Assembly (NCBI GenBank): GCA_017961115.1
Contig: JAGCXX010000186.1
Location: forward strand, 1-46,190
DNA: 46,190 bases
From: Prevotella sp.
Lineage (GTDB): Bacteria > Bacteroidota > Bacteroidia > Bacteroidales > Bacteroidaceae
Direction of reading: 5' to 3'
This document shows, piece after piece, positions 1 through 46,190 of the stretch (within the stretch, counting starts at the first letter, position 1; every line of letters begins with the position of its first letter). The notes beneath the pieces are model-generated. The model did no database searches. It was not told the origin of the DNA and saw nothing but the letters and a program-made list of their open reading frames with translations. The position numbers and the translations under genes are program-made.

Positions 1-157
1 ACTTTCCTGCCTTGTTGGCACCGTCTTTCGCATAGCCACGCCCCTGAAATTTGGCGGAACTCAATGTCTTGACCAACCACTTGAAATGTGCAGTGTCCTG
101 CCCAACAGCCATCATACTGGCCAGCGACAGAAAAATCATTATCAAAGTCCTGTTCAT
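1..157 (-). CDS. M28-type peptidase, N-terminal part only (runs off the left edge)
   Basis: A minus-strand reading frame starts at the ATG at 157-155 and stays open to the left edge, giving about 52 residues. The first 20 or so residues form a signal peptide (Lys/Arg-poor start MNRTLIMIF, hydrophobic core, then AVGQ). The mature part contains LVKTLSSAKFQGRGYAKDG, which resembles the N-terminal region of Bacteroidota M28 aminopeptidase-like proteins, where a GRGY...G motif precedes the zinc-peptidase domain. The catalytic domain lies outside the window, so the family call rests on this short stretch. It follows the terminator of the repeat-protein gene and has its own promoter-like box, so it is probably not part of the glycan operon. 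Confidence 0.55.
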   Translation of the reverse strand, partial: MNRTLIMIFLSLASMMAVGQDTAHFKWLVKTLSSAKFQGRGYAKDGANKAGK

Positions 158-268
158 AACTCTTTTTCATTATGCATCCACTCATATCAATCTATGATGC
201 AGGCGAAAATCCGACCCGACGAGATTTGCTATTTGTCTTGAGTAGGTGTTTGTTTTGAATTGTCAAGG

Positions 269-276
269 CAAAGATA
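269..276 (-). promoter_or_regulatory. -7 promoter box for the M28-type gene
   Basis: On the minus strand this reads TATCTTTG, a perfect match to the Bacteroidota -7 consensus TAnnTTTG, about 112 bp upstream of the start at 157. No TTATACA element sits at the spacing seen in the three glycan promoters, so this gene appears to lie outside that regulon. The rest of 158-351 shows no gene that I can support. Confidence 0.5.
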
Positions 277-351
277 CGATTTAAAGATGGATTTCGCCGT
301 CTTTGAGGGATAATATGTGCATTTTTGTGACGATTGGAAATGAAGAAGAAA

Positions 352-384
352 AAGGGGAATGCCAGAAGCCCCAGCATTCCCCTT
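352..384 (-). terminator. Rho-independent terminator after the 955-residue gene
   Basis: A perfect 11-bp inverted repeat (AAGGGGAATGC at 352-362 and its complement at 374-384) with an 11-nt loop lies about 20 bp past the stop at 406. In the minus direction it is followed by a T-rich run (TTTTCTTCTTC). This closes the long operon that starts at 11443. Confidence 0.85.
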
Positions 385-405
385 ACACAAAGATGAAGAA
401 TAAAC

Positions 406-3273
406 CTACTTGATTACGACTTTATGTCCGTTGGTGATATAGATGCCTTTTGAGGGATGGCTGACCTTACGGCCCTGGAGGTCGTAATACACATTTCCCT
501 TTTCGGGCTGCACAGCCATCTGGCTGATGCCGCTCACGATACCTGTATCGTAGAGCACCGGATGTCCGTTGGTCTCAGCACTCAGGAACCAGATGCCGGG
601 AGCAGCCTCAGCGAGGAGGTTGTAGACGACATCGTTGGTGAAGTTCTCCATCGGAGTGACAGGCAGTGCGGGCCAGTCGGTGACAGGGTCGAAGCAGTTG
701 GTGATTTGGATGTTGTTGCCACGGGCGTATGACTCGCCATTGGTTACCACACCCATGTTGTAGCAGTTGGTGGTGATGGCGTCGTTGCCCAACCATCCTG
801 ACAGACCGCCAGCCTCCCATCCACTGGAGATAAAGCCGGCATTGTAGCAGTTGAGGAGAGTGAGTTTGAGTTCGCCAGAGGTGTTGCATCCCACGATGCC
901 ACCAGCATTCTGGTCGATAGTGGTCACCATACCCTCGTTGCCCAATTGCTCGAGCAGCGCGGTGCCATTGCCGCTGACATGACCGATGAAGGAAGCTGCG
1001 AAGTTCTTACCCGTCACGACGCAGGTGACATCGATGGTCATGTTCATGATGTGCGCACCAGCAGTAATCTCACGGAAGAAGCCCACATTGGCGTCATCGG
1101 GCATGTCGATAATCAGGTTGCTGATGATGTGCTTCTGTCCGTCGAATGTGCCCGAGTAGGGTGCTGCAGCAGTAGCAATGCCCTTGAAATCCACACCCAG
1201 GAAGTCGATGTTGTTGGTCAGTTTGGCATTGATGCCAGCATCCACCTTGTTTACCATGGCTGCGAACCACACCACATCGGATGCGCTTGCGAGGGCATAC
1301 ACGCCGTCCTCTGCCTTGATATACTCAGTATCGGGTGTGCCACACACGGTGCAGAGACCATTCTCATACTTGTGGTCGTCGCGGGTAGCACCGTCGGTAT
1401 TCGAATAACTAACCTCGGCTCCAGCCTTCGGGTTACCGGCACAGTCGAGGGCGCCATTGGCATACACCACACCGCCGTCGATGAACAGAGGAATGGGGTG
1501 ATTGTCGGTGCCGACGAGCTGATACCAACTCACATTCTCGCTCTGCTTGCCGTTGAGCAAGTAGGCCAGTTCGCCGCTCTGCATCATCTCCACAGTGAAG
1601 TATTCGCCCTGAATACCCTCTATCTGGTAGACATTCTCGCCAGAGACCTCGTCCTTTCTCCAAAGACCGGCACCGTTGATACCGGTAGCAGTGCTATAGC
1701 AGTTTTTGATGGTAGAATTGTTGGAACCCATCCATGCACAGATGCCGGCATTCTCATGAGAACCGTTGATTTCACCCAAGTTGTAGCAATCGGAGATGTG
1801 AACTTCTTTCTCCGAGCAGCCCACGATGCCAGCAGCGTTCTGTGCCGAACCATAGATGTTGGCCTCGTTGCCGCAGTTGCGCACGATGACACCGTCGCCC
1901 CATACATGTCCGAGGATACCCGCTGTGAAGGCAGTGCCCTGGATGACGCACGAGGCATCGATGATGATGTTCTCTATCACGGCTCCGCCCACGGCCTGTC
2001 CGAAGAGAGCCTGGTTGTTGCGGTCGGCATTGGTGACGAGGTTGAGGATGCGGTGACCTATTCCGTCGAAGTGACCCATGAAGTCATGGGCATCCTGACC
2101 GATTGGCGTGAAGGCCTTTCCGGTCATGTCGATGTCGGCAGTGAGTTTGCCGTTGGCAGCCCCGTTCACGTTGTTTACCATATAGGCAAACCAGTTGAGT
2201 TTGTCGCCGTCGTCAATGACATAAAAGCCATCCTCCATCTGGCAGAAATCATCCTGCATCAATCCGCAACCAGTGCAGAAACCAGCTGTGAAATGGTGCT
2301 CGTCGCGCACCGAACCCTCGGTGTTGGAGTAGGTGACGGCAGAACCCTCTTTAGCCGAACCGTCGCAACTCAATTCTCCATTGGCATAGACGAGCAGATG
2401 GTCGGGCAGGAACACCGGATGCAAATCCTTGGGGTCGGACAAGTTCTGACGCCAGAATCCTGCATCTTGGTTGTCGTTGAGACCGAAAGCCAGTTTTCCA
2501 GAGGCAAGGTCGCCCTCCTCTATCACAGAAGCGCCCTGGTCGGCATACAGATGGAAGATGCGCTCGGCAGTGATGCCTGTGCTGTTGCGCCAAAGCGAGT
2601 TGCTGCCATCCTGGCCGCTCTCCATAACGCCCGTGTTCCAGAAGCCTCTCACCTCCACGCTGCCATGTCCGCCAAACCATCCTGAGATGATGGCGCTCTC
2701 ACCGCCACCGCTGACATTGCCCATGTTGTAGCAATTGGTGATGCGTGTGGCAGGACCTCCGTTCATGACCACACCGATGATGGCACACACATTGTTGCCT
2801 GTGCCATACACATAGCCTTCCTGTCCTACATTCTCAAGGGTGACCCATCCGCTGCCATCGGAGCATCCGATGATACCGCCGACCTTGCTGGTACCCCTGA
2901 TTTCGTTGTCGGGTCCTGATATCAGGTTTTTGATGACACATCCTCCGTTGACCACGCCAAAGATGCCTATCCGCTCTTCAGGACTTTCATACTTGAGGTT
3001 GTTGATGGTGTGGTACTGTCCGTCGAAAGTACCCACATAGCGCGAGTCGGTGTGGCCGATGGGCGTCCACGACACACCGGTCATGTCGATGTCGGCAGTA
3101 AGTACACCATTGGCGTCATTCTCGCCGTTGTTGACGATTGTCGCAAACTCAACGAGCTGGTCGGCATTGGCTATCTGATATGCGCCATCTACCTTGTCGA
3201 GTGCGAATGCTTGCGTGCCGGAGAGCCATCCAATGGCCATTACCAGCATCGATTTCAGTTTTAAACTCATCAT
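406..3273 (-). CDS. Secreted repeat protein (GLUG/beta-helix-like, three repeats) with T9SS sorting tail
   Basis: 955 residues; start at 3273, with the adjacent ATG at 3270 equally possible. Residues 1-25 form a signal peptide ending QAFA. Three repeats of about 300 residues begin near 29, 349 and 656. Each opens with DG-Y-I....L..FA..VN, then a LTADIDMTG stretch and a GTFDGQ.H.I.NL motif, followed by short strand-like units with NCGNEA and NCYN.G. This is the pattern of GLUG-type or beta-helix-like surface proteins. Repeats 1 and 2 end in a Cys/His cluster (C303-H326-C333-C336 and C611-H634-C641-C644). The last 35 residues (YYDLQGRKV...GIYITNG.KVVIK) are a T9SS type A sorting domain, so I infer export to the cell surface or medium. 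It lies 23 bp after GH31 and is the last gene of the operon. A role in glycan binding or adhesion is only a guess. Confidence 0.85.
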   Translation of the reverse strand: MMSLKLKSMLVMAIGWLSGTQAFALDKVDGAYQIANADQLVEFATIVNNGENDANGVLTADIDMTGVSWTPIGHTDSRYVGTFDGQYHTINNLKYESPEERIGIFGVVNGGCVIKNLISGPDNEIRGTSKVGGIIGCSDGSGWVTLENVGQEGYVYGTGNNVCAIIGVVMNGGPATRITNCYNMGNVSGGGESAIISGWFGGHGSVEVRGFWNTGVMESGQDGSNSLWRNSTGITAERIFHLYADQGASVIEEGDLASGKLAFGLNDNQDAGFWRQNLSDPKDLHPVFLPDHLLVYANGELSCDGSAKEGSAVTYSNTEGSVRDEHHFTAGFCTGCGLMQDDFCQMEDGFYVIDDGDKLNWFAYMVNNVNGAANGKLTADIDMTGKAFTPIGQDAHDFMGHFDGIGHRILNLVTNADRNNQALFGQAVGGAVIENIIIDASCVIQGTAFTAGILGHVWGDGVIVRNCGNEANIYGSAQNAAGIVGCSEKEVHISDCYNLGEINGSHENAGICAWMGSNNSTIKNCYSTATGINGAGLWRKDEVSGENVYQIEGIQGEYFTVEMMQSGELAYLLNGKQSENVSWYQLVGTDNHPIPLFIDGGVVYANGALDCAGNPKAGAEVSYSNTDGATRDDHKYENGLCTVCGTPDTEYIKAEDGVYALASASDVVWFAAMVNKVDAGINAKLTNNIDFLGVDFKGIATAAAPYSGTFDGQKHIISNLIIDMPDDANVGFFREITAGAHIMNMTIDVTCVVTGKNFAASFIGHVSGNGTALLEQLGNEGMVTTIDQNAGGIVGCNTSGELKLTLLNCYNAGFISSGWEAGGLSGWLGNDAITTNCYNMGVVTNGESYARGNNIQITNCFDPVTDWPALPVTPMENFTNDVVYNLLAEAAPGIWFLSAETNGHPVLYDTGIVSGISQMAVQPEKGNVYYDLQGRKVSHPSKGIYITNGHKVVIK
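1342..1443 (-). repeat. Cys-His-Cys-Cys linker module, copy 2 of the 955-residue protein
   Basis: Encodes residues 611-644 with the spacing C-x22-H-x6-C-x2-C (C611, H634, C641, C644), between the second and third large repeats. It matches the linkers at 2266-2367, 6451-6549 and 7432-7530. Confidence 0.7.
2266..2367 (-). repeat. Cys-His-Cys-Cys linker module, copy 1 of the 955-residue protein
   Basis: Encodes residues 303-336 with C303, H326, C333 and C336 (C-x22-H-x6-C-x2-C). The surrounding sequence is LSCDG...YSN.....DEHHF..GFC.GCG. Metal binding is plausible from the ligand pattern but not shown. Confidence 0.7.
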
Positions 3274-3296
3274 GGTTGTATAAAGTTAAAATTGGG

Positions 3297-5423
3297 TTAT
3301 TTTCGTATTTTCATCGTCGCGCTGTCACCCTTCTGCCAAGCGGAGTACTGCACACTGCCGTTCCTGACATAGGCAATGCGCAGGTATCGGGTGGCAGCCG
3401 TTCTCTTTCCTTCTACGGCAGTCAGGTTGACGGTCAGTTGTTTTTTCTGGAGCGAGGCATCCAACTTGGTGACCAGATAGTCGCCTGTGCGGTAGCCGAA
3501 GCCGTCACCCTCATCCTCATACAGGCAACCGCTGGCATTTCCCTCACTGTCGGGACAGACGAGGAGGGTGAGCGAGTCGGTGCGCATATCTGTTGTGCTC
3601 TGAGCAAGATTTGCCATCGGTATGACAGAACCCGGACGCTGTTTGAGCACTGCCTGATACTTATCCGTTTGGTTTTCGAGAGTGAAAGGCTGCCATGTCC
3701 CCTGACCAGGCTCAGCCACTTTGCCAGCCCATTGGGGGATGACCAAGAGGTCGGAACCCAGGAGGAATGCCTTGTCCTCACTTCTAAGCGAGAGGTCGTG
3801 CTCGTCGGCCATGAACAGCGGCCGCATCACCGGCATACCGTCGACACTGGCCTCACGGAATGCCGTGTAGATATAGGGCATGAGCATATAGCGACGGTTG
3901 ATGGCGGTGCGGCAGGCATCGAGCACCTCAGTGGTGAAGGCCCAAGGTTCCTGCTGTGCGCTGCCCTTGATGCTGTGGTTGCGCACGAAGGGGAAGAACA
4001 CGCCCATGGCAGTCCACTGTGCAAGGAGGTCGCCGGTGGCACTCTCGCAGAAGCCCCCGATATCGGGACCATTGAAAGGCTGTCCTGACAGTCCTAAAGT
4101 TAGCGACATCGGCACACTGAGCCGCATCTGGTCGTCAGACGACAGGTTGTCGCCCGTCCATGTTGCCGCATATCTATGTCCGCCGAGGAAATTGGAACGC
4201 GAAAGGATGAACGGCCTTTTCTGGGGATTGGCGAGGAGCAGACCCTGCCTGCTCGCCCTCACCATGTTGAGACCAAAGACATTATGAAAACGGAGATGAG
4301 GACCTGCAGAGAGTCCCTCTCCACCGAGATGCCAGTTGTCAACGGGCATGGTGTTCTCATGCTGATTGAAGACAGCAGGCTCATTCATGTCGTTCCACAC
4401 ACCATCGATACCGGTGGCCATGAAATCCTTGTAGAGCGTCGCCCACCACATACGCACATCGGGCCGGGTGAAATCGGGGAAATGGCATGGACCTGGCCAC
4501 ACATCGCCCACAAAGGGCTTGCCGTCTTTGTCCTTCACCCAATAGTCGCCTGCCGAGCCCTGGTCATCAACGAAATATCCCTGCTCCACCTTCACACCCG
4601 GGTCAATCATATAGACGGCCTTGAAATGCTTCTGGTGCAGATAGTCGTTGAGTGCCTTCGGACGCGGGAACTCCTTCGGATTGAAGGTGAAAATCTTATA
4701 GCCATCCATATAGTCGATGTCCATCCATATCACGTCGGAAGGTATCTGGTGTTTGCGCAACTGGTCGGCGATTTCCATCACCTGTGTGTCGGGCTGGTAA
4801 CTGAACCTGCACTGCTGATAGCCCAGCGACCACAACGGTGGCAGCGACATGGTGCCCGTGAGTTCGACAAGGGCCTTCATCAGTTCACGCGGACTCTCGC
4901 GCTCGATGACCACCACCCTGAAGGCGGGTCCCTCGCTCTCGAAAGTTACCTGATTGTTGTCGGTAGTGATGGACTGCCGCCAGGTGTTGTCGGCGATGAT
5001 TCCGAAGGCACTGCCATCGGCTCTTACTCCCATGACCCAAGGATGGCTTTGGTAGAGATGCGACCCGCCATCGACACCGTATGCCGGTGTGTCAATATTC
5101 CACAATCCCACGGTGCGGCCATTCCTCCGCAAAGGTCCGGTCACCTCTCCCGTGCCATAGAAATCGACCTGTCCGTCGACAGCAATCTGCGCCACACTCT
5201 TGCCATCGTGCTGCGTGAACCTGGGTTTCAGGCTCCACTGTGCCGGCAGGGGATGGATGGCTTTCGGCTCATGCTCGAAAATGGGCGAGGGTTCATGCTG
5301 AGCAGCATCATACTGGGGTGGATAAAACACTGCCACCTTGTTGTCGGTGACAAAGGCAGCCTGCGCCATGGCCAGTGTGGCCAAGGTGAGGCTGCCAAAA
5401 AACGTTATGACTCTATGGGTCAT
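3297..5423 (-). CDS. GH31 family alpha-glycosidase (alpha-glucosidase-like)
   Basis: 708 residues with an N-terminal signal peptide ending near AMAQA, so periplasmic or exported. The N-terminal beta-sandwich (about 25-190) leads into the (beta/alpha)8 barrel, starting at LPPLWSLGYQQCRFSY. The GH31 nucleophile motif VWNDMNEP places the nucleophile at D345, and TWTGDN gives the acid/base at D425; both are present. FFPFVRNHS and RRYMLMPYIYTAF are also typical of the family. The WNDMNEP form is that of alpha-glucosidases and related enzymes, so removal of alpha-linked glucose is the most likely activity; other GH31 specificities cannot be excluded. Length is normal. The gene lies between the two repeat-protein genes, 13 bp after the 999-residue one and 23 bp before the 955-residue one, clearly in one operon. 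No T9SS tail is present (it ends MKIRK). Confidence 0.9.
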   Translation of the reverse strand: MTHRVITFFGSLTLATLAMAQAAFVTDNKVAVFYPPQYDAAQHEPSPIFEHEPKAIHPLPAQWSLKPRFTQHDGKSVAQIAVDGQVDFYGTGEVTGPLRRNGRTVGLWNIDTPAYGVDGGSHLYQSHPWVMGVRADGSAFGIIADNTWRQSITTDNNQVTFESEGPAFRVVVIERESPRELMKALVELTGTMSLPPLWSLGYQQCRFSYQPDTQVMEIADQLRKHQIPSDVIWMDIDYMDGYKIFTFNPKEFPRPKALNDYLHQKHFKAVYMIDPGVKVEQGYFVDDQGSAGDYWVKDKDGKPFVGDVWPGPCHFPDFTRPDVRMWWATLYKDFMATGIDGVWNDMNEPAVFNQHENTMPVDNWHLGGEGLSAGPHLRFHNVFGLNMVRASRQGLLLANPQKRPFILSRSNFLGGHRYAATWTGDNLSSDDQMRLSVPMSLTLGLSGQPFNGPDIGGFCESATGDLLAQWTAMGVFFPFVRNHSIKGSAQQEPWAFTTEVLDACRTAINRRYMLMPYIYTAFREASVDGMPVMRPLFMADEHDLSLRSEDKAFLLGSDLLVIPQWAGKVAEPGQGTWQPFTLENQTDKYQAVLKQRPGSVIPMANLAQSTTDMRTDSLTLLVCPDSEGNASGCLYEDEGDGFGYRTGDYLVTKLDASLQKKQLTVNLTAVEGKRTAATRYLRIAYVRNGSVQYSAWQKGDSATMKIRK

Positions 5424-5436
5424 ATCAACCTATCTA

Positions 5437-8436
5437 TTACTTGATGAGAATCTTTTTCACGGAACCGTCGCTCAGGCGGATGATGTTGATTCCACGGTTC
5501 ATCTGCTGCTGGCGCACGCCATTGATTGAGTAGATGGCTTCAGCCTGGCTGGTGGCGGCAACTGCCGTCTCGATGCCATCGCTCACATTGACATACTGGC
5601 CATCCTCCAAAGCCACGACACCATGTTTAGCATCGAGCACCGGATGCAGGTCGCTGCCGAGGGTCTGATAATACACCACCTTGCCGGCTCCCTCGTTCAG
5701 GTCGTAGCACAGTTTGCCACTGGCAACGCTTGCCTCATCGGCTGCAGTGACCTGCGAACCGTTGACCTCGAAGCAATTGGCAAAGGTGACATTCGAACCA
5801 TTGTAGCGTGCGAAGGTACGGTCGCCGTCGACGGCACCGGGCACCACGCTGCCACTGCTGTAGCAGTTGATGATGTCGGCATGGTCGCCCAACCATCCGG
5901 AGATGGCACCGCACTCGCGCTGACCGATAATCTCACCGGTGTTGTAGCAGTTGATGATTCTCACGTATGCCTCACTGAGGTCGTTGACGCCAAGGATACC
6001 TGCTCCATTGACACCTTCCTGGCCTACGTTCACAGTAGCCTCGTTACCGCAATTCTCAATGGTCAGCGTGTTGCGCCCAATGGAGGTGCCGGCGATGCCT
6101 GCAGCATAACCTGTGGCATAAATCTCACAGCTGGCGTCTACCACCACATTCTTGATATAGGCTCCGCTCACAACACCGAAGAGGCCCTTGTTGCCGCTTT
6201 CCGACTCGATAACCATGTTCTTGATATGGTAGCCGTGGCCGTCGAATGTGCCTTTGTAAGGACGTTTCACATCCTCGCTGTTCTCCTCGTCAATCTGCTG
6301 GTAGAAACGAGTGCCGATACCCTCGAAGGGGATGCCAGCCATGTCGATATCGTTGGCAAGGTCGACAATCACGTTGCCGTCAATCTCACCATTGTTGATG
6401 GCGTCGGCGAGGGCTTTCATTTGCTGTCCATTGCGAATCATGCGGGCACCGCAAACTGAGCAGATGTCGTTGTCGTATTTGTGGTCGGCACGCTGGGGCT
6501 CGCCCTGTGTGTTGGAATAGGTGATGTCACCACCAGGAGTTCCGTCACAGTTGAGGGAACCATTGGCATAGACCATGGCATGGGAAGCGAAAGGAACAGG
6601 GTAAGCGTCTGAGGAGATGTTCTGACGCCAGGCAGCGGTCTCTCCACCCTCGTTGATCTTATAGCACAACTCACCCGAGGCCAACGACTGAGGCTCCACC
6701 ATGGTGGCTGCACTCTCCCAAAAGTCGGTGATATTGCTTGTGTAGAAACAGTTGACGATGTTTCTGACATGACGGGCAATCACCGTGGAGTTGCCGGTAA
6801 GCAGGAATGTGGTGGGAGCCACGTAGCAGTTCTCGATAATGGTCTCCACCTCTCCATGGGCATAGCCGATGATGGCAGCGGTACCCTCACAGTAGGGAGC
6901 ATCCATGGAACCCACAAATGCACAGTTGCGGAAGATGGGCGACTCGTGAGCCACAGCGCAGATGCCGCCGTGTGTGGCATCACCAGGATATGAGCCTGTG
7001 ATATCGACAGCCACCAGCACATTCTCGATGAGCGATGAACCACGGGTGACGAACATCAGTCCGCCAATGAAGCGCTGTGTGCTCTCGATGGAACCCGTCA
7101 CGCGGAGGTTTTTCACTGTGGCGTTGGAAATGACCTTGAAGAGAGCCACACCGTCGTAAGACACGTTGTAGCCAATATTGATGGTATGCTCCTGACCGTC
7201 GAAGATACCTTCGAAAGCACGGGCATCATCACTCTCGCTGGCACTGAAGGCATCACCGCCAATCATCACGTCCTTGCGGGTGTACTCGGTGAAGTCGATG
7301 TCGGCATCGAGACGGGCATTGACCTTCTTGTTGCCATGGTTGACGAGAGCGGCAAACCAATTGAGGTGAGCCGGGGTGCTGAGCGTATAGAAGCCTTCGG
7401 TCAGTGGCAAGAAGTCTTTGTCAACATCGCCACAGACGGAGCAGATACCGTCGACAAACTGATGCGGGTCGCGGTTGGACTCGTTGACGTTGGAGAAAGT
7501 AGCGTCACCGCCTTTCGATGAACCGTCGCAGTTGAGGTCGCCCACGGCATACACCACACCATGTGTGGAGAACGGCACTGGATGCATGTCGACATTCAGG
7601 GTCTGAAACCAGACGACATTCTCACTCTGGTTGCCATTGATCTGATAGGCCACGGCACCACTGGAGAGGTCGTACTCGTCCTCACTGATGAGTGTGCCCT
7701 GATATCCGTAGGAATCGAAGTTGTTGGTGCCCTTACCATTGCCATTGCGCCAAAGCGAATTGCTGCCGTCCATACCAATGACGAATCCTGCATTGTAGCA
7801 ATTGGAAATGATGCTGCCGCTATCACCAACCCAGCCACAAAGAGCAGCGCACTCACGGTTGCCGGAGATGCCGCCCGTGTTGAAGCAGTTGTACATCTTG
7901 ATGCCACATGCACTGCTCATGCTCACGCCGCAGATGCCGGCAGCATTCTCCTCGGCAGCACCGATGCTGGCCTCGTTGCCGCAGTTCTCAAAAGTGACAG
8001 AGCCACCACCATTGGTGCCTCCTGCGATACCCGCCACGAATCTCTTGCCGGAAACGAAGCACGACCAGTCGACGATGACGTTCTTGATGTATGCGCCATT
8101 ATTCAGCACGCCAAACAAGCCAACGTATTCCTCTTCGGGCAAATCGAGTTGCATGTTTCTGATGAAGTGCTGCTGTCCGTCAAAACTTCCGGAGAAGGGA
8201 CTGCTCACCGTTCCGATAGGAAGGTGTTTGACGCCTGCAAGGTCAATGTCGGCGGTCAGAGCACCACTGATGCTACCGTTGCCGCTTGCTACCATGTTGG
8301 AGAAATCCTCCAGGTCCTGAGCGTTGCCAATCTGGTAGACGCCGTCCTGTTGGTCAAGGGCGAGAGCCCTTTGACTTCCTGCCCACAGAGCAATCACGGA
8401 CAGGAGTGTGAAAAGTAGAGTTTTTTTCATCTTCAT
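5437..8436 (-). CDS. Secreted repeat protein (GLUG/beta-helix-like, three repeats), paralogue of the 955-residue protein
   Basis: 999 residues; start at 8436 (MKMKK), with 8430 as the alternative. The signal peptide ends near ALA. Three large repeats begin near 30, 345 and 665, each with the A.IDxxG and G.FDGQ.H.I.N motifs and NCGNEA/NCYN.G units. Repeats 1 and 2 end in Cys/His clusters (C303-H325-C332-C335 and C630-H652-C659-C662). Repeat 1 shares DGSNSLWRN with repeat 1 of the 955-residue protein, which indicates gene duplication. Repeat 2 has diverged more than the others. The C-terminus (AIYSINGV....NRGINIIR..DG..KKILIK) looks like a T9SS type A sorting domain. It follows the SusF-like gene by 18 bp. 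Function unknown; a surface glycan-binding or adhesin role is inferred only from the location and the export signal. Confidence 0.85.
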   Translation of the reverse strand: MKMKKTLLFTLLSVIALWAGSQRALALDQQDGVYQIGNAQDLEDFSNMVASGNGSISGALTADIDLAGVKHLPIGTVSSPFSGSFDGQQHFIRNMQLDLPEEEYVGLFGVLNNGAYIKNVIVDWSCFVSGKRFVAGIAGGTNGGGSVTFENCGNEASIGAAEENAAGICGVSMSSACGIKMYNCFNTGGISGNRECAALCGWVGDSGSIISNCYNAGFVIGMDGSNSLWRNGNGKGTNNFDSYGYQGTLISEDEYDLSSGAVAYQINGNQSENVVWFQTLNVDMHPVPFSTHGVVYAVGDLNCDGSSKGGDATFSNVNESNRDPHQFVDGICSVCGDVDKDFLPLTEGFYTLSTPAHLNWFAALVNHGNKKVNARLDADIDFTEYTRKDVMIGGDAFSASESDDARAFEGIFDGQEHTINIGYNVSYDGVALFKVISNATVKNLRVTGSIESTQRFIGGLMFVTRGSSLIENVLVAVDITGSYPGDATHGGICAVAHESPIFRNCAFVGSMDAPYCEGTAAIIGYAHGEVETIIENCYVAPTTFLLTGNSTVIARHVRNIVNCFYTSNITDFWESAATMVEPQSLASGELCYKINEGGETAAWRQNISSDAYPVPFASHAMVYANGSLNCDGTPGGDITYSNTQGEPQRADHKYDNDICSVCGARMIRNGQQMKALADAINNGEIDGNVIVDLANDIDMAGIPFEGIGTRFYQQIDEENSEDVKRPYKGTFDGHGYHIKNMVIESESGNKGLFGVVSGAYIKNVVVDASCEIYATGYAAGIAGTSIGRNTLTIENCGNEATVNVGQEGVNGAGILGVNDLSEAYVRIINCYNTGEIIGQRECGAISGWLGDHADIINCYSSGSVVPGAVDGDRTFARYNGSNVTFANCFEVNGSQVTAADEASVASGKLCYDLNEGAGKVVYYQTLGSDLHPVLDAKHGVVALEDGQYVNVSDGIETAVAATSQAEAIYSINGVRQQQMNRGINIIRLSDGSVKKILIK
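6451..6549 (-). repeat. Cys-His-Cys-Cys linker module, copy 2 of the 999-residue protein
   Basis: Encodes residues 630-662 with C630, H652, C659 and C662 (C-x21-H-x6-C-x2-C), between the second and third large repeats. Confidence 0.7.
7432..7530 (-). repeat. Cys-His-Cys-Cys linker module, copy 1 of the 999-residue protein
   Basis: Encodes residues 303-335 with C303, H325, C332 and C335 (C-x21-H-x6-C-x2-C), between the first and second large repeats. Confidence 0.7.
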
Positions 8437-8454
8437 GTAGTTTTTAGTTATTAG

Positions 8455-9180
8455 TTACTTGATTAATTCTGCTTGTACTTTCTCATTGAAAATGTCGATG
8501 GTGATGCGGTAGACACCGTCTTTCGAGATGCTCCATTTCGTATCGTCGCCTCCGATTCTGAGACGTCGGTCGCTGAGGATGTCGGTACCCTGTACATAGG
8601 GATGCAGTGCCTTGGGATGCCATCGGTTCTGACCCTGGAACTTGAAACTTGTGGGTTCTTCCACGCCATCGTGCCGTTTCAGTTCTCCCTCCCAAGTCCA
8701 GACATAAGGATTATCGGGATGCTGACACATGAGTTGCATCTTGCCCTCCTTCCATCCCGACTCGGTGGCACCACCGCCGATGAAGAGCTCGCCCCATGGC
8801 TGACAAATCTCACCATGCAGCATCTTGCGCTCGGGATTGACATGCAACCTGTAGTGCTCGTCGTCGGCAATCACCTGCCAAGGCTCTGACGAAGCGTCTG
8901 ACGAGACGGCGAAGCCTATGCCATGATTGGCCACGTTGGCATCAGGAAGCACCGGGGTGAGAAACTGGGTTTTCTTACCCACCTTTTTTGTAGTGATGAC
9001 TCTCAGTTCACCGGTCTTGAGCTGACCGGCATATTTGAAATCATTGTCGCTCACCATCTCGAGCGGTTGCGTGCCTCCGGGAACAGCCGTTCCTGTTATC
9101 CAGAGTTGCCTGTACTGTTGTGCAGGAAGAACAAGGGCCGTCATAAGGCCAATGAGCATGAATAGCGTTCTCATCTTCAT
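8455..9180 (-). CDS. SusF/SusE-like exported carbohydrate-binding protein
   Basis: 241 residues. The signal peptide (MKMRTLFMLIGLMTALVLPAQ) has no lipobox cysteine, unlike classic SusE/SusF lipoproteins, so the mature protein may be periplasmic or released. Two SusF-like beta-sandwich units are suggested. The first is about 22-118 (QLWITGTAVPGGTQPLEM....FKYAGQL). The second is about 128-241 (ELFIGGGATESGW...Y.WTWEGEL...FKFQGQN, ending GVYRITIDIFNEKVQAELI). The W/Y-rich 'G-A-..GW' pattern is the usual glycan-binding face of this group. It sits 7 bp after GH31 and 18 bp before the 999-residue gene, in one operon. The role in holding oligosaccharides is inferred from the family. Confidence 0.7.
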   Translation of the reverse strand: MKMRTLFMLIGLMTALVLPAQQYRQLWITGTAVPGGTQPLEMVSDNDFKYAGQLKTGELRVITTKKVGKKTQFLTPVLPDANVANHGIGFAVSSDASSEPWQVIADDEHYRLHVNPERKMLHGEICQPWGELFIGGGATESGWKEGKMQLMCQHPDNPYVWTWEGELKRHDGVEEPTSFKFQGQNRWHPKALHPYVQGTDILSDRRLRIGGDDTKWSISKDGVYRITIDIFNEKVQAELIK

Positions 9181-9187
9181 CTATGGT

Positions 9188-11443
9188 TTATTGTTCTAAT
9201 TTCACAGTTATCTCTTTCGAACAGTCGGTGGCAGGCACATACACCGTAACCACTTTCGACTGCGCATTGTAGTTCCACACTCCATTCGTCACGGTCTCAC
9301 CGTTGACCTTTACTGCAGAGGGTCTGTCTGAACAGAGGAATTCGATGGTGTAGGCTCTCGTGGAAGGCATTCCGGGGAACGCTCCTGTCCGAGGGCATAC
9401 GGTGAGTTGGTTGCCGGTATGGCGCAATACCGTGTTGGTGAACTTCCCTGCCTTGTAGCCTTCGGTATCGCCCTCATCCTCATAGAAGGTGGAGGTCCCA
9501 TCTGCCCCGGGAACAACCTTGATGATAATCCTGTCGGGACGGGTGTTGAGATTGAGCATCGGAGGATAGTTGACAATCACCGAACCCGCCTTGTAGAAGT
9601 AAGGTATCTCCTCTTGTGTATAGGCATCGGTGAACACTTGGTTGCCTTCCACCACCTGATTGCGGCATACATCAAACCACTTTCCCTCGGGCAGCCATGT
9701 CCTGCGTGTGGCCTTTCCGTCTTTGCCGGTAGGTGTGACGATGGGCGCCACAAGGATATCATCACCAAACATATACTCATCCTCGAAGAGATAGGCGTTG
9801 CTGTTCTCGGGAGAGTCGTAATAGAGCGGGCGGCAGATGCTCACACCCGTGTCATAAGCCTGGCGGGCTGCGGTGTAGATATAGGGCATGATGGCATAGC
9901 GAAGCTTCACGGTCTCAAGGAGAAGCGGGAAGTTCTCATACTTCCAGATGCGTCGCTCTATACCCGGCCAATTGGTGGCATGAGTACGGAAAATGGGCGT
10001 GAAGACCCCATACTGCATCCATCTGAGGTATAGTTCGGGGTCGTTACCGTCAGTCTGCTGATGCCCTCCAAGGTCATGTCCCCAATATCCGAAGCCCACA
10101 TTCGAGGCAGTGGCGGTGAAATAGGGTTGCCAAGCCAAAGTGCCATAGGTGGTGAAAGAGTCGCCTGAGAACCCGATGGGATAGCGATGGCTGCCCAGTC
10201 CTCCCCAACGGTGGAAGATGAGCGGGCGATGGTCGGTACGGTTGTTCTTCATATCATTGTAGAACACATGGTTGCACCAGAAGGTCTCGCCCAGACCATC
10301 CACATATTTGCTCGTGAGGTTTTGCTGCCAGTCAATCCACCAGAAGTCAACCCCCTGCTTCTCTCTCTCCCTGATGATATGCTTGAACATATAATGATAG
10401 AACTTGGGGTCGCTGAGGTTCCAAGGCACCACCTTGGTGCTCTTGTCGAGTCCCATGTCATCGCGCAAAAGGGCGAAGTTGTCCTCATCGTCGTCCACGC
10501 CATCGGCAGGATGCAGGTTGAGCGACACCTTCAGTCCGTTTTTGTGCATCCAGTCAATCAGTCCCTCTGGGTCGGGTATGGCGGTCTTGTCCCATGTCCA
10601 TCCTGTCCATCCCTGCGTATGCCAGTCCATATCGAAAATCATGACGTCCATGGGAATGTTGTTACGTTTCACGTCGTTGACAATCTCCATGAACTCATCG
10701 GAGGTGTATCTCTGGTACTTGCTGTACCAATAGCCCAGGACATAGAGAGGCGGCATGGGCTGCCTTCCGGCAATCTTAATATAATCGCCCAAAGCTTTCT
10801 TATACTGATGGCCATAACCAAGGAAATACCAGTCGACAGCGTTTTTATCCACAGGTTCAGCCACCCAGTCTATTCCGTCGCAGGACTTGTCGAAAGCAAA
10901 TGTGGTGGAGCCGTCTCCCCTTTTGGTTGAAGGAGACTCATCAATGATGCTCCATCCTGCCCTTGACAGCAGTCCGTTCTCCAGTTCCTGACGTTTGTTG
11001 TCGCCAATCTGTCCGTCGAGCGTCCTTGTCGTTCCTTTCAAATTGAGTGCATCGTCTTTTCCAGGATACCAAATCACATCCCTGCCATTGAGGCTGAAGC
11101 GGATGGTCAGTATCTCGTCGGAAGGCTTCTTGTCGGAGATGACACCTCCTATTTTATATTTCAATGTTACGGCCGATGTCTTGATGTATAGGAATCCGCC
11201 ACTCTTCTCGGTCGTGAAATGAGGCACTGGGAGATTCCTGTTGACGACGGCAAAAGTTGCCCTGTCCTCAAAGAGGGCCCGGTCGCTGTATTGGATACGA
11301 ATCATCTCCGGAGTCAGGACCGTGAAGCGAGCCTTGCCCTCGGTGACCACAGCGGCTTGATTGGCAACAGGATTGTTGGCTTCATCAGCAGACAGTTGCA
11401 ATGCTGCAACGAAAAAAGTGAACAATGCGAAAAATCTTCTCAT
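9188..11443 (-). CDS. GH31 family glycosidase, divergent subgroup
   Basis: 751 residues, signal peptide about 1-19 (ending LSADE). An N-terminal beta-sandwich is followed by a barrel starting near PPLYVLGYWYSKYQRYT (232-248). The nucleophile motif is DFWWIDWQQ, giving D371, in place of the more common W.DMNEP. The acid/base lies in GFSGDSF (D428). Other GH31 marks are MDVMIFDMDWH, PIFRTHATN and RYAIMPYIYTAAR. The altered nucleophile loop says the -1/+1 subsite differs from standard alpha-glucosidases, so the sugar removed could be galactose, N-acetylgalactosamine, xylose or glucose; I cannot decide from sequence. It is the first gene of the unit-C operon and has a clear promoter at 11469-11476 with a short leader of about 20 nt. 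No T9SS tail is present. Confidence 0.88.
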   Translation of the reverse strand: MRRFFALFTFFVAALQLSADEANNPVANQAAVVTEGKARFTVLTPEMIRIQYSDRALFEDRATFAVVNRNLPVPHFTTEKSGGFLYIKTSAVTLKYKIGGVISDKKPSDEILTIRFSLNGRDVIWYPGKDDALNLKGTTRTLDGQIGDNKRQELENGLLSRAGWSIIDESPSTKRGDGSTTFAFDKSCDGIDWVAEPVDKNAVDWYFLGYGHQYKKALGDYIKIAGRQPMPPLYVLGYWYSKYQRYTSDEFMEIVNDVKRNNIPMDVMIFDMDWHTQGWTGWTWDKTAIPDPEGLIDWMHKNGLKVSLNLHPADGVDDDEDNFALLRDDMGLDKSTKVVPWNLSDPKFYHYMFKHIIREREKQGVDFWWIDWQQNLTSKYVDGLGETFWCNHVFYNDMKNNRTDHRPLIFHRWGGLGSHRYPIGFSGDSFTTYGTLAWQPYFTATASNVGFGYWGHDLGGHQQTDGNDPELYLRWMQYGVFTPIFRTHATNWPGIERRIWKYENFPLLLETVKLRYAIMPYIYTAARQAYDTGVSICRPLYYDSPENSNAYLFEDEYMFGDDILVAPIVTPTGKDGKATRRTWLPEGKWFDVCRNQVVEGNQVFTDAYTQEEIPYFYKAGSVIVNYPPMLNLNTRPDRIIIKVVPGADGTSTFYEDEGDTEGYKAGKFTNTVLRHTGNQLTVCPRTGAFPGMPSTRAYTIEFLCSDRPSAVKVNGETVTNGVWNYNAQSKVVTVYVPATDCSKEITVKLEQ

Positions 11444-11468
11444 AGCGATGCAATTAAAATTTCAATTG

Positions 11469-11519
11469 CAAAATTACAAGATAACGCGTGCGATATGAAA
11501 AAAGCAAGCGAATGTATAA
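11469..11519 (-). promoter_or_regulatory. Promoter of the GH31/repeat-protein operon with proximal TTATACA element
   Basis: On the minus strand TAATTTTG (11476-11469) matches the TAnnTTTG -7 box about 25 bp upstream of the ATG at 11443. TTATACA (11519-11513) lies exactly 36 bp further upstream, the same spacing as before SusC and GH76. No convincing -33 TTTG is present, which fits an activator-dependent promoter. A short inverted repeat (TGCAATT/AATTGCA, 11449-11470) overlaps the box. Confidence 0.7.
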
Positions 11520-11537
11520 TGAATATTAGTATAAAAA

Positions 11538-11572
11538 TAGTCGAAATGGTTGAAAATCAACTATTTCGACTA
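11538..11572 (-). terminator. Long hairpin between regulator and GH31 operon, probable regulator terminator
   Basis: A 10-bp perfect arm (TAGTCGAAAT at 538-547 with its complement at 563-572) continues after one mismatch into a 5-bp inner stem (GTTGA/TCAAC) with an AAA loop. In the minus direction it is followed by TTTTTATAC. It lies 48 bp past the regulator stop. The stem is AT-rich and sits between the two operator copies, so a regulatory role is also possible. Confidence 0.55.
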
Positions 11573-11588
11573 CCAATAGGTTTGTGTT

Positions 11589-11605
11589 TGTATAATGGAA
11601 ATATT
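11589..11605 (-). promoter_or_regulatory. Distal operator copy upstream of the GH31 operon
   Basis: On the minus strand this reads AATATTTCCATTATACA. It starts 76 bp upstream of the proximal TTATACA. Matching copies lie at 21144-21160 and 27121-27137. Confidence 0.6.
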
Positions 11606-11619
11606 CCTTTATCTCACCC

Positions 11620-13233
11620 CTAAATCTCCATAATCAGCTTCTCGAACTGTTCATTTTCGGCCGTGGACCTGTTTTTTATCCTTGTCTTATAGGTGTTGAC
11701 CGTATGAACTGAATAATTAAGGAATTTGGCTATGCGCTCACTGTCGGTTATACCGAGTCTGATCAATGCAAAGATGCGCATCTCAGAAGTCAGGGAATGT
11801 TCGTTTGGCGGCATCTTCCTGTCTTTCTCCTCGAAGAGCAAATTGAACCGTTCCACGAAGTCGGGGAAAATTTTGAGGAAAGTCTGGTCGAATGCCTCGT
11901 ACATGTTTTCCCTCTCCGCATTGAGGGTTGACAATTTCATCATCGACCTCAGGTCGTCGTATTGTCTTGCCACGATTTTCCGGTCAATCATGAGATACAA
12001 TTTCTCGAGTTTTGCGATAAACTCCGCATTGGTATAGAAGGAGCGGCCTATATAAGCGTTTTTGATTTTGTCGTCCTCTTTCAGTTGCTGGTTGGCATGT
12101 TTCAACTGCTCGAGCTGAGAGGCGATGGTCTCCCTTGCCTCGGTGAGTTTTCTGTTCTTTTTCCTGTTGAACCAATATCCATATAGGATGACAGCCGAGA
12201 GAATGACAAAGAGAGAACTTGCCGCGATGAGCCAATTTCTCTGGCTCGACACCGCCTCATACCTGTCACGCTCGATAATGGGAAGAATCTCGCCTATCTC
12301 TATTTTCCTCAGTCTGCTGTTGTAGAACTGCACATCCTCAAGGGCCTGATGGACATATAAGCTGGCTCTCTCGTGATATCCCTTGTTGTATATCATTCTC
12401 GAGAGGTGATAGAGGGCGGTGATTTCCCTTGTGGCGGTCTCGTTGTCGTAAATGGCAGATTGGGCAAAATATTCTATGGCTTTCTCCTCATTGTCGAGAT
12501 AGATATACGCCCAAGCCATCTCTGCGGTGGTCATAGCCTTCATGTGCAGGTCGGTATCATTAAGTTCCAGGACCTTTTCGAAAGACTCAAGCGCCTGCTG
12601 ATACTGATGGTCTCTCATCAGCCTGGAGCCGTTATACGACCACCACTTGGCTGAGTTGGGCGTCGTGACCTGCATCAGGGAGTCGAGATAGGCATTGCTC
12701 TGTGTGATGTATTTGGTGTAGAACGGTTCTTCACGAACATAATCGGCAAGTGACCGCCATAACTGACTGTAATGCTCATAGTAATCATTGAGATGATTCC
12801 CGCTCACCTTACTGCGGTCGATTGAATTGAGGACCTCATGTGCCTCTGTCAGTATACCTGCGGAGATAAGGGTAAAAGCCACAGCGTTTGACGCCTCTAC
12901 AATGCGCTCGTCATTCTTGTTGAGCAGCGCGACATCAAGGCATTCTTTGGCATAGTGGTGTGCAGAATCGTAACAATAGCTTTTATACTCATTATAGAGA
13001 CCATAAAGCAGGTCATAGTATCTGTCATTGTTTTCTATGTTGGGCTGTTGCTTGATTTTGGTGAGTTCGCTTTTCAACGTGTCTATTCTCCCAAGGCGTT
13101 TTTGCTCATACTGATCACGCTTGGCAAGGCTTTTATCCAGTTTGTTGAGCCAATCGTTGTAGCTGCTGTCTGCGAAAACCCCTGCAGGCAATGCTGTCAA
13201 GACAACAATTATCAGGTAATAGATGGCTTTCAT
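11620..13233 (-). CDS. Membrane-anchored TPR/HTH regulator (DUF6377 type)
   Basis: 537 residues. The signal peptide is about 1-21. The sensor part (25-320) is built of TPR-like helices, such as YQQALESFEKVLELN (211-225) and NEEKAIEYFAQSAIYDN (248-264). A single membrane span lies at about 334-355 (WLIAASSLFVILSAVILYGYWF), followed by a coiled coil (360-390) and a cytoplasmic DUF6377-type domain. The C-terminus has a LuxR-like helix-turn-helix: ITDSERIAKFLNYSVHTVNTYK (495-516). These proteins sense something outside the inner membrane and bind DNA from the membrane; the ligand is usually unknown. It sits between two operons of the glycan locus and is the only regulator in view, so I infer that it controls them. 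Its own promoter lacks the shared operator. Family naming is from memory of the architecture. Confidence 0.85.
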   Translation of the reverse strand: MKAIYYLIIVVLTALPAGVFADSSYNDWLNKLDKSLAKRDQYEQKRLGRIDTLKSELTKIKQQPNIENNDRYYDLLYGLYNEYKSYCYDSAHHYAKECLDVALLNKNDERIVEASNAVAFTLISAGILTEAHEVLNSIDRSKVSGNHLNDYYEHYSQLWRSLADYVREEPFYTKYITQSNAYLDSLMQVTTPNSAKWWSYNGSRLMRDHQYQQALESFEKVLELNDTDLHMKAMTTAEMAWAYIYLDNEEKAIEYFAQSAIYDNETATREITALYHLSRMIYNKGYHERASLYVHQALEDVQFYNSRLRKIEIGEILPIIERDRYEAVSSQRNWLIAASSLFVILSAVILYGYWFNRKKNRKLTEARETIASQLEQLKHANQQLKEDDKIKNAYIGRSFYTNAEFIAKLEKLYLMIDRKIVARQYDDLRSMMKLSTLNAERENMYEAFDQTFLKIFPDFVERFNLLFEEKDRKMPPNEHSLTSEMRIFALIRLGITDSERIAKFLNYSVHTVNTYKTRIKNRSTAENEQFEKLIMEI

Positions 13234-13267
13234 ATATAATCAAATGCTCTATTCAGTTAACGAACTA

Positions 13268-13275
13268 CAAAATTA
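13268..13275 (-). promoter_or_regulatory. -7 promoter box of the regulator gene
   Basis: On the minus strand TAATTTTG matches TAnnTTTG, 34 bp upstream of the ATG at 13233. Nothing resembling TTATACA lies at the spacing seen in the operon promoters. The stretch 13276-13418 shows no gene or clear repeat. Confidence 0.55.
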
Positions 13276-13418
13276 ACAAAATAGAGAGAGAGAAAGAAAG
13301 CCACAAAGATTAATTAATAAATTTTAACAAAAGGGACAAAAGTGCCATCGGAGGCCTTTCAAACTCAAAGTCAAATATGCTGACAAAAGAATGAAAGTCC
13401 CCCGGACAAGCAAATTTT

Positions 13419-13440
13419 GCTGTTGCTATGCAGCGACAGC
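13419..13440 (-). terminator. Weak hairpin after the SusC/D operon
   Basis: The sequence GCTGTCGCTGCATAGCAACAGC (minus strand) folds as a stem with one mismatch, 8 bp past the stop of the GH43 gene at 13449. It is followed by AAAATTTG rather than a T run, so it would be a poor intrinsic terminator. It may instead protect the 3' end of the transcript. Confidence 0.3.
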
Positions 13441-13448
13441 CATATTTC

Positions 13449-14711
13449 TCAATGCCTCAGCATTTTCTCACAAAGTGAGCCTGCCGTGCCGCTAACTCTG
13501 ATGATGTATAGTCCGTTTCTAATCGACGAGGTATCGACGACAGCCATGTTTCTCCCTTCTCCGTTCATGAGCAGATGTCCTTCCCCATTATAGAGTTGCC
13601 ATGCGAAGGGGTTGTCATCGGGACTGTCTATACGGAAGTATCCTCCGTCGCACTGGTTGATGAGATACCCATTATTGCCTGTGGTTTTTTTTTCAAGCAC
13701 TCCCGTCTCATCGTTAAATATCGGTGCTTCCGACTCCGTTGAGGGTCTCATGCCCTGCACCTGCGGCCATCCATCACTACCCCATGTCACTTTGTCGAGA
13801 TAGACCACCCTACCCGCATCCACGTCATTAGCCTGATAGCCATGATAGAGCACCCATGTCTGTCCGGCATCGTCGGTGACAAACTCAGAACAATGTCCCG
13901 GTCCAAATACCTCAGGGCTTTTGTTGAGCAACGGTGAGAAATTGTCGCCGATGGCGCTCCTCCCGTTTCGGTCGACATATGGTCCGAAGAGATTCTTGGA
14001 ACGAGCCACAACAAGTCTGTATGTGCTGTTGGCACCTTCACAGCAGGAACCAGCCGACCCGATGAGATAATAATAGCCGTTGTGCTTCACAATCATGGTG
14101 GCTTCGATAAGCCCTCCAGCAATTTTCTGAGGCACCGCGCCTTCTTTTATTTCCAATCCGTCGTCGGTAAGCTGTACGCCGTAAATGTCATGAAAAGAAC
14201 CCCAAAACAGGTAATTGCCCGATTCATCGCTGATGAAGAAGGGGTCGATGCAATTCTCTATTCCCACCTCACTTGAGATAAACAACTTGTGGGCGTCGTG
14301 GAATCCCCCATTGGGCCTGTCGCTGACAGCCACACCTATACCGCACTCCCATGTCTTGCCCCATTCCGATTTGGAATAATAGAGCACGTATTGCCCATTG
14401 ATGTAGTTGATGTCAGGAGCCCAGATGCCACCTTTCGGAACGAAGTCCATAGGTCGTGTGGCATCGGTGAAGGCGGTTCCCGCATACCTCCAGGTCACCA
14501 GGTCTTTAGACCTGTAAATAGGCACATTATGCGTGTCCTCAGTAGCATAGAGGTAGAAATACCCATTGTCGGCCTTGATGACCGTGGGGTCGGGAAGGCT
14601 CCACTTGATGACCGGGTTGTGATAGACATCGCCATCATCAGCCTGTGCGCCTGATGAGACGCACAGAGCCATGACGGTTGTCAGTATAGAAACAAAAAGC
14701 TTACGTTTCAT
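13449..14711 (-). CDS. GH43 family enzyme, endo-arabinanase-like, with T9SS-like tail
   Basis: 420 residues; signal peptide 1-24 (ending GAQA). This is a five-bladed beta-propeller of GH43 with all three acidic residues in place: D41 in LPDPTVIK (general base), D156 in ENCIDPFF (pKa modulator) and E203 in IEATMIVK (general acid). The GSAGSCCEGANSTYRLVVARS stretch closely matches endo-1,5-alpha-L-arabinanases, so arabinan backbone cleavage is the first guess. An exo-acting arabinofuranosidase remains possible. The last 50 residues (LYNGEGHLLMNG...IRNGLYIIRVSG) look like a T9SS type A sorting domain, implying surface delivery. It starts 10 bp after the SusE-like gene and closes the SusC/D operon. 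Confidence 0.88.
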   Translation of the reverse strand: MKRKLFVSILTTVMALCVSSGAQADDGDVYHNPVIKWSLPDPTVIKADNGYFYLYATEDTHNVPIYRSKDLVTWRYAGTAFTDATRPMDFVPKGGIWAPDINYINGQYVLYYSKSEWGKTWECGIGVAVSDRPNGGFHDAHKLFISSEVGIENCIDPFFISDESGNYLFWGSFHDIYGVQLTDDGLEIKEGAVPQKIAGGLIEATMIVKHNGYYYLIGSAGSCCEGANSTYRLVVARSKNLFGPYVDRNGRSAIGDNFSPLLNKSPEVFGPGHCSEFVTDDAGQTWVLYHGYQANDVDAGRVVYLDKVTWGSDGWPQVQGMRPSTESEAPIFNDETGVLEKKTTGNNGYLINQCDGGYFRIDSPDDNPFAWQLYNGEGHLLMNGEGRNMAVVDTSSIRNGLYIIRVSGTAGSLCEKMLRH

Positions 14712-14721
14712 GAAAGGTCAA

Positions 14722-15852
14722 TTAATTGGCAGGTTCAAACTTAGTCCACATGTCATCTGCCAGCAGGCAGAGGGTGAACGTATACCGTCCACTGACAGTA
14801 GGCACCCATTTGAGGTCGCCACCATCGTCTTGGAACCGGTACATAAGCAGCCTGTGGTCGGACAGCGGGTCGGCATTCTCGACGGGAGCATAGAAGAACT
14901 GGTCGCCCCATCCGTTGCCGAGTCCGATTTTGAACTCACCTCCCTCAGTGAAGTCACCAGTCCAGGCATAGTAATAGGGTTCTCTTGCCGAGCCCACCAT
15001 CTCCATGCGTCCAGACGAGGTGTTGGTGTTCCATCCCACCGAGCATCCATTGCCACAAATCCAAATCAGTCCTGGAGTGGGCAGCTGCACAATGTTGAGC
15101 ACTCTGCAGTCGTTGTATTCAGAGTTGGTGTCGACGATGACGGTGCGCAGTCCTGACGATTCGTTTCTGAATTCGCGGATATTGCCCTCCACCAAATACT
15201 CCATTTGTGTTCCATCAGCCATGCCATAAGCAGGATATGGTTCGGCAGTAGTGGTGAAATGATAATTGCATGGCACCATGTTGAACGACACCTCATAGAT
15301 ACCTGTCCCAAGCTGTCTCTGCTCAAGTTTTTGCGTCGACACGCTACCGTCGTCGGTTGTGATAACCATGTATATGTTCTGCGGATATTTCTCATATCCT
15401 GTGACGACGAACTCGACGGTGGAAACCTCGGGCTTCACATATTTCGTCTCATTGTTGACATTGCTCAGCACCTGGGCAGTGACCTTCACCGGATTGCCCG
15501 GAAGAGCCCATTTGGCAACCATGGAGTTGAGTTGGTTGTGGGTCAGGGTGAGCGATGTCTGTGTCCCCACGTCTATGTAGTCAGACTTGCTGTCTTTCAT
15601 GGCTGTGGGATAGAGGCATACCTTGTATGTGACGACATCTTGGGGTGAGATGGGGCTTGTAGCAGCATCCCACGTGAATGTGACGGCATCCTGATTCTCA
15701 ATGCCTTTGTTGAGCACGATAGACTCCACCGAACTCCTGATGTGCATTTCGTCGGGATAAGACTCAAGTTTGAACAACTCAGGGTCCTCATTGCAAGATG
15801 TGACGGTCAGGGCCACACACACCATGCTGAAAATATAAGAAAAGTACTTCAT
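14722..15852 (-). CDS. SusE-like surface glycan-binding lipoprotein
   Basis: 376 residues. The signal peptide ends in the lipobox LTVTSC (Cys at about 20), followed by NEDPELFKL. The N-terminal SusE-type Ig-like domain (about 25-130) has the ..VTFTWDAATSP....VTYKVCLYP pattern. A middle domain (about 150-265) and a C-terminal domain (about 270-376: LIWICGNGCSVGWN...YYYAWTGDFTEGGEFKIG..) are of the SusE/SusF glycan-binding type, with exposed Trp and Tyr. It probably works with SusD on the outer surface to capture polysaccharide. It lies 40 bp after SusD and 10 bp before GH43, in one operon. The family is assigned by domain pattern and position; sequence conservation in this group is low. Confidence 0.82.
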   Translation of the reverse strand: MKYFSYIFSMVCVALTVTSCNEDPELFKLESYPDEMHIRSSVESIVLNKGIENQDAVTFTWDAATSPISPQDVVTYKVCLYPTAMKDSKSDYIDVGTQTSLTLTHNQLNSMVAKWALPGNPVKVTAQVLSNVNNETKYVKPEVSTVEFVVTGYEKYPQNIYMVITTDDGSVSTQKLEQRQLGTGIYEVSFNMVPCNYHFTTTAEPYPAYGMADGTQMEYLVEGNIREFRNESSGLRTVIVDTNSEYNDCRVLNIVQLPTPGLIWICGNGCSVGWNTNTSSGRMEMVGSAREPYYYAWTGDFTEGGEFKIGLGNGWGDQFFYAPVENADPLSDHRLLMYRFQDDGGDLKWVPTVSGRYTFTLCLLADDMWTKFEPAN

Positions 15853-15892
15853 ATTATTTCTGATTCTCTATAAAACAATTACACCTGCATGA

Positions 15893-17827
15893 TTATTCCT
15901 CTCCTTTTTCGATGACCCAGAAAGGAGCCTCTCTCAAGTTGGGGTTTTTCTCATATTCGTCGATGTAGATAGGCATCCAATAATACTGCCTCTTCCAAAC
16001 CCTTGTTTGATAGACCGTGCGCTTGAAGAATTCCTGCTGGGTGCGTCCCTGGAAGTTCATGCCCCAGTCGTCGCCGCACATTTCGGGCAGGTTCTCAGCA
16101 TCCTTCCATCTGCGGATGTCATACCATCTGTTGTTCTCGCAGCACAGTTCCACCCTGCGCTCTGCTCTGATGACTCTTCTTACATCCTCCTGCGTGTTCT
16201 GCACCTGAATGTATTCCTCGTCGGTGAGCGGCACCTGTGTGAATGTGTATTTCCTCACGCCAGCGCGCTCACGAATGCGGTTTACGTAGTCGAGTGCCGT
16301 CTGACGGGCACCGTTGTCGTTGTGGGCCTCGTTGATGGCCTCAGCATAGTCGAGGTAAGTGAAGGCGAGCCTGTAGGTGAATCCCTGACGGTCGGTGATG
16401 GAGCCAGTGAGATAGTTGTCGAGCACATTGAGTCCCTTTCTCACGAGGTAGCCATTCTGCGGTGCGTCATGGGGTGAGGAGGTCTGCACATTGTCACGTC
16501 CGCCGTTTAAGAAATTGTATTTTCTGTTTCCGACAGCCAACCATGAACCATGGAAGGATACTGCGTTGTAGAATCGCGGTTCCCTGTTGCAGTACATATT
16601 GTAAGTGCCTCTTGCCGTGACCTCGCCAGGAACGCCGGTGCCATACTCCCACGAGGTGATGCCGTCGCGTTTGTCGACAGTAGTGGAGAATCCTTCTTCC
16701 ACATAACCTGAGTTGGGGTCGTTGATGGGCAGTCCGTTTTGAGTGAAGAAAGCATCCACCAATCCCTGATATACACCAAGTCCGTTGCCACCGCCGTACT
16801 CACGCACTGATACAGTTCTCAGGAAAGTGTCACGGTAGCTGTTGCCCTTTGTGACAGGGAAAGTGATTTCATGATTGCCCTCACTCCATCTCTTGATATG
16901 TACGTTGTAAGTGGAGAGGAACGGATCGATGCCTCCATTGGGTCCTGGTTCAGTATAGAGAGCATATCCGGCATTCTCAGCCTCATCGATGCACAGTTTG
17001 CAAGCCTGCTCAGCCTTCACCCACTTCTGCGGGTCGTAGACAGAGTTGAAAATCTGCTCGTTCTTGTCGTTCACATAGTCAGTATACCATGGGTTGCCGT
17101 TGACCAGTGGCGAAGCTGCAAAGAGCAACATACGTGCCCTTACGGTTAGAGCCATGATGCGGTTGATGCGCCCATACTTGGCGGGGTCGTCGTAGACTGC
17201 GGGCAAAGCCATTGCAGCCTCAAGCATCTGCTTGTCGCAGTAGTCGACCACGTCGTCAAACTTCGACTGTCCCACCATGAGGTCGGAAAGTTCGAAATCG
17301 GTAGGTGCGATGTAGTCCGGGGTGAAAGGGATACCGCCATAATTCTCTGCCATCTGCCACCAGGCATAAGCACAGAGGAATTTGACCTCATTCTTCATGT
17401 TGTTGATTTCAGACTGTGGCAAGTCGTGGTCGGGCATTGCCTTCACCATGTTGTTGAAGATATAGCCATGCCTAATGTATCTTGGCATCATGTGCCAGAG
17501 ATTGCCTCCCCAGGTGGAGTTGATGGTCCACTGTCCGAGAATCTTGGGGATGACACCTCCCCAGTCCCATTGCTGCCATCTGGCTGATGGCGTGATGTCG
17601 TCGGCAAACACCTCGTAACCGTCGGCAGTGAGCGCCCACTTGTCGGGGTTGTGGATGATGTTGTAGACATAGCTCAGCCAGGAATACACCTTGTCGCGGT
17701 TTTCAAACACCATTTCGGTGGTAAGCTCTGTATCCGGCTCCTTGTCGAGATAGTCGGAGCAAGACTGCATGACAGGCAAAGTCAGGACAGCCGTCAGCGC
17801 AATTATATAAATCTTAATCTTTTTCAT
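15893..17827 (-). CDS. SusD/RagB-family outer-membrane lipoprotein
   Basis: 644 residues from the ATG at 17827 (MKKIKIYII). A start 40 codons further upstream is open but has no signal peptide and would reach to within 36 bases of the SusC stop. The lipobox PVMQSC places Cys at about residue 22, followed by SDYLDKEPDTELTTE, a hallmark of the SusD N-terminus. Helical TPR-like segments carry RARMLLFAASPLVNG, and the C-terminal part has the typical YLDYAEAINEAHND, DYVNRIRERAGV and RAERRVELCCENNRWYDIRRW. It forms the lid of the SusC transporter and binds the imported oligosaccharide. SusC lies 35 bp upstream in the same operon. Confidence 0.96.
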   Translation of the reverse strand: MKKIKIYIIALTAVLTLPVMQSCSDYLDKEPDTELTTEMVFENRDKVYSWLSYVYNIIHNPDKWALTADGYEVFADDITPSARWQQWDWGGVIPKILGQWTINSTWGGNLWHMMPRYIRHGYIFNNMVKAMPDHDLPQSEINNMKNEVKFLCAYAWWQMAENYGGIPFTPDYIAPTDFELSDLMVGQSKFDDVVDYCDKQMLEAAMALPAVYDDPAKYGRINRIMALTVRARMLLFAASPLVNGNPWYTDYVNDKNEQIFNSVYDPQKWVKAEQACKLCIDEAENAGYALYTEPGPNGGIDPFLSTYNVHIKRWSEGNHEITFPVTKGNSYRDTFLRTVSVREYGGGNGLGVYQGLVDAFFTQNGLPINDPNSGYVEEGFSTTVDKRDGITSWEYGTGVPGEVTARGTYNMYCNREPRFYNAVSFHGSWLAVGNRKYNFLNGGRDNVQTSSPHDAPQNGYLVRKGLNVLDNYLTGSITDRQGFTYRLAFTYLDYAEAINEAHNDNGARQTALDYVNRIRERAGVRKYTFTQVPLTDEEYIQVQNTQEDVRRVIRAERRVELCCENNRWYDIRRWKDAENLPEMCGDDWGMNFQGRTQQEFFKRTVYQTRVWKRQYYWMPIYIDEYEKNPNLREAPFWVIEKGEE

Positions 17828-17862
17828 AATTCCTAATAATCTGTATACTATATCATAAGCCG

Positions 17863-20800
17863 TTAAAAGTTCACATCCAGTCCGAACATCACAGACCTGT
17901 TCATCGGGTATCTCAATCCGTCGTTGGTTCCCAACTCCGGATCCCACAATTTGAATGAAGACAAGCAGAAGAGATTGTTGCCGCTGACGAAGACACGGCA
18001 GCTCTTGACGTATAGTTTCTCAAACCATGCTTTGGGGAAGGTGTATCCCACCTCGACAGTTTTGCACCTGAGGAAGCTCATGTCCTTTTTCCACCATGTG
18101 GAACGACGGTAGTTGTTGACATTTGGTCCGTAGCTCAGCCTTGGCCAGAAGGCGTATGGGTCTTGATTGCTGACCGTCCATCTGTCGTCGATATTATAGG
18201 AGTATGCGTTGCCCTCGGTTGTCGTGCCGCCACCAGGGAGGAAGTAAGGCTGTCCGCCAATGACACGGTACATGTCGCCCGAACCCTGGAAGAAGAAATT
18301 GAAGTCGATGTTTTTGTAACTGACCACGCCTCCGAAGCCATACACCATTCTTGGGTCCTCTGTGCCTCCGATATACCCTTCGTCTTCCTCGGTGATGACA
18401 CCATCATGATTGACGTCGACATATTTGATGTCGCCAGGATGCAAGGTCACCGCACCCACGCCCTCCTGCGAGGGGATGCCGGCTTTCAGCGTTCCGTCGG
18501 GGTTGAAGTCGGCTTCGACGAAGAGCCTTTCAGCGGTCAGTCCCCAGAGTTCGTTCATGGAGCGTCCTGTCTGCGACCTGTGAGTGCCCTTGAGCACCTC
18601 AGGCTCATCCCTCTCAATCACTTTGTTTTTAGCATAAGTGAAGTTGCCGTATGCCGAGGTGAACAGGTTCTTGTTCCATTGCTTGTGGAAATTGAGCGTT
18701 GCCTCAATACCGTGGTTGGTAACTTTGCCGAAGTTGGCCCATGGCGAGGTGACAAAACCGCTCTGAGTGGGAATGATGGTGCGCTGCATGAAGATATCCT
18801 TACGGTCCTCCTTGAAGAGGTCGAAGTTGATGTCAAGCATGTTCCACAGTCCGAGTTCAAAACCCAGGTTTTTCTTCGTGACGGTTTCCCATGTGAGATT
18901 CTCGACACCGATGTCACCCTCAGTAATACCCGAATAGCTGCGCTGGCCAGTGGTTCCCCAAGTGTAGCCTTCCTGGTCGGTATACAGTGTTCCGAGGTAG
19001 GCGAACCTTCTGCCACCGATGTTGTCGTCACCAGCCTGTCCGATACTTGCACGGAACTTGATTTTGTTGAACGTACTCTTCAGTTTTTCCATAAAGGGTT
19101 CCTCGCTGAGCAGCCATCCAATGGCGAAAGACGGGAAGAAACCGAATCGCTTGCCCTTGGCGAAGTTTTCAGAACCGTTGTAACCAAAGTTAAACTCTGC
19201 CACGTATCTGTTGTCGTATGTGCCAGAGAGACGTCCGGCGATACCTTGTTTTCTGAAATCCTGTATGTTGCCGTCATCATAAGCCTGCTGGTTGTACAGC
19301 AAAATGGCGTCGACATCAGTTTTTCCGAACCTGTTGTTATACATCACATCTGCCTCGAAATAGACATTGGTGTTGCCATACTCGCCATTGTTGTAACTGC
19401 CCATCGACTCGTCTCCGGTCTCAAACTGGCTATAGATGAGGTTGCCTTCCTCGTTGCGCCCGGTAGCTGGGAACACCGTGCCTGGATTGGCTGTACGTCC
19501 ACGTGAACTGCGGTTCCAACGGTCGAAACTGAAGAGCGCCTTCGCCTTAAGTCCTTTGGTAATCATCTTAAGGTCCTGCTCCACGCTAAAGAGCGTCTGC
19601 AGTTTGGAAGAAGTGATGAAGTCATAACCCTGCTGGGTGACGGTGCGCCAGGGGTTGGCCCTGTTGGAGATGACAGGAATCGCTCCGTCGCTGTACTGTG
19701 CAGGGTGAACGAACGGCAGGGTGCGGAAAGCCTCTCCGAAAGCCCCATCGGTATTACACCTCTGTTTTTTGAAGCGGTTCAGATATCCACCAATATTGAC
19801 CCTGAGCAAAGTGGTCTTGGTGACATCCATGTCGATATTGGTTCTCAGGTTGAACTGCTGGTTGTTGGTGGCATTGTCAAAAAGCAAACTCTTGTCCTGT
19901 TCCAGGATGCCGCCCTCCTTGAAATAAGATGCCACAATAGAGTAGCGGAGGAAGTCGGAACCGCCGCTGATATCAAGATTGCCACGTGTTGTGTAGGCAT
20001 AATCTTTTGTGATGGCATCCACCCAGTTGACATCAGGATAGAGGTCGGGGTCATATCCCGAACGGGTGCGGTCGATTTGCAGTTGGGTGAAGGGTTGGGC
20101 TATTCCATCCTGGGCGGCAAGTTCATTGAGCAACGACATATAGTCGGGCGCATTGAGAAATTCCGGCAGTTTGGTAGGCTCGTTGATGGAGTGCTCGAGG
20201 TGGAATCTCACCTGTGGCGCTCCTATCTTTCCCCTTTTCGTGGTGATGACGATGACACCATTGGCACCTCTCACACCATACATGGCTGATGCGGATGCAT
20301 CCTTCAGGATGGAGAACGACTCTATCTCAGCCACATCCACATTATTAAGGTCGCGTGCGACACCATCAATAAGAATAAGCGGGTTGTTGTTGCCAGAGAA
20401 GGTGGAGATACCGCGAATCCAGAAATTGGAGTCGTCGTATCCCGGTTCGCCCGACCTCTGGATACCGATGACACCGCTCAACTTACCTGCGAGGTTGTTG
20501 GACAGGGTACGTGTGGTACCAAATTTCAGTTCCGAGGGGTTGATGGTCTCAATAGAGCCGATGATGGATGCTTTTTTCTGGCTGCTGTAACCAGTGACCA
20601 CCACTTCGGTGAACTCATTGGCCTCTTCCTCGAGCATCACATTCAAGAGTTTTGCGCCGTTTACCTTGACCTGGGTCGTCTTGAATCCCACATATGAGAA
20701 CTCAAGCGTGGCATTGCTCTGTGCCGGCACATCAATTTTGAAAAGGCCGTCGATATCGGTAATGGCAACGTTGTCTGTCCCGACTGAGGTCACTGTCACA

Positions 20801-20988
20801 CCAATAAGCGGTTGTTTCTCCTGGTCGGTGACGAGACCCGTCACCTGACTCATTTTCACATTCTGTTGAACCTGGGCAACAGCCTTTGTCAAAAACGGCT
20901 CAGCCACCAGCAACGAGATGGTGCAGACCAAAGTCGCACCCACCGGCAGCCATGAGCGGCAAAATTTCAATAATAGTTTTTTCATCAT
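17863..20988 (-). CDS. SusC/RagA-family TonB-dependent outer-membrane transporter
   Basis: 1041 residues from the ATG at 20988 (MMKKLLLKF); an in-frame start 21 codons upstream would overlap the promoter. The signal peptide ends near KAVAQ. The carboxypeptidase-like domain (about 50-125: VTGLVTDQEKQPLIGVTV...) precedes the plug (about 130-250), with EVVVTGYSSQKK, IRGISTFSGNNNPLILIDGV and SILKDASASAMYGVRGANGVIVITTKRG, all typical of SusC. The beta-barrel fills the rest and ends in NRSVMFGLDVNF with a terminal Phe. With SusD it imports oligosaccharides using TonB energy. It is first in its operon, with a promoter at 21022-21029 and a leader of about 27 nt. No N-terminal anti-sigma-interacting (STN) extension is seen. 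Confidence 0.96.
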   Translation of the reverse strand: MMKKLLLKFCRSWLPVGATLVCTISLLVAEPFLTKAVAQVQQNVKMSQVTGLVTDQEKQPLIGVTVTSVGTDNVAITDIDGLFKIDVPAQSNATLEFSYVGFKTTQVKVNGAKLLNVMLEEEANEFTEVVVTGYSSQKKASIIGSIETINPSELKFGTTRTLSNNLAGKLSGVIGIQRSGEPGYDDSNFWIRGISTFSGNNNPLILIDGVARDLNNVDVAEIESFSILKDASASAMYGVRGANGVIVITTKRGKIGAPQVRFHLEHSINEPTKLPEFLNAPDYMSLLNELAAQDGIAQPFTQLQIDRTRSGYDPDLYPDVNWVDAITKDYAYTTRGNLDISGGSDFLRYSIVASYFKEGGILEQDKSLLFDNATNNQQFNLRTNIDMDVTKTTLLRVNIGGYLNRFKKQRCNTDGAFGEAFRTLPFVHPAQYSDGAIPVISNRANPWRTVTQQGYDFITSSKLQTLFSVEQDLKMITKGLKAKALFSFDRWNRSSRGRTANPGTVFPATGRNEEGNLIYSQFETGDESMGSYNNGEYGNTNVYFEADVMYNNRFGKTDVDAILLYNQQAYDDGNIQDFRKQGIAGRLSGTYDNRYVAEFNFGYNGSENFAKGKRFGFFPSFAIGWLLSEEPFMEKLKSTFNKIKFRASIGQAGDDNIGGRRFAYLGTLYTDQEGYTWGTTGQRSYSGITEGDIGVENLTWETVTKKNLGFELGLWNMLDINFDLFKEDRKDIFMQRTIIPTQSGFVTSPWANFGKVTNHGIEATLNFHKQWNKNLFTSAYGNFTYAKNKVIERDEPEVLKGTHRSQTGRSMNELWGLTAERLFVEADFNPDGTLKAGIPSQEGVGAVTLHPGDIKYVDVNHDGVITEEDEGYIGGTEDPRMVYGFGGVVSYKNIDFNFFFQGSGDMYRVIGGQPYFLPGGGTTTEGNAYSYNIDDRWTVSNQDPYAFWPRLSYGPNVNNYRRSTWWKKDMSFLRCKTVEVGYTFPKAWFEKLYVKSCRVFVSGNNLFCLSSFKLWDPELGTNDGLRYPMNRSVMFGLDVNF

Positions 20989-21021
20989 ATCAATTAAGTT
21001 AGTATTTCTTCGATTTTTTTG

Positions 21022-21072
21022 CAAAGTTAACCCAACCGCACGCACATACATAATTGAATGGTGTTTGTATAA
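21022..21072 (-). promoter_or_regulatory. Promoter of the SusC/D operon with proximal TTATACA element
   Basis: On the minus strand TAACTTTG (21029-21022) matches TAnnTTTG, 34 bp upstream of the SusC start. TTATACA (21072-21066) lies 36 bp further upstream, preceded by AATATTCGAC. The spacing is the same as at 11469-11519 and 27001-27051. Confidence 0.7.
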
Positions 21073-21129
21073 GTCGAATATTAAGTGTTATAACATTAAA
21101 TAACTGATTATCAGCGACAAAACAAAAAA

Positions 21130-21166
21130 GCACCCCATATTCGTGTATAACGGAAATATAGGGTGC
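21130..21166 (-). terminator. Rho-independent terminator of the GH76/GH43/glycosidase unit
   Basis: GCACCCcATATT (21130-21141) pairs with AATATaGGGTGC (21155-21166) apart from one mismatch. In the minus direction the hairpin is followed by TTTTTTGTTTTGT. It starts about 10 bp past the stop at 21176. Confidence 0.8.
21144..21160 (-). promoter_or_regulatory. Distal operator copy upstream of SusC
   Basis: On the minus strand this reads TATATTTCCGTTATACA. It starts 78 bp upstream of the proximal TTATACA and lies within the loop and one arm of the terminator at 21130-21166. Confidence 0.55.
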
Positions 21167-21175
21167 CTTTGGCAT

Positions 21176-23191
21176 TTATTGAAGGAAATCGACTGTTCGA
21201 CGTGGCGAATACAGTTCCCACAAAGATGCTATTGTCCATCCTGGAGCAAAGATATCGTTATAGAAACCCTTCCCGTTTTTGCCATAGTCCCAATGGGTGT
21301 GTTGCACCACCTCTGGATTGAATCCCGGGACACCGATGCCGCACAGCCTATTTTCTGTGGGCAGCAATTGGCAAAGCGAGGAACTGATAACATCGGAGAT
21401 ACTTTGGAATCGTTTTTCTTCTGTCACCTCAGAGAGCCACCGTACTATATGGTTTAGTTCAAACACGAAGACATCGATGTGGTTGTTTTCTACCGACACG
21501 TTGCTCCATCCTCGGCTTTTGAAACCGAGGTCGCCCAACATCTGTCCCTGTGCGAAGGGGACGTCCCACAGATAATACCATGACAGAGCGAAATAGGCTG
21601 CTTTCCGGCAAAGGTCTATGTAGTGGCTTCTCTCCTTGTTTTTTGTCACCATGGCGAGATAGTAGGTCGCCGTAACGGCACTTATCGCAGCCTCCTTATC
21701 CTCGCAGTTGGCATCAAGAGTCGATGAGAAGTAGTCGCTTTGGGATATGATGTTCTTTTCCAGATAGTCGACCGTGCGCTTGGCTGCTTTCAGGTAATCT
21801 TTGTTTTTAAAGAACTTATAACCCATCACAAGTGTTGAGGTGGCACTGGGTGTGGACCCACCCGATGCATCCACCTCGGAGAAGTTGTCACGGTATTTTC
21901 TCGGGAAGTGTCCATCCTCATCCTGCAGACGCAGCATCGCGTCGAGCAGCGTCTTCATTCTCTCTTCCCATTCCTTATGCACACGGGCGTGCCTGCGCTC
22001 ATAATTGAGGTAGTGAAGTACGGCATACACAGCCTCCGATTGCTCGCGGATGGAATGCACGATATCCTTGTCTTCGGGAATGCCTCCGGCTATGTGCATG
22101 TCCTCCTTGAAGAAGCCGTTGGCGGTGAAGCCATGTCTCAACCAGCTGTCGAAAATGTCCTGACCGATTCTCACCAAAGTGCCATCTCCTGTCATCTCCC
22201 CATACTCAAGAGCATTGAAAGCATTGAGGAGTACCCTACCGCAGAAACCCAACTGTACATGGTCGACGGGTTTGCAGTCATCACATCTTATGCTGATTCC
22301 AGAGTGGTATTTGAGCGGATACTTGTCGACATAAGCCACCCTGAAATAGTTGGAGAGTTGCTTTTTCACCTCATCGGGAGAATACAACGGTTGAAGAGGC
22401 TGCGGTTTGAGCCTGTCATAACAATAGCACCAAGTGTCGGCGACAAACTGTCCGTAGTCTGACGTGTTGCCTTCATGCAAGAACCATTTCAGTGTGATTT
22501 GCTCGTTTTTCTCCAACTTGGCAAAAGCACACACTGGAGGAGTGAGGGTAAGTTTGCGGATATATCTCTTAGGCGTTTCTACAAAGGGATATCCGAAAGT
22601 GAGTTTGGCAATGCCCTCCTCGTTGTCAAATCCTAGGAAGCCCACCGATGATTTTCCGCCCAGTATCACCTCACCTTCCTGATGGGTGAGCAGAGCGTCT
22701 GCAAGTTGCTTATCCAACATCCTCATCACAGTGAGTGTGTTGCCCGTCTTCCCGTCATACACACCCGTGAGCGGTGAGTACAACCTGTCCTCTCTGAAAT
22801 TCCAACTGACAGCGGTGTGGAAAGAGGGAGCCTCCTTAGGAGAACGCAGGTTCTTGTGGTACCAGAATCCGGGCAGATAGAAATCGCAATCGTCTGTATG
22901 GAAACCTGTGTTTGCTGATATGCTTATATTGAAATAGGTCTGCTCCTTTGCCTCAATGGTGATGCTGAGCATCTTGTCTTCTCCCACGTTCTCTGTTCTC
23001 TTGTTGATGGTCACGGGCAAGTTGTTGTCAGCCACAAGTCTCCCATCCCTTTCGGCAAGGCGATGGACGACAGCAGCATTGCCAGGCTTTTTCAGCGCGA
23101 TTTTGTAACTCAGCTCAACGGCATTTGCACTCATGGCGACCGTTGAGAGCAAAAGCCCGCATAGGCATAATCTCAGATTATTCATAATCAT
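21176..23191 (-). CDS. Putative secreted glycosidase of unassigned family (beta-sandwich plus helical barrel)
   Basis: 671 residues; signal peptide about 1-24 (ending MSANA). The N-terminal part (25-265) is beta-rich with FHTDDCDFYLPGFWYHKNLRSP. The C-terminal part (about 280-660) is helical, with repeated hairpin-like segments such as QSEAVYAVLHYLNYERR, LLDAMLRLQDEDGHFPRKY, SATSTLVMGYKFFKNKDYLKAAKRTVDYLEKN and KAAYFALSWYYLWDVPFAQG. This layout is that of six-hairpin (alpha/alpha)6 glycosidases or lyases. I do not recognise the family. Candidate active-site acids include D64-D65 in the HTDDCD loop and the acids of SIRCDDCKPVD, but this is not established. It is third in its unit, 42 bp after the GH43 lipoprotein gene and right before a terminator, so a role in the same glycan pathway is likely. 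Confidence 0.6.
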   Translation of the reverse strand: MIMNNLRLCLCGLLLSTVAMSANAVELSYKIALKKPGNAAVVHRLAERDGRLVADNNLPVTINKRTENVGEDKMLSITIEAKEQTYFNISISANTGFHTDDCDFYLPGFWYHKNLRSPKEAPSFHTAVSWNFREDRLYSPLTGVYDGKTGNTLTVMRMLDKQLADALLTHQEGEVILGGKSSVGFLGFDNEEGIAKLTFGYPFVETPKRYIRKLTLTPPVCAFAKLEKNEQITLKWFLHEGNTSDYGQFVADTWCYCYDRLKPQPLQPLYSPDEVKKQLSNYFRVAYVDKYPLKYHSGISIRCDDCKPVDHVQLGFCGRVLLNAFNALEYGEMTGDGTLVRIGQDIFDSWLRHGFTANGFFKEDMHIAGGIPEDKDIVHSIREQSEAVYAVLHYLNYERRHARVHKEWEERMKTLLDAMLRLQDEDGHFPRKYRDNFSEVDASGGSTPSATSTLVMGYKFFKNKDYLKAAKRTVDYLEKNIISQSDYFSSTLDANCEDKEAAISAVTATYYLAMVTKNKERSHYIDLCRKAAYFALSWYYLWDVPFAQGQMLGDLGFKSRGWSNVSVENNHIDVFVFELNHIVRWLSEVTEEKRFQSISDVISSSLCQLLPTENRLCGIGVPGFNPEVVQHTHWDYGKNGKGFYNDIFAPGWTIASLWELYSPRRTVDFLQ

Positions 23192-23233
23192 TGTTTCAAG
23201 TTTTGCATTTGCTCAACCTTTCAAGTTGAATAG

Positions 23234-24214
23234 TTATTTTAATTTTGTACGTTTCACTCCTTCATTGGTCATTTTCACTGGTTTGATGAATCCGTTGGAG
23301 TCGAACTCCAGACGGTCAATACACGTCATCCTCGAATTAGCGGCAGTTTCGGTAAGGGGTCTGCGGTGATATACGATATACCACTCGTCTTCTCCCCTAC
23401 CCTTGATGACCGAGTGATGACCTGCCCCAGTCGCTATTTGGGCATCCTGCTCAAGTATTTTCCCTATCCTGCGGAAAGGTCCCAATGGCGAATCGCTGAT
23501 GGCATAACTGACACAGTAGTTGGGCTGCCCCCAACCACCTTCACTCCACATGAAATAATACCTGCCGTTGCGTTTCAGCATGAAAGGACCCTCCACATAA
23601 TGCTCTGGGGTGACTTCCTTGTAGACTTCACCATCATCAAAAGGTATGATTCCGAGCAAGTCGGCAGACATTCTCACCACATTGCAGTGTCCCCATCCGC
23701 CATAATACATATAATACTCACCGTCATCATCTTTAAAGACATACTGGTCGATGGGCTGAGCGCCATTCACAATTTGCTGTATCAAGGGTTTGCCGAGCGC
23801 GTCCTTGTATGGTCCTTGGGGTTTCTTGCTCACAGCCACACCGATTCCCCCGACTTCACCTTCGTGGACATCGTTGGCGGAGAAGAAAAGATAATACATA
23901 CCGTCTTTCTCCACCAAGGCAGGTGCCCACATTGCCCTTCTAGCCCACTTCACGTTGTCGCTCGTGAGTACATGAGGATGCTTTTTCCACTTCACCAAAT
24001 CATTTGACGAGAAAGCGTCGAAGAACAGCTGTTTATCATACTCGGCCGAGAAAGTAGGAAACACCCAGCACTTGCCTTTGACCACCACAGCCTCCGGATC
24101 GGCATACCATCCCTCAAAAATGGGATTGCCACTTGTTGGAACCTGACCGTTGCAGCCTGTTCCATATATCATCATCAATGCCAGCAACAGATACTGGCGA
24201 TAATTATCAGTCAT
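23234..24214 (-). CDS. GH43 family lipoprotein (exo-acting furanosidase-like)
   Basis: 326 residues. The signal peptide ends in YGTGC (Cys21), which suggests lipidation. This is a five-bladed propeller with the GH43 acids D39 in EGWYADPEAVV, D156 in QPIDQYVFKDDDG and E208 in YVEGPFMLKRNG. The sequence GAGHHSVI.....WYIVYHRRP gives the conserved His of the metal or water site. The WYADPE form and the short length are typical of alpha-L-arabinofuranosidase or galactan-type GH43 subgroups; the exact sugar is not readable. The ATG overlaps the last 8 nt of the GH76 gene, so translation is probably coupled. A TATCTTTG match lies 5 bp upstream, inside the GH76 coding end, too close to the start to be a normal promoter. 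Confidence 0.85.
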   Translation of the reverse strand: MTDNYRQYLLLALMMIYGTGCNGQVPTSGNPIFEGWYADPEAVVVKGKCWVFPTFSAEYDKQLFFDAFSSNDLVKWKKHPHVLTSDNVKWARRAMWAPALVEKDGMYYLFFSANDVHEGEVGGIGVAVSKKPQGPYKDALGKPLIQQIVNGAQPIDQYVFKDDDGEYYMYYGGWGHCNVVRMSADLLGIIPFDDGEVYKEVTPEHYVEGPFMLKRNGRYYFMWSEGGWGQPNYCVSYAISDSPLGPFRRIGKILEQDAQIATGAGHHSVIKGRGEDEWYIVYHRRPLTETAANSRMTCIDRLEFDSNGFIKPVKMTNEGVKRTKLK

Positions 24215-26966
24215 GGTGCAAAGATACGAACTTTTGATTGTTTTTTATATATATGCCTCGTTGAGATGGTCTGTTTACTGCTATGCCCGCCAGGGTATAA
24301 CAAGATGTGCCGTCAGATGGTTGGGCAAGAGTCGCCCTCACGGCCGATTCTTCTGCTGGAGAAAGAGAGATTTTGTCAACACAAGGAGCCCATCCCGAAT
24401 CACTTCCCAACACAATGACGTTGATCCCTGTCTTCAAGGTCACCTTCACTGTCTTTTTCTGCGCCGTGCCGGCCTTCCATCCTCCTGTACTTTCAAAGAC
24501 GGTGTTCACTTTGGTGCCATTATTTGCCCTGACATACATCTGCCTTGTCTGATTGGTGAAATAAGTGACCTCAAGATTATAATTCCCGCCATATGCGGCA
24601 TCATATCTGAACAACGCCAGGTTGTTGTTTCCGTTGCCGATATAATTGAGGTATCTACCACCCGAGGCTTCGTCGTCATCAACAATGGCTACCTGCCCGG
24701 ATGTCGAGGCATACTCCGCCTCTAAGTTGCCATCGACAAGTCCAAGCGACGACACCTCCACCCTATCAATCTCTGGCAGTGATGGCTCTGCGCTAAAAAG
24801 CATCGTGTTGTAACCCTTTCTCAGCGTCACGAAGAGCGGTCTCCTCACCATGGCATCTCCTGATGACTCGAATACCGACACCACCGCATCCGCATCATTC
24901 ACGGCAAGATAGACATTCCGCCGTTCTCCATACGAATAAAACACATTGGCAAGATAGTGACCATCCTGCTCTGCCTCATAATGGAATGTGATGTTGTCAT
25001 TTCCCACCTTCTCTGCATCAGCAGCCCTCAGCACCACCTTTTCGGCATCGCCCGCGACAATCTTGGTGAAAGCGATTCTGTCTATGTTGGGAGCAGTTCC
25101 ATTGGGATTGGTGAGGATACAGAAACACTGTCCCTCCTTCAGGCTGACCTTCAGGGTGGCCTTTCCCTCATCGGCTATTCTATCCCATGTGGAGACACTC
25201 GGACAAGTAAGCGTATAATTGCTGTTACCTATGGTTACTTGCAAATTGCGCGACTGATACGACAAGTAATACACGTCCATCAGATAATCGCCGTCTGCCG
25301 GAATCTGGCAATTGAACCTCAACATGCCGTTGCCATGGTCGAGTCCGCTTACATATTGTCCTCCTGACTGGTCATCGGTTTTGACCACAGCCGAACCCGT
25401 GGTCTGGGCATTCTCGGCCTCATATCCGAAAGATGCACCGAGGCGATTTTGAAGGGTGACAGCGCATGCTGCAGTGAGCGCTGTTGTGGCACCGAAAGCA
25501 GAACCTGGACGAGAGTAGTCTACATTTCCAAATCTCATGTCCTCTGCCGCCTTGGTAAGCCAGGCCGAATGGCCGAAACCTTTGGAGTTGATGTTGTTGT
25601 AGGCGTGGAAAGCATTGGCTGTTATCCATGCCTGGTACTCAGCGTCTTCAAACTGCATGGCATACATGCCCGCATATCTCATGAGTATGCCCTTAAACCC
25701 CTGGAAGTCGCCGTCGGCATTCTGACACACCCTTACCAATCCGTTGCTGTTGCACAGGGCAGATTTGGCATATGCGATGATTCTCGTCGCATCGGTTTTA
25801 TATTGCTCGTCTCCATAATGGCGGTAAAGCAGCAAAGCCCCGCCGAGCATCGTACCCTGATTGTAGGTGGAGGCCCATGTGTTGCGGTCTTTCAATGAAA
25901 GGTCATTGGGATTGAATGTGACACTGTCGTAAACCTTTCCAGTATAAGGCTCGAAAAGATATTTGCGTTGGTTGGCATAGAGTTCCCTTGCTTTCTCAAA
26001 ATATGATTCATCACCCGTCCCGATGGCGATGTAGCATGCCGCCACCTCCGCGGGACCATTGACGCAAGAGTTGGCACCATTCCTGTCACCAGAACTCTCG
26101 GCCCATCTCAGCAGTCCGACATATCCTAAGTATGCTCTTTCCCAAATAAGGTCGAAATTCCGTTTGGCATCATTGAGGTAACTCATTTTTCCAGTTATGA
26201 GATAAGCCCTTGCCGCCGCAATAATCATCCACATCACATCATCATTGAAATCATATCCAAACCAGTCGTATCCACCTACTGTGGTACCACCGTCCCAGCG
26301 TGTTCCCACATGATAACGCATATAATCATAGCAAGCCTCGAAGATGTTAAGGTATTTCCTGTCGCCCGTGGCCTCGTAGAAGTCGAGAACAGCCTCGAGT
26401 GTCTCCGCCTCATTCCATCCTCCGTTGTTGAAAGTTCGGTATCCGTTTCCTTTGTCCTGAACATATTGTGTGAGGAAACCATCGAGCATCCTTTGCCTAG
26501 CTTTTTCATCGAAAACCAATTGTGGCTCCACCTCCTCGAAATGCCACATCATTTGCAATCCCAGCTTAGGCTGCTCGCCGTCCACGGTGCTCGTAACCCC
26601 GAGATACTGGTCATGCAAAAGGCAATAGTCATTGTTGGCCTCATCCACAGGTTCGAAAATCCATCCCGCCCCATTGCCTGTCTGCACCAATGCGCCGTTG
26701 CTGATGTCCAAATACATCCCTGTGTACACGTTTTTGAGCAACATCTTACCCTCGCCGTCAGCAATGGCACTCCACTGTTGGGCTGGAACATGGGTTTCAG
26801 TCCACACCACCACAGGTGTCTGTGCATCTTTTGAGGCATTTTTCACGAACAGCGAGGCCTGGGCATTCCCGTCAGGAACTATACGGTAAGTTTTTCCGTC
26901 TGTCACTTCGGCTCTCGCCTCATTAACCATAGTCAATGCCATAAGGCATGCAAGCAACAATCTCAT
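24207..26966 (-). CDS. GH76-type endo-alpha-1,6-mannanase with lectin and CBM6-like modules and T9SS tail
   Basis: 919 residues; signal peptide 1-19 (ARAE). Residues 22-150 look like a ricin-type lectin fold (YRIVPDGNAQASLFVKN..., WSAIADGEGKMLLKNVYTGMYLDI). The catalytic (alpha/alpha)6 domain spans about 155-520, with the paired aspartates of GH76 at D242-D243 in YDFNDDVMWMIIAAARAYLITG. Other family marks are NNGGWNEAETLEAVLDFYEATGD and YNQGTMLGGALLLYR. After it come two complete CBM6/35-like beta-sandwiches (about 525-650 and 755-880, opening YEAENAQTTGSA and LEAEYASTSGQVA) and a shorter one between them. The last 35 residues (CYTLAGIAVNRP..RGIYIKNNQKFVSL) are a T9SS type A sorting domain. 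GH76 enzymes cut alpha-1,6-mannan chains, as in fungal or mycobacterial mannans. It is first in unit A, with a promoter at 27001-27008. Confidence 0.88.
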   Translation of the reverse strand: MRLLLACLMALTMVNEARAEVTDGKTYRIVPDGNAQASLFVKNASKDAQTPVVVWTETHVPAQQWSAIADGEGKMLLKNVYTGMYLDISNGALVQTGNGAGWIFEPVDEANNDYCLLHDQYLGVTSTVDGEQPKLGLQMMWHFEEVEPQLVFDEKARQRMLDGFLTQYVQDKGNGYRTFNNGGWNEAETLEAVLDFYEATGDRKYLNIFEACYDYMRYHVGTRWDGGTTVGGYDWFGYDFNDDVMWMIIAAARAYLITGKMSYLNDAKRNFDLIWERAYLGYVGLLRWAESSGDRNGANSCVNGPAEVAACYIAIGTGDESYFEKARELYANQRKYLFEPYTGKVYDSVTFNPNDLSLKDRNTWASTYNQGTMLGGALLLYRHYGDEQYKTDATRIIAYAKSALCNSNGLVRVCQNADGDFQGFKGILMRYAGMYAMQFEDAEYQAWITANAFHAYNNINSKGFGHSAWLTKAAEDMRFGNVDYSRPGSAFGATTALTAACAVTLQNRLGASFGYEAENAQTTGSAVVKTDDQSGGQYVSGLDHGNGMLRFNCQIPADGDYLMDVYYLSYQSRNLQVTIGNSNYTLTCPSVSTWDRIADEGKATLKVSLKEGQCFCILTNPNGTAPNIDRIAFTKIVAGDAEKVVLRAADAEKVGNDNITFHYEAEQDGHYLANVFYSYGERRNVYLAVNDADAVVSVFESSGDAMVRRPLFVTLRKGYNTMLFSAEPSLPEIDRVEVSSLGLVDGNLEAEYASTSGQVAIVDDDEASGGRYLNYIGNGNNNLALFRYDAAYGGNYNLEVTYFTNQTRQMYVRANNGTKVNTVFESTGGWKAGTAQKKTVKVTLKTGINVIVLGSDSGWAPCVDKISLSPAEESAVRATLAQPSDGTSCYTLAGIAVNRPSQRGIYIKNNQKFVSLHHD

Positions 26967-27000
26967 CGGTTTTCTTTATTTTGTTATACTATTTATGCTG

Positions 27001-27051
27001 CGAAGATACTACTAATCCCACATAATATGACAATAAAAAGCAAATGTATAA
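27001..27051 (-). promoter_or_regulatory. Promoter of the GH76 unit with proximal TTATACA element
   Basis: On the minus strand TATCTTCG (27008-27001) is one base off TAnnTTTG and lies 35 bp upstream of the GH76 start. TTATACA (27051-27045) lies 36 bp further upstream, as in the other two promoters. Confidence 0.65.
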
Positions 27052-27111
27052 TAGTTTGAAAGTCGTTGAAAAAATAGTATATTGACTGTCAATATGTTAG
27101 AGATGTGAGGA

Positions 27112-27345
27112 TTCATGGCTTGTATAAAGGAAATATTCGATGCCATTTGCCTCCAACAACAATTATTTATCTCTACTGGCTTCGTCCATAACCATCCGAG
27201 CGGAAACTTCCATCCGAGCAAGTTTGACGATACTTTAACCCAGACCCTCAAAAAGGCTTGTGACCTCATGCGTATCCACTTCCTCGACCATGTGATTGTA
27301 TGTGATGGGTTTTTTTATTCGTATCACGACCGAGGAAGGCTGTAA
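27112..27345 (+). pseudogene. RadC C-terminal remnant (JAMM domain tail)
   Basis: From the ATG at 27115 the frame encodes about 76 residues ending at a normal stop. It contains FVHNHPSGNFHPSKFDDTLT, which includes the full RadC/JAMM metal motif H-x-H-x7-S-x2-D. It then runs DLMRIHFLDHVIVCDGFFYSYHDRGRL, the standard RadC ending. Intact RadC has about 150 more residues on its N-terminal side, including the helix-hairpin-helix region and the conserved Glu. These are absent: an in-frame stop lies 9 bp before the ATG. I read this as a truncated, decaying gene, perhaps left by rearrangement. Confidence 0.8.
27121..27137 (-). promoter_or_regulatory. Distal operator copy upstream of GH76
   Basis: On the minus strand this reads AATATTTCCTTTATACA. 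It starts 76 bp upstream of the proximal TTATACA and overlaps the first codons of the RadC remnant. Confidence 0.5.
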
Positions 27346-27351
27346 AACTTC

Positions 27352-27418
27352 ATTGGTGGGGCAATTTGCCTCACCAATATTTCGGAATCGGCTATTGTTG
27401 CCTGACAATAGCCGATTC
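27352..27418. terminator. Two tandem hairpins after the RadC remnant
   Basis: The first hairpin (27352-27378) pairs ATTGGTGGGGC with GCCTCACCAAT with one mismatch. The second (27385-27418) is a perfect 14-bp inverted repeat, GAATCGGCTATTGT with its complement, around a 6-nt loop. Neither is followed by a T run on the plus strand. They could be a surviving terminator of radC or of a lost neighbour. The following bases to 27489 hold no gene. Confidence 0.5.
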
Positions 27419-27489
27419 TCATTGGGATAAAAACGTATTTATTAAAATCTGCAATTTTGATTTGAATCGAACTACGGAAGTGTTAATAG

Positions 27490-28281
27490 AGAAGGGCATC
27501 CTATCAGACGGAAGCCGTTAAAGCGGTGAAGCCGGGCGATACAATTAACGGCACTGTGAAGGCAAAGAACGGACAGCCGCTCCAGAATGCCAACCTCGTT
27601 GAGATAGACAAGATAGGGCGTATCGTGGCCATCGCCGTCACCGACAAGAACGGCCACTATGCTATGAAGGTGGTGAATCCCGGCAACAAGATTCGCTGCT
27701 CATACGTAGGATACAATATGCAAACGTTCGACATCAGTAGCAATCAGATAGACGTGACGATGGAAGAGGCCATGAAGTTTGCGAATGTAAAAGTTGTGGG
27801 ACATGCCGACAGCATTGACAGCAGCAGTTGGCGCTACAAAGACCGGGATAATTCCAACGGAGATGACGGGACGTTCAGCATGATGGAACAGGACCCGACC
27901 TTCCCTGGTGGCAAGGCTGAAATCATGAAATATCTGAGCGTTCATCTTCGTTATCCTGCTGTTGCCCGGGAGATGCAGGCGGAGGCCGAAGTCCTAGTGC
28001 GGTTTACGGTTGACAAGACCGGATTCGTGCGCTCACCTCAAGTCGTAGAGACAAACTCCCAAACGCCGCTTGTCACCGCTGAGACGGCAAAGGCCGCCAA
28101 GGAAGGCGATGAGGAGGCCATAGAAGTCACCAAGAACTATTATGACGCCATAGAAGCCTTGAAGGAGGAAGCCATCCACGTGGTGCGCAATATGCCACGA
28201 TGGGAGCCTGGCCGACAGAACGGCAAACGCATAGAGACCTCGTTCACGTTGCCCGTCAGTTTCAAGTTGGACAAGCCTTAA
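27490..28281 (+). pseudogene. TonB-domain protein lacking its N-terminus
   Basis: An open frame begins after a stop at 27487-27489. The first usable start is the GTG at 27526 (251 residues). Residues 6-75 form a carboxypeptidase-regulatory-like domain (INGTVKAKNGQPLQNANLVEI...KIRCSYVGYNMQTFDI). After FPGGKAEIMKYLSVHLRYPAVA comes a TonB C-terminal domain (VLVRFTVDKTGFVRSPQVVET....VVRNMPRWEPGRQNGK), interrupted by an acidic insertion of about 30 residues (TAKAAKEGDEEAIEVTKNYYDAIEALKEE). Relatives carry a membrane anchor or an M56-type part ahead of this. None is present, and homologous-looking sequence (YQTEAVKAVKPGD) continues upstream of the GTG, so I read it as an N-terminally truncated remnant. 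A small functional protein cannot be ruled out. Confidence 0.65.
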
Positions 28282-28314
28282 CGCTGGCTATTTTTCCGGT
28301 ATCTTTCCATTTCC

Positions 28315-28785
28315 GTGTCAGGTCGATTCATAGGAGGCCAGTTGTGGTGGAGCGAGAGGGAAATATTTGATTTGCCGAAGGAACAATTCAGCAAATTCGG
28401 ATTGTGGTGCAGCGGAAGGGAAGTCCATTTCAGTCCTCCATGGGTGTCAAAACGATTCAACGGGGTTGGTTGTGGCAAAAGGGAGGGTTATGTATATGAA
28501 AATATAATTGCTCAGATGCTTGCCGCATCGGGCAACAAACTCTTCTATTACACTTGGCCGAAGGATGCGACACATAACTACGAGATTGACTTCCTGCTCT
28601 CTCATGGTGCCAAGATTCATCCCATAGAGGTGAAATCCTCCGGTTACAATACCCACGCTTCACTTGATGCATTCTGCAAGAAGTATTCCCATATCGTGGA
28701 AAGACGCTATCTCATCTATACAAAGGATTTAAAGAGGGACAAGGAAACTCTTCTGCTTCCCGTTTATATGACACCATTCATATAG
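28315..28785 (+). pseudogene. DUF4143-type ATPase C-terminal remnant
   Basis: 156 codons are open from 28315, but only the part from about 28486 is recognisable. GYVYENIIAQMLAASGNKLF, then the NYEIDFLLS nuclease-like patch, IEVKSSGYNTHASLDAF and the ending LLLPVYMTPFI match the DUF4143 C-terminal domain of AAA ATPases found widely in Bacteroidota. The ATP-binding half (about 250 residues) is missing. The first 57 codons (rich in Trp, with MSGRFIGGQLWWSER) do not look like that family and may be chance reading frame. Together with the RadC and TonB fragments this marks a scar of lost genes. Confidence 0.75.
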
Positions 28786-28894
28786 GTAAATGGATATCTT
28801 AGAATTACGTGGATAACCGTTTCTTCAACCTCGTATTTCGCTTCTGAACGACCATATTGTGGATGGAATAGGCTTGAAATATCCTTTTTTTATT

Positions 28895-28902
28895 TAATTT
28901 TG
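28895..28902 (+). promoter_or_regulatory. Promoter of the plus-strand GH43 gene
   Basis: TAATTTTG matches TAnnTTTG, 32 bp upstream of the ATG at 28935. A TTG at 28874-28876 lies 18 bp ahead of it as a possible -33 box. No TTATACA is found at the glycan-operon spacing. The stretch 28786-28894 holds no gene. Confidence 0.6.
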
Positions 28903-28934
28903 CCAGTACAAACAATATAAAGATTTTTCCCATT

Positions 28935-30425
28935 ATGAGACTCGTCCAACTACTGCTCCTACACCTGCTGTTCATTGTGCCCTCAGCCATAAACGCCCAG
29001 GATACCTATACCAACCCCATCCTGGGAGGTGACTTCCCCGACCCGACCATCCTTCGCGATGGGAAGGATTATTATCTCACCAACTCTGCCTTCGACTACG
29101 TGCCAGGATTGGTGGTGTATCACTCCACCGACTTGGTCAACTGGAAACCTATCAGTTTCGCACTTAAAACATATTTGGGAAGCATCTGGGCACCAGACAT
29201 CAAGAAACACAAAGGGAAATACTATATCTACTTCACCGTCCATGGGGACCGCCGCACCAACTGCGTGGTGTGGGCAAACTCACCCTACGGTCCATGGAGT
29301 GAACCCATCGACCTCAACATCGGCGACATCGACCCTTGCTTTATCGAAGGCGATGACGGACGGTGCTACTTGGTGATGAGCGGCGGCAACCGCTGGACGC
29401 TGTCGGACGACTGTCTCTCCGTAGTGCCAAACTCTAAAGTGCATTTCTATGATGGATGGCAATACCCCGAGGAATGGATAACAGAGGGTTTCTGCCTTGA
29501 AGGTCCCAAACTCTACCATATCGGCGACTATTTCTACTACATCAGCGCAGAGGGTGGTACTGCCGGTCCTCCCACCAGCCATATGGTGGTGGTGGCGCGC
29601 TCCAAGTCCATCGACGGTCCGTGGGAGAACATGCCGTCCAATCCTCTCATCCACACCTACAACAACAGCGACCGCTGGTGGTCTCGCGGCCACGGTTCGC
29701 TTATTGACACGCCTGATGGTCAGTGGTACTGCGTCTATCACGCATACGAGAACGGGTTCTATAACCTCGGACGACAGACACTGATGGAGCCTGTCCACTT
29801 CACTCCCGACGGATGGATTATTTCCGACGGCGGAGACGCCAGCCAACCCTTGCCCAGACCATCAAAAGCAACACCTGACAACAAAGACAGCCGACTGGCC
29901 TATCTGCCGGCATTCCGTATCGGACTTGACTGGCGTTTTTACAAGAACTACTCACCCAAACGCACCAAGGTGGAAGGCAACACACTCATCCTACAAGGGC
30001 AGAGCAATTCAATAAGTTCATCATCACCAATGATGTTCATCGCTGGCACCCACCGCTATGAAATAGAAGCCGAGATAGAACTCCACGGCAACGTAAAGGC
30101 TGGTCTTTGTCTTTACTACAATGCCGATTACAACGTAGGGACTGGTTTTGACAGCAGCCGACGTTATCGCTATCGGCGCAACAAGTCAAATGGTGTGGGG
30201 CAATCAGAAGGCAACCATCTGTGGCTGCGACTGCGCAATGACGCACATGTGGTGACGGCTTACTGGAGTACCGACGGAAAACAATGGAAACGTGAGTCGT
30301 GGGGGCAGGAGGTTTCCGGATTCAACCACAACACGCTCTACGACTTCCAAAGCATCCTCCCAGGCCTGTTTTGCGAAGGTGAGGGTTCTGCCACCTTCAG
30401 CAATTTCAAATACCGTGAGCTATAA
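28935..30425 (+). CDS. GH43 family enzyme with C-terminal beta-sandwich (beta-xylosidase/arabinofuranosidase-like)
   Basis: 496 residues; signal peptide 1-21 (ending INAQ). The propeller (about 25-310) carries D36 in GGDFPDPTILRDG, D133 in GDIDPCF and E189 in FCLEGPKLY. The sequence WWSRGHGSLIDTPDGQWYCVYHAY gives the conserved His. The C-terminal domain (about 325-496: FYKNYSPKRTKVEGNTLILQGQ... AGLCLYYNADYNVGTG ... WSTDGKQWKRE) is the beta-sandwich that many GH43 xylosidases use to complete the active site. Removal of xylose or arabinose from side chains is the likely activity. The gene is alone on the plus strand between the remnant patch and M50, with its own promoter, so it appears to be regulated apart from the three-unit locus. 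Confidence 0.88.
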   Translation: MRLVQLLLLHLLFIVPSAINAQDTYTNPILGGDFPDPTILRDGKDYYLTNSAFDYVPGLVVYHSTDLVNWKPISFALKTYLGSIWAPDIKKHKGKYYIYFTVHGDRRTNCVVWANSPYGPWSEPIDLNIGDIDPCFIEGDDGRCYLVMSGGNRWTLSDDCLSVVPNSKVHFYDGWQYPEEWITEGFCLEGPKLYHIGDYFYYISAEGGTAGPPTSHMVVVARSKSIDGPWENMPSNPLIHTYNNSDRWWSRGHGSLIDTPDGQWYCVYHAYENGFYNLGRQTLMEPVHFTPDGWIISDGGDASQPLPRPSKATPDNKDSRLAYLPAFRIGLDWRFYKNYSPKRTKVEGNTLILQGQSNSISSSSPMMFIAGTHRYEIEAEIELHGNVKAGLCLYYNADYNVGTGFDSSRRYRYRRNKSNGVGQSEGNHLWLRLRNDAHVVTAYWSTDGKQWKRESWGQEVSGFNHNTLYDFQSILPGLFCEGEGSATFSNFKYREL

Positions 30426-30449
30426 TGCAGATGGAATCAACTCAAATAA

Positions 30450-30474
30450 CAGCGTGAAGGGTTTCCGCACGCTG
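30450..30474. terminator. Hairpin between convergent GH43 and M50 genes
   Basis: CAGCGTG (30450-30456) pairs with CACGCTG (30468-30474). It lies 25 bp after the GH43 stop and 10 bp after the M50 stop on the other strand. There is no T run on either side, so termination is uncertain. Confidence 0.3.
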
Positions 30475-30483
30475 AGGAAATGG

Positions 30484-31377
30484 TTAGTGTTCAAAACAAA
30501 ATCTGAATATGCTGTCCAAGATTCCTCCCAGCCACTCAGGGAACACCCAAAAGAACAGGATGATAAATACAAAACCTATCCAACCGCATGCCCTGGTGAA
30601 ACCTGGCGACGGCTTCTTGCCTGTTACCATCTCGTATAGCGAAAAGACAATTGCCCCACCATCAAGAGGATAAACGGGCAGAATGTTCAACAACGCCAAT
30701 ATAAGAGACAGTGATATCAACGGCCAAAAGAAGTCTTTGCATTCTTCAGACATGTATGGCATCGCAATATAAAGAATCAAAAAAGTGGCGAGATTGAACA
30801 GCACCCCTGCTGCAGAGATAAGCAGTCGTTTCCATGCTTGCTTATCCTCGATATAAGGTGAGGTGGCTGATGCCGCTCCCTGACTTCCCGACTCCAAGCC
30901 TTCCGCCTCATTTTCAGTAACAGATTCCCGTGATTTAAACATCGTCACACCACCCAGGGGAAGAACTCCTAAACTCCATTTAATATCTCGCCATGAACTT
31001 CCTCCCTCAACTGCTTTGGGCTTGTAACTGACAAACGAGAGGAAGAACACCTGCATTTCCTGGATAAAGCACCCGAAAGACTTGCCCACAATCACATGGC
31101 CCAACTCATGAATGATAACGACGGCGGCCAGATAGGGATAGAAACTCCAATCATCTGTGAACACATCCCGTCCATTGGACAACCAGAGAAAAATGGCCAT
31201 TCCTATAACAAGGTTCAACCCATTGAAGGTAATCCCCTCTTTGGGCTCTTTGTTTTCCTCTGTGTCCGGAGACGGTGGCGTCTGCCCCGTGTAATAATCA
31301 TTCATTTGGTCATTCCTCCCCCCTTCAGGTATATGATTAAACTCCGGCGGAAGATTATTGATATCATTATCGTTCAT
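30484..31377 (-). CDS. M50-family membrane metalloprotease
   Basis: 297 residues from the ATG at 31377. A strong ribosome-binding site (AGGAGGGG) lies directly ahead and overlaps the GH27 stop, which favours this start over one 18 codons upstream. The N-terminal 48 residues are Pro/Glu/Asn-rich. Membrane segments run from about 52, and the zinc motif HELGH (H90, E91, H94) lies in VVIIHELGHVIVG. The second family motif, NILPVYPLDGG (D239), supplies the third ligand. No PDZ domain is seen, so it is a small M50 protein rather than a full RseP. These enzymes cut proteins within the membrane. A charged loop (150-180) faces the cytoplasm or periplasm. The substrate is unknown; its place 8 bp after GH27 suggests co-translation. 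Confidence 0.85.
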   Translation of the reverse strand: MNDNDINNLPPEFNHIPEGGRNDQMNDYYTGQTPPSPDTEENKEPKEGITFNGLNLVIGMAIFLWLSNGRDVFTDDWSFYPYLAAVVIIHELGHVIVGKSFGCFIQEMQVFFLSFVSYKPKAVEGGSSWRDIKWSLGVLPLGGVTMFKSRESVTENEAEGLESGSQGAASATSPYIEDKQAWKRLLISAAGVLFNLATFLILYIAMPYMSEECKDFFWPLISLSLILALLNILPVYPLDGGAIVFSLYEMVTGKKPSPGFTRACGWIGFVFIILFFWVFPEWLGGILDSIFRFCFEH

Positions 31378-31385
31378 ATCCCCTC

Positions 31386-32966
31386 CTAATGCCGTATATC
31401 CAATTCCATCTTGTCGATATCTGGCATCCAAGCATCATCATTGCTGAGGCAGATGCTATTGCGCCCCTTCTTGAGGTTCACATCGAAAATGATGGTGGCA
31501 GGACGGTCCCACTCGCCCGAGTTGACTCTCAGTTTGGTGATGTGCTGTCCGTTGACAGTGAGGTCCATGGTGCGTTCTTCACCGGAGAAGCAAGTGATGG
31601 TCATGCGGCGAGTGCCAGCTTTCTTTACATAGATATCATTCCACTGGATGTCGTTGCCCTTGCGCCCCCCGAGCCATCCTGCCATATAGCCACCACTAGC
31701 GTGTGAAACAGCAGTGAAGATGCCCGACTTCTCCTCCTGATTGTTGCGCAACTCCTGATAAGCGGGCAGCAATGCGCTCTCAGCTTCAAAGACCTTGCGC
31801 TCCAAACGCTTCTTGCCCTTCACGCGGAAAATCTTTGTGCCATGTGCAGGTATCTTCAGGGGGATGGGATTCATGTCGCAAAGATAGTCACTCTGTGCAA
31901 AACAGTCGTAGTATTGCACAGCACCACCAAGATCAATTGTGGCAGGATTGAGTGTCACGGTCTGTTCCACATCGCTGGGGTTATAGATGGCCACGGCACG
32001 CTCCTTGCCCTGCAGTTTTTTGATGTCCTTCACCAGAATGAAACACTCGCCCTGTTTCTCCGCCACATATGCCTGCAGGTGCAGCGGGTCTTGGTTGAGG
32101 GCGATAAGGTCGCGGTTGCAGAGCAGTTTCAGTGACTCCGGACGGATATTGCGGGTGTCACAACCGATGAGCAGCGGTGACGACATGATGCACCACATAC
32201 CGAAATGCGTCTCGTCCTCCACCTGCGACATCGACCTTCCCACTTCGAGCATGTCCATATCGTTGTAGTGACCGTCGTGACAGAAGGCGCTCATGTAGAG
32301 ATTCTCTGCAAGGATGCCGCGCACACTCCTCCACGCATCGAAGATGTCGCCCGTGGTGCGCCAGCTATCGCAGACGTCAGCCCCCCATGTGCCAGGATAT
32401 GCCCAGCGGCACATATTGAAAACGACGTCCTTTTTGCCGCAGTTCTTGATGGCATTTGAGATTTTGGTATATTGCTCACGTTCATCGAGGCGCATGTGGT
32501 GTCCGCCACAGTAATCCACTTTGATGAAGTCGAAATCCCAGTCAATGAAGTAAAGTTTGCAGTCCTGCTCCTCATGGCCAGCAAAGCCCACGCCGATTCC
32601 CCATGGATGGCGGTTTTGACTGCCACAAGTATTGTCGCCGGCATCGGAATAAATGCCCGCTTTCAGGCCGAGTTTGTGGATATAATCCACCAACGGACGC
32701 ATTCCGTTGGGGAATCGCTTTGTGTTCAGGCGCAGATGACCATCCTCGCCACGTCCGTCCCAATAGCCGTCATCGATGTTCACATAGAGATAACCCGCCT
32801 TCTGCAATCCATTCTGGTGCATGGCATCAGCCTGTCCCTTGATGAGGTCCTCATTGATATTGAGGGCAAATGTGTTCCATGAACTCCAACCCATCGTAGG
32901 AGTCCGTTGGGCAAAAGCGACCACTGCAAAGCATGTCAGCATCGCCAAAAACAATGTCTTGCGCAT
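31386..32966 (-). CDS. GH27 alpha-galactosidase with C-terminal CBM-like domain
   Basis: 526 residues; signal peptide 1-19 (AFAQ). GH27 marks include the opening PTMGWSSWNTF, YVNIDDGYW, GLKAGIYSDAGDNTC and the nucleophile D151 in FDFIKVDYCGGHH. The acid/base D207 lies in SWRTTGDI, and FNMCRWAYPGTWG precedes it. The C-terminal antiparallel domain follows at about 300-390. A further beta-sandwich (about 395-526: FEAESALLPAYQEL.....GGYMAGWLGGR) is carbohydrate-binding-module-like, opening FEAESA. The enzyme should release terminal alpha-galactose (or beta-L-arabinopyranose, also known in GH27). It lies 36 bp after the DUF4421 gene and is not near the SusC/D genes, so its natural partner system is unclear. 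Confidence 0.9.
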   Translation of the reverse strand: MRKTLFLAMLTCFAVVAFAQRTPTMGWSSWNTFALNINEDLIKGQADAMHQNGLQKAGYLYVNIDDGYWDGRGEDGHLRLNTKRFPNGMRPLVDYIHKLGLKAGIYSDAGDNTCGSQNRHPWGIGVGFAGHEEQDCKLYFIDWDFDFIKVDYCGGHHMRLDEREQYTKISNAIKNCGKKDVVFNMCRWAYPGTWGADVCDSWRTTGDIFDAWRSVRGILAENLYMSAFCHDGHYNDMDMLEVGRSMSQVEDETHFGMWCIMSSPLLIGCDTRNIRPESLKLLCNRDLIALNQDPLHLQAYVAEKQGECFILVKDIKKLQGKERAVAIYNPSDVEQTVTLNPATIDLGGAVQYYDCFAQSDYLCDMNPIPLKIPAHGTKIFRVKGKKRLERKVFEAESALLPAYQELRNNQEEKSGIFTAVSHASGGYMAGWLGGRKGNDIQWNDIYVKKAGTRRMTITCFSGEERTMDLTVNGQHITKLRVNSGEWDRPATIIFDVNLKKGRNSICLSNDDAWMPDIDKMELDIRH

Positions 32967-33002
32967 AGAGTTGGTATGTTTTTTACAGTTTTTCTTTTTA
33001 AA

Positions 33003-34016
33003 TCACAGCCGCATTCCGACAAAGGCACGGGTGCGCCATTTGTTTTGGTTGACAACCACAACATCATCATCAAATATGGAGTTGTTCATCACCAAGGTGA
33101 TTCCAGCAAAACAGCGTGAGGAGAAATTGTGGACGATGGCAGCCCGCTCGTTGAAAATCATGTTGAGGCGCATATGTTTCGCATGCTTGCGCTCGCCGTT
33201 CACTGTGAAGTTGTTGCGGTTGTAAACCACAAAGGTGGGCAGGGCAGAAAAATGGAGCAGCCACTTCTTGCCGAGCACAAAGTTGTAACCATAACCGCCA
33301 CCGATGCCGACATGGCCTGTGTAGATACGCACTTCAGGGGCATTGGGGTTCTTCGTTTTCAGGTCATCACTCGTCTCGATGCTTCCTCCCTGATAACTGA
33401 ATCCGGCGAGCCATGAGCCAGCCGAGCGAAGTTGGATATAGCTCTGCGTAAAAGCGGCAGGGAAAGAGAAACGCCGGTGGTTGAACGTATAGTAACCTGC
33501 CAGATTAAGCACCTTCATACTGACATCACCACTCTCCAACCGCTGTATTCCATTGCGCTCAATATTACCCGCCAGGGTGGACGACCGCTGATAGCTGGCA
33601 TCGAGGCTCAGGCGGTTGCTATAATAGTTGAGATTGAACTCATAATCCTTATAGATTCCCTTCCACTTGGCGGGATTCACTGCTATGCCGACTCCTATTC
33701 CCCGATAGATGCCAACCACAGCTACGGTGGTCTTGTGACTGGTATGAAGATCGGCCTTTGAATAGATGTCGTTCACTGTTCCTTTTGCGTGGATGCCATT
33801 GCCAGTTTGGTTGAACCTGAACTTCATCGTCAGCTTTCCCTCAGGGCGGACTACATAGGTGGTGTCATAGGGAGTCTTGTAGTAGCGCACAGCAAGCACA
33901 CTGTCCACATGCGCCCTCCGTTGCTTGCGGCGAGACTGTGCGGTGGCGGTCATGCTAATGGCCAAAAGAACAGCCACAACAAAAACTATCCGAAGGCTAT
34001 ATACCTGTTTGCTCAC
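33003..34016 (-). CDS. DUF4421-family outer-membrane-type protein
   Basis: 337 residues from a GTG start at 34016, chosen because the next ATG would remove the signal peptide (SLRIVFVVAVLLAISMTATAQS). The rest is beta-rich with alternating polar and aromatic residues (YEFNLNYYSNRLSLDASYQRS, RRFSFPAAFTQSYIQLRSAGSWLAGFSYQGG, VGIGGGYGYNFVLGKKWLLHFSALPTF) and ends in a short strand, GMRL. This resembles the DUF4421 proteins of Bacteroidota and a small outer-membrane barrel. Function unknown. The start lies 5 bp after the patatin stop, so the two are very likely translated together and may work together at the outer membrane. Confidence 0.75.
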   Translation of the reverse strand: MSKQVYSLRIVFVVAVLLAISMTATAQSRRKQRRAHVDSVLAVRYYKTPYDTTYVVRPEGKLTMKFRFNQTGNGIHAKGTVNDIYSKADLHTSHKTTVAVVGIYRGIGVGIAVNPAKWKGIYKDYEFNLNYYSNRLSLDASYQRSSTLAGNIERNGIQRLESGDVSMKVLNLAGYYTFNHRRFSFPAAFTQSYIQLRSAGSWLAGFSYQGGSIETSDDLKTKNPNAPEVRIYTGHVGIGGGYGYNFVLGKKWLLHFSALPTFVVYNRNNFTVNGERKHAKHMRLNMIFNERAAIVHNFSSRCFAGITLVMNNSIFDDDVVVVNQNKWRTRAFVGMRL

Positions 34017-34021
34017 AACGA

Positions 34022-36262
34022 TTAGAATTCAAATCCGAGGTTCAAGAAGAAATATGGCTTTTTGGCATGGTTGCTGTAGCCGAGAGTGGCACCGACAGGA
34101 CCAAACATCGTGTTGAGATAATAGGCTATTTGTGCACCGAGCAGGGTCTTATGGTCGAAGAGCTCGTCCAAGCTGTCTGTTTGCTGGGCACCAGCCACAC
34201 GGAGCAACACATAGTTGTTAGTGCCCATGCGCTGCTGCGCCTGCAGTTGTGCTGCCACAAAATGATGGTCGACATACTCCATATTGCCGATACCTGCAAA
34301 GGGCATCTGCTGTTCCACATAATGACCGAACCACTCACCGCCTACGGTATTGCCAAAAACGGGAGGGATGACGGAACCGAAGAGCAACCGTCCGTAGAAC
34401 ATGGGTTGGAGCGTGAAGCGGCTACCAAAGGTGAAAGACCTGCGCCAGTTGCCGCTGACCTCACTCATACCAGCCACACCGTCGAGTTGTGCGAAATTGT
34501 CGGTCAGGTAGGCATACTCAGCATGAAAGCGGACTCCCCGTGTGGGGAAATACCAATGGTCCTCATTGTTGTAGTCAACCTGAGCGCGGTAGCTGAAGAA
34601 ATGCTCGTTTTCGAGCGTCACCTGCGGGGAGGATTCCGAACCCAGTTTGTTGCGGTAGTGCATGAAATCCCAGCGCAAACCCATCTGCAGGTTGAAATAC
34701 CGCAGATTGAAGTTGATAGGCTTGAACTCAGCTTGGAATTGATTGTAGAGAATGCTGTAGTCGCGCTCCCCTTTGATATATATATCCACATCATTGCGGC
34801 GGAACGTGTATCTGAAAGTGGGTCGGGTGAAACTCCTTGGGTGGATGGTCACCTCGCCCTGCGCCATCAGGCGCTTGCCCAGTCGCAATGTGATGTCGGT
34901 ATTGATTGGAATGGCCGTCTTCAGTGGAATATCGAGTCCCAACTGCACAGCAGCATATTCCTCTATGTCGTAGCGTGCGCCAACTTGCAGCTGCACCGAC
35001 TTGCGGTTGCCTGCAGACAGAATGACGCGCACCCCATCACCATCAGGCACCAAGCGGCACTCAGCTGTCTGATAAAAGAGGTCGATGCGCATGGATGTAG
35101 TGAGTTGCTGCTCCAATTCTGCGTCAATGCTGTCCTTCCTGTTCAGACCAAACTTCTGCCGCAAGAATCGTTCTGCCTGTGGGGTCATGTTCTCGAAGGA
35201 ATAGCTGGTAACATGCTGTTTCTCAGTCATCACCTTCGGACGCAGAGGATGCAGGATGGTAGGTCGGAACGACTCGTCGATACCGATGCGCTTCTTCAGG
35301 GCGATGATGTCATCCCAATGTCTCATGGCAAGTTCCTCACCTCGGCGGATGAGTGTGTCGATGGCAGCCTGCGAGAAACTTGCTGAACCGTAGCCTTTCG
35401 TATCTACCTGCAGGTGAAGGTCGGTGATAGCAAGGTTCTCGTCATACTTGTTTTTGCAGTTGACATCAATAATCTGGCTGAGTATGCTCATAGTACCTCC
35501 CAAAGCCTCGGCATTCTTCGGCGCACCCTGAACAGTGACACCAATAATGATGTCGGCACCCATCTCGCGGGCGATGTCGGCAGGATAGTTGTTGCGCAAA
35601 CCACCATCAACCAAAACCTTGTCGCCAATCCTCACAGGAGAGAAAGCGGCAGGAATGGCCATTGAGGCACGCATGGCCTGAGGCAACCGTCCGCTGTGAA
35701 AATCCACCTCACTGTTTTCGATGATATCTGTCGCTACGCAAGCGAAGGGGATGGGCAGGTCGCGGGTGAAATCGAGCGAGTCGGTATAGCCCGTGCAAAG
35801 CTGCTGAAACAACTCTGCCAGGTTCTTCCCCTTGATGATGCCTCCGGCGGTCATGTCACGCTTGCCGAATGTCAGTCCTGTGGTAAATATGTAGGTATTC
35901 TGTTTGCGACGGTCGGCGAGGCTCTGGTTGCGCAAATCCTCCTTGTCGGTGATGACGTAGCTCCAGTCTTGCACCCTCACCATCGAGTCGAGCGCATTGG
36001 CGTTGTAGCCTATGGAGTAGAGACCACCGATAATGCTGCCCATCGATGTGCCAGTAACGATATCAACAGGGATTCCCGCCTTCTCCAATACCTTCAGCAC
36101 ACCGATGTGTGCCATACCTTTCGCTCCGCCACCGCTCAAAACGACGGCCACTTTCTTCCTCCCACCATCAGAATCGGTGGTTATACTGTCTTGCTGTGCA
36201 TTTATCGTACCACACATCAAAACAGCCAGCACTGATATCAAAAGTGTTCTCTTCATAATCAT
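34022..36262 (-). CDS. Patatin-like phospholipase with BamA-type outer-membrane barrel
   Basis: 746 residues; start at 36262 or at the second Met (36256, MKRTLL). The signal peptide ends near INAQQ. The patatin domain (about 37-330) has the oxyanion motif LSGGGAKGMAHIGVL, the nucleophile S73 in GTSMGSIIGG and the catalytic D219 in VDGGLRNNYP. After a POTRA-like linker (about 345-420) comes a 16-strand-type barrel (about 440-746) like those of Omp85 proteins, ending in FFLNLGFEF with a terminal Phe. This matches the two-part patatin outer-membrane enzymes (PlpD group), which cleave phospholipids or other acyl esters at or beyond the outer membrane. It lies 41 bp after the antiporter gene and 5 bp before DUF4421. 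Confidence 0.9.
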   Translation of the reverse strand: MIMKRTLLISVLAVLMCGTINAQQDSITTDSDGGRKKVAVVLSGGGAKGMAHIGVLKVLEKAGIPVDIVTGTSMGSIIGGLYSIGYNANALDSMVRVQDWSYVITDKEDLRNQSLADRRKQNTYIFTTGLTFGKRDMTAGGIIKGKNLAELFQQLCTGYTDSLDFTRDLPIPFACVATDIIENSEVDFHSGRLPQAMRASMAIPAAFSPVRIGDKVLVDGGLRNNYPADIAREMGADIIIGVTVQGAPKNAEALGGTMSILSQIIDVNCKNKYDENLAITDLHLQVDTKGYGSASFSQAAIDTLIRRGEELAMRHWDDIIALKKRIGIDESFRPTILHPLRPKVMTEKQHVTSYSFENMTPQAERFLRQKFGLNRKDSIDAELEQQLTTSMRIDLFYQTAECRLVPDGDGVRVILSAGNRKSVQLQVGARYDIEEYAAVQLGLDIPLKTAIPINTDITLRLGKRLMAQGEVTIHPRSFTRPTFRYTFRRNDVDIYIKGERDYSILYNQFQAEFKPINFNLRYFNLQMGLRWDFMHYRNKLGSESSPQVTLENEHFFSYRAQVDYNNEDHWYFPTRGVRFHAEYAYLTDNFAQLDGVAGMSEVSGNWRRSFTFGSRFTLQPMFYGRLLFGSVIPPVFGNTVGGEWFGHYVEQQMPFAGIGNMEYVDHHFVAAQLQAQQRMGTNNYVLLRVAGAQQTDSLDELFDHKTLLGAQIAYYLNTMFGPVGATLGYSNHAKKPYFFLNLGFEF

Positions 36263-36303
36263 CGATTGTTGATGTCAACATCATAGTTTATTAGTATGTC
36301 GTC

Positions 36304-38556
36304 TCAATCAGCGATATGCCTCAGGCTTTCCAACTCAGCTATATTGGCCTCTTCGCCCACAACCCAGATAATGTCGCCAGCATGCAGTTGCTGCATGGGG
36401 TCGGGTGTGAGAAGTCCCTCCTCACCATTTATCTCAACTCCGACGACGAGGCATTGATAATGGTCTCGGATGCCGCTCTCCTTAATGTTTTTACCCACGA
36501 ATGGGGAGTTGGGGGAAAGCACGAGTCGGCGGAGCTTCATTTCCTGTGGGGTTTCCAAAAGAGCAGCCTCGGCACTCATGGTTTCCATTGTATGCCCGAA
36601 CTCAGCCAACTGCTTGTCGGAACCAATGACCTGCAGACGGTCGCCGGGAAGGATGAGGGTATTGGCCGACGGGATGTTGATACGCTGCTGTCCGCGCTGG
36701 ATGCCCGCCACCTGAACACCATATCGTTTTCCCAGAGCCAGTTCTGCAAGCGAGTGTCCACCCCACTCTATTCCAATGGGAACAATAAAAGTAGAAAGAT
36801 GGATATCGCGCTCCACCAGTCCTTTCATAAACTGAGGTTGCTCAGCCTGTTGCCGTTCGCGCTGTGTGAGATTGGCATTGAATGTCTGTTCCAGTTTGTC
36901 GCTCTCCTTACGCAACCGCCTTGAGAAGATAATGATGAACACTACTGCGATGACGGTGAAGATACCCAATATGCTGTTCCAATTGACAGTGTGACCGAGT
37001 ATATAACTCACGAAGGCGGCTCCCAAGACAAATCGCAACAACTGAACCGCCACCAGCGGGGCGCGATTGAAGTGATTGTCATTCCATAGTGTTCGAAACT
37101 CCGTGCCTTGGTGCTTCAGCATCAGCGAGCGCAGGAAGGGCGAAATCAACAAGATAGCCAGAACTGCCGCTGCAATCTCGCACCACGGATGGGACAGCAG
37201 ACGAGCGAGAAGCGGCTCGCCGAAATACAGCACCAATGCGATGATGGCCATGCAGAGCACACTGTAGATAAGGACAATGACGGCTACCTGCTTGAGGTAA
37301 TTGCGCCAGTGGCTGGTCTGTCCGACGACATCTGGTTCCGTGGACGCGTAGCGCTCCAATCTCACCATCAGCGATGACGGCAGGACACGGGAAAGGAATC
37401 CATAGGCAGGTTCGGCAAGACGAATCATATAAGGTGTGGTGAACGTGGTAAACACCGATACGGCCACGACAATAGGATAGAGGAAATCACTGGTGACACC
37501 CAGGGATGTGCCCAGCGTTGCGAGGATGAATGCGAACTCACCAATCTGCGTCAGGGAGAAAGAACACTGCATGGCGGTTTTCAGAGGCTGGCCTGCGAGC
37601 AGGAATCCACCTGTGCTCAGCACCGTCTGTCCCAACATGATGGCGGCGATGATGCAGAGGATGGGCACGATATACTGCACGATGAGCGCCACATCCACCA
37701 TCATACCTACGGAAACGAAGAAGATGGCACCAAACAGGTCTTTGACGGGATTCACAAGATGCTCTATCTTCTCTGCCTCAATGGTCTCCGCCATGATGCT
37801 GCCCATGATGAAGGCACCGAAAGCCGCAGAGAAACCTACGGCTGATGCAATAACCACCATGCCGAAGCAAAGTGCCAACGAAGTGATGAGCAATGTCTCG
37901 TCACTCATCAGAGGCTTCGTCTTCTTCAGCAACAACGGGATGAGATAGATACCTACGACGAACCAGAGAATGAGGAAAAACACCAATTTCAGAATGCTCA
38001 TCAGCATCTGTGTGCCCTCAAACTCCTTGCTGACAGCCAATGTGGAGAGCATCACCATGAGAACGATGGCCAGGATATCCTCGATGATGAGGACGCTGAG
38101 CACCAATCCTGCAAAACGCTGCTGGCGCAGTCCCATGTCATCAAAAGCCTTGAAAATAATGGTGGTGGATGACATCGCCAACATACCACCCAGATAGATG
38201 CAGTCCATTGATTTCCACCCAAAGGCATGGCCAGTGAAAGCCCCTACCAGCATCATTCCGAGGATGATGGAGCACGCCGCGACAATGGGGGCTGCACCCA
38301 TTTTCAAAATCTTCTTGAACGAGAACTCCAAACCGAGCGCAAAGAGCAGGAAGATGACACCTATCTCGCTCCATAGATGTATGCCGTCCAGGTCGGTGAC
38401 GCTGGGCATATAAGGCATATTAGGCGAGGCGATGAAACCCGCGACAATGTAACCGAGCACCACGGGCTGCTTCAACCGCTTGAAGAGCAGCGTCATGGCT
38501 CCGGCACAGATAAGTATAAGCGCAAGGTCCGCTATCAGTGGCTCCAGTTCTGACAT
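36304..38556 (-). CDS. KefB/CPA2-type cation:proton antiporter with two TrkA-C domains
   Basis: 750 residues. An N-terminal 12-13-span exchanger domain (about 5-395) carries CPA2 features: LGYIVAGFIASPNMPYMP, LWSEIGVIFLLFALGLEFSFKK, GMLAMSSTTIIFKAFDD and FSLTQIGEFAFILATLG. A second hydrophobic block (about 425-545) has four spans. The cytoplasmic tail holds two TrkA-C (RCK-C) domains, about 590-660 and 675-748. No Rossmann-type TrkA-N domain is visible, so direct NAD(H) or glutathione gating as in E. coli KefB/C is unlikely. It exchanges K+ or Na+ for protons across the inner membrane. It lies 24 bp after the outer-membrane factor gene and may share its transcript. Confidence 0.88.
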   Translation of the reverse strand: MSELEPLIADLALILICAGAMTLLFKRLKQPVVLGYIVAGFIASPNMPYMPSVTDLDGIHLWSEIGVIFLLFALGLEFSFKKILKMGAAPIVAACSIILGMMLVGAFTGHAFGWKSMDCIYLGGMLAMSSTTIIFKAFDDMGLRQQRFAGLVLSVLIIEDILAIVLMVMLSTLAVSKEFEGTQMLMSILKLVFFLILWFVVGIYLIPLLLKKTKPLMSDETLLITSLALCFGMVVIASAVGFSAAFGAFIMGSIMAETIEAEKIEHLVNPVKDLFGAIFFVSVGMMVDVALIVQYIVPILCIIAAIMLGQTVLSTGGFLLAGQPLKTAMQCSFSLTQIGEFAFILATLGTSLGVTSDFLYPIVVAVSVFTTFTTPYMIRLAEPAYGFLSRVLPSSLMVRLERYASTEPDVVGQTSHWRNYLKQVAVIVLIYSVLCMAIIALVLYFGEPLLARLLSHPWCEIAAAVLAILLISPFLRSLMLKHQGTEFRTLWNDNHFNRAPLVAVQLLRFVLGAAFVSYILGHTVNWNSILGIFTVIAVVFIIIFSRRLRKESDKLEQTFNANLTQRERQQAEQPQFMKGLVERDIHLSTFIVPIGIEWGGHSLAELALGKRYGVQVAGIQRGQQRINIPSANTLILPGDRLQVIGSDKQLAEFGHTMETMSAEAALLETPQEMKLRRLVLSPNSPFVGKNIKESGIRDHYQCLVVGVEINGEEGLLTPDPMQQLHAGDIIWVVGEEANIAELESLRHIAD

Positions 38557-38580
38557 GAGTTGTAATGAGGTTTACATATT

Positions 38581-40017
38581 TTACTTCGTGGCACCGCCGA
38601 GGGCGATATAGAGAGCTATGACCGCCTTGGCACCGTTGTACATGTTCATGGCCTCACTGAGTTGGGCATTGAGCAGCGTCTCCTGTGCGGTGAGCACCTC
38701 AAGGTAGTTGGACTTACCGTTGTCCATCAGTTCGTGAGTGCCGATATAGGCTTCGCGAAGCACATCCACCTGCCTGTGGTAATAGGCGTGCTTCTCACGT
38801 GCTGCCTGACAGTCGGCCAATGCCTCATTGACCTGATTGCCTGCATTGATGACCGTCTGCACATACTTGCGCTGCAAGTCCTGCTCTGTGAGTTGGGCAA
38901 TCTTATGACTGGACTTGAGTTTGCCACGTGCAAAGATGGGTTGTGAGAGTGAGGCGACAGCATTGAGCAAGATTTTTCCCGGGTTCACCACCATGCTTCC
39001 TGCACTGTTGGTCCATCCGGCTACACCCTGCAGCGTGATGCTGGGGAAGAAAGCCGCACGTGCAGCCTGAGTATTGTAGAATGCCTCTTCCATGGCAAAG
39101 TTGGCCAAACGAATGTCGGGACGGTGTTGCAACAATTCGGCGGGAACGCCAATCTGGATGAACTTCGTATCGAACATCCTTTGTCCCGTAGAGTAGTCAG
39201 GATGCTTTGGCAGGGCAGAACTGCCCCAACGGCTACGCTCAATGTGCTGAGGCGTATCGGCAAGCAAACGGCAGATGGTATTCTCCACACCGCGTATGTT
39301 GCGGCGAGTATCCACAATCTGTGTCTTCACATTGAGGTATGAAGACTCCAACTGGTTGACAGCAGTGGAATAAATCTTTCCGTTTTCCCACAACGTCTTC
39401 TCCGTCTCCAAAGAAGCGTTCCACAGACTGTCGGTGGCGGTCAGTATCTCCAACTGCCGGTCGAGCACCTGCAGCATATAATATTGCTGCGCAACTGTGG
39501 AAATGAGGTTGGCACGAACGGATTCCTCACGCACCTGCGACTGCAGGAGCACAGCATTGGCTGCGCGCTTCTTGCTGGTGATGGAACCGAAGGCATCGAT
39601 GTCCAAGCTGAGCTGAAGCGGCATGTTGTAGGTCTTGCTGACTGGTGAGAAGTCAAAACTTGACAATGTGCCTTGTGGTGAGAAGGTGAGCGACGGGAGA
39701 TAGGCCAACTTGGCGGCCTTCAGCGAAGCCTCACTCTTCTCAATGGCGATGCATGCGGAATTGAGGTCGGTGTTGTTGGCCAGAACCTGCTCGATTAGCT
39801 TTTGCAGCAACGGGTCGGTGAAGAACTCCCGCCATGACAGATCAGCCAAAGAACCACTGACGGAAGCCTCATTGATGTCTTGGCCCGTTCCGTAGACATT
39901 GTCAGGTATGTTTGCCTTTGGCTCATAAGTGCCACGCAATTCTTTATATGCACTGCAGGCAGTTAGCAAAAAGATTATGCTAGCAGCAGTGAAAACCCTG
40001 TTCAGTATTCTAGTCAT
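38581..40017 (-). CDS. Outer-membrane efflux lipoprotein (TolC/NodT family)
   Basis: 478 residues. The lipobox FLLTAC (Cys21) follows a short signal peptide. Two TolC-type repeats carry long helices: NNTDLNSACIAIEKSEASLKAAKLAYLP (about 93-120) and a second set with HRPDIRLANFAMEEAFYNTQAARAAFFPSITLQGVAG (about 297-333). The NodT-type C-terminus ends AQLSEAMNMYNGAKAVIALYIALGG. It forms the outer-membrane exit duct for the RND pump encoded upstream. The ATG overlaps the RND stop by 4 nt (ATGA), a sign of translational coupling. Confidence 0.92.
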   Translation of the reverse strand: MTRILNRVFTAASIIFLLTACSAYKELRGTYEPKANIPDNVYGTGQDINEASVSGSLADLSWREFFTDPLLQKLIEQVLANNTDLNSACIAIEKSEASLKAAKLAYLPSLTFSPQGTLSSFDFSPVSKTYNMPLQLSLDIDAFGSITSKKRAANAVLLQSQVREESVRANLISTVAQQYYMLQVLDRQLEILTATDSLWNASLETEKTLWENGKIYSTAVNQLESSYLNVKTQIVDTRRNIRGVENTICRLLADTPQHIERSRWGSSALPKHPDYSTGQRMFDTKFIQIGVPAELLQHRPDIRLANFAMEEAFYNTQAARAAFFPSITLQGVAGWTNSAGSMVVNPGKILLNAVASLSQPIFARGKLKSSHKIAQLTEQDLQRKYVQTVINAGNQVNEALADCQAAREKHAYYHRQVDVLREAYIGTHELMDNGKSNYLEVLTAQETLLNAQLSEAMNMYNGAKAVIALYIALGGATK

Positions 40018-43000
40018 GATTCTTCATTTTTTAATTCAACTACTTCATTTTTTAATTCCGTCCCCTGGAACTTCTCATGCAATCTTTGGAACACGATGAA
40101 GAAGACTGGAACAACGAAGAGCAGGGCAATGGTTCCCACGGTCATACCGCCAACAACGCCAAGGGCGAGGGCACGGTTGCCATTTGCACCAGCACCGCCC
40201 TCAATGATGAGCGGAATCATACCGGCAATCATGGTGAATACCGTCATCAGGATGGGGCGCAGACGCTCCTTGCAAGCCTCGAAGGCGGCATCGCGTATGC
40301 TCATGCCCTGGGCACGGCGCTCGGAGGCAAATTCCGTAATCAAGATAGCCGTCTTTGAGAGCAAGCCTATCAGCATGATGACACCTGTCTGCAAGTAGAT
40401 ATTATTGTCCATGCCCGGCAGATGGAGAAGTGAACCCAGATAGGCACAGACAAAGGCTCCCATCAGTCCGAACGGCACGCTCAACAACACAGCCCATGGT
40501 GTGAACCACGAGTTGTAGAGCGATGCAAGGATAAGGTAGATGAGTATGACGCAGATGACGTAGATAAGGGCTGTAGCATTAGAGCCGGCTGCCTCTTCCA
40601 ACTCACGCGACATGCCACTGTACTCATAACTGTAGCCATTGGGCATCGTCTCCTTAAACACCTCGGCAATGACCTTATGGGCATCACCTTCAGTATATCC
40701 ACCTGCAGCCTGCACAAAACAGGTGATGCTTTGGAACAAGTTGAAGTGCTCAACACTCGATGTGCCTACAATCTCCTTCAGTGTGACAAACTCAGAGATG
40801 GGTGCCATCTTGCCACCACGCACCCTTACAAAAATATTGTTCAGAGATGAAGGGTCAAGGCGATAATCAGGAGCGGCACTGGCCATGATGCGATAGACCT
40901 TGCCAAACTGGTTGTAGTTACCCACATAGGAACCGCCGCAGTAGGCACCCAACGTTCTCAGCACAGAAGCGGGCGAGACACCGGCGCGGTCGCACTGGGT
41001 GGCATCTACATTGACCTGGTATTTGGGGAAACGCTCAGAGTAAGACGTCATCGCCATACTGATTTCAGGACGCTCACCCAACTTGGTCAGGAAATTGTTG
41101 GCCAACTTGGCAAACTCCGACAGGTCACCGTCGTTCAAGTCCTGGAGCACAAGGTTGACACTGTTGTTCGAGCCATAACCAGGTACCTGCGGCAATTGGA
41201 AGGGCATCACCTGAACGTTCTTGATTTCCTTACTGGCGAAATACAAGCGGCCAATGACCAAATCGACATAATGGTTGAAGCCCTCACGCTCTTCCCAAGG
41301 TTTCAGGCGGATAATCATTGTGGCATAGTTGGAACCGGAACCCGACATCATACCGTAGCCGCAAGCCGTGGCAAAGCTCTCCATTTCGGGAATATTCTTC
41401 ACCTTCTCCTCTACTTTTTTCACAATCTCACGCGTCTCGTGGAGTGTTGTTCCCTCTGGCGCACGAATCTCAGCGAGAATAACGCCCTGGTCTTCCTGCG
41501 GAACGAGGCCCGACGGCAGGTTCTTCATAAAGAAGACAAGCAACACGGCAGCAATAGCCAACAGACCCCATGCCAAGATGGGTCGCTTGATAAACTTTTG
41601 CACAGCCTTGCTATATTTATTATAAATAGCGTTATAACTGACGGTGTATGCCTTCTTCGTATAGTATGTAAGGCTCTTTCGTTCATCTTTTTTTTCTGTC
41701 ACCTTCAGCATGATGGCACAAAGGGCGGGACATAGTGTCAGTGCCGACACACACGAGAGACCTACAGCCGAAGCGATGGTGACACCAAACTGCGTGAAAA
41801 ACGAGCCCGAGGTTCCTGGCATGAAAGCCACGGGGATGAACACAGCCATGAAAACCAAAGTACAAGAGATGACGGCAACAGAGACGTCGCTCATAGCCTC
41901 ACGGGTGGCGCGTTTGGCATCAGTGATGCCTCCCTCCATCTTCGCCATCACTGCCTCAACCACCACTATGGCGTCGTCCACCACCGTACCGATGGCCAGC
42001 ACCAGGGCAAAAAGCGTCAAGATGTTGAGCGAAAAGCCCGCCAACGAGACGATGGCGAAGGTGCCCAACAACGACACGATAATAGAGATGGAAGGAATGA
42101 TTGTTGCCTTGAAGTTCTGCAGGAAGAAGAACACGACGAGAATCACCAAGATAATGGCGATGATGAGAGTCTCCACCACGTTGCCGATAGCGGCATAGAG
42201 GAAGTCGTCAGAGGTTTCGAGTTTGACGAATTCCAGTCCTGCCGGCATTATCGGCTTCAGTTCCTCATATAACTTATCAATGCGGGCATTCACCTCCGTA
42301 GCATTGGCACCGGGAGCTTGGAACACCATAAAGATGGTGCCGGGTTTGCCGTTGATGTTCGATAGGAAGCTGTAGCTCATGGCACCAATTTCCACGTCGG
42401 CCACGTCGCTCAGATGAAGCAGGTGTCCGCCGTCGCTGGTGCGCAGCACGATTTCATTGAATTCCTCGATGGATTTCAGCGTACCCTTATATTCCATCGT
42501 GTACTGGTAGTTGTTCTCCGACTGGGCACCCAGTGAACCTGTAGCCGCAACAAAACTCTGACCACTGATGGCTGCAAACACGTCATTCGGCTCCAGACCA
42601 TATTGCGCCATCACATCGGGCTTCATCCAGATACGCAGCGCATAGGTATTGCCGAGGCTCATCACATCACCCACACCAGTGATACGCATCAGTCGTGGTT
42701 TCAGGTTGATATCGATGTAGTTGGCAACGAAGTCATCGTCATATTTTCCATCTGCGCTTCTTAGTGCACCAATCTGCAAGATGTTGCTTTGCATCTTGAA
42801 CACCTGCACACCTACCTTCGTCACTTCAGCCGGAAGCAGTGCCGATGCCCTCGTCACACGGTTCTGCACATTGACGGCAGCAATGTCGGGGTCGGTGCCC
42901 TGCTTGAAGTAAACCACAATTGACACATCACCTGAAGAACTGGCCGTAGAGGTCATATAGGTCATGTCGGGCACGCCATTGATGTTTTCCTCCAACGGTT

Positions 43001-43190
43001 GCACCACCGACTTCATAATTGTGTTGGCATCGGCACCTGTATACGTGGTCGATACGCGCACGGTGGGCGGTGCGATGTTCGGATATTGCTCGATAGGCAG
43101 GCTATTCATGCAGATATAGCCTACCAATGCAATGACGATACTGATGGCACACGCCATCACATATCTGTTGATGAAAATGTTGTTCTTCAT
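40014..43190 (-). CDS. RND efflux pump inner-membrane subunit (HAE1/AcrB family)
   Basis: 1058 residues, normal AcrB length. The N-terminus (FINRYVMACAISIVIALVGYICM) is TM1; the first porter loop starts at LPIEQYPNIAPPTVRVSTTYTGA. The proton-relay aspartates D405-D406 lie in LAIGTVVDDAIVVVEAVMAKMEGG (TM4). The second half repeats the fold, with FASERRAQGMSIRDAAFEACKERLRPILMT near the C-terminus. It moves hydrophobic or toxic compounds out by proton antiport, together with the adaptor (43194-44375) and the duct (38581-40017). The C-terminal tail has a small duplicated ELKNE motif. The start lies 3 bp after the adaptor stop. Confidence 0.95.
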   Translation of the reverse strand: MKNNIFINRYVMACAISIVIALVGYICMNSLPIEQYPNIAPPTVRVSTTYTGADANTIMKSVVQPLEENINGVPDMTYMTSTASSSGDVSIVVYFKQGTDPDIAAVNVQNRVTRASALLPAEVTKVGVQVFKMQSNILQIGALRSADGKYDDDFVANYIDINLKPRLMRITGVGDVMSLGNTYALRIWMKPDVMAQYGLEPNDVFAAISGQSFVAATGSLGAQSENNYQYTMEYKGTLKSIEEFNEIVLRTSDGGHLLHLSDVADVEIGAMSYSFLSNINGKPGTIFMVFQAPGANATEVNARIDKLYEELKPIMPAGLEFVKLETSDDFLYAAIGNVVETLIIAIILVILVVFFFLQNFKATIIPSISIIVSLLGTFAIVSLAGFSLNILTLFALVLAIGTVVDDAIVVVEAVMAKMEGGITDAKRATREAMSDVSVAVISCTLVFMAVFIPVAFMPGTSGSFFTQFGVTIASAVGLSCVSALTLCPALCAIMLKVTEKKDERKSLTYYTKKAYTVSYNAIYNKYSKAVQKFIKRPILAWGLLAIAAVLLVFFMKNLPSGLVPQEDQGVILAEIRAPEGTTLHETREIVKKVEEKVKNIPEMESFATACGYGMMSGSGSNYATMIIRLKPWEEREGFNHYVDLVIGRLYFASKEIKNVQVMPFQLPQVPGYGSNNSVNLVLQDLNDGDLSEFAKLANNFLTKLGERPEISMAMTSYSERFPKYQVNVDATQCDRAGVSPASVLRTLGAYCGGSYVGNYNQFGKVYRIMASAAPDYRLDPSSLNNIFVRVRGGKMAPISEFVTLKEIVGTSSVEHFNLFQSITCFVQAAGGYTEGDAHKVIAEVFKETMPNGYSYEYSGMSRELEEAAGSNATALIYVICVILIYLILASLYNSWFTPWAVLLSVPFGLMGAFVCAYLGSLLHLPGMDNNIYLQTGVIMLIGLLSKTAILITEFASERRAQGMSIRDAAFEACKERLRPILMTVFTMIAGMIPLIIEGGAGANGNRALALGVVGGMTVGTIALLFVVPVFFIVFQRLHEKFQGTELKNEVVELKNEES

Positions 43191-43193
43191 GGT

Positions 43194-44375
43194 TTACTTC
43201 TTGTTTTCCTCTTCCGAGCGGAACAACACTTTCTGTCCTTCCTGTACATTGTTGGCTCCAACGGAAACGATTTGGTCGCCAACTCCAAGTCCGGTTGTGA
43301 TGATGACATCTTTGCCGTTGCCCGCATCCGTTGTTGTCACATTAACAGCCTTGGCTGTACTATCGGGCATAACCTTGTAAACTAATGCTTTATCTTGCAG
43401 ACGCACGACGGCAGTCTGAGGCACAACCATCACATGACTTCGACTAATTGGCAGCACGATGGTGCCCTGGGCTCCCGAGAAGAGGTGTCCGTCGGGGTTG
43501 GGGAATGTAGCTTTACAAGACAGCGAACCAGTGGCAGCATCCACCACACCCGTGATACTGGTGATGCGACCTTTGTAAGGATACTCCGTACCATTCTTCA
43601 TCACAAAGCTCACGTCGGGAAGTGAGGCCATGTGGGCAGTCATATCTGAATGTTTCATACCTGATGAAATACCCGATTCGATGATGGATTCCGTAATGGA
43701 GAACCAAGCCTCCATCTGCTGGTTGCCACTGACGATGGTCAGTTGGGTCATCGGTGTCACCTGATCACCAGCGAAGACGGGTATCTCACCAATGACACCA
43801 GCGACGGGTGAGGTAATGGTGCAGAAACCGAGATTGACTTTTGCTCGGTTGACCGACGACTGTGCCTGTGTGATGGAAGCCTTGGCCTGACTGACAGCAG
43901 CCTGTGCCTGTTTGTAACTGTTCAAGGAGTTCTCAAGCATATATGTGCTCACAATCTTCTTGTCGAACAGGTTTTTGTTACTCTCATACTCCAATTTGGC
44001 ACTGTTGGCCTGGGCTTCAGCAGCCAAGAGATTGGCCTGGGCAGCCTGAAGGTTGGCTTGGGCAGACTCCAGTTCATGCTGTGCATTGCGCGAGTCGATG
44101 ATGAACAGCGTTTGTCCTTTGCCCACCTGCTGACCCTCGGTCACACAGATTTTCATCAACTGGCCACTCACTTGAGGCGAAATCGTCACGTCCGACTGTC
44201 CCTTTAATTTAGCACTGAACTTCATAGGCAGAACAATGTCTGATTCCTCAACCTTTATCGTCTCAAAAGATGAGGGAACTTCCTTGGGAATATCAATCCC
44301 ACATGATACCAGCCCAAAAACCAAAGTGAGCATACATAACAATCCGTCCAATTCTTTTCGTCTCATTATAACCAT
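43194..44375 (-). CDS. Membrane-fusion (adaptor) lipoprotein of the RND pump
   Basis: 393 residues; start at 44375, or at 44366 (MRRKEL). The lipobox GLVSC places Cys at about 25. The beta-barrel/lipoyl region starts at VTISPQVSGQLMKICVTEGQQVGKGQTLFIID. An Ala/Gln-rich coiled-coil hairpin follows at about 100-185 (ELESAQANLQAAQANLLAAEAQ). The second lipoyl half (TITSPVAGVIGEIPVFAGDQV) and a beta-barrel plus membrane-proximal domain complete the fold. It links the pump to the TolC-type duct. The lead sequence matches AcrA/MexA-type adaptors better than HlyD/MacA types, agreeing with the adjacent RND gene. It is separated from the ABC-2 permease gene by 56 bp. Confidence 0.92.
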   Translation of the reverse strand: MVIMRRKELDGLLCMLTLVFGLVSCGIDIPKEVPSSFETIKVEESDIVLPMKFSAKLKGQSDVTISPQVSGQLMKICVTEGQQVGKGQTLFIIDSRNAQHELESAQANLQAAQANLLAAEAQANSAKLEYESNKNLFDKKIVSTYMLENSLNSYKQAQAAVSQAKASITQAQSSVNRAKVNLGFCTITSPVAGVIGEIPVFAGDQVTPMTQLTIVSGNQQMEAWFSITESIIESGISSGMKHSDMTAHMASLPDVSFVMKNGTEYPYKGRITSITGVVDAATGSLSCKATFPNPDGHLFSGAQGTIVLPISRSHVMVVPQTAVVRLQDKALVYKVMPDSTAKAVNVTTTDAGNGKDVIITTGLGVGDQIVSVGANNVQEGQKVLFRSEEENKK

Positions 44376-44431
44376 ATTTTAAAATTGTAAATTTAGTTCC
44401 TTGGAAATTATTTATTTAACTCGACTTGCCT

Positions 44432-45643
44432 TTATGCCTTTTTAGCCTTTTTTGTCATACGGTGCGACAGATAAAACTGATATCGATAAACCAAGCAAGC
44501 GAGGCTTAGATAGACAGCAGCCTGAATCCACATATAACGTACCTCGGGCAACACCTGATTGAACGAGGCCCCCATGGAGTTCATCCTGACATAAGCCCTG
44601 ATGCCAAACGTGCTGGGGAACAGCCACGACACACCGCGCCAAAAAGAGGGAATATTGCTCTGCGGCCACGACACGCCACTAAGGAAGAGGAGGGGCACAG
44701 AGACAAATACCATGATGAGCATCACATTCTCACGATAGCGGACAAAACTCGAGACGGTCATTCCGAAGAATATACATGCAATGACATAGGGGACCATGAT
44801 GAGCAACAGGTCTTTTCCATTGATAAGCAAAGGGAAGGAGAAAAGCTTTGGAACGACCAATGTCAGGTATGCCGCCATCACAGCATAGACCATGGCATAA
44901 CAAAGCGCCTTGCCGCCAACAATACGATAGACCCCCTTATAATTCTTGTCGTCAGGGATGAGGTTGCCATATCGGCTTCTCTCACGTGTGGTGCCCGCAG
45001 CCATGCCAATGCCAAGGACGAGTGTCTGCTGCAAGATAAGAATCAGCACACCCGGCAGAATACAACTGCCGTAGCCACCGGAGGGATTGAATAAGGCAAT
45101 ATCATCATACGCCAAAGGCTGAACGGTGACGGCGTCCTCACGATTCGTGTAATTGCCCGACAACTTCACCTGCATCTCCTTACCCATCTTCTGCGATACG
45201 GCCATGGCAGTTTGGAAGATGGCCTTGTAGGTAAGCATGAGCGACATGTCGCAGTAGACATTCACCACACCCTGTTCCATCCTATTGATACGAGTGGCGA
45301 AGTCTGATGGGATAAGGTAAATACCCTTCACCAACTGACGGCTGACGAGTGATTTCGCCTCATCAAGGTCCTCTGCATGATATGCCACATGGACATCAGG
45401 AGTTGCGTCGCAGTCGCGGATAAACTGTCGAGAGAGGTGCGAGTGCGACTGATCGACAACGACCACAGGGACATCATGCACTGTCTCGTTATTATAAATC
45501 CACGAATAGAGCAGCGGATAGGCAAGTGGAACGACGATGAAGAACATAAACACGCCCTCGTCTCGAATCACCTGCCGCATCTCCTTCCGCCAAATGTAGG
45601 CGATATCTTTAATGAGTACTCTTAACTTATGGAATATAGACAT
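44432..45643 (-). CDS. ABC-2 type transporter permease (second of two)
   Basis: 403 residues from the ATG at 45643 (MSIFHKL); a start 5 codons upstream is also open. The first span lies at about 30-52 (GVFMFFIVVPLAYPLLYSWIY). A periplasmic domain of about 150 residues follows, then five spans from about 200, with LGIGMAAGTTRERSRYGN, a long GKALCYAMVYAVMAAYLTLV span and LLFLSGVSWPQSNIPSFWRGVSWLFPSTFGIRAYVRM. This is the YhhJ/YbhR-type ABC-2 layout. Its ATG overlaps the stop of the upstream permease by 17 nt. No ATPase gene is in view; it may lie beyond the right edge. Substrate unknown; such permeases often export drugs or lipids. Confidence 0.88.
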   Translation of the reverse strand: MSIFHKLRVLIKDIAYIWRKEMRQVIRDEGVFMFFIVVPLAYPLLYSWIYNNETVHDVPVVVVDQSHSHLSRQFIRDCDATPDVHVAYHAEDLDEAKSLVSRQLVKGIYLIPSDFATRINRMEQGVVNVYCDMSLMLTYKAIFQTAMAVSQKMGKEMQVKLSGNYTNREDAVTVQPLAYDDIALFNPSGGYGSCILPGVLILILQQTLVLGIGMAAGTTRERSRYGNLIPDDKNYKGVYRIVGGKALCYAMVYAVMAAYLTLVVPKLFSFPLLINGKDLLLIMVPYVIACIFFGMTVSSFVRYRENVMLIMVFVSVPLLFLSGVSWPQSNIPSFWRGVSWLFPSTFGIRAYVRMNSMGASFNQVLPEVRYMWIQAAVYLSLACLVYRYQFYLSHRMTKKAKKA

Positions 45644-46190
45644 AGGTAAGCATCGCATTTTTGATTTTACTGACTACGAACCAAGGCAGCAGCGTGAAGC
45701 CAACAAGAGCCACGAGGTGAAACCATGTGTCGATGAGTGGGAACCCATTGAACACCGTTACCTGATAGAGCATGAAGTAATGACGCAGGGGAAACAGCCA
45801 TGAAAGAGACTGCAAAGGAGCGTCCATCGCCATGATGGGGAATGCCGAACCCGCCATAGAGAAACCCAGTACGCCCCACAGCGAACTGATACTCATTGAC
45901 ATACGAAGCGACGGCATCAGTCCAAAAGCAAAGATGCCAAACCCGATGGATGCGACTACCTGCAAGAAACAAAGCAGTACGATATCGCCCACGCTTCCCT
46001 CACGGGGGAAGTGGAGTACGCCATAGATATAGTATTGGTAAAAGAACACGACGGTCAGGAATATAAACACATGAGGCAGAAACTTACCCAGTATCGCAAC
46101 GACAATGCTGCCGTCGGCCTTGGCCAACCATTCCTTGCCTGTGTCCAATTTCAGTTCCATGCCCAATGAGTAAGCTGCGATGAGCATCAT
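45627..46190 (-). CDS. ABC-2 type transporter permease, C-terminal part (runs off the right edge)
   Basis: The frame is open to the right edge, giving at least 187 residues of a permease whose N-terminal half lies outside the window. Visible spans include VAILGKFLPHVFIFLTVVFFYQYYIYG, VLLCFLQVVASIGFGIFAFGLMP, SISSLWGVLGFSMAGSAFP and LVALVGFTLLPWFVVSKIK. The LQSLSWLFPLRHYFMLYQ motif is the usual ABC-2 permease end. It pairs with the following permease, with which it overlaps by 17 nt; the two likely form a heterodimer. Confidence 0.85.
   Translation of the reverse strand: MMLIAAYSLGMELKLDTGKEWLAKADGSIVVAILGKFLPHVFIFLTVVFFYQYYIYGVLHFPREGSVGDIVLLCFLQVVASIGFGIFAFGLMPSLRMSMSISSLWGVLGFSMAGSAFPIMAMDAPLQSLSWLFPLRHYFMLYQVTVFNGFPLIDTWFHLVALVGFTLLPWFVVSKIKNAMLTYVYIP

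Follow-up and report, generated by a model that had tools for sequence, protein, structure and literature searches.

How could one regulator govern three operons of a polysaccharide utilization locus from pairs of boxes that recur, at nearly the same distance, before each of their promoters? The question is raised by the window, that is, the whole stretch of Prevotella sp. DNA that was analysed (46,190 nucleotides), in which operators precede the operons of a GH31 gene (9188..11443) and a GH76 gene (24207..26966), each the first after its operator, and that of a SusC gene (TIGR04056; 17863..21051), with a SusD-like gene at 15893..17947; all lie on the minus strand. On that strand TTATACA is followed, after exactly 36 nt, by the -7 boxes TAATTTTG (GH31, 11469..11476), TAACTTTG (SusC, 21022..21029) and the imperfect TATCTTCG (GH76, 27001..27008), and pattern matching places these proximal boxes at 11513..11519, 21066..21072 and 27045..27051, where a sequence-only reading of the window had put them. 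The distal copies have the form ATATTTCC, then A, G or T, then TTATACA, and start 76, 78 and 76 bp upstream of the proximal box: ATATTTCCATTATACA at 11589..11604 and ATATTTCCTTTATACA at 27121..27136, both pattern matches, and, for SusC, ATATTTCCGTTATACA at 21144..21159, where a terminator-like hairpin has its loop and the upper part of its stem. That reading had the distal spacing right, but its ranges ran one base too long; all six boxes do share one orientation, as it had stated, each operator being a direct repeat, and the weak -33 elements that it noted fit a region where 52 dereplicated operators keep only a T-rich stretch and no TTG. The answer that we favour, with a probability of about 0.6, is that these sites are SusR operators, predicted to bind SusR, and that such operators have three parts, namely two boxes and a bend site for an IHF/HU-like protein.

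The candidate regulator is encoded on the minus strand at 11620..13233 (537 aa). Profile searches match it to NCBIfam NF058541 (500 bits against a cut-off of 480), Pfam DUF6377 (250 bits) and TPR, and one membrane segment and a C-terminal HTH can be recognized by eye; on these matches, the DUF6377 protein belongs to the SusR family. The published SusR of Bacteroides is anchored in the membrane, has its sensor in the periplasm and its HTH in the cytoplasm, and activates on glycan sensing. According to the account of SusR motifs in Ravcheev et al. (2013, PMC3878776), the motifs are direct repeats whose centres are 67 or 77 bp from each other, with a non-conserved spacer, and these authors proposed that a single dimer spans both sites; the sequence-only reading had suggested separated dimers. 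The operators of SusR, SusR2, SusR3 and SusR4 treated there resemble those of the window in having a SusR-family regulator, a direct repeat and a position before PUL operons, and differ from them in that here the box is TTATACA and the distance between boxes (d) is 75–79 rather than 67 or 77. The window values of 76, 78 and 76 are thus close, though not identical, to the published ones. One of the loci compared (L186), with a GH66 dextranase and CACTACTT boxes at d 77, fits the SusR2/dextran regulon described in that paper.

The two-box operator itself is therefore a further case of the published Bacteroides layout. The sequence-only reading was right that a two-site layout at fixed spacing is real, but overlooked its link to the SusR direct repeats and the conserved element between the boxes. 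Two features go further than the published layout, the tracking of box and recognition helix and a third element in the spacer; neither this conserved element nor the fixed register of the proximal box to the -7 box appears in the description of the spacer that we consulted (PMC3878776). Direct repeats before PUL operons are also found in HTCS operators, which are read by AraC-like regulators, but these repeats are spaced by 21 bp on average (PMC3878776, in its account of HTCS motifs), which the 75–79 bp found here does not match. A direct-repeat motif is likewise reported for ComA of Bacillus subtilis, an HTH activator (PMC4797271), and in our reading of the sequence the HTH of SusR may resemble the LuxR-type group of ComA. 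The open-access literature yielded no paper on DUF6377, on SusR direct repeats in Prevotella or on integration host factor at Bacteroides SusR promoters.

The idea that the arrangement arose by chance, or from low-complexity repeats where the DNA between genes is AT-rich, deserves mention, given that 7-mers are short, but it is very nearly negligible. The 3.84 Mb assembly has three copies of the full pattern ATATTTCCNTTATACA, all of them inside the window, and none of its reversed control. When the gaps were relaxed to 60–80 and 26–46 nt, three full arrangements were found: GH31 and SusC of the window and one on another contig, which precedes an 809 aa GH31 ORF and brings the operators to four; the GH76 operator is missed by this pattern because of its TTCG. 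Base composition predicts 0.005 arrangements per genome over all 31x31 gap pairs, and 3e-5 for d 75–79 with gap 36. The claim that the layout is hard to explain by chance is borne out by this expectation and by the geometry kept in orthologous loci, where 87 of 92 box pairs have gap 36 (28–44 being allowed) and 84 of those 87 have d 75–79, with a peak at 77. Two of the checks that had been proposed with it, the genome-wide search and the comparison with relatives, went in its favour, the former with few matches and its extra one also before a GH31 gene.

Across the genus the arrangement follows the regulator. It is present in 12 of 100 genomes when 31 gap lengths are allowed on each side, and these comprise 10 of the 13 genomes that match this SusR at E<=1e-60 and 2 of the 87 others (Fisher p 1e-9). 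Among the genus matches listed, 22 of 23 are 126–130 nt long; the remaining one, in genome G026, looks like a tandem array, which matches the pattern and is the kind of case that a chance origin would predict. In another genome, G070, the pattern is present and the best SusR match is just 32% identical; this assembly is 84% complete, and the susR gene may be missing through an assembly gap. Three genomes (G002, G003 and G024) have SusR relatives at 33–44% identity, and the exact pattern was not found in them. The geometry also emerges when repeated 7-mers upstream of TAnnTTTG are counted with no motif given: for 80 related loci, 35 counts fall at offset 43 and d 75–79 (TTATACA in 31), the average cell having 0.05, and in 80 wider Bacteroidaceae loci all nine cells with at least four counts lie at d 67 or 77 and offset 43–47. 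As for the SusR paralogs of the same genome, one locus (C71) has its own operator, CTACTTTT, at d 77 and with the middle element, and no convincing box pair was found at the other (C297).

The sequence of the box tracks the recognition helix of the SusR encoded in its own locus: NTYKT helices go with TTATACA in 38 cases and with TTTATA in one, and YNYR-type helices with TTATACA in none, ACTT in 16 and TTTATA in 18. Common descent accounts for part of the NTYKT-TTATACA association. The earlier proposal that the sites form a regulon operator and that the DUF6377 protein reads it has good support from SusR membership, co-occurrence across genomes and this covariation.

The spacer between SusR boxes carries a third element, for which the alignment of 84 of 96 operators gives the consensus TAA-N4-YTGATWATCAR; measured start to start, its core lies most often 34, 35 or 37 bp from the distal box, depending on the class. 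Within 2 bp of the top place of each class, a core of at least 9/11 is found in 47 of 52 dereplicated TTATACA operators and in 12 of 24 and 11 of 20 operators of the other two classes, that is, in only about half of these sets, which were collected by pattern and include some chance pairs; shuffle means are 0.41, 0.24 and 0.21. The longer element (at least 12/14, anywhere in the spacer) occurs in 40/52, 9/24 and 6/20 operators, against 7/370 other promoter-like sites and 6/370 on the reverse strand of the latter. At least two of those seven control promoters look like imperfect ACTT-class operators. The spacer of these SusR operators thus has a conserved part, wider Bacteroidaceae box types included, which amends the published description and leaves membership in the published layout as it stands. 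In the window the three copies are imperfect: TTGATTTTCAA (GH31, 11550..11560) has a GAA left arm at 11565-11567, CTGATAATCAG (SusC, 21104..21114) has TTT and no AA, and TTGACAGTCAA (GH76, 27082..27092), with a TAA arm at 27097-27099, has TTGAC; all are read on the minus strand.

Held-out loci gave a positive but modest result. A search starting from the middle element placed 10 of 32 counts at the predicted distances (3.8 expected, p 0.003), or 9 of 31 when one element counted twice was taken once (p 0.009). Just three operators of the three box classes were found in a held-out set of 20 loci, with a middle core of at least 9/11 in one and at least 8/11 in all three. The palindrome is not a promoter element used throughout the genome: the assembly contains 25 copies of YTGATNATCAR (2 of the reversed control), and of 20 inspected among the 24 outside the window, 15 lie within ORFs of 119–554 aa and none has TAnnTTTG 71–79 or 81–89 nt from the core start. 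One such site (L279) has a GTAA arm, and no TAnnTTTG was found within 260 nt downstream. Another word, inverted TGTATAA (at most one mismatch), has 17 matches 18–19 bp before the proximal box in the 52 operators and occurs over the whole stretch in 21/52 rows, against 11/52 for the reversed word; it is a candidate further SusR box.

What binds the middle element? The E. coli IHF consensus is WATCAAnnnnTTR, or TAAnnnnTTGATW on the other strand, and IHF bends DNA sharply, while HU is described there as lacking sequence specificity (PMC10380432, in its passages on these proteins). The left part of the aligned operator consensus, TAA-N4-YTGATW, shares the consensus and spacing of these sites; the mirrored right half of the palindrome is foreign to the E. 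coli consensus in that description. On one side of the element is an upstream activator site, on the other the promoter. The IHF site of IHF-assisted sigma-54 promoters is placed in the same way. From the observed sites, geometry, conservation, co-occurrence with SusR and covariation, we infer binding, bending and activation as follows. The membrane-anchored SusR, upon glycan sensing by its periplasmic domain, would activate through its cytoplasmic HTH, reading two boxes in one orientation about 77 bp apart, of which the distal one (AATATTTCCnTTATACA) is strong and the proximal one (TTATACA) is weaker and fixed 36 nt before the -7 box; halfway between them, TAA-N4-YTGATWATCAR is probably the site of a DNABII-class (IHF/HU-like) protein, which would bend the operator and return SusR at the distal box to the proximal box and RNA polymerase. 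In the TTATACA class, however, d varies in single-base steps between 75 and 79, which is at odds with strict helical phasing.

A possible but less probable reading is that SusR itself contacts the element, through another DUF6377 surface or a further protomer, or that some other regulator which recognizes palindromes does so, and that there is no bending of the IHF/HU type. Homodimeric regulators prefer inverted repeats, and the core of the element is one; such sites are rare at other promoters of these loci, and in the two classes that have both spacings the element keeps an identical place for d~67 and d~77 when measured from the distal, not the proximal, box. Moreover, no IHF alpha and beta pair was found by model cut-offs in this genome (assembly 86% complete), whose only small DNABII protein gets similar scores from the models of IHF-alpha, IHF-beta and HU, always below cut-off, the other DNABII match being part of a 432 aa ORF. 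Against this reading, the element has a TAA-N4 arm at IHF spacing, and its sequence stays constant while recognition helix and boxes change across three classes, and therefore reading by the SusR HTH is unlikely. As for a different regulator, the Bacteroides Crp (BT4338) site, wwwTATGTTnTAnAACATAwww, differs by eye from the middle consensus. It is far less probable that the operator has two boxes only and that the palindrome is a by-product of the terminators of upstream genes. The GH31 copy does cap a strong terminator-like hairpin that follows susR (z -6.3), and the stem extends past the core in 12 of 52 TTATACA-class operators, but the core is kept in 36 of the 40 without such extension, the GH76 operator folds just a short palindrome (z -1.6), the SusC hairpin lies elsewhere, and a terminator would not hold a fixed phase to box and promoter.

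Returning to the three-part operator, its extension to the whole of the Bacteroidaceae is more tentative, at somewhat below even odds. SusR promoters would be DNA-bending switches, in which a common homodimeric IHF/HU-like protein on the palindrome folds the operator and a membrane-anchored one-component activator holds both boxes and touches RNA polymerase; in two box classes the promoter arm would vary in length by roughly a helical turn (67 or 77 bp), and regulator and box would co-diverge into insulated regulons. With the table of boxes and recognition helices one can begin to predict the operons under the control of each SusR. The starch utilization system that was described first is regulated by SusR, and a third element common to three box classes would provide a mechanism, testable by mutation, by which SusR activates transcription from sites separated by six or seven helical turns.

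On the minus strand of the window, TTATACA is followed, after exactly 36 nt, by TAATTTTG in the GH31 operator, by TAACTTTG in the SusC operator and by TATCTTCG in the GH76 operator, and a distal copy, ATATTTCCnTTATACA, lies 76, 78 and 76 bp upstream of TTATACA, respectively. Direct search of the window reproduced every one of these sites, which had been proposed in a sequence-only reading, and across the 3.84 Mb assembly the ATATTTCCnTTATACA pattern has three matches, all within the window. A search with loose gaps recovers two of the window's sites, those of GH31 and SusC, together with another on a different contig (C89), ahead of a GH31 ORF of 809 aa; the GH76 site escapes this pattern because of the TTCG in its -7 box. 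In one relative, four such operators lie on a single contig (ahead of ORFs of 1056, 920, 811 and 754 aa), and therefore a four-operon regulon is likely.

The protein encoded at 11620-13233 carries DUF6377 and scores 500 bits against the NCBIfam model for SusR, above its cut-off of 480; the assembly holds two other full-length SusR-like genes (one below the cut-off) and a fragment. For three long minus-strand ORFs of the locus, 406-3273 (955 aa), 5437-8436 (999 aa) and 21176-23191 (671 aa), searches of Pfam and NCBIfam gave nothing at E ≤ 0.001. Operator and regulator go together across the genus: the arrangement, with 31 gap lengths allowed on either side, occurs in 12 of 100 genomes, that is, in 10 of the 13 that match the window SusR at E ≤ 1e-60 and in 2 of the 87 others (Fisher p 1e-9). 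One of these two matches through what looks like a tandem array, and among the 13, the three genomes without the pattern are those whose SusR is least similar to the window's (33-44% identity).

A scan of fetched loci (gaps 28-44, box start distances d 60-91) gave 92 distinct box pairs, 87 of them at gap 36, with d of 66 (2), 75 (14), 76 (18), 77 (35), 78 (12), 79 (5) and 80 (1); some pairs are near-copies, and the 85 used were dereplicated to 52 operators. In these, an inverted copy, TGTATAA (at most one mismatch), 18-19 bp before the proximal box has 17 matches. Counts of repeated 7-mers, made with no preset motif and inflated by overlapping words, singled out the same offset and d cells in 80 related loci and, in 80 wider Bacteroidaceae SusR loci, nine cells with at least 4 counts, all at d 67 or 77 and offset 43-47, with different words.

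Three box classes were seen: TTATACA, from loci picked because their SusR is related to that of the window, and C/T-ACTT (24 operators) and TTTATA (20), collected by pattern with some chance pairs included. When boxes are tabulated against the SusR recognition helices of the same locus (up to two per locus), SVHT[VI]NTYKT goes with 38 TTATACA and 1 TTTATA, SVTTIYNYRT with 6 CACTACTTTT, SVNTIYNYRA with 4 TCCACTTA and 1 TTTATA, and SLAT[VI]Y[NS]YRS with 17 TTTATA and 1 ACTT; the C/T-ACTT and TTTATA sets contribute 16 and 19 rows, and 14 TTATACA operators, in loci with no readable helix, are left out. The association is partly due to common descent, and a correlation between motif and regulator similarity is already noted by Ravcheev et al. 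(PMC3878776). Elsewhere in the genome (locus L045, contig C71, promoter at 3078, minus strand), another SusR gene comes with a separate operator, in which the box differs (CTACTTTT, d 77) and the middle element is unchanged. At two loci, L115 and L219, a SusR whose helix is SVYTIKTYKT lies close to a promoter that carries the repeats GGTATACA/GGTGTACA (d 76), which may represent one more box class.

In the information profile of the 52 operators, counted from the distal box start, AA stands out at positions +29 and +30, and YTGATWATCAR spans +35 to +45. This core (at least 9/11, within 2 bp of its top place) is found in 47/52 TTATACA, 12/24 C/T-ACTT and 11/20 TTTATA operators, with shuffle means of 0.41, 0.24 and 0.21. 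Its distance from the distal box is the same at d~67 and d~77 in both two-spacing classes (34 bp at either spacing in one class, 37 bp in the other), and therefore the missing turn falls between core and proximal box. Alignment on the core, omitting 12 of 96 operators with a core below 8/11, gives TAA-N4-YTGATWATCAR-N4-TT from the other 84. At 12/14 or better the element is present in 40/52, 9/24 and 6/20 operators of the three classes against 7/370 other promoter-like sites of the same loci (Fisher p 6e-38, 2e-8 and 1e-5), and at a looser 10/14 in 51/52, 22/24 and 15/20 against 66/370. Located without the boxes, it falls at one of the predicted distances upstream of the -7 box (71-79 or 81-89 nt) in 62/90, 35/84 and 10/32 counts (10.8, 10.1 and 3.8 expected from 18/150 distances), the last count coming from 20 held-out loci, which alone are an independent test; one element there was counted twice, and taken once it leaves 9/31 (p 0.009).

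Stem-extension counts and fold scores speak against hairpins as an explanation of the element. Two terminator-like hairpins are seen in the window (minus strand): at 11530-11580, after susR, the tip is the middle palindrome of the GH31 operator (fold z -6.3), and this stretch may double as terminator and operator; at 21120-21172, after the 21176-23191 gene (z -5.6), the loop and the upper part of the stem take in the SusC operator's distal SusR box.

The two-box SusR operator of Bacteroides was described in 2013 (PMC3878776), in a paper whose available text terms the spacer non-conserved and gives no promoter register. The 36-nt register is fixed in the TTATACA class, and the offsets of the other classes span a few bases; as far as the literature search reaches, no description of this register or of the middle element was found. 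The left part of the element equals the IHF consensus TAAnnnnTTGATW, as given in PMC10380432. The small DNABII protein of this genome cannot be classed as IHF, and the single-base variation of d (75-79) in the TTATACA class is looser than strict helical phasing. SusR itself could touch the middle element; the boxes vary with the regulator and the element is constant, and therefore its simplest reader is a factor that all classes share. An IHF/HU-like bender fits both the sequence and the place, and we infer that such a protein may bend the DNA at the middle element.
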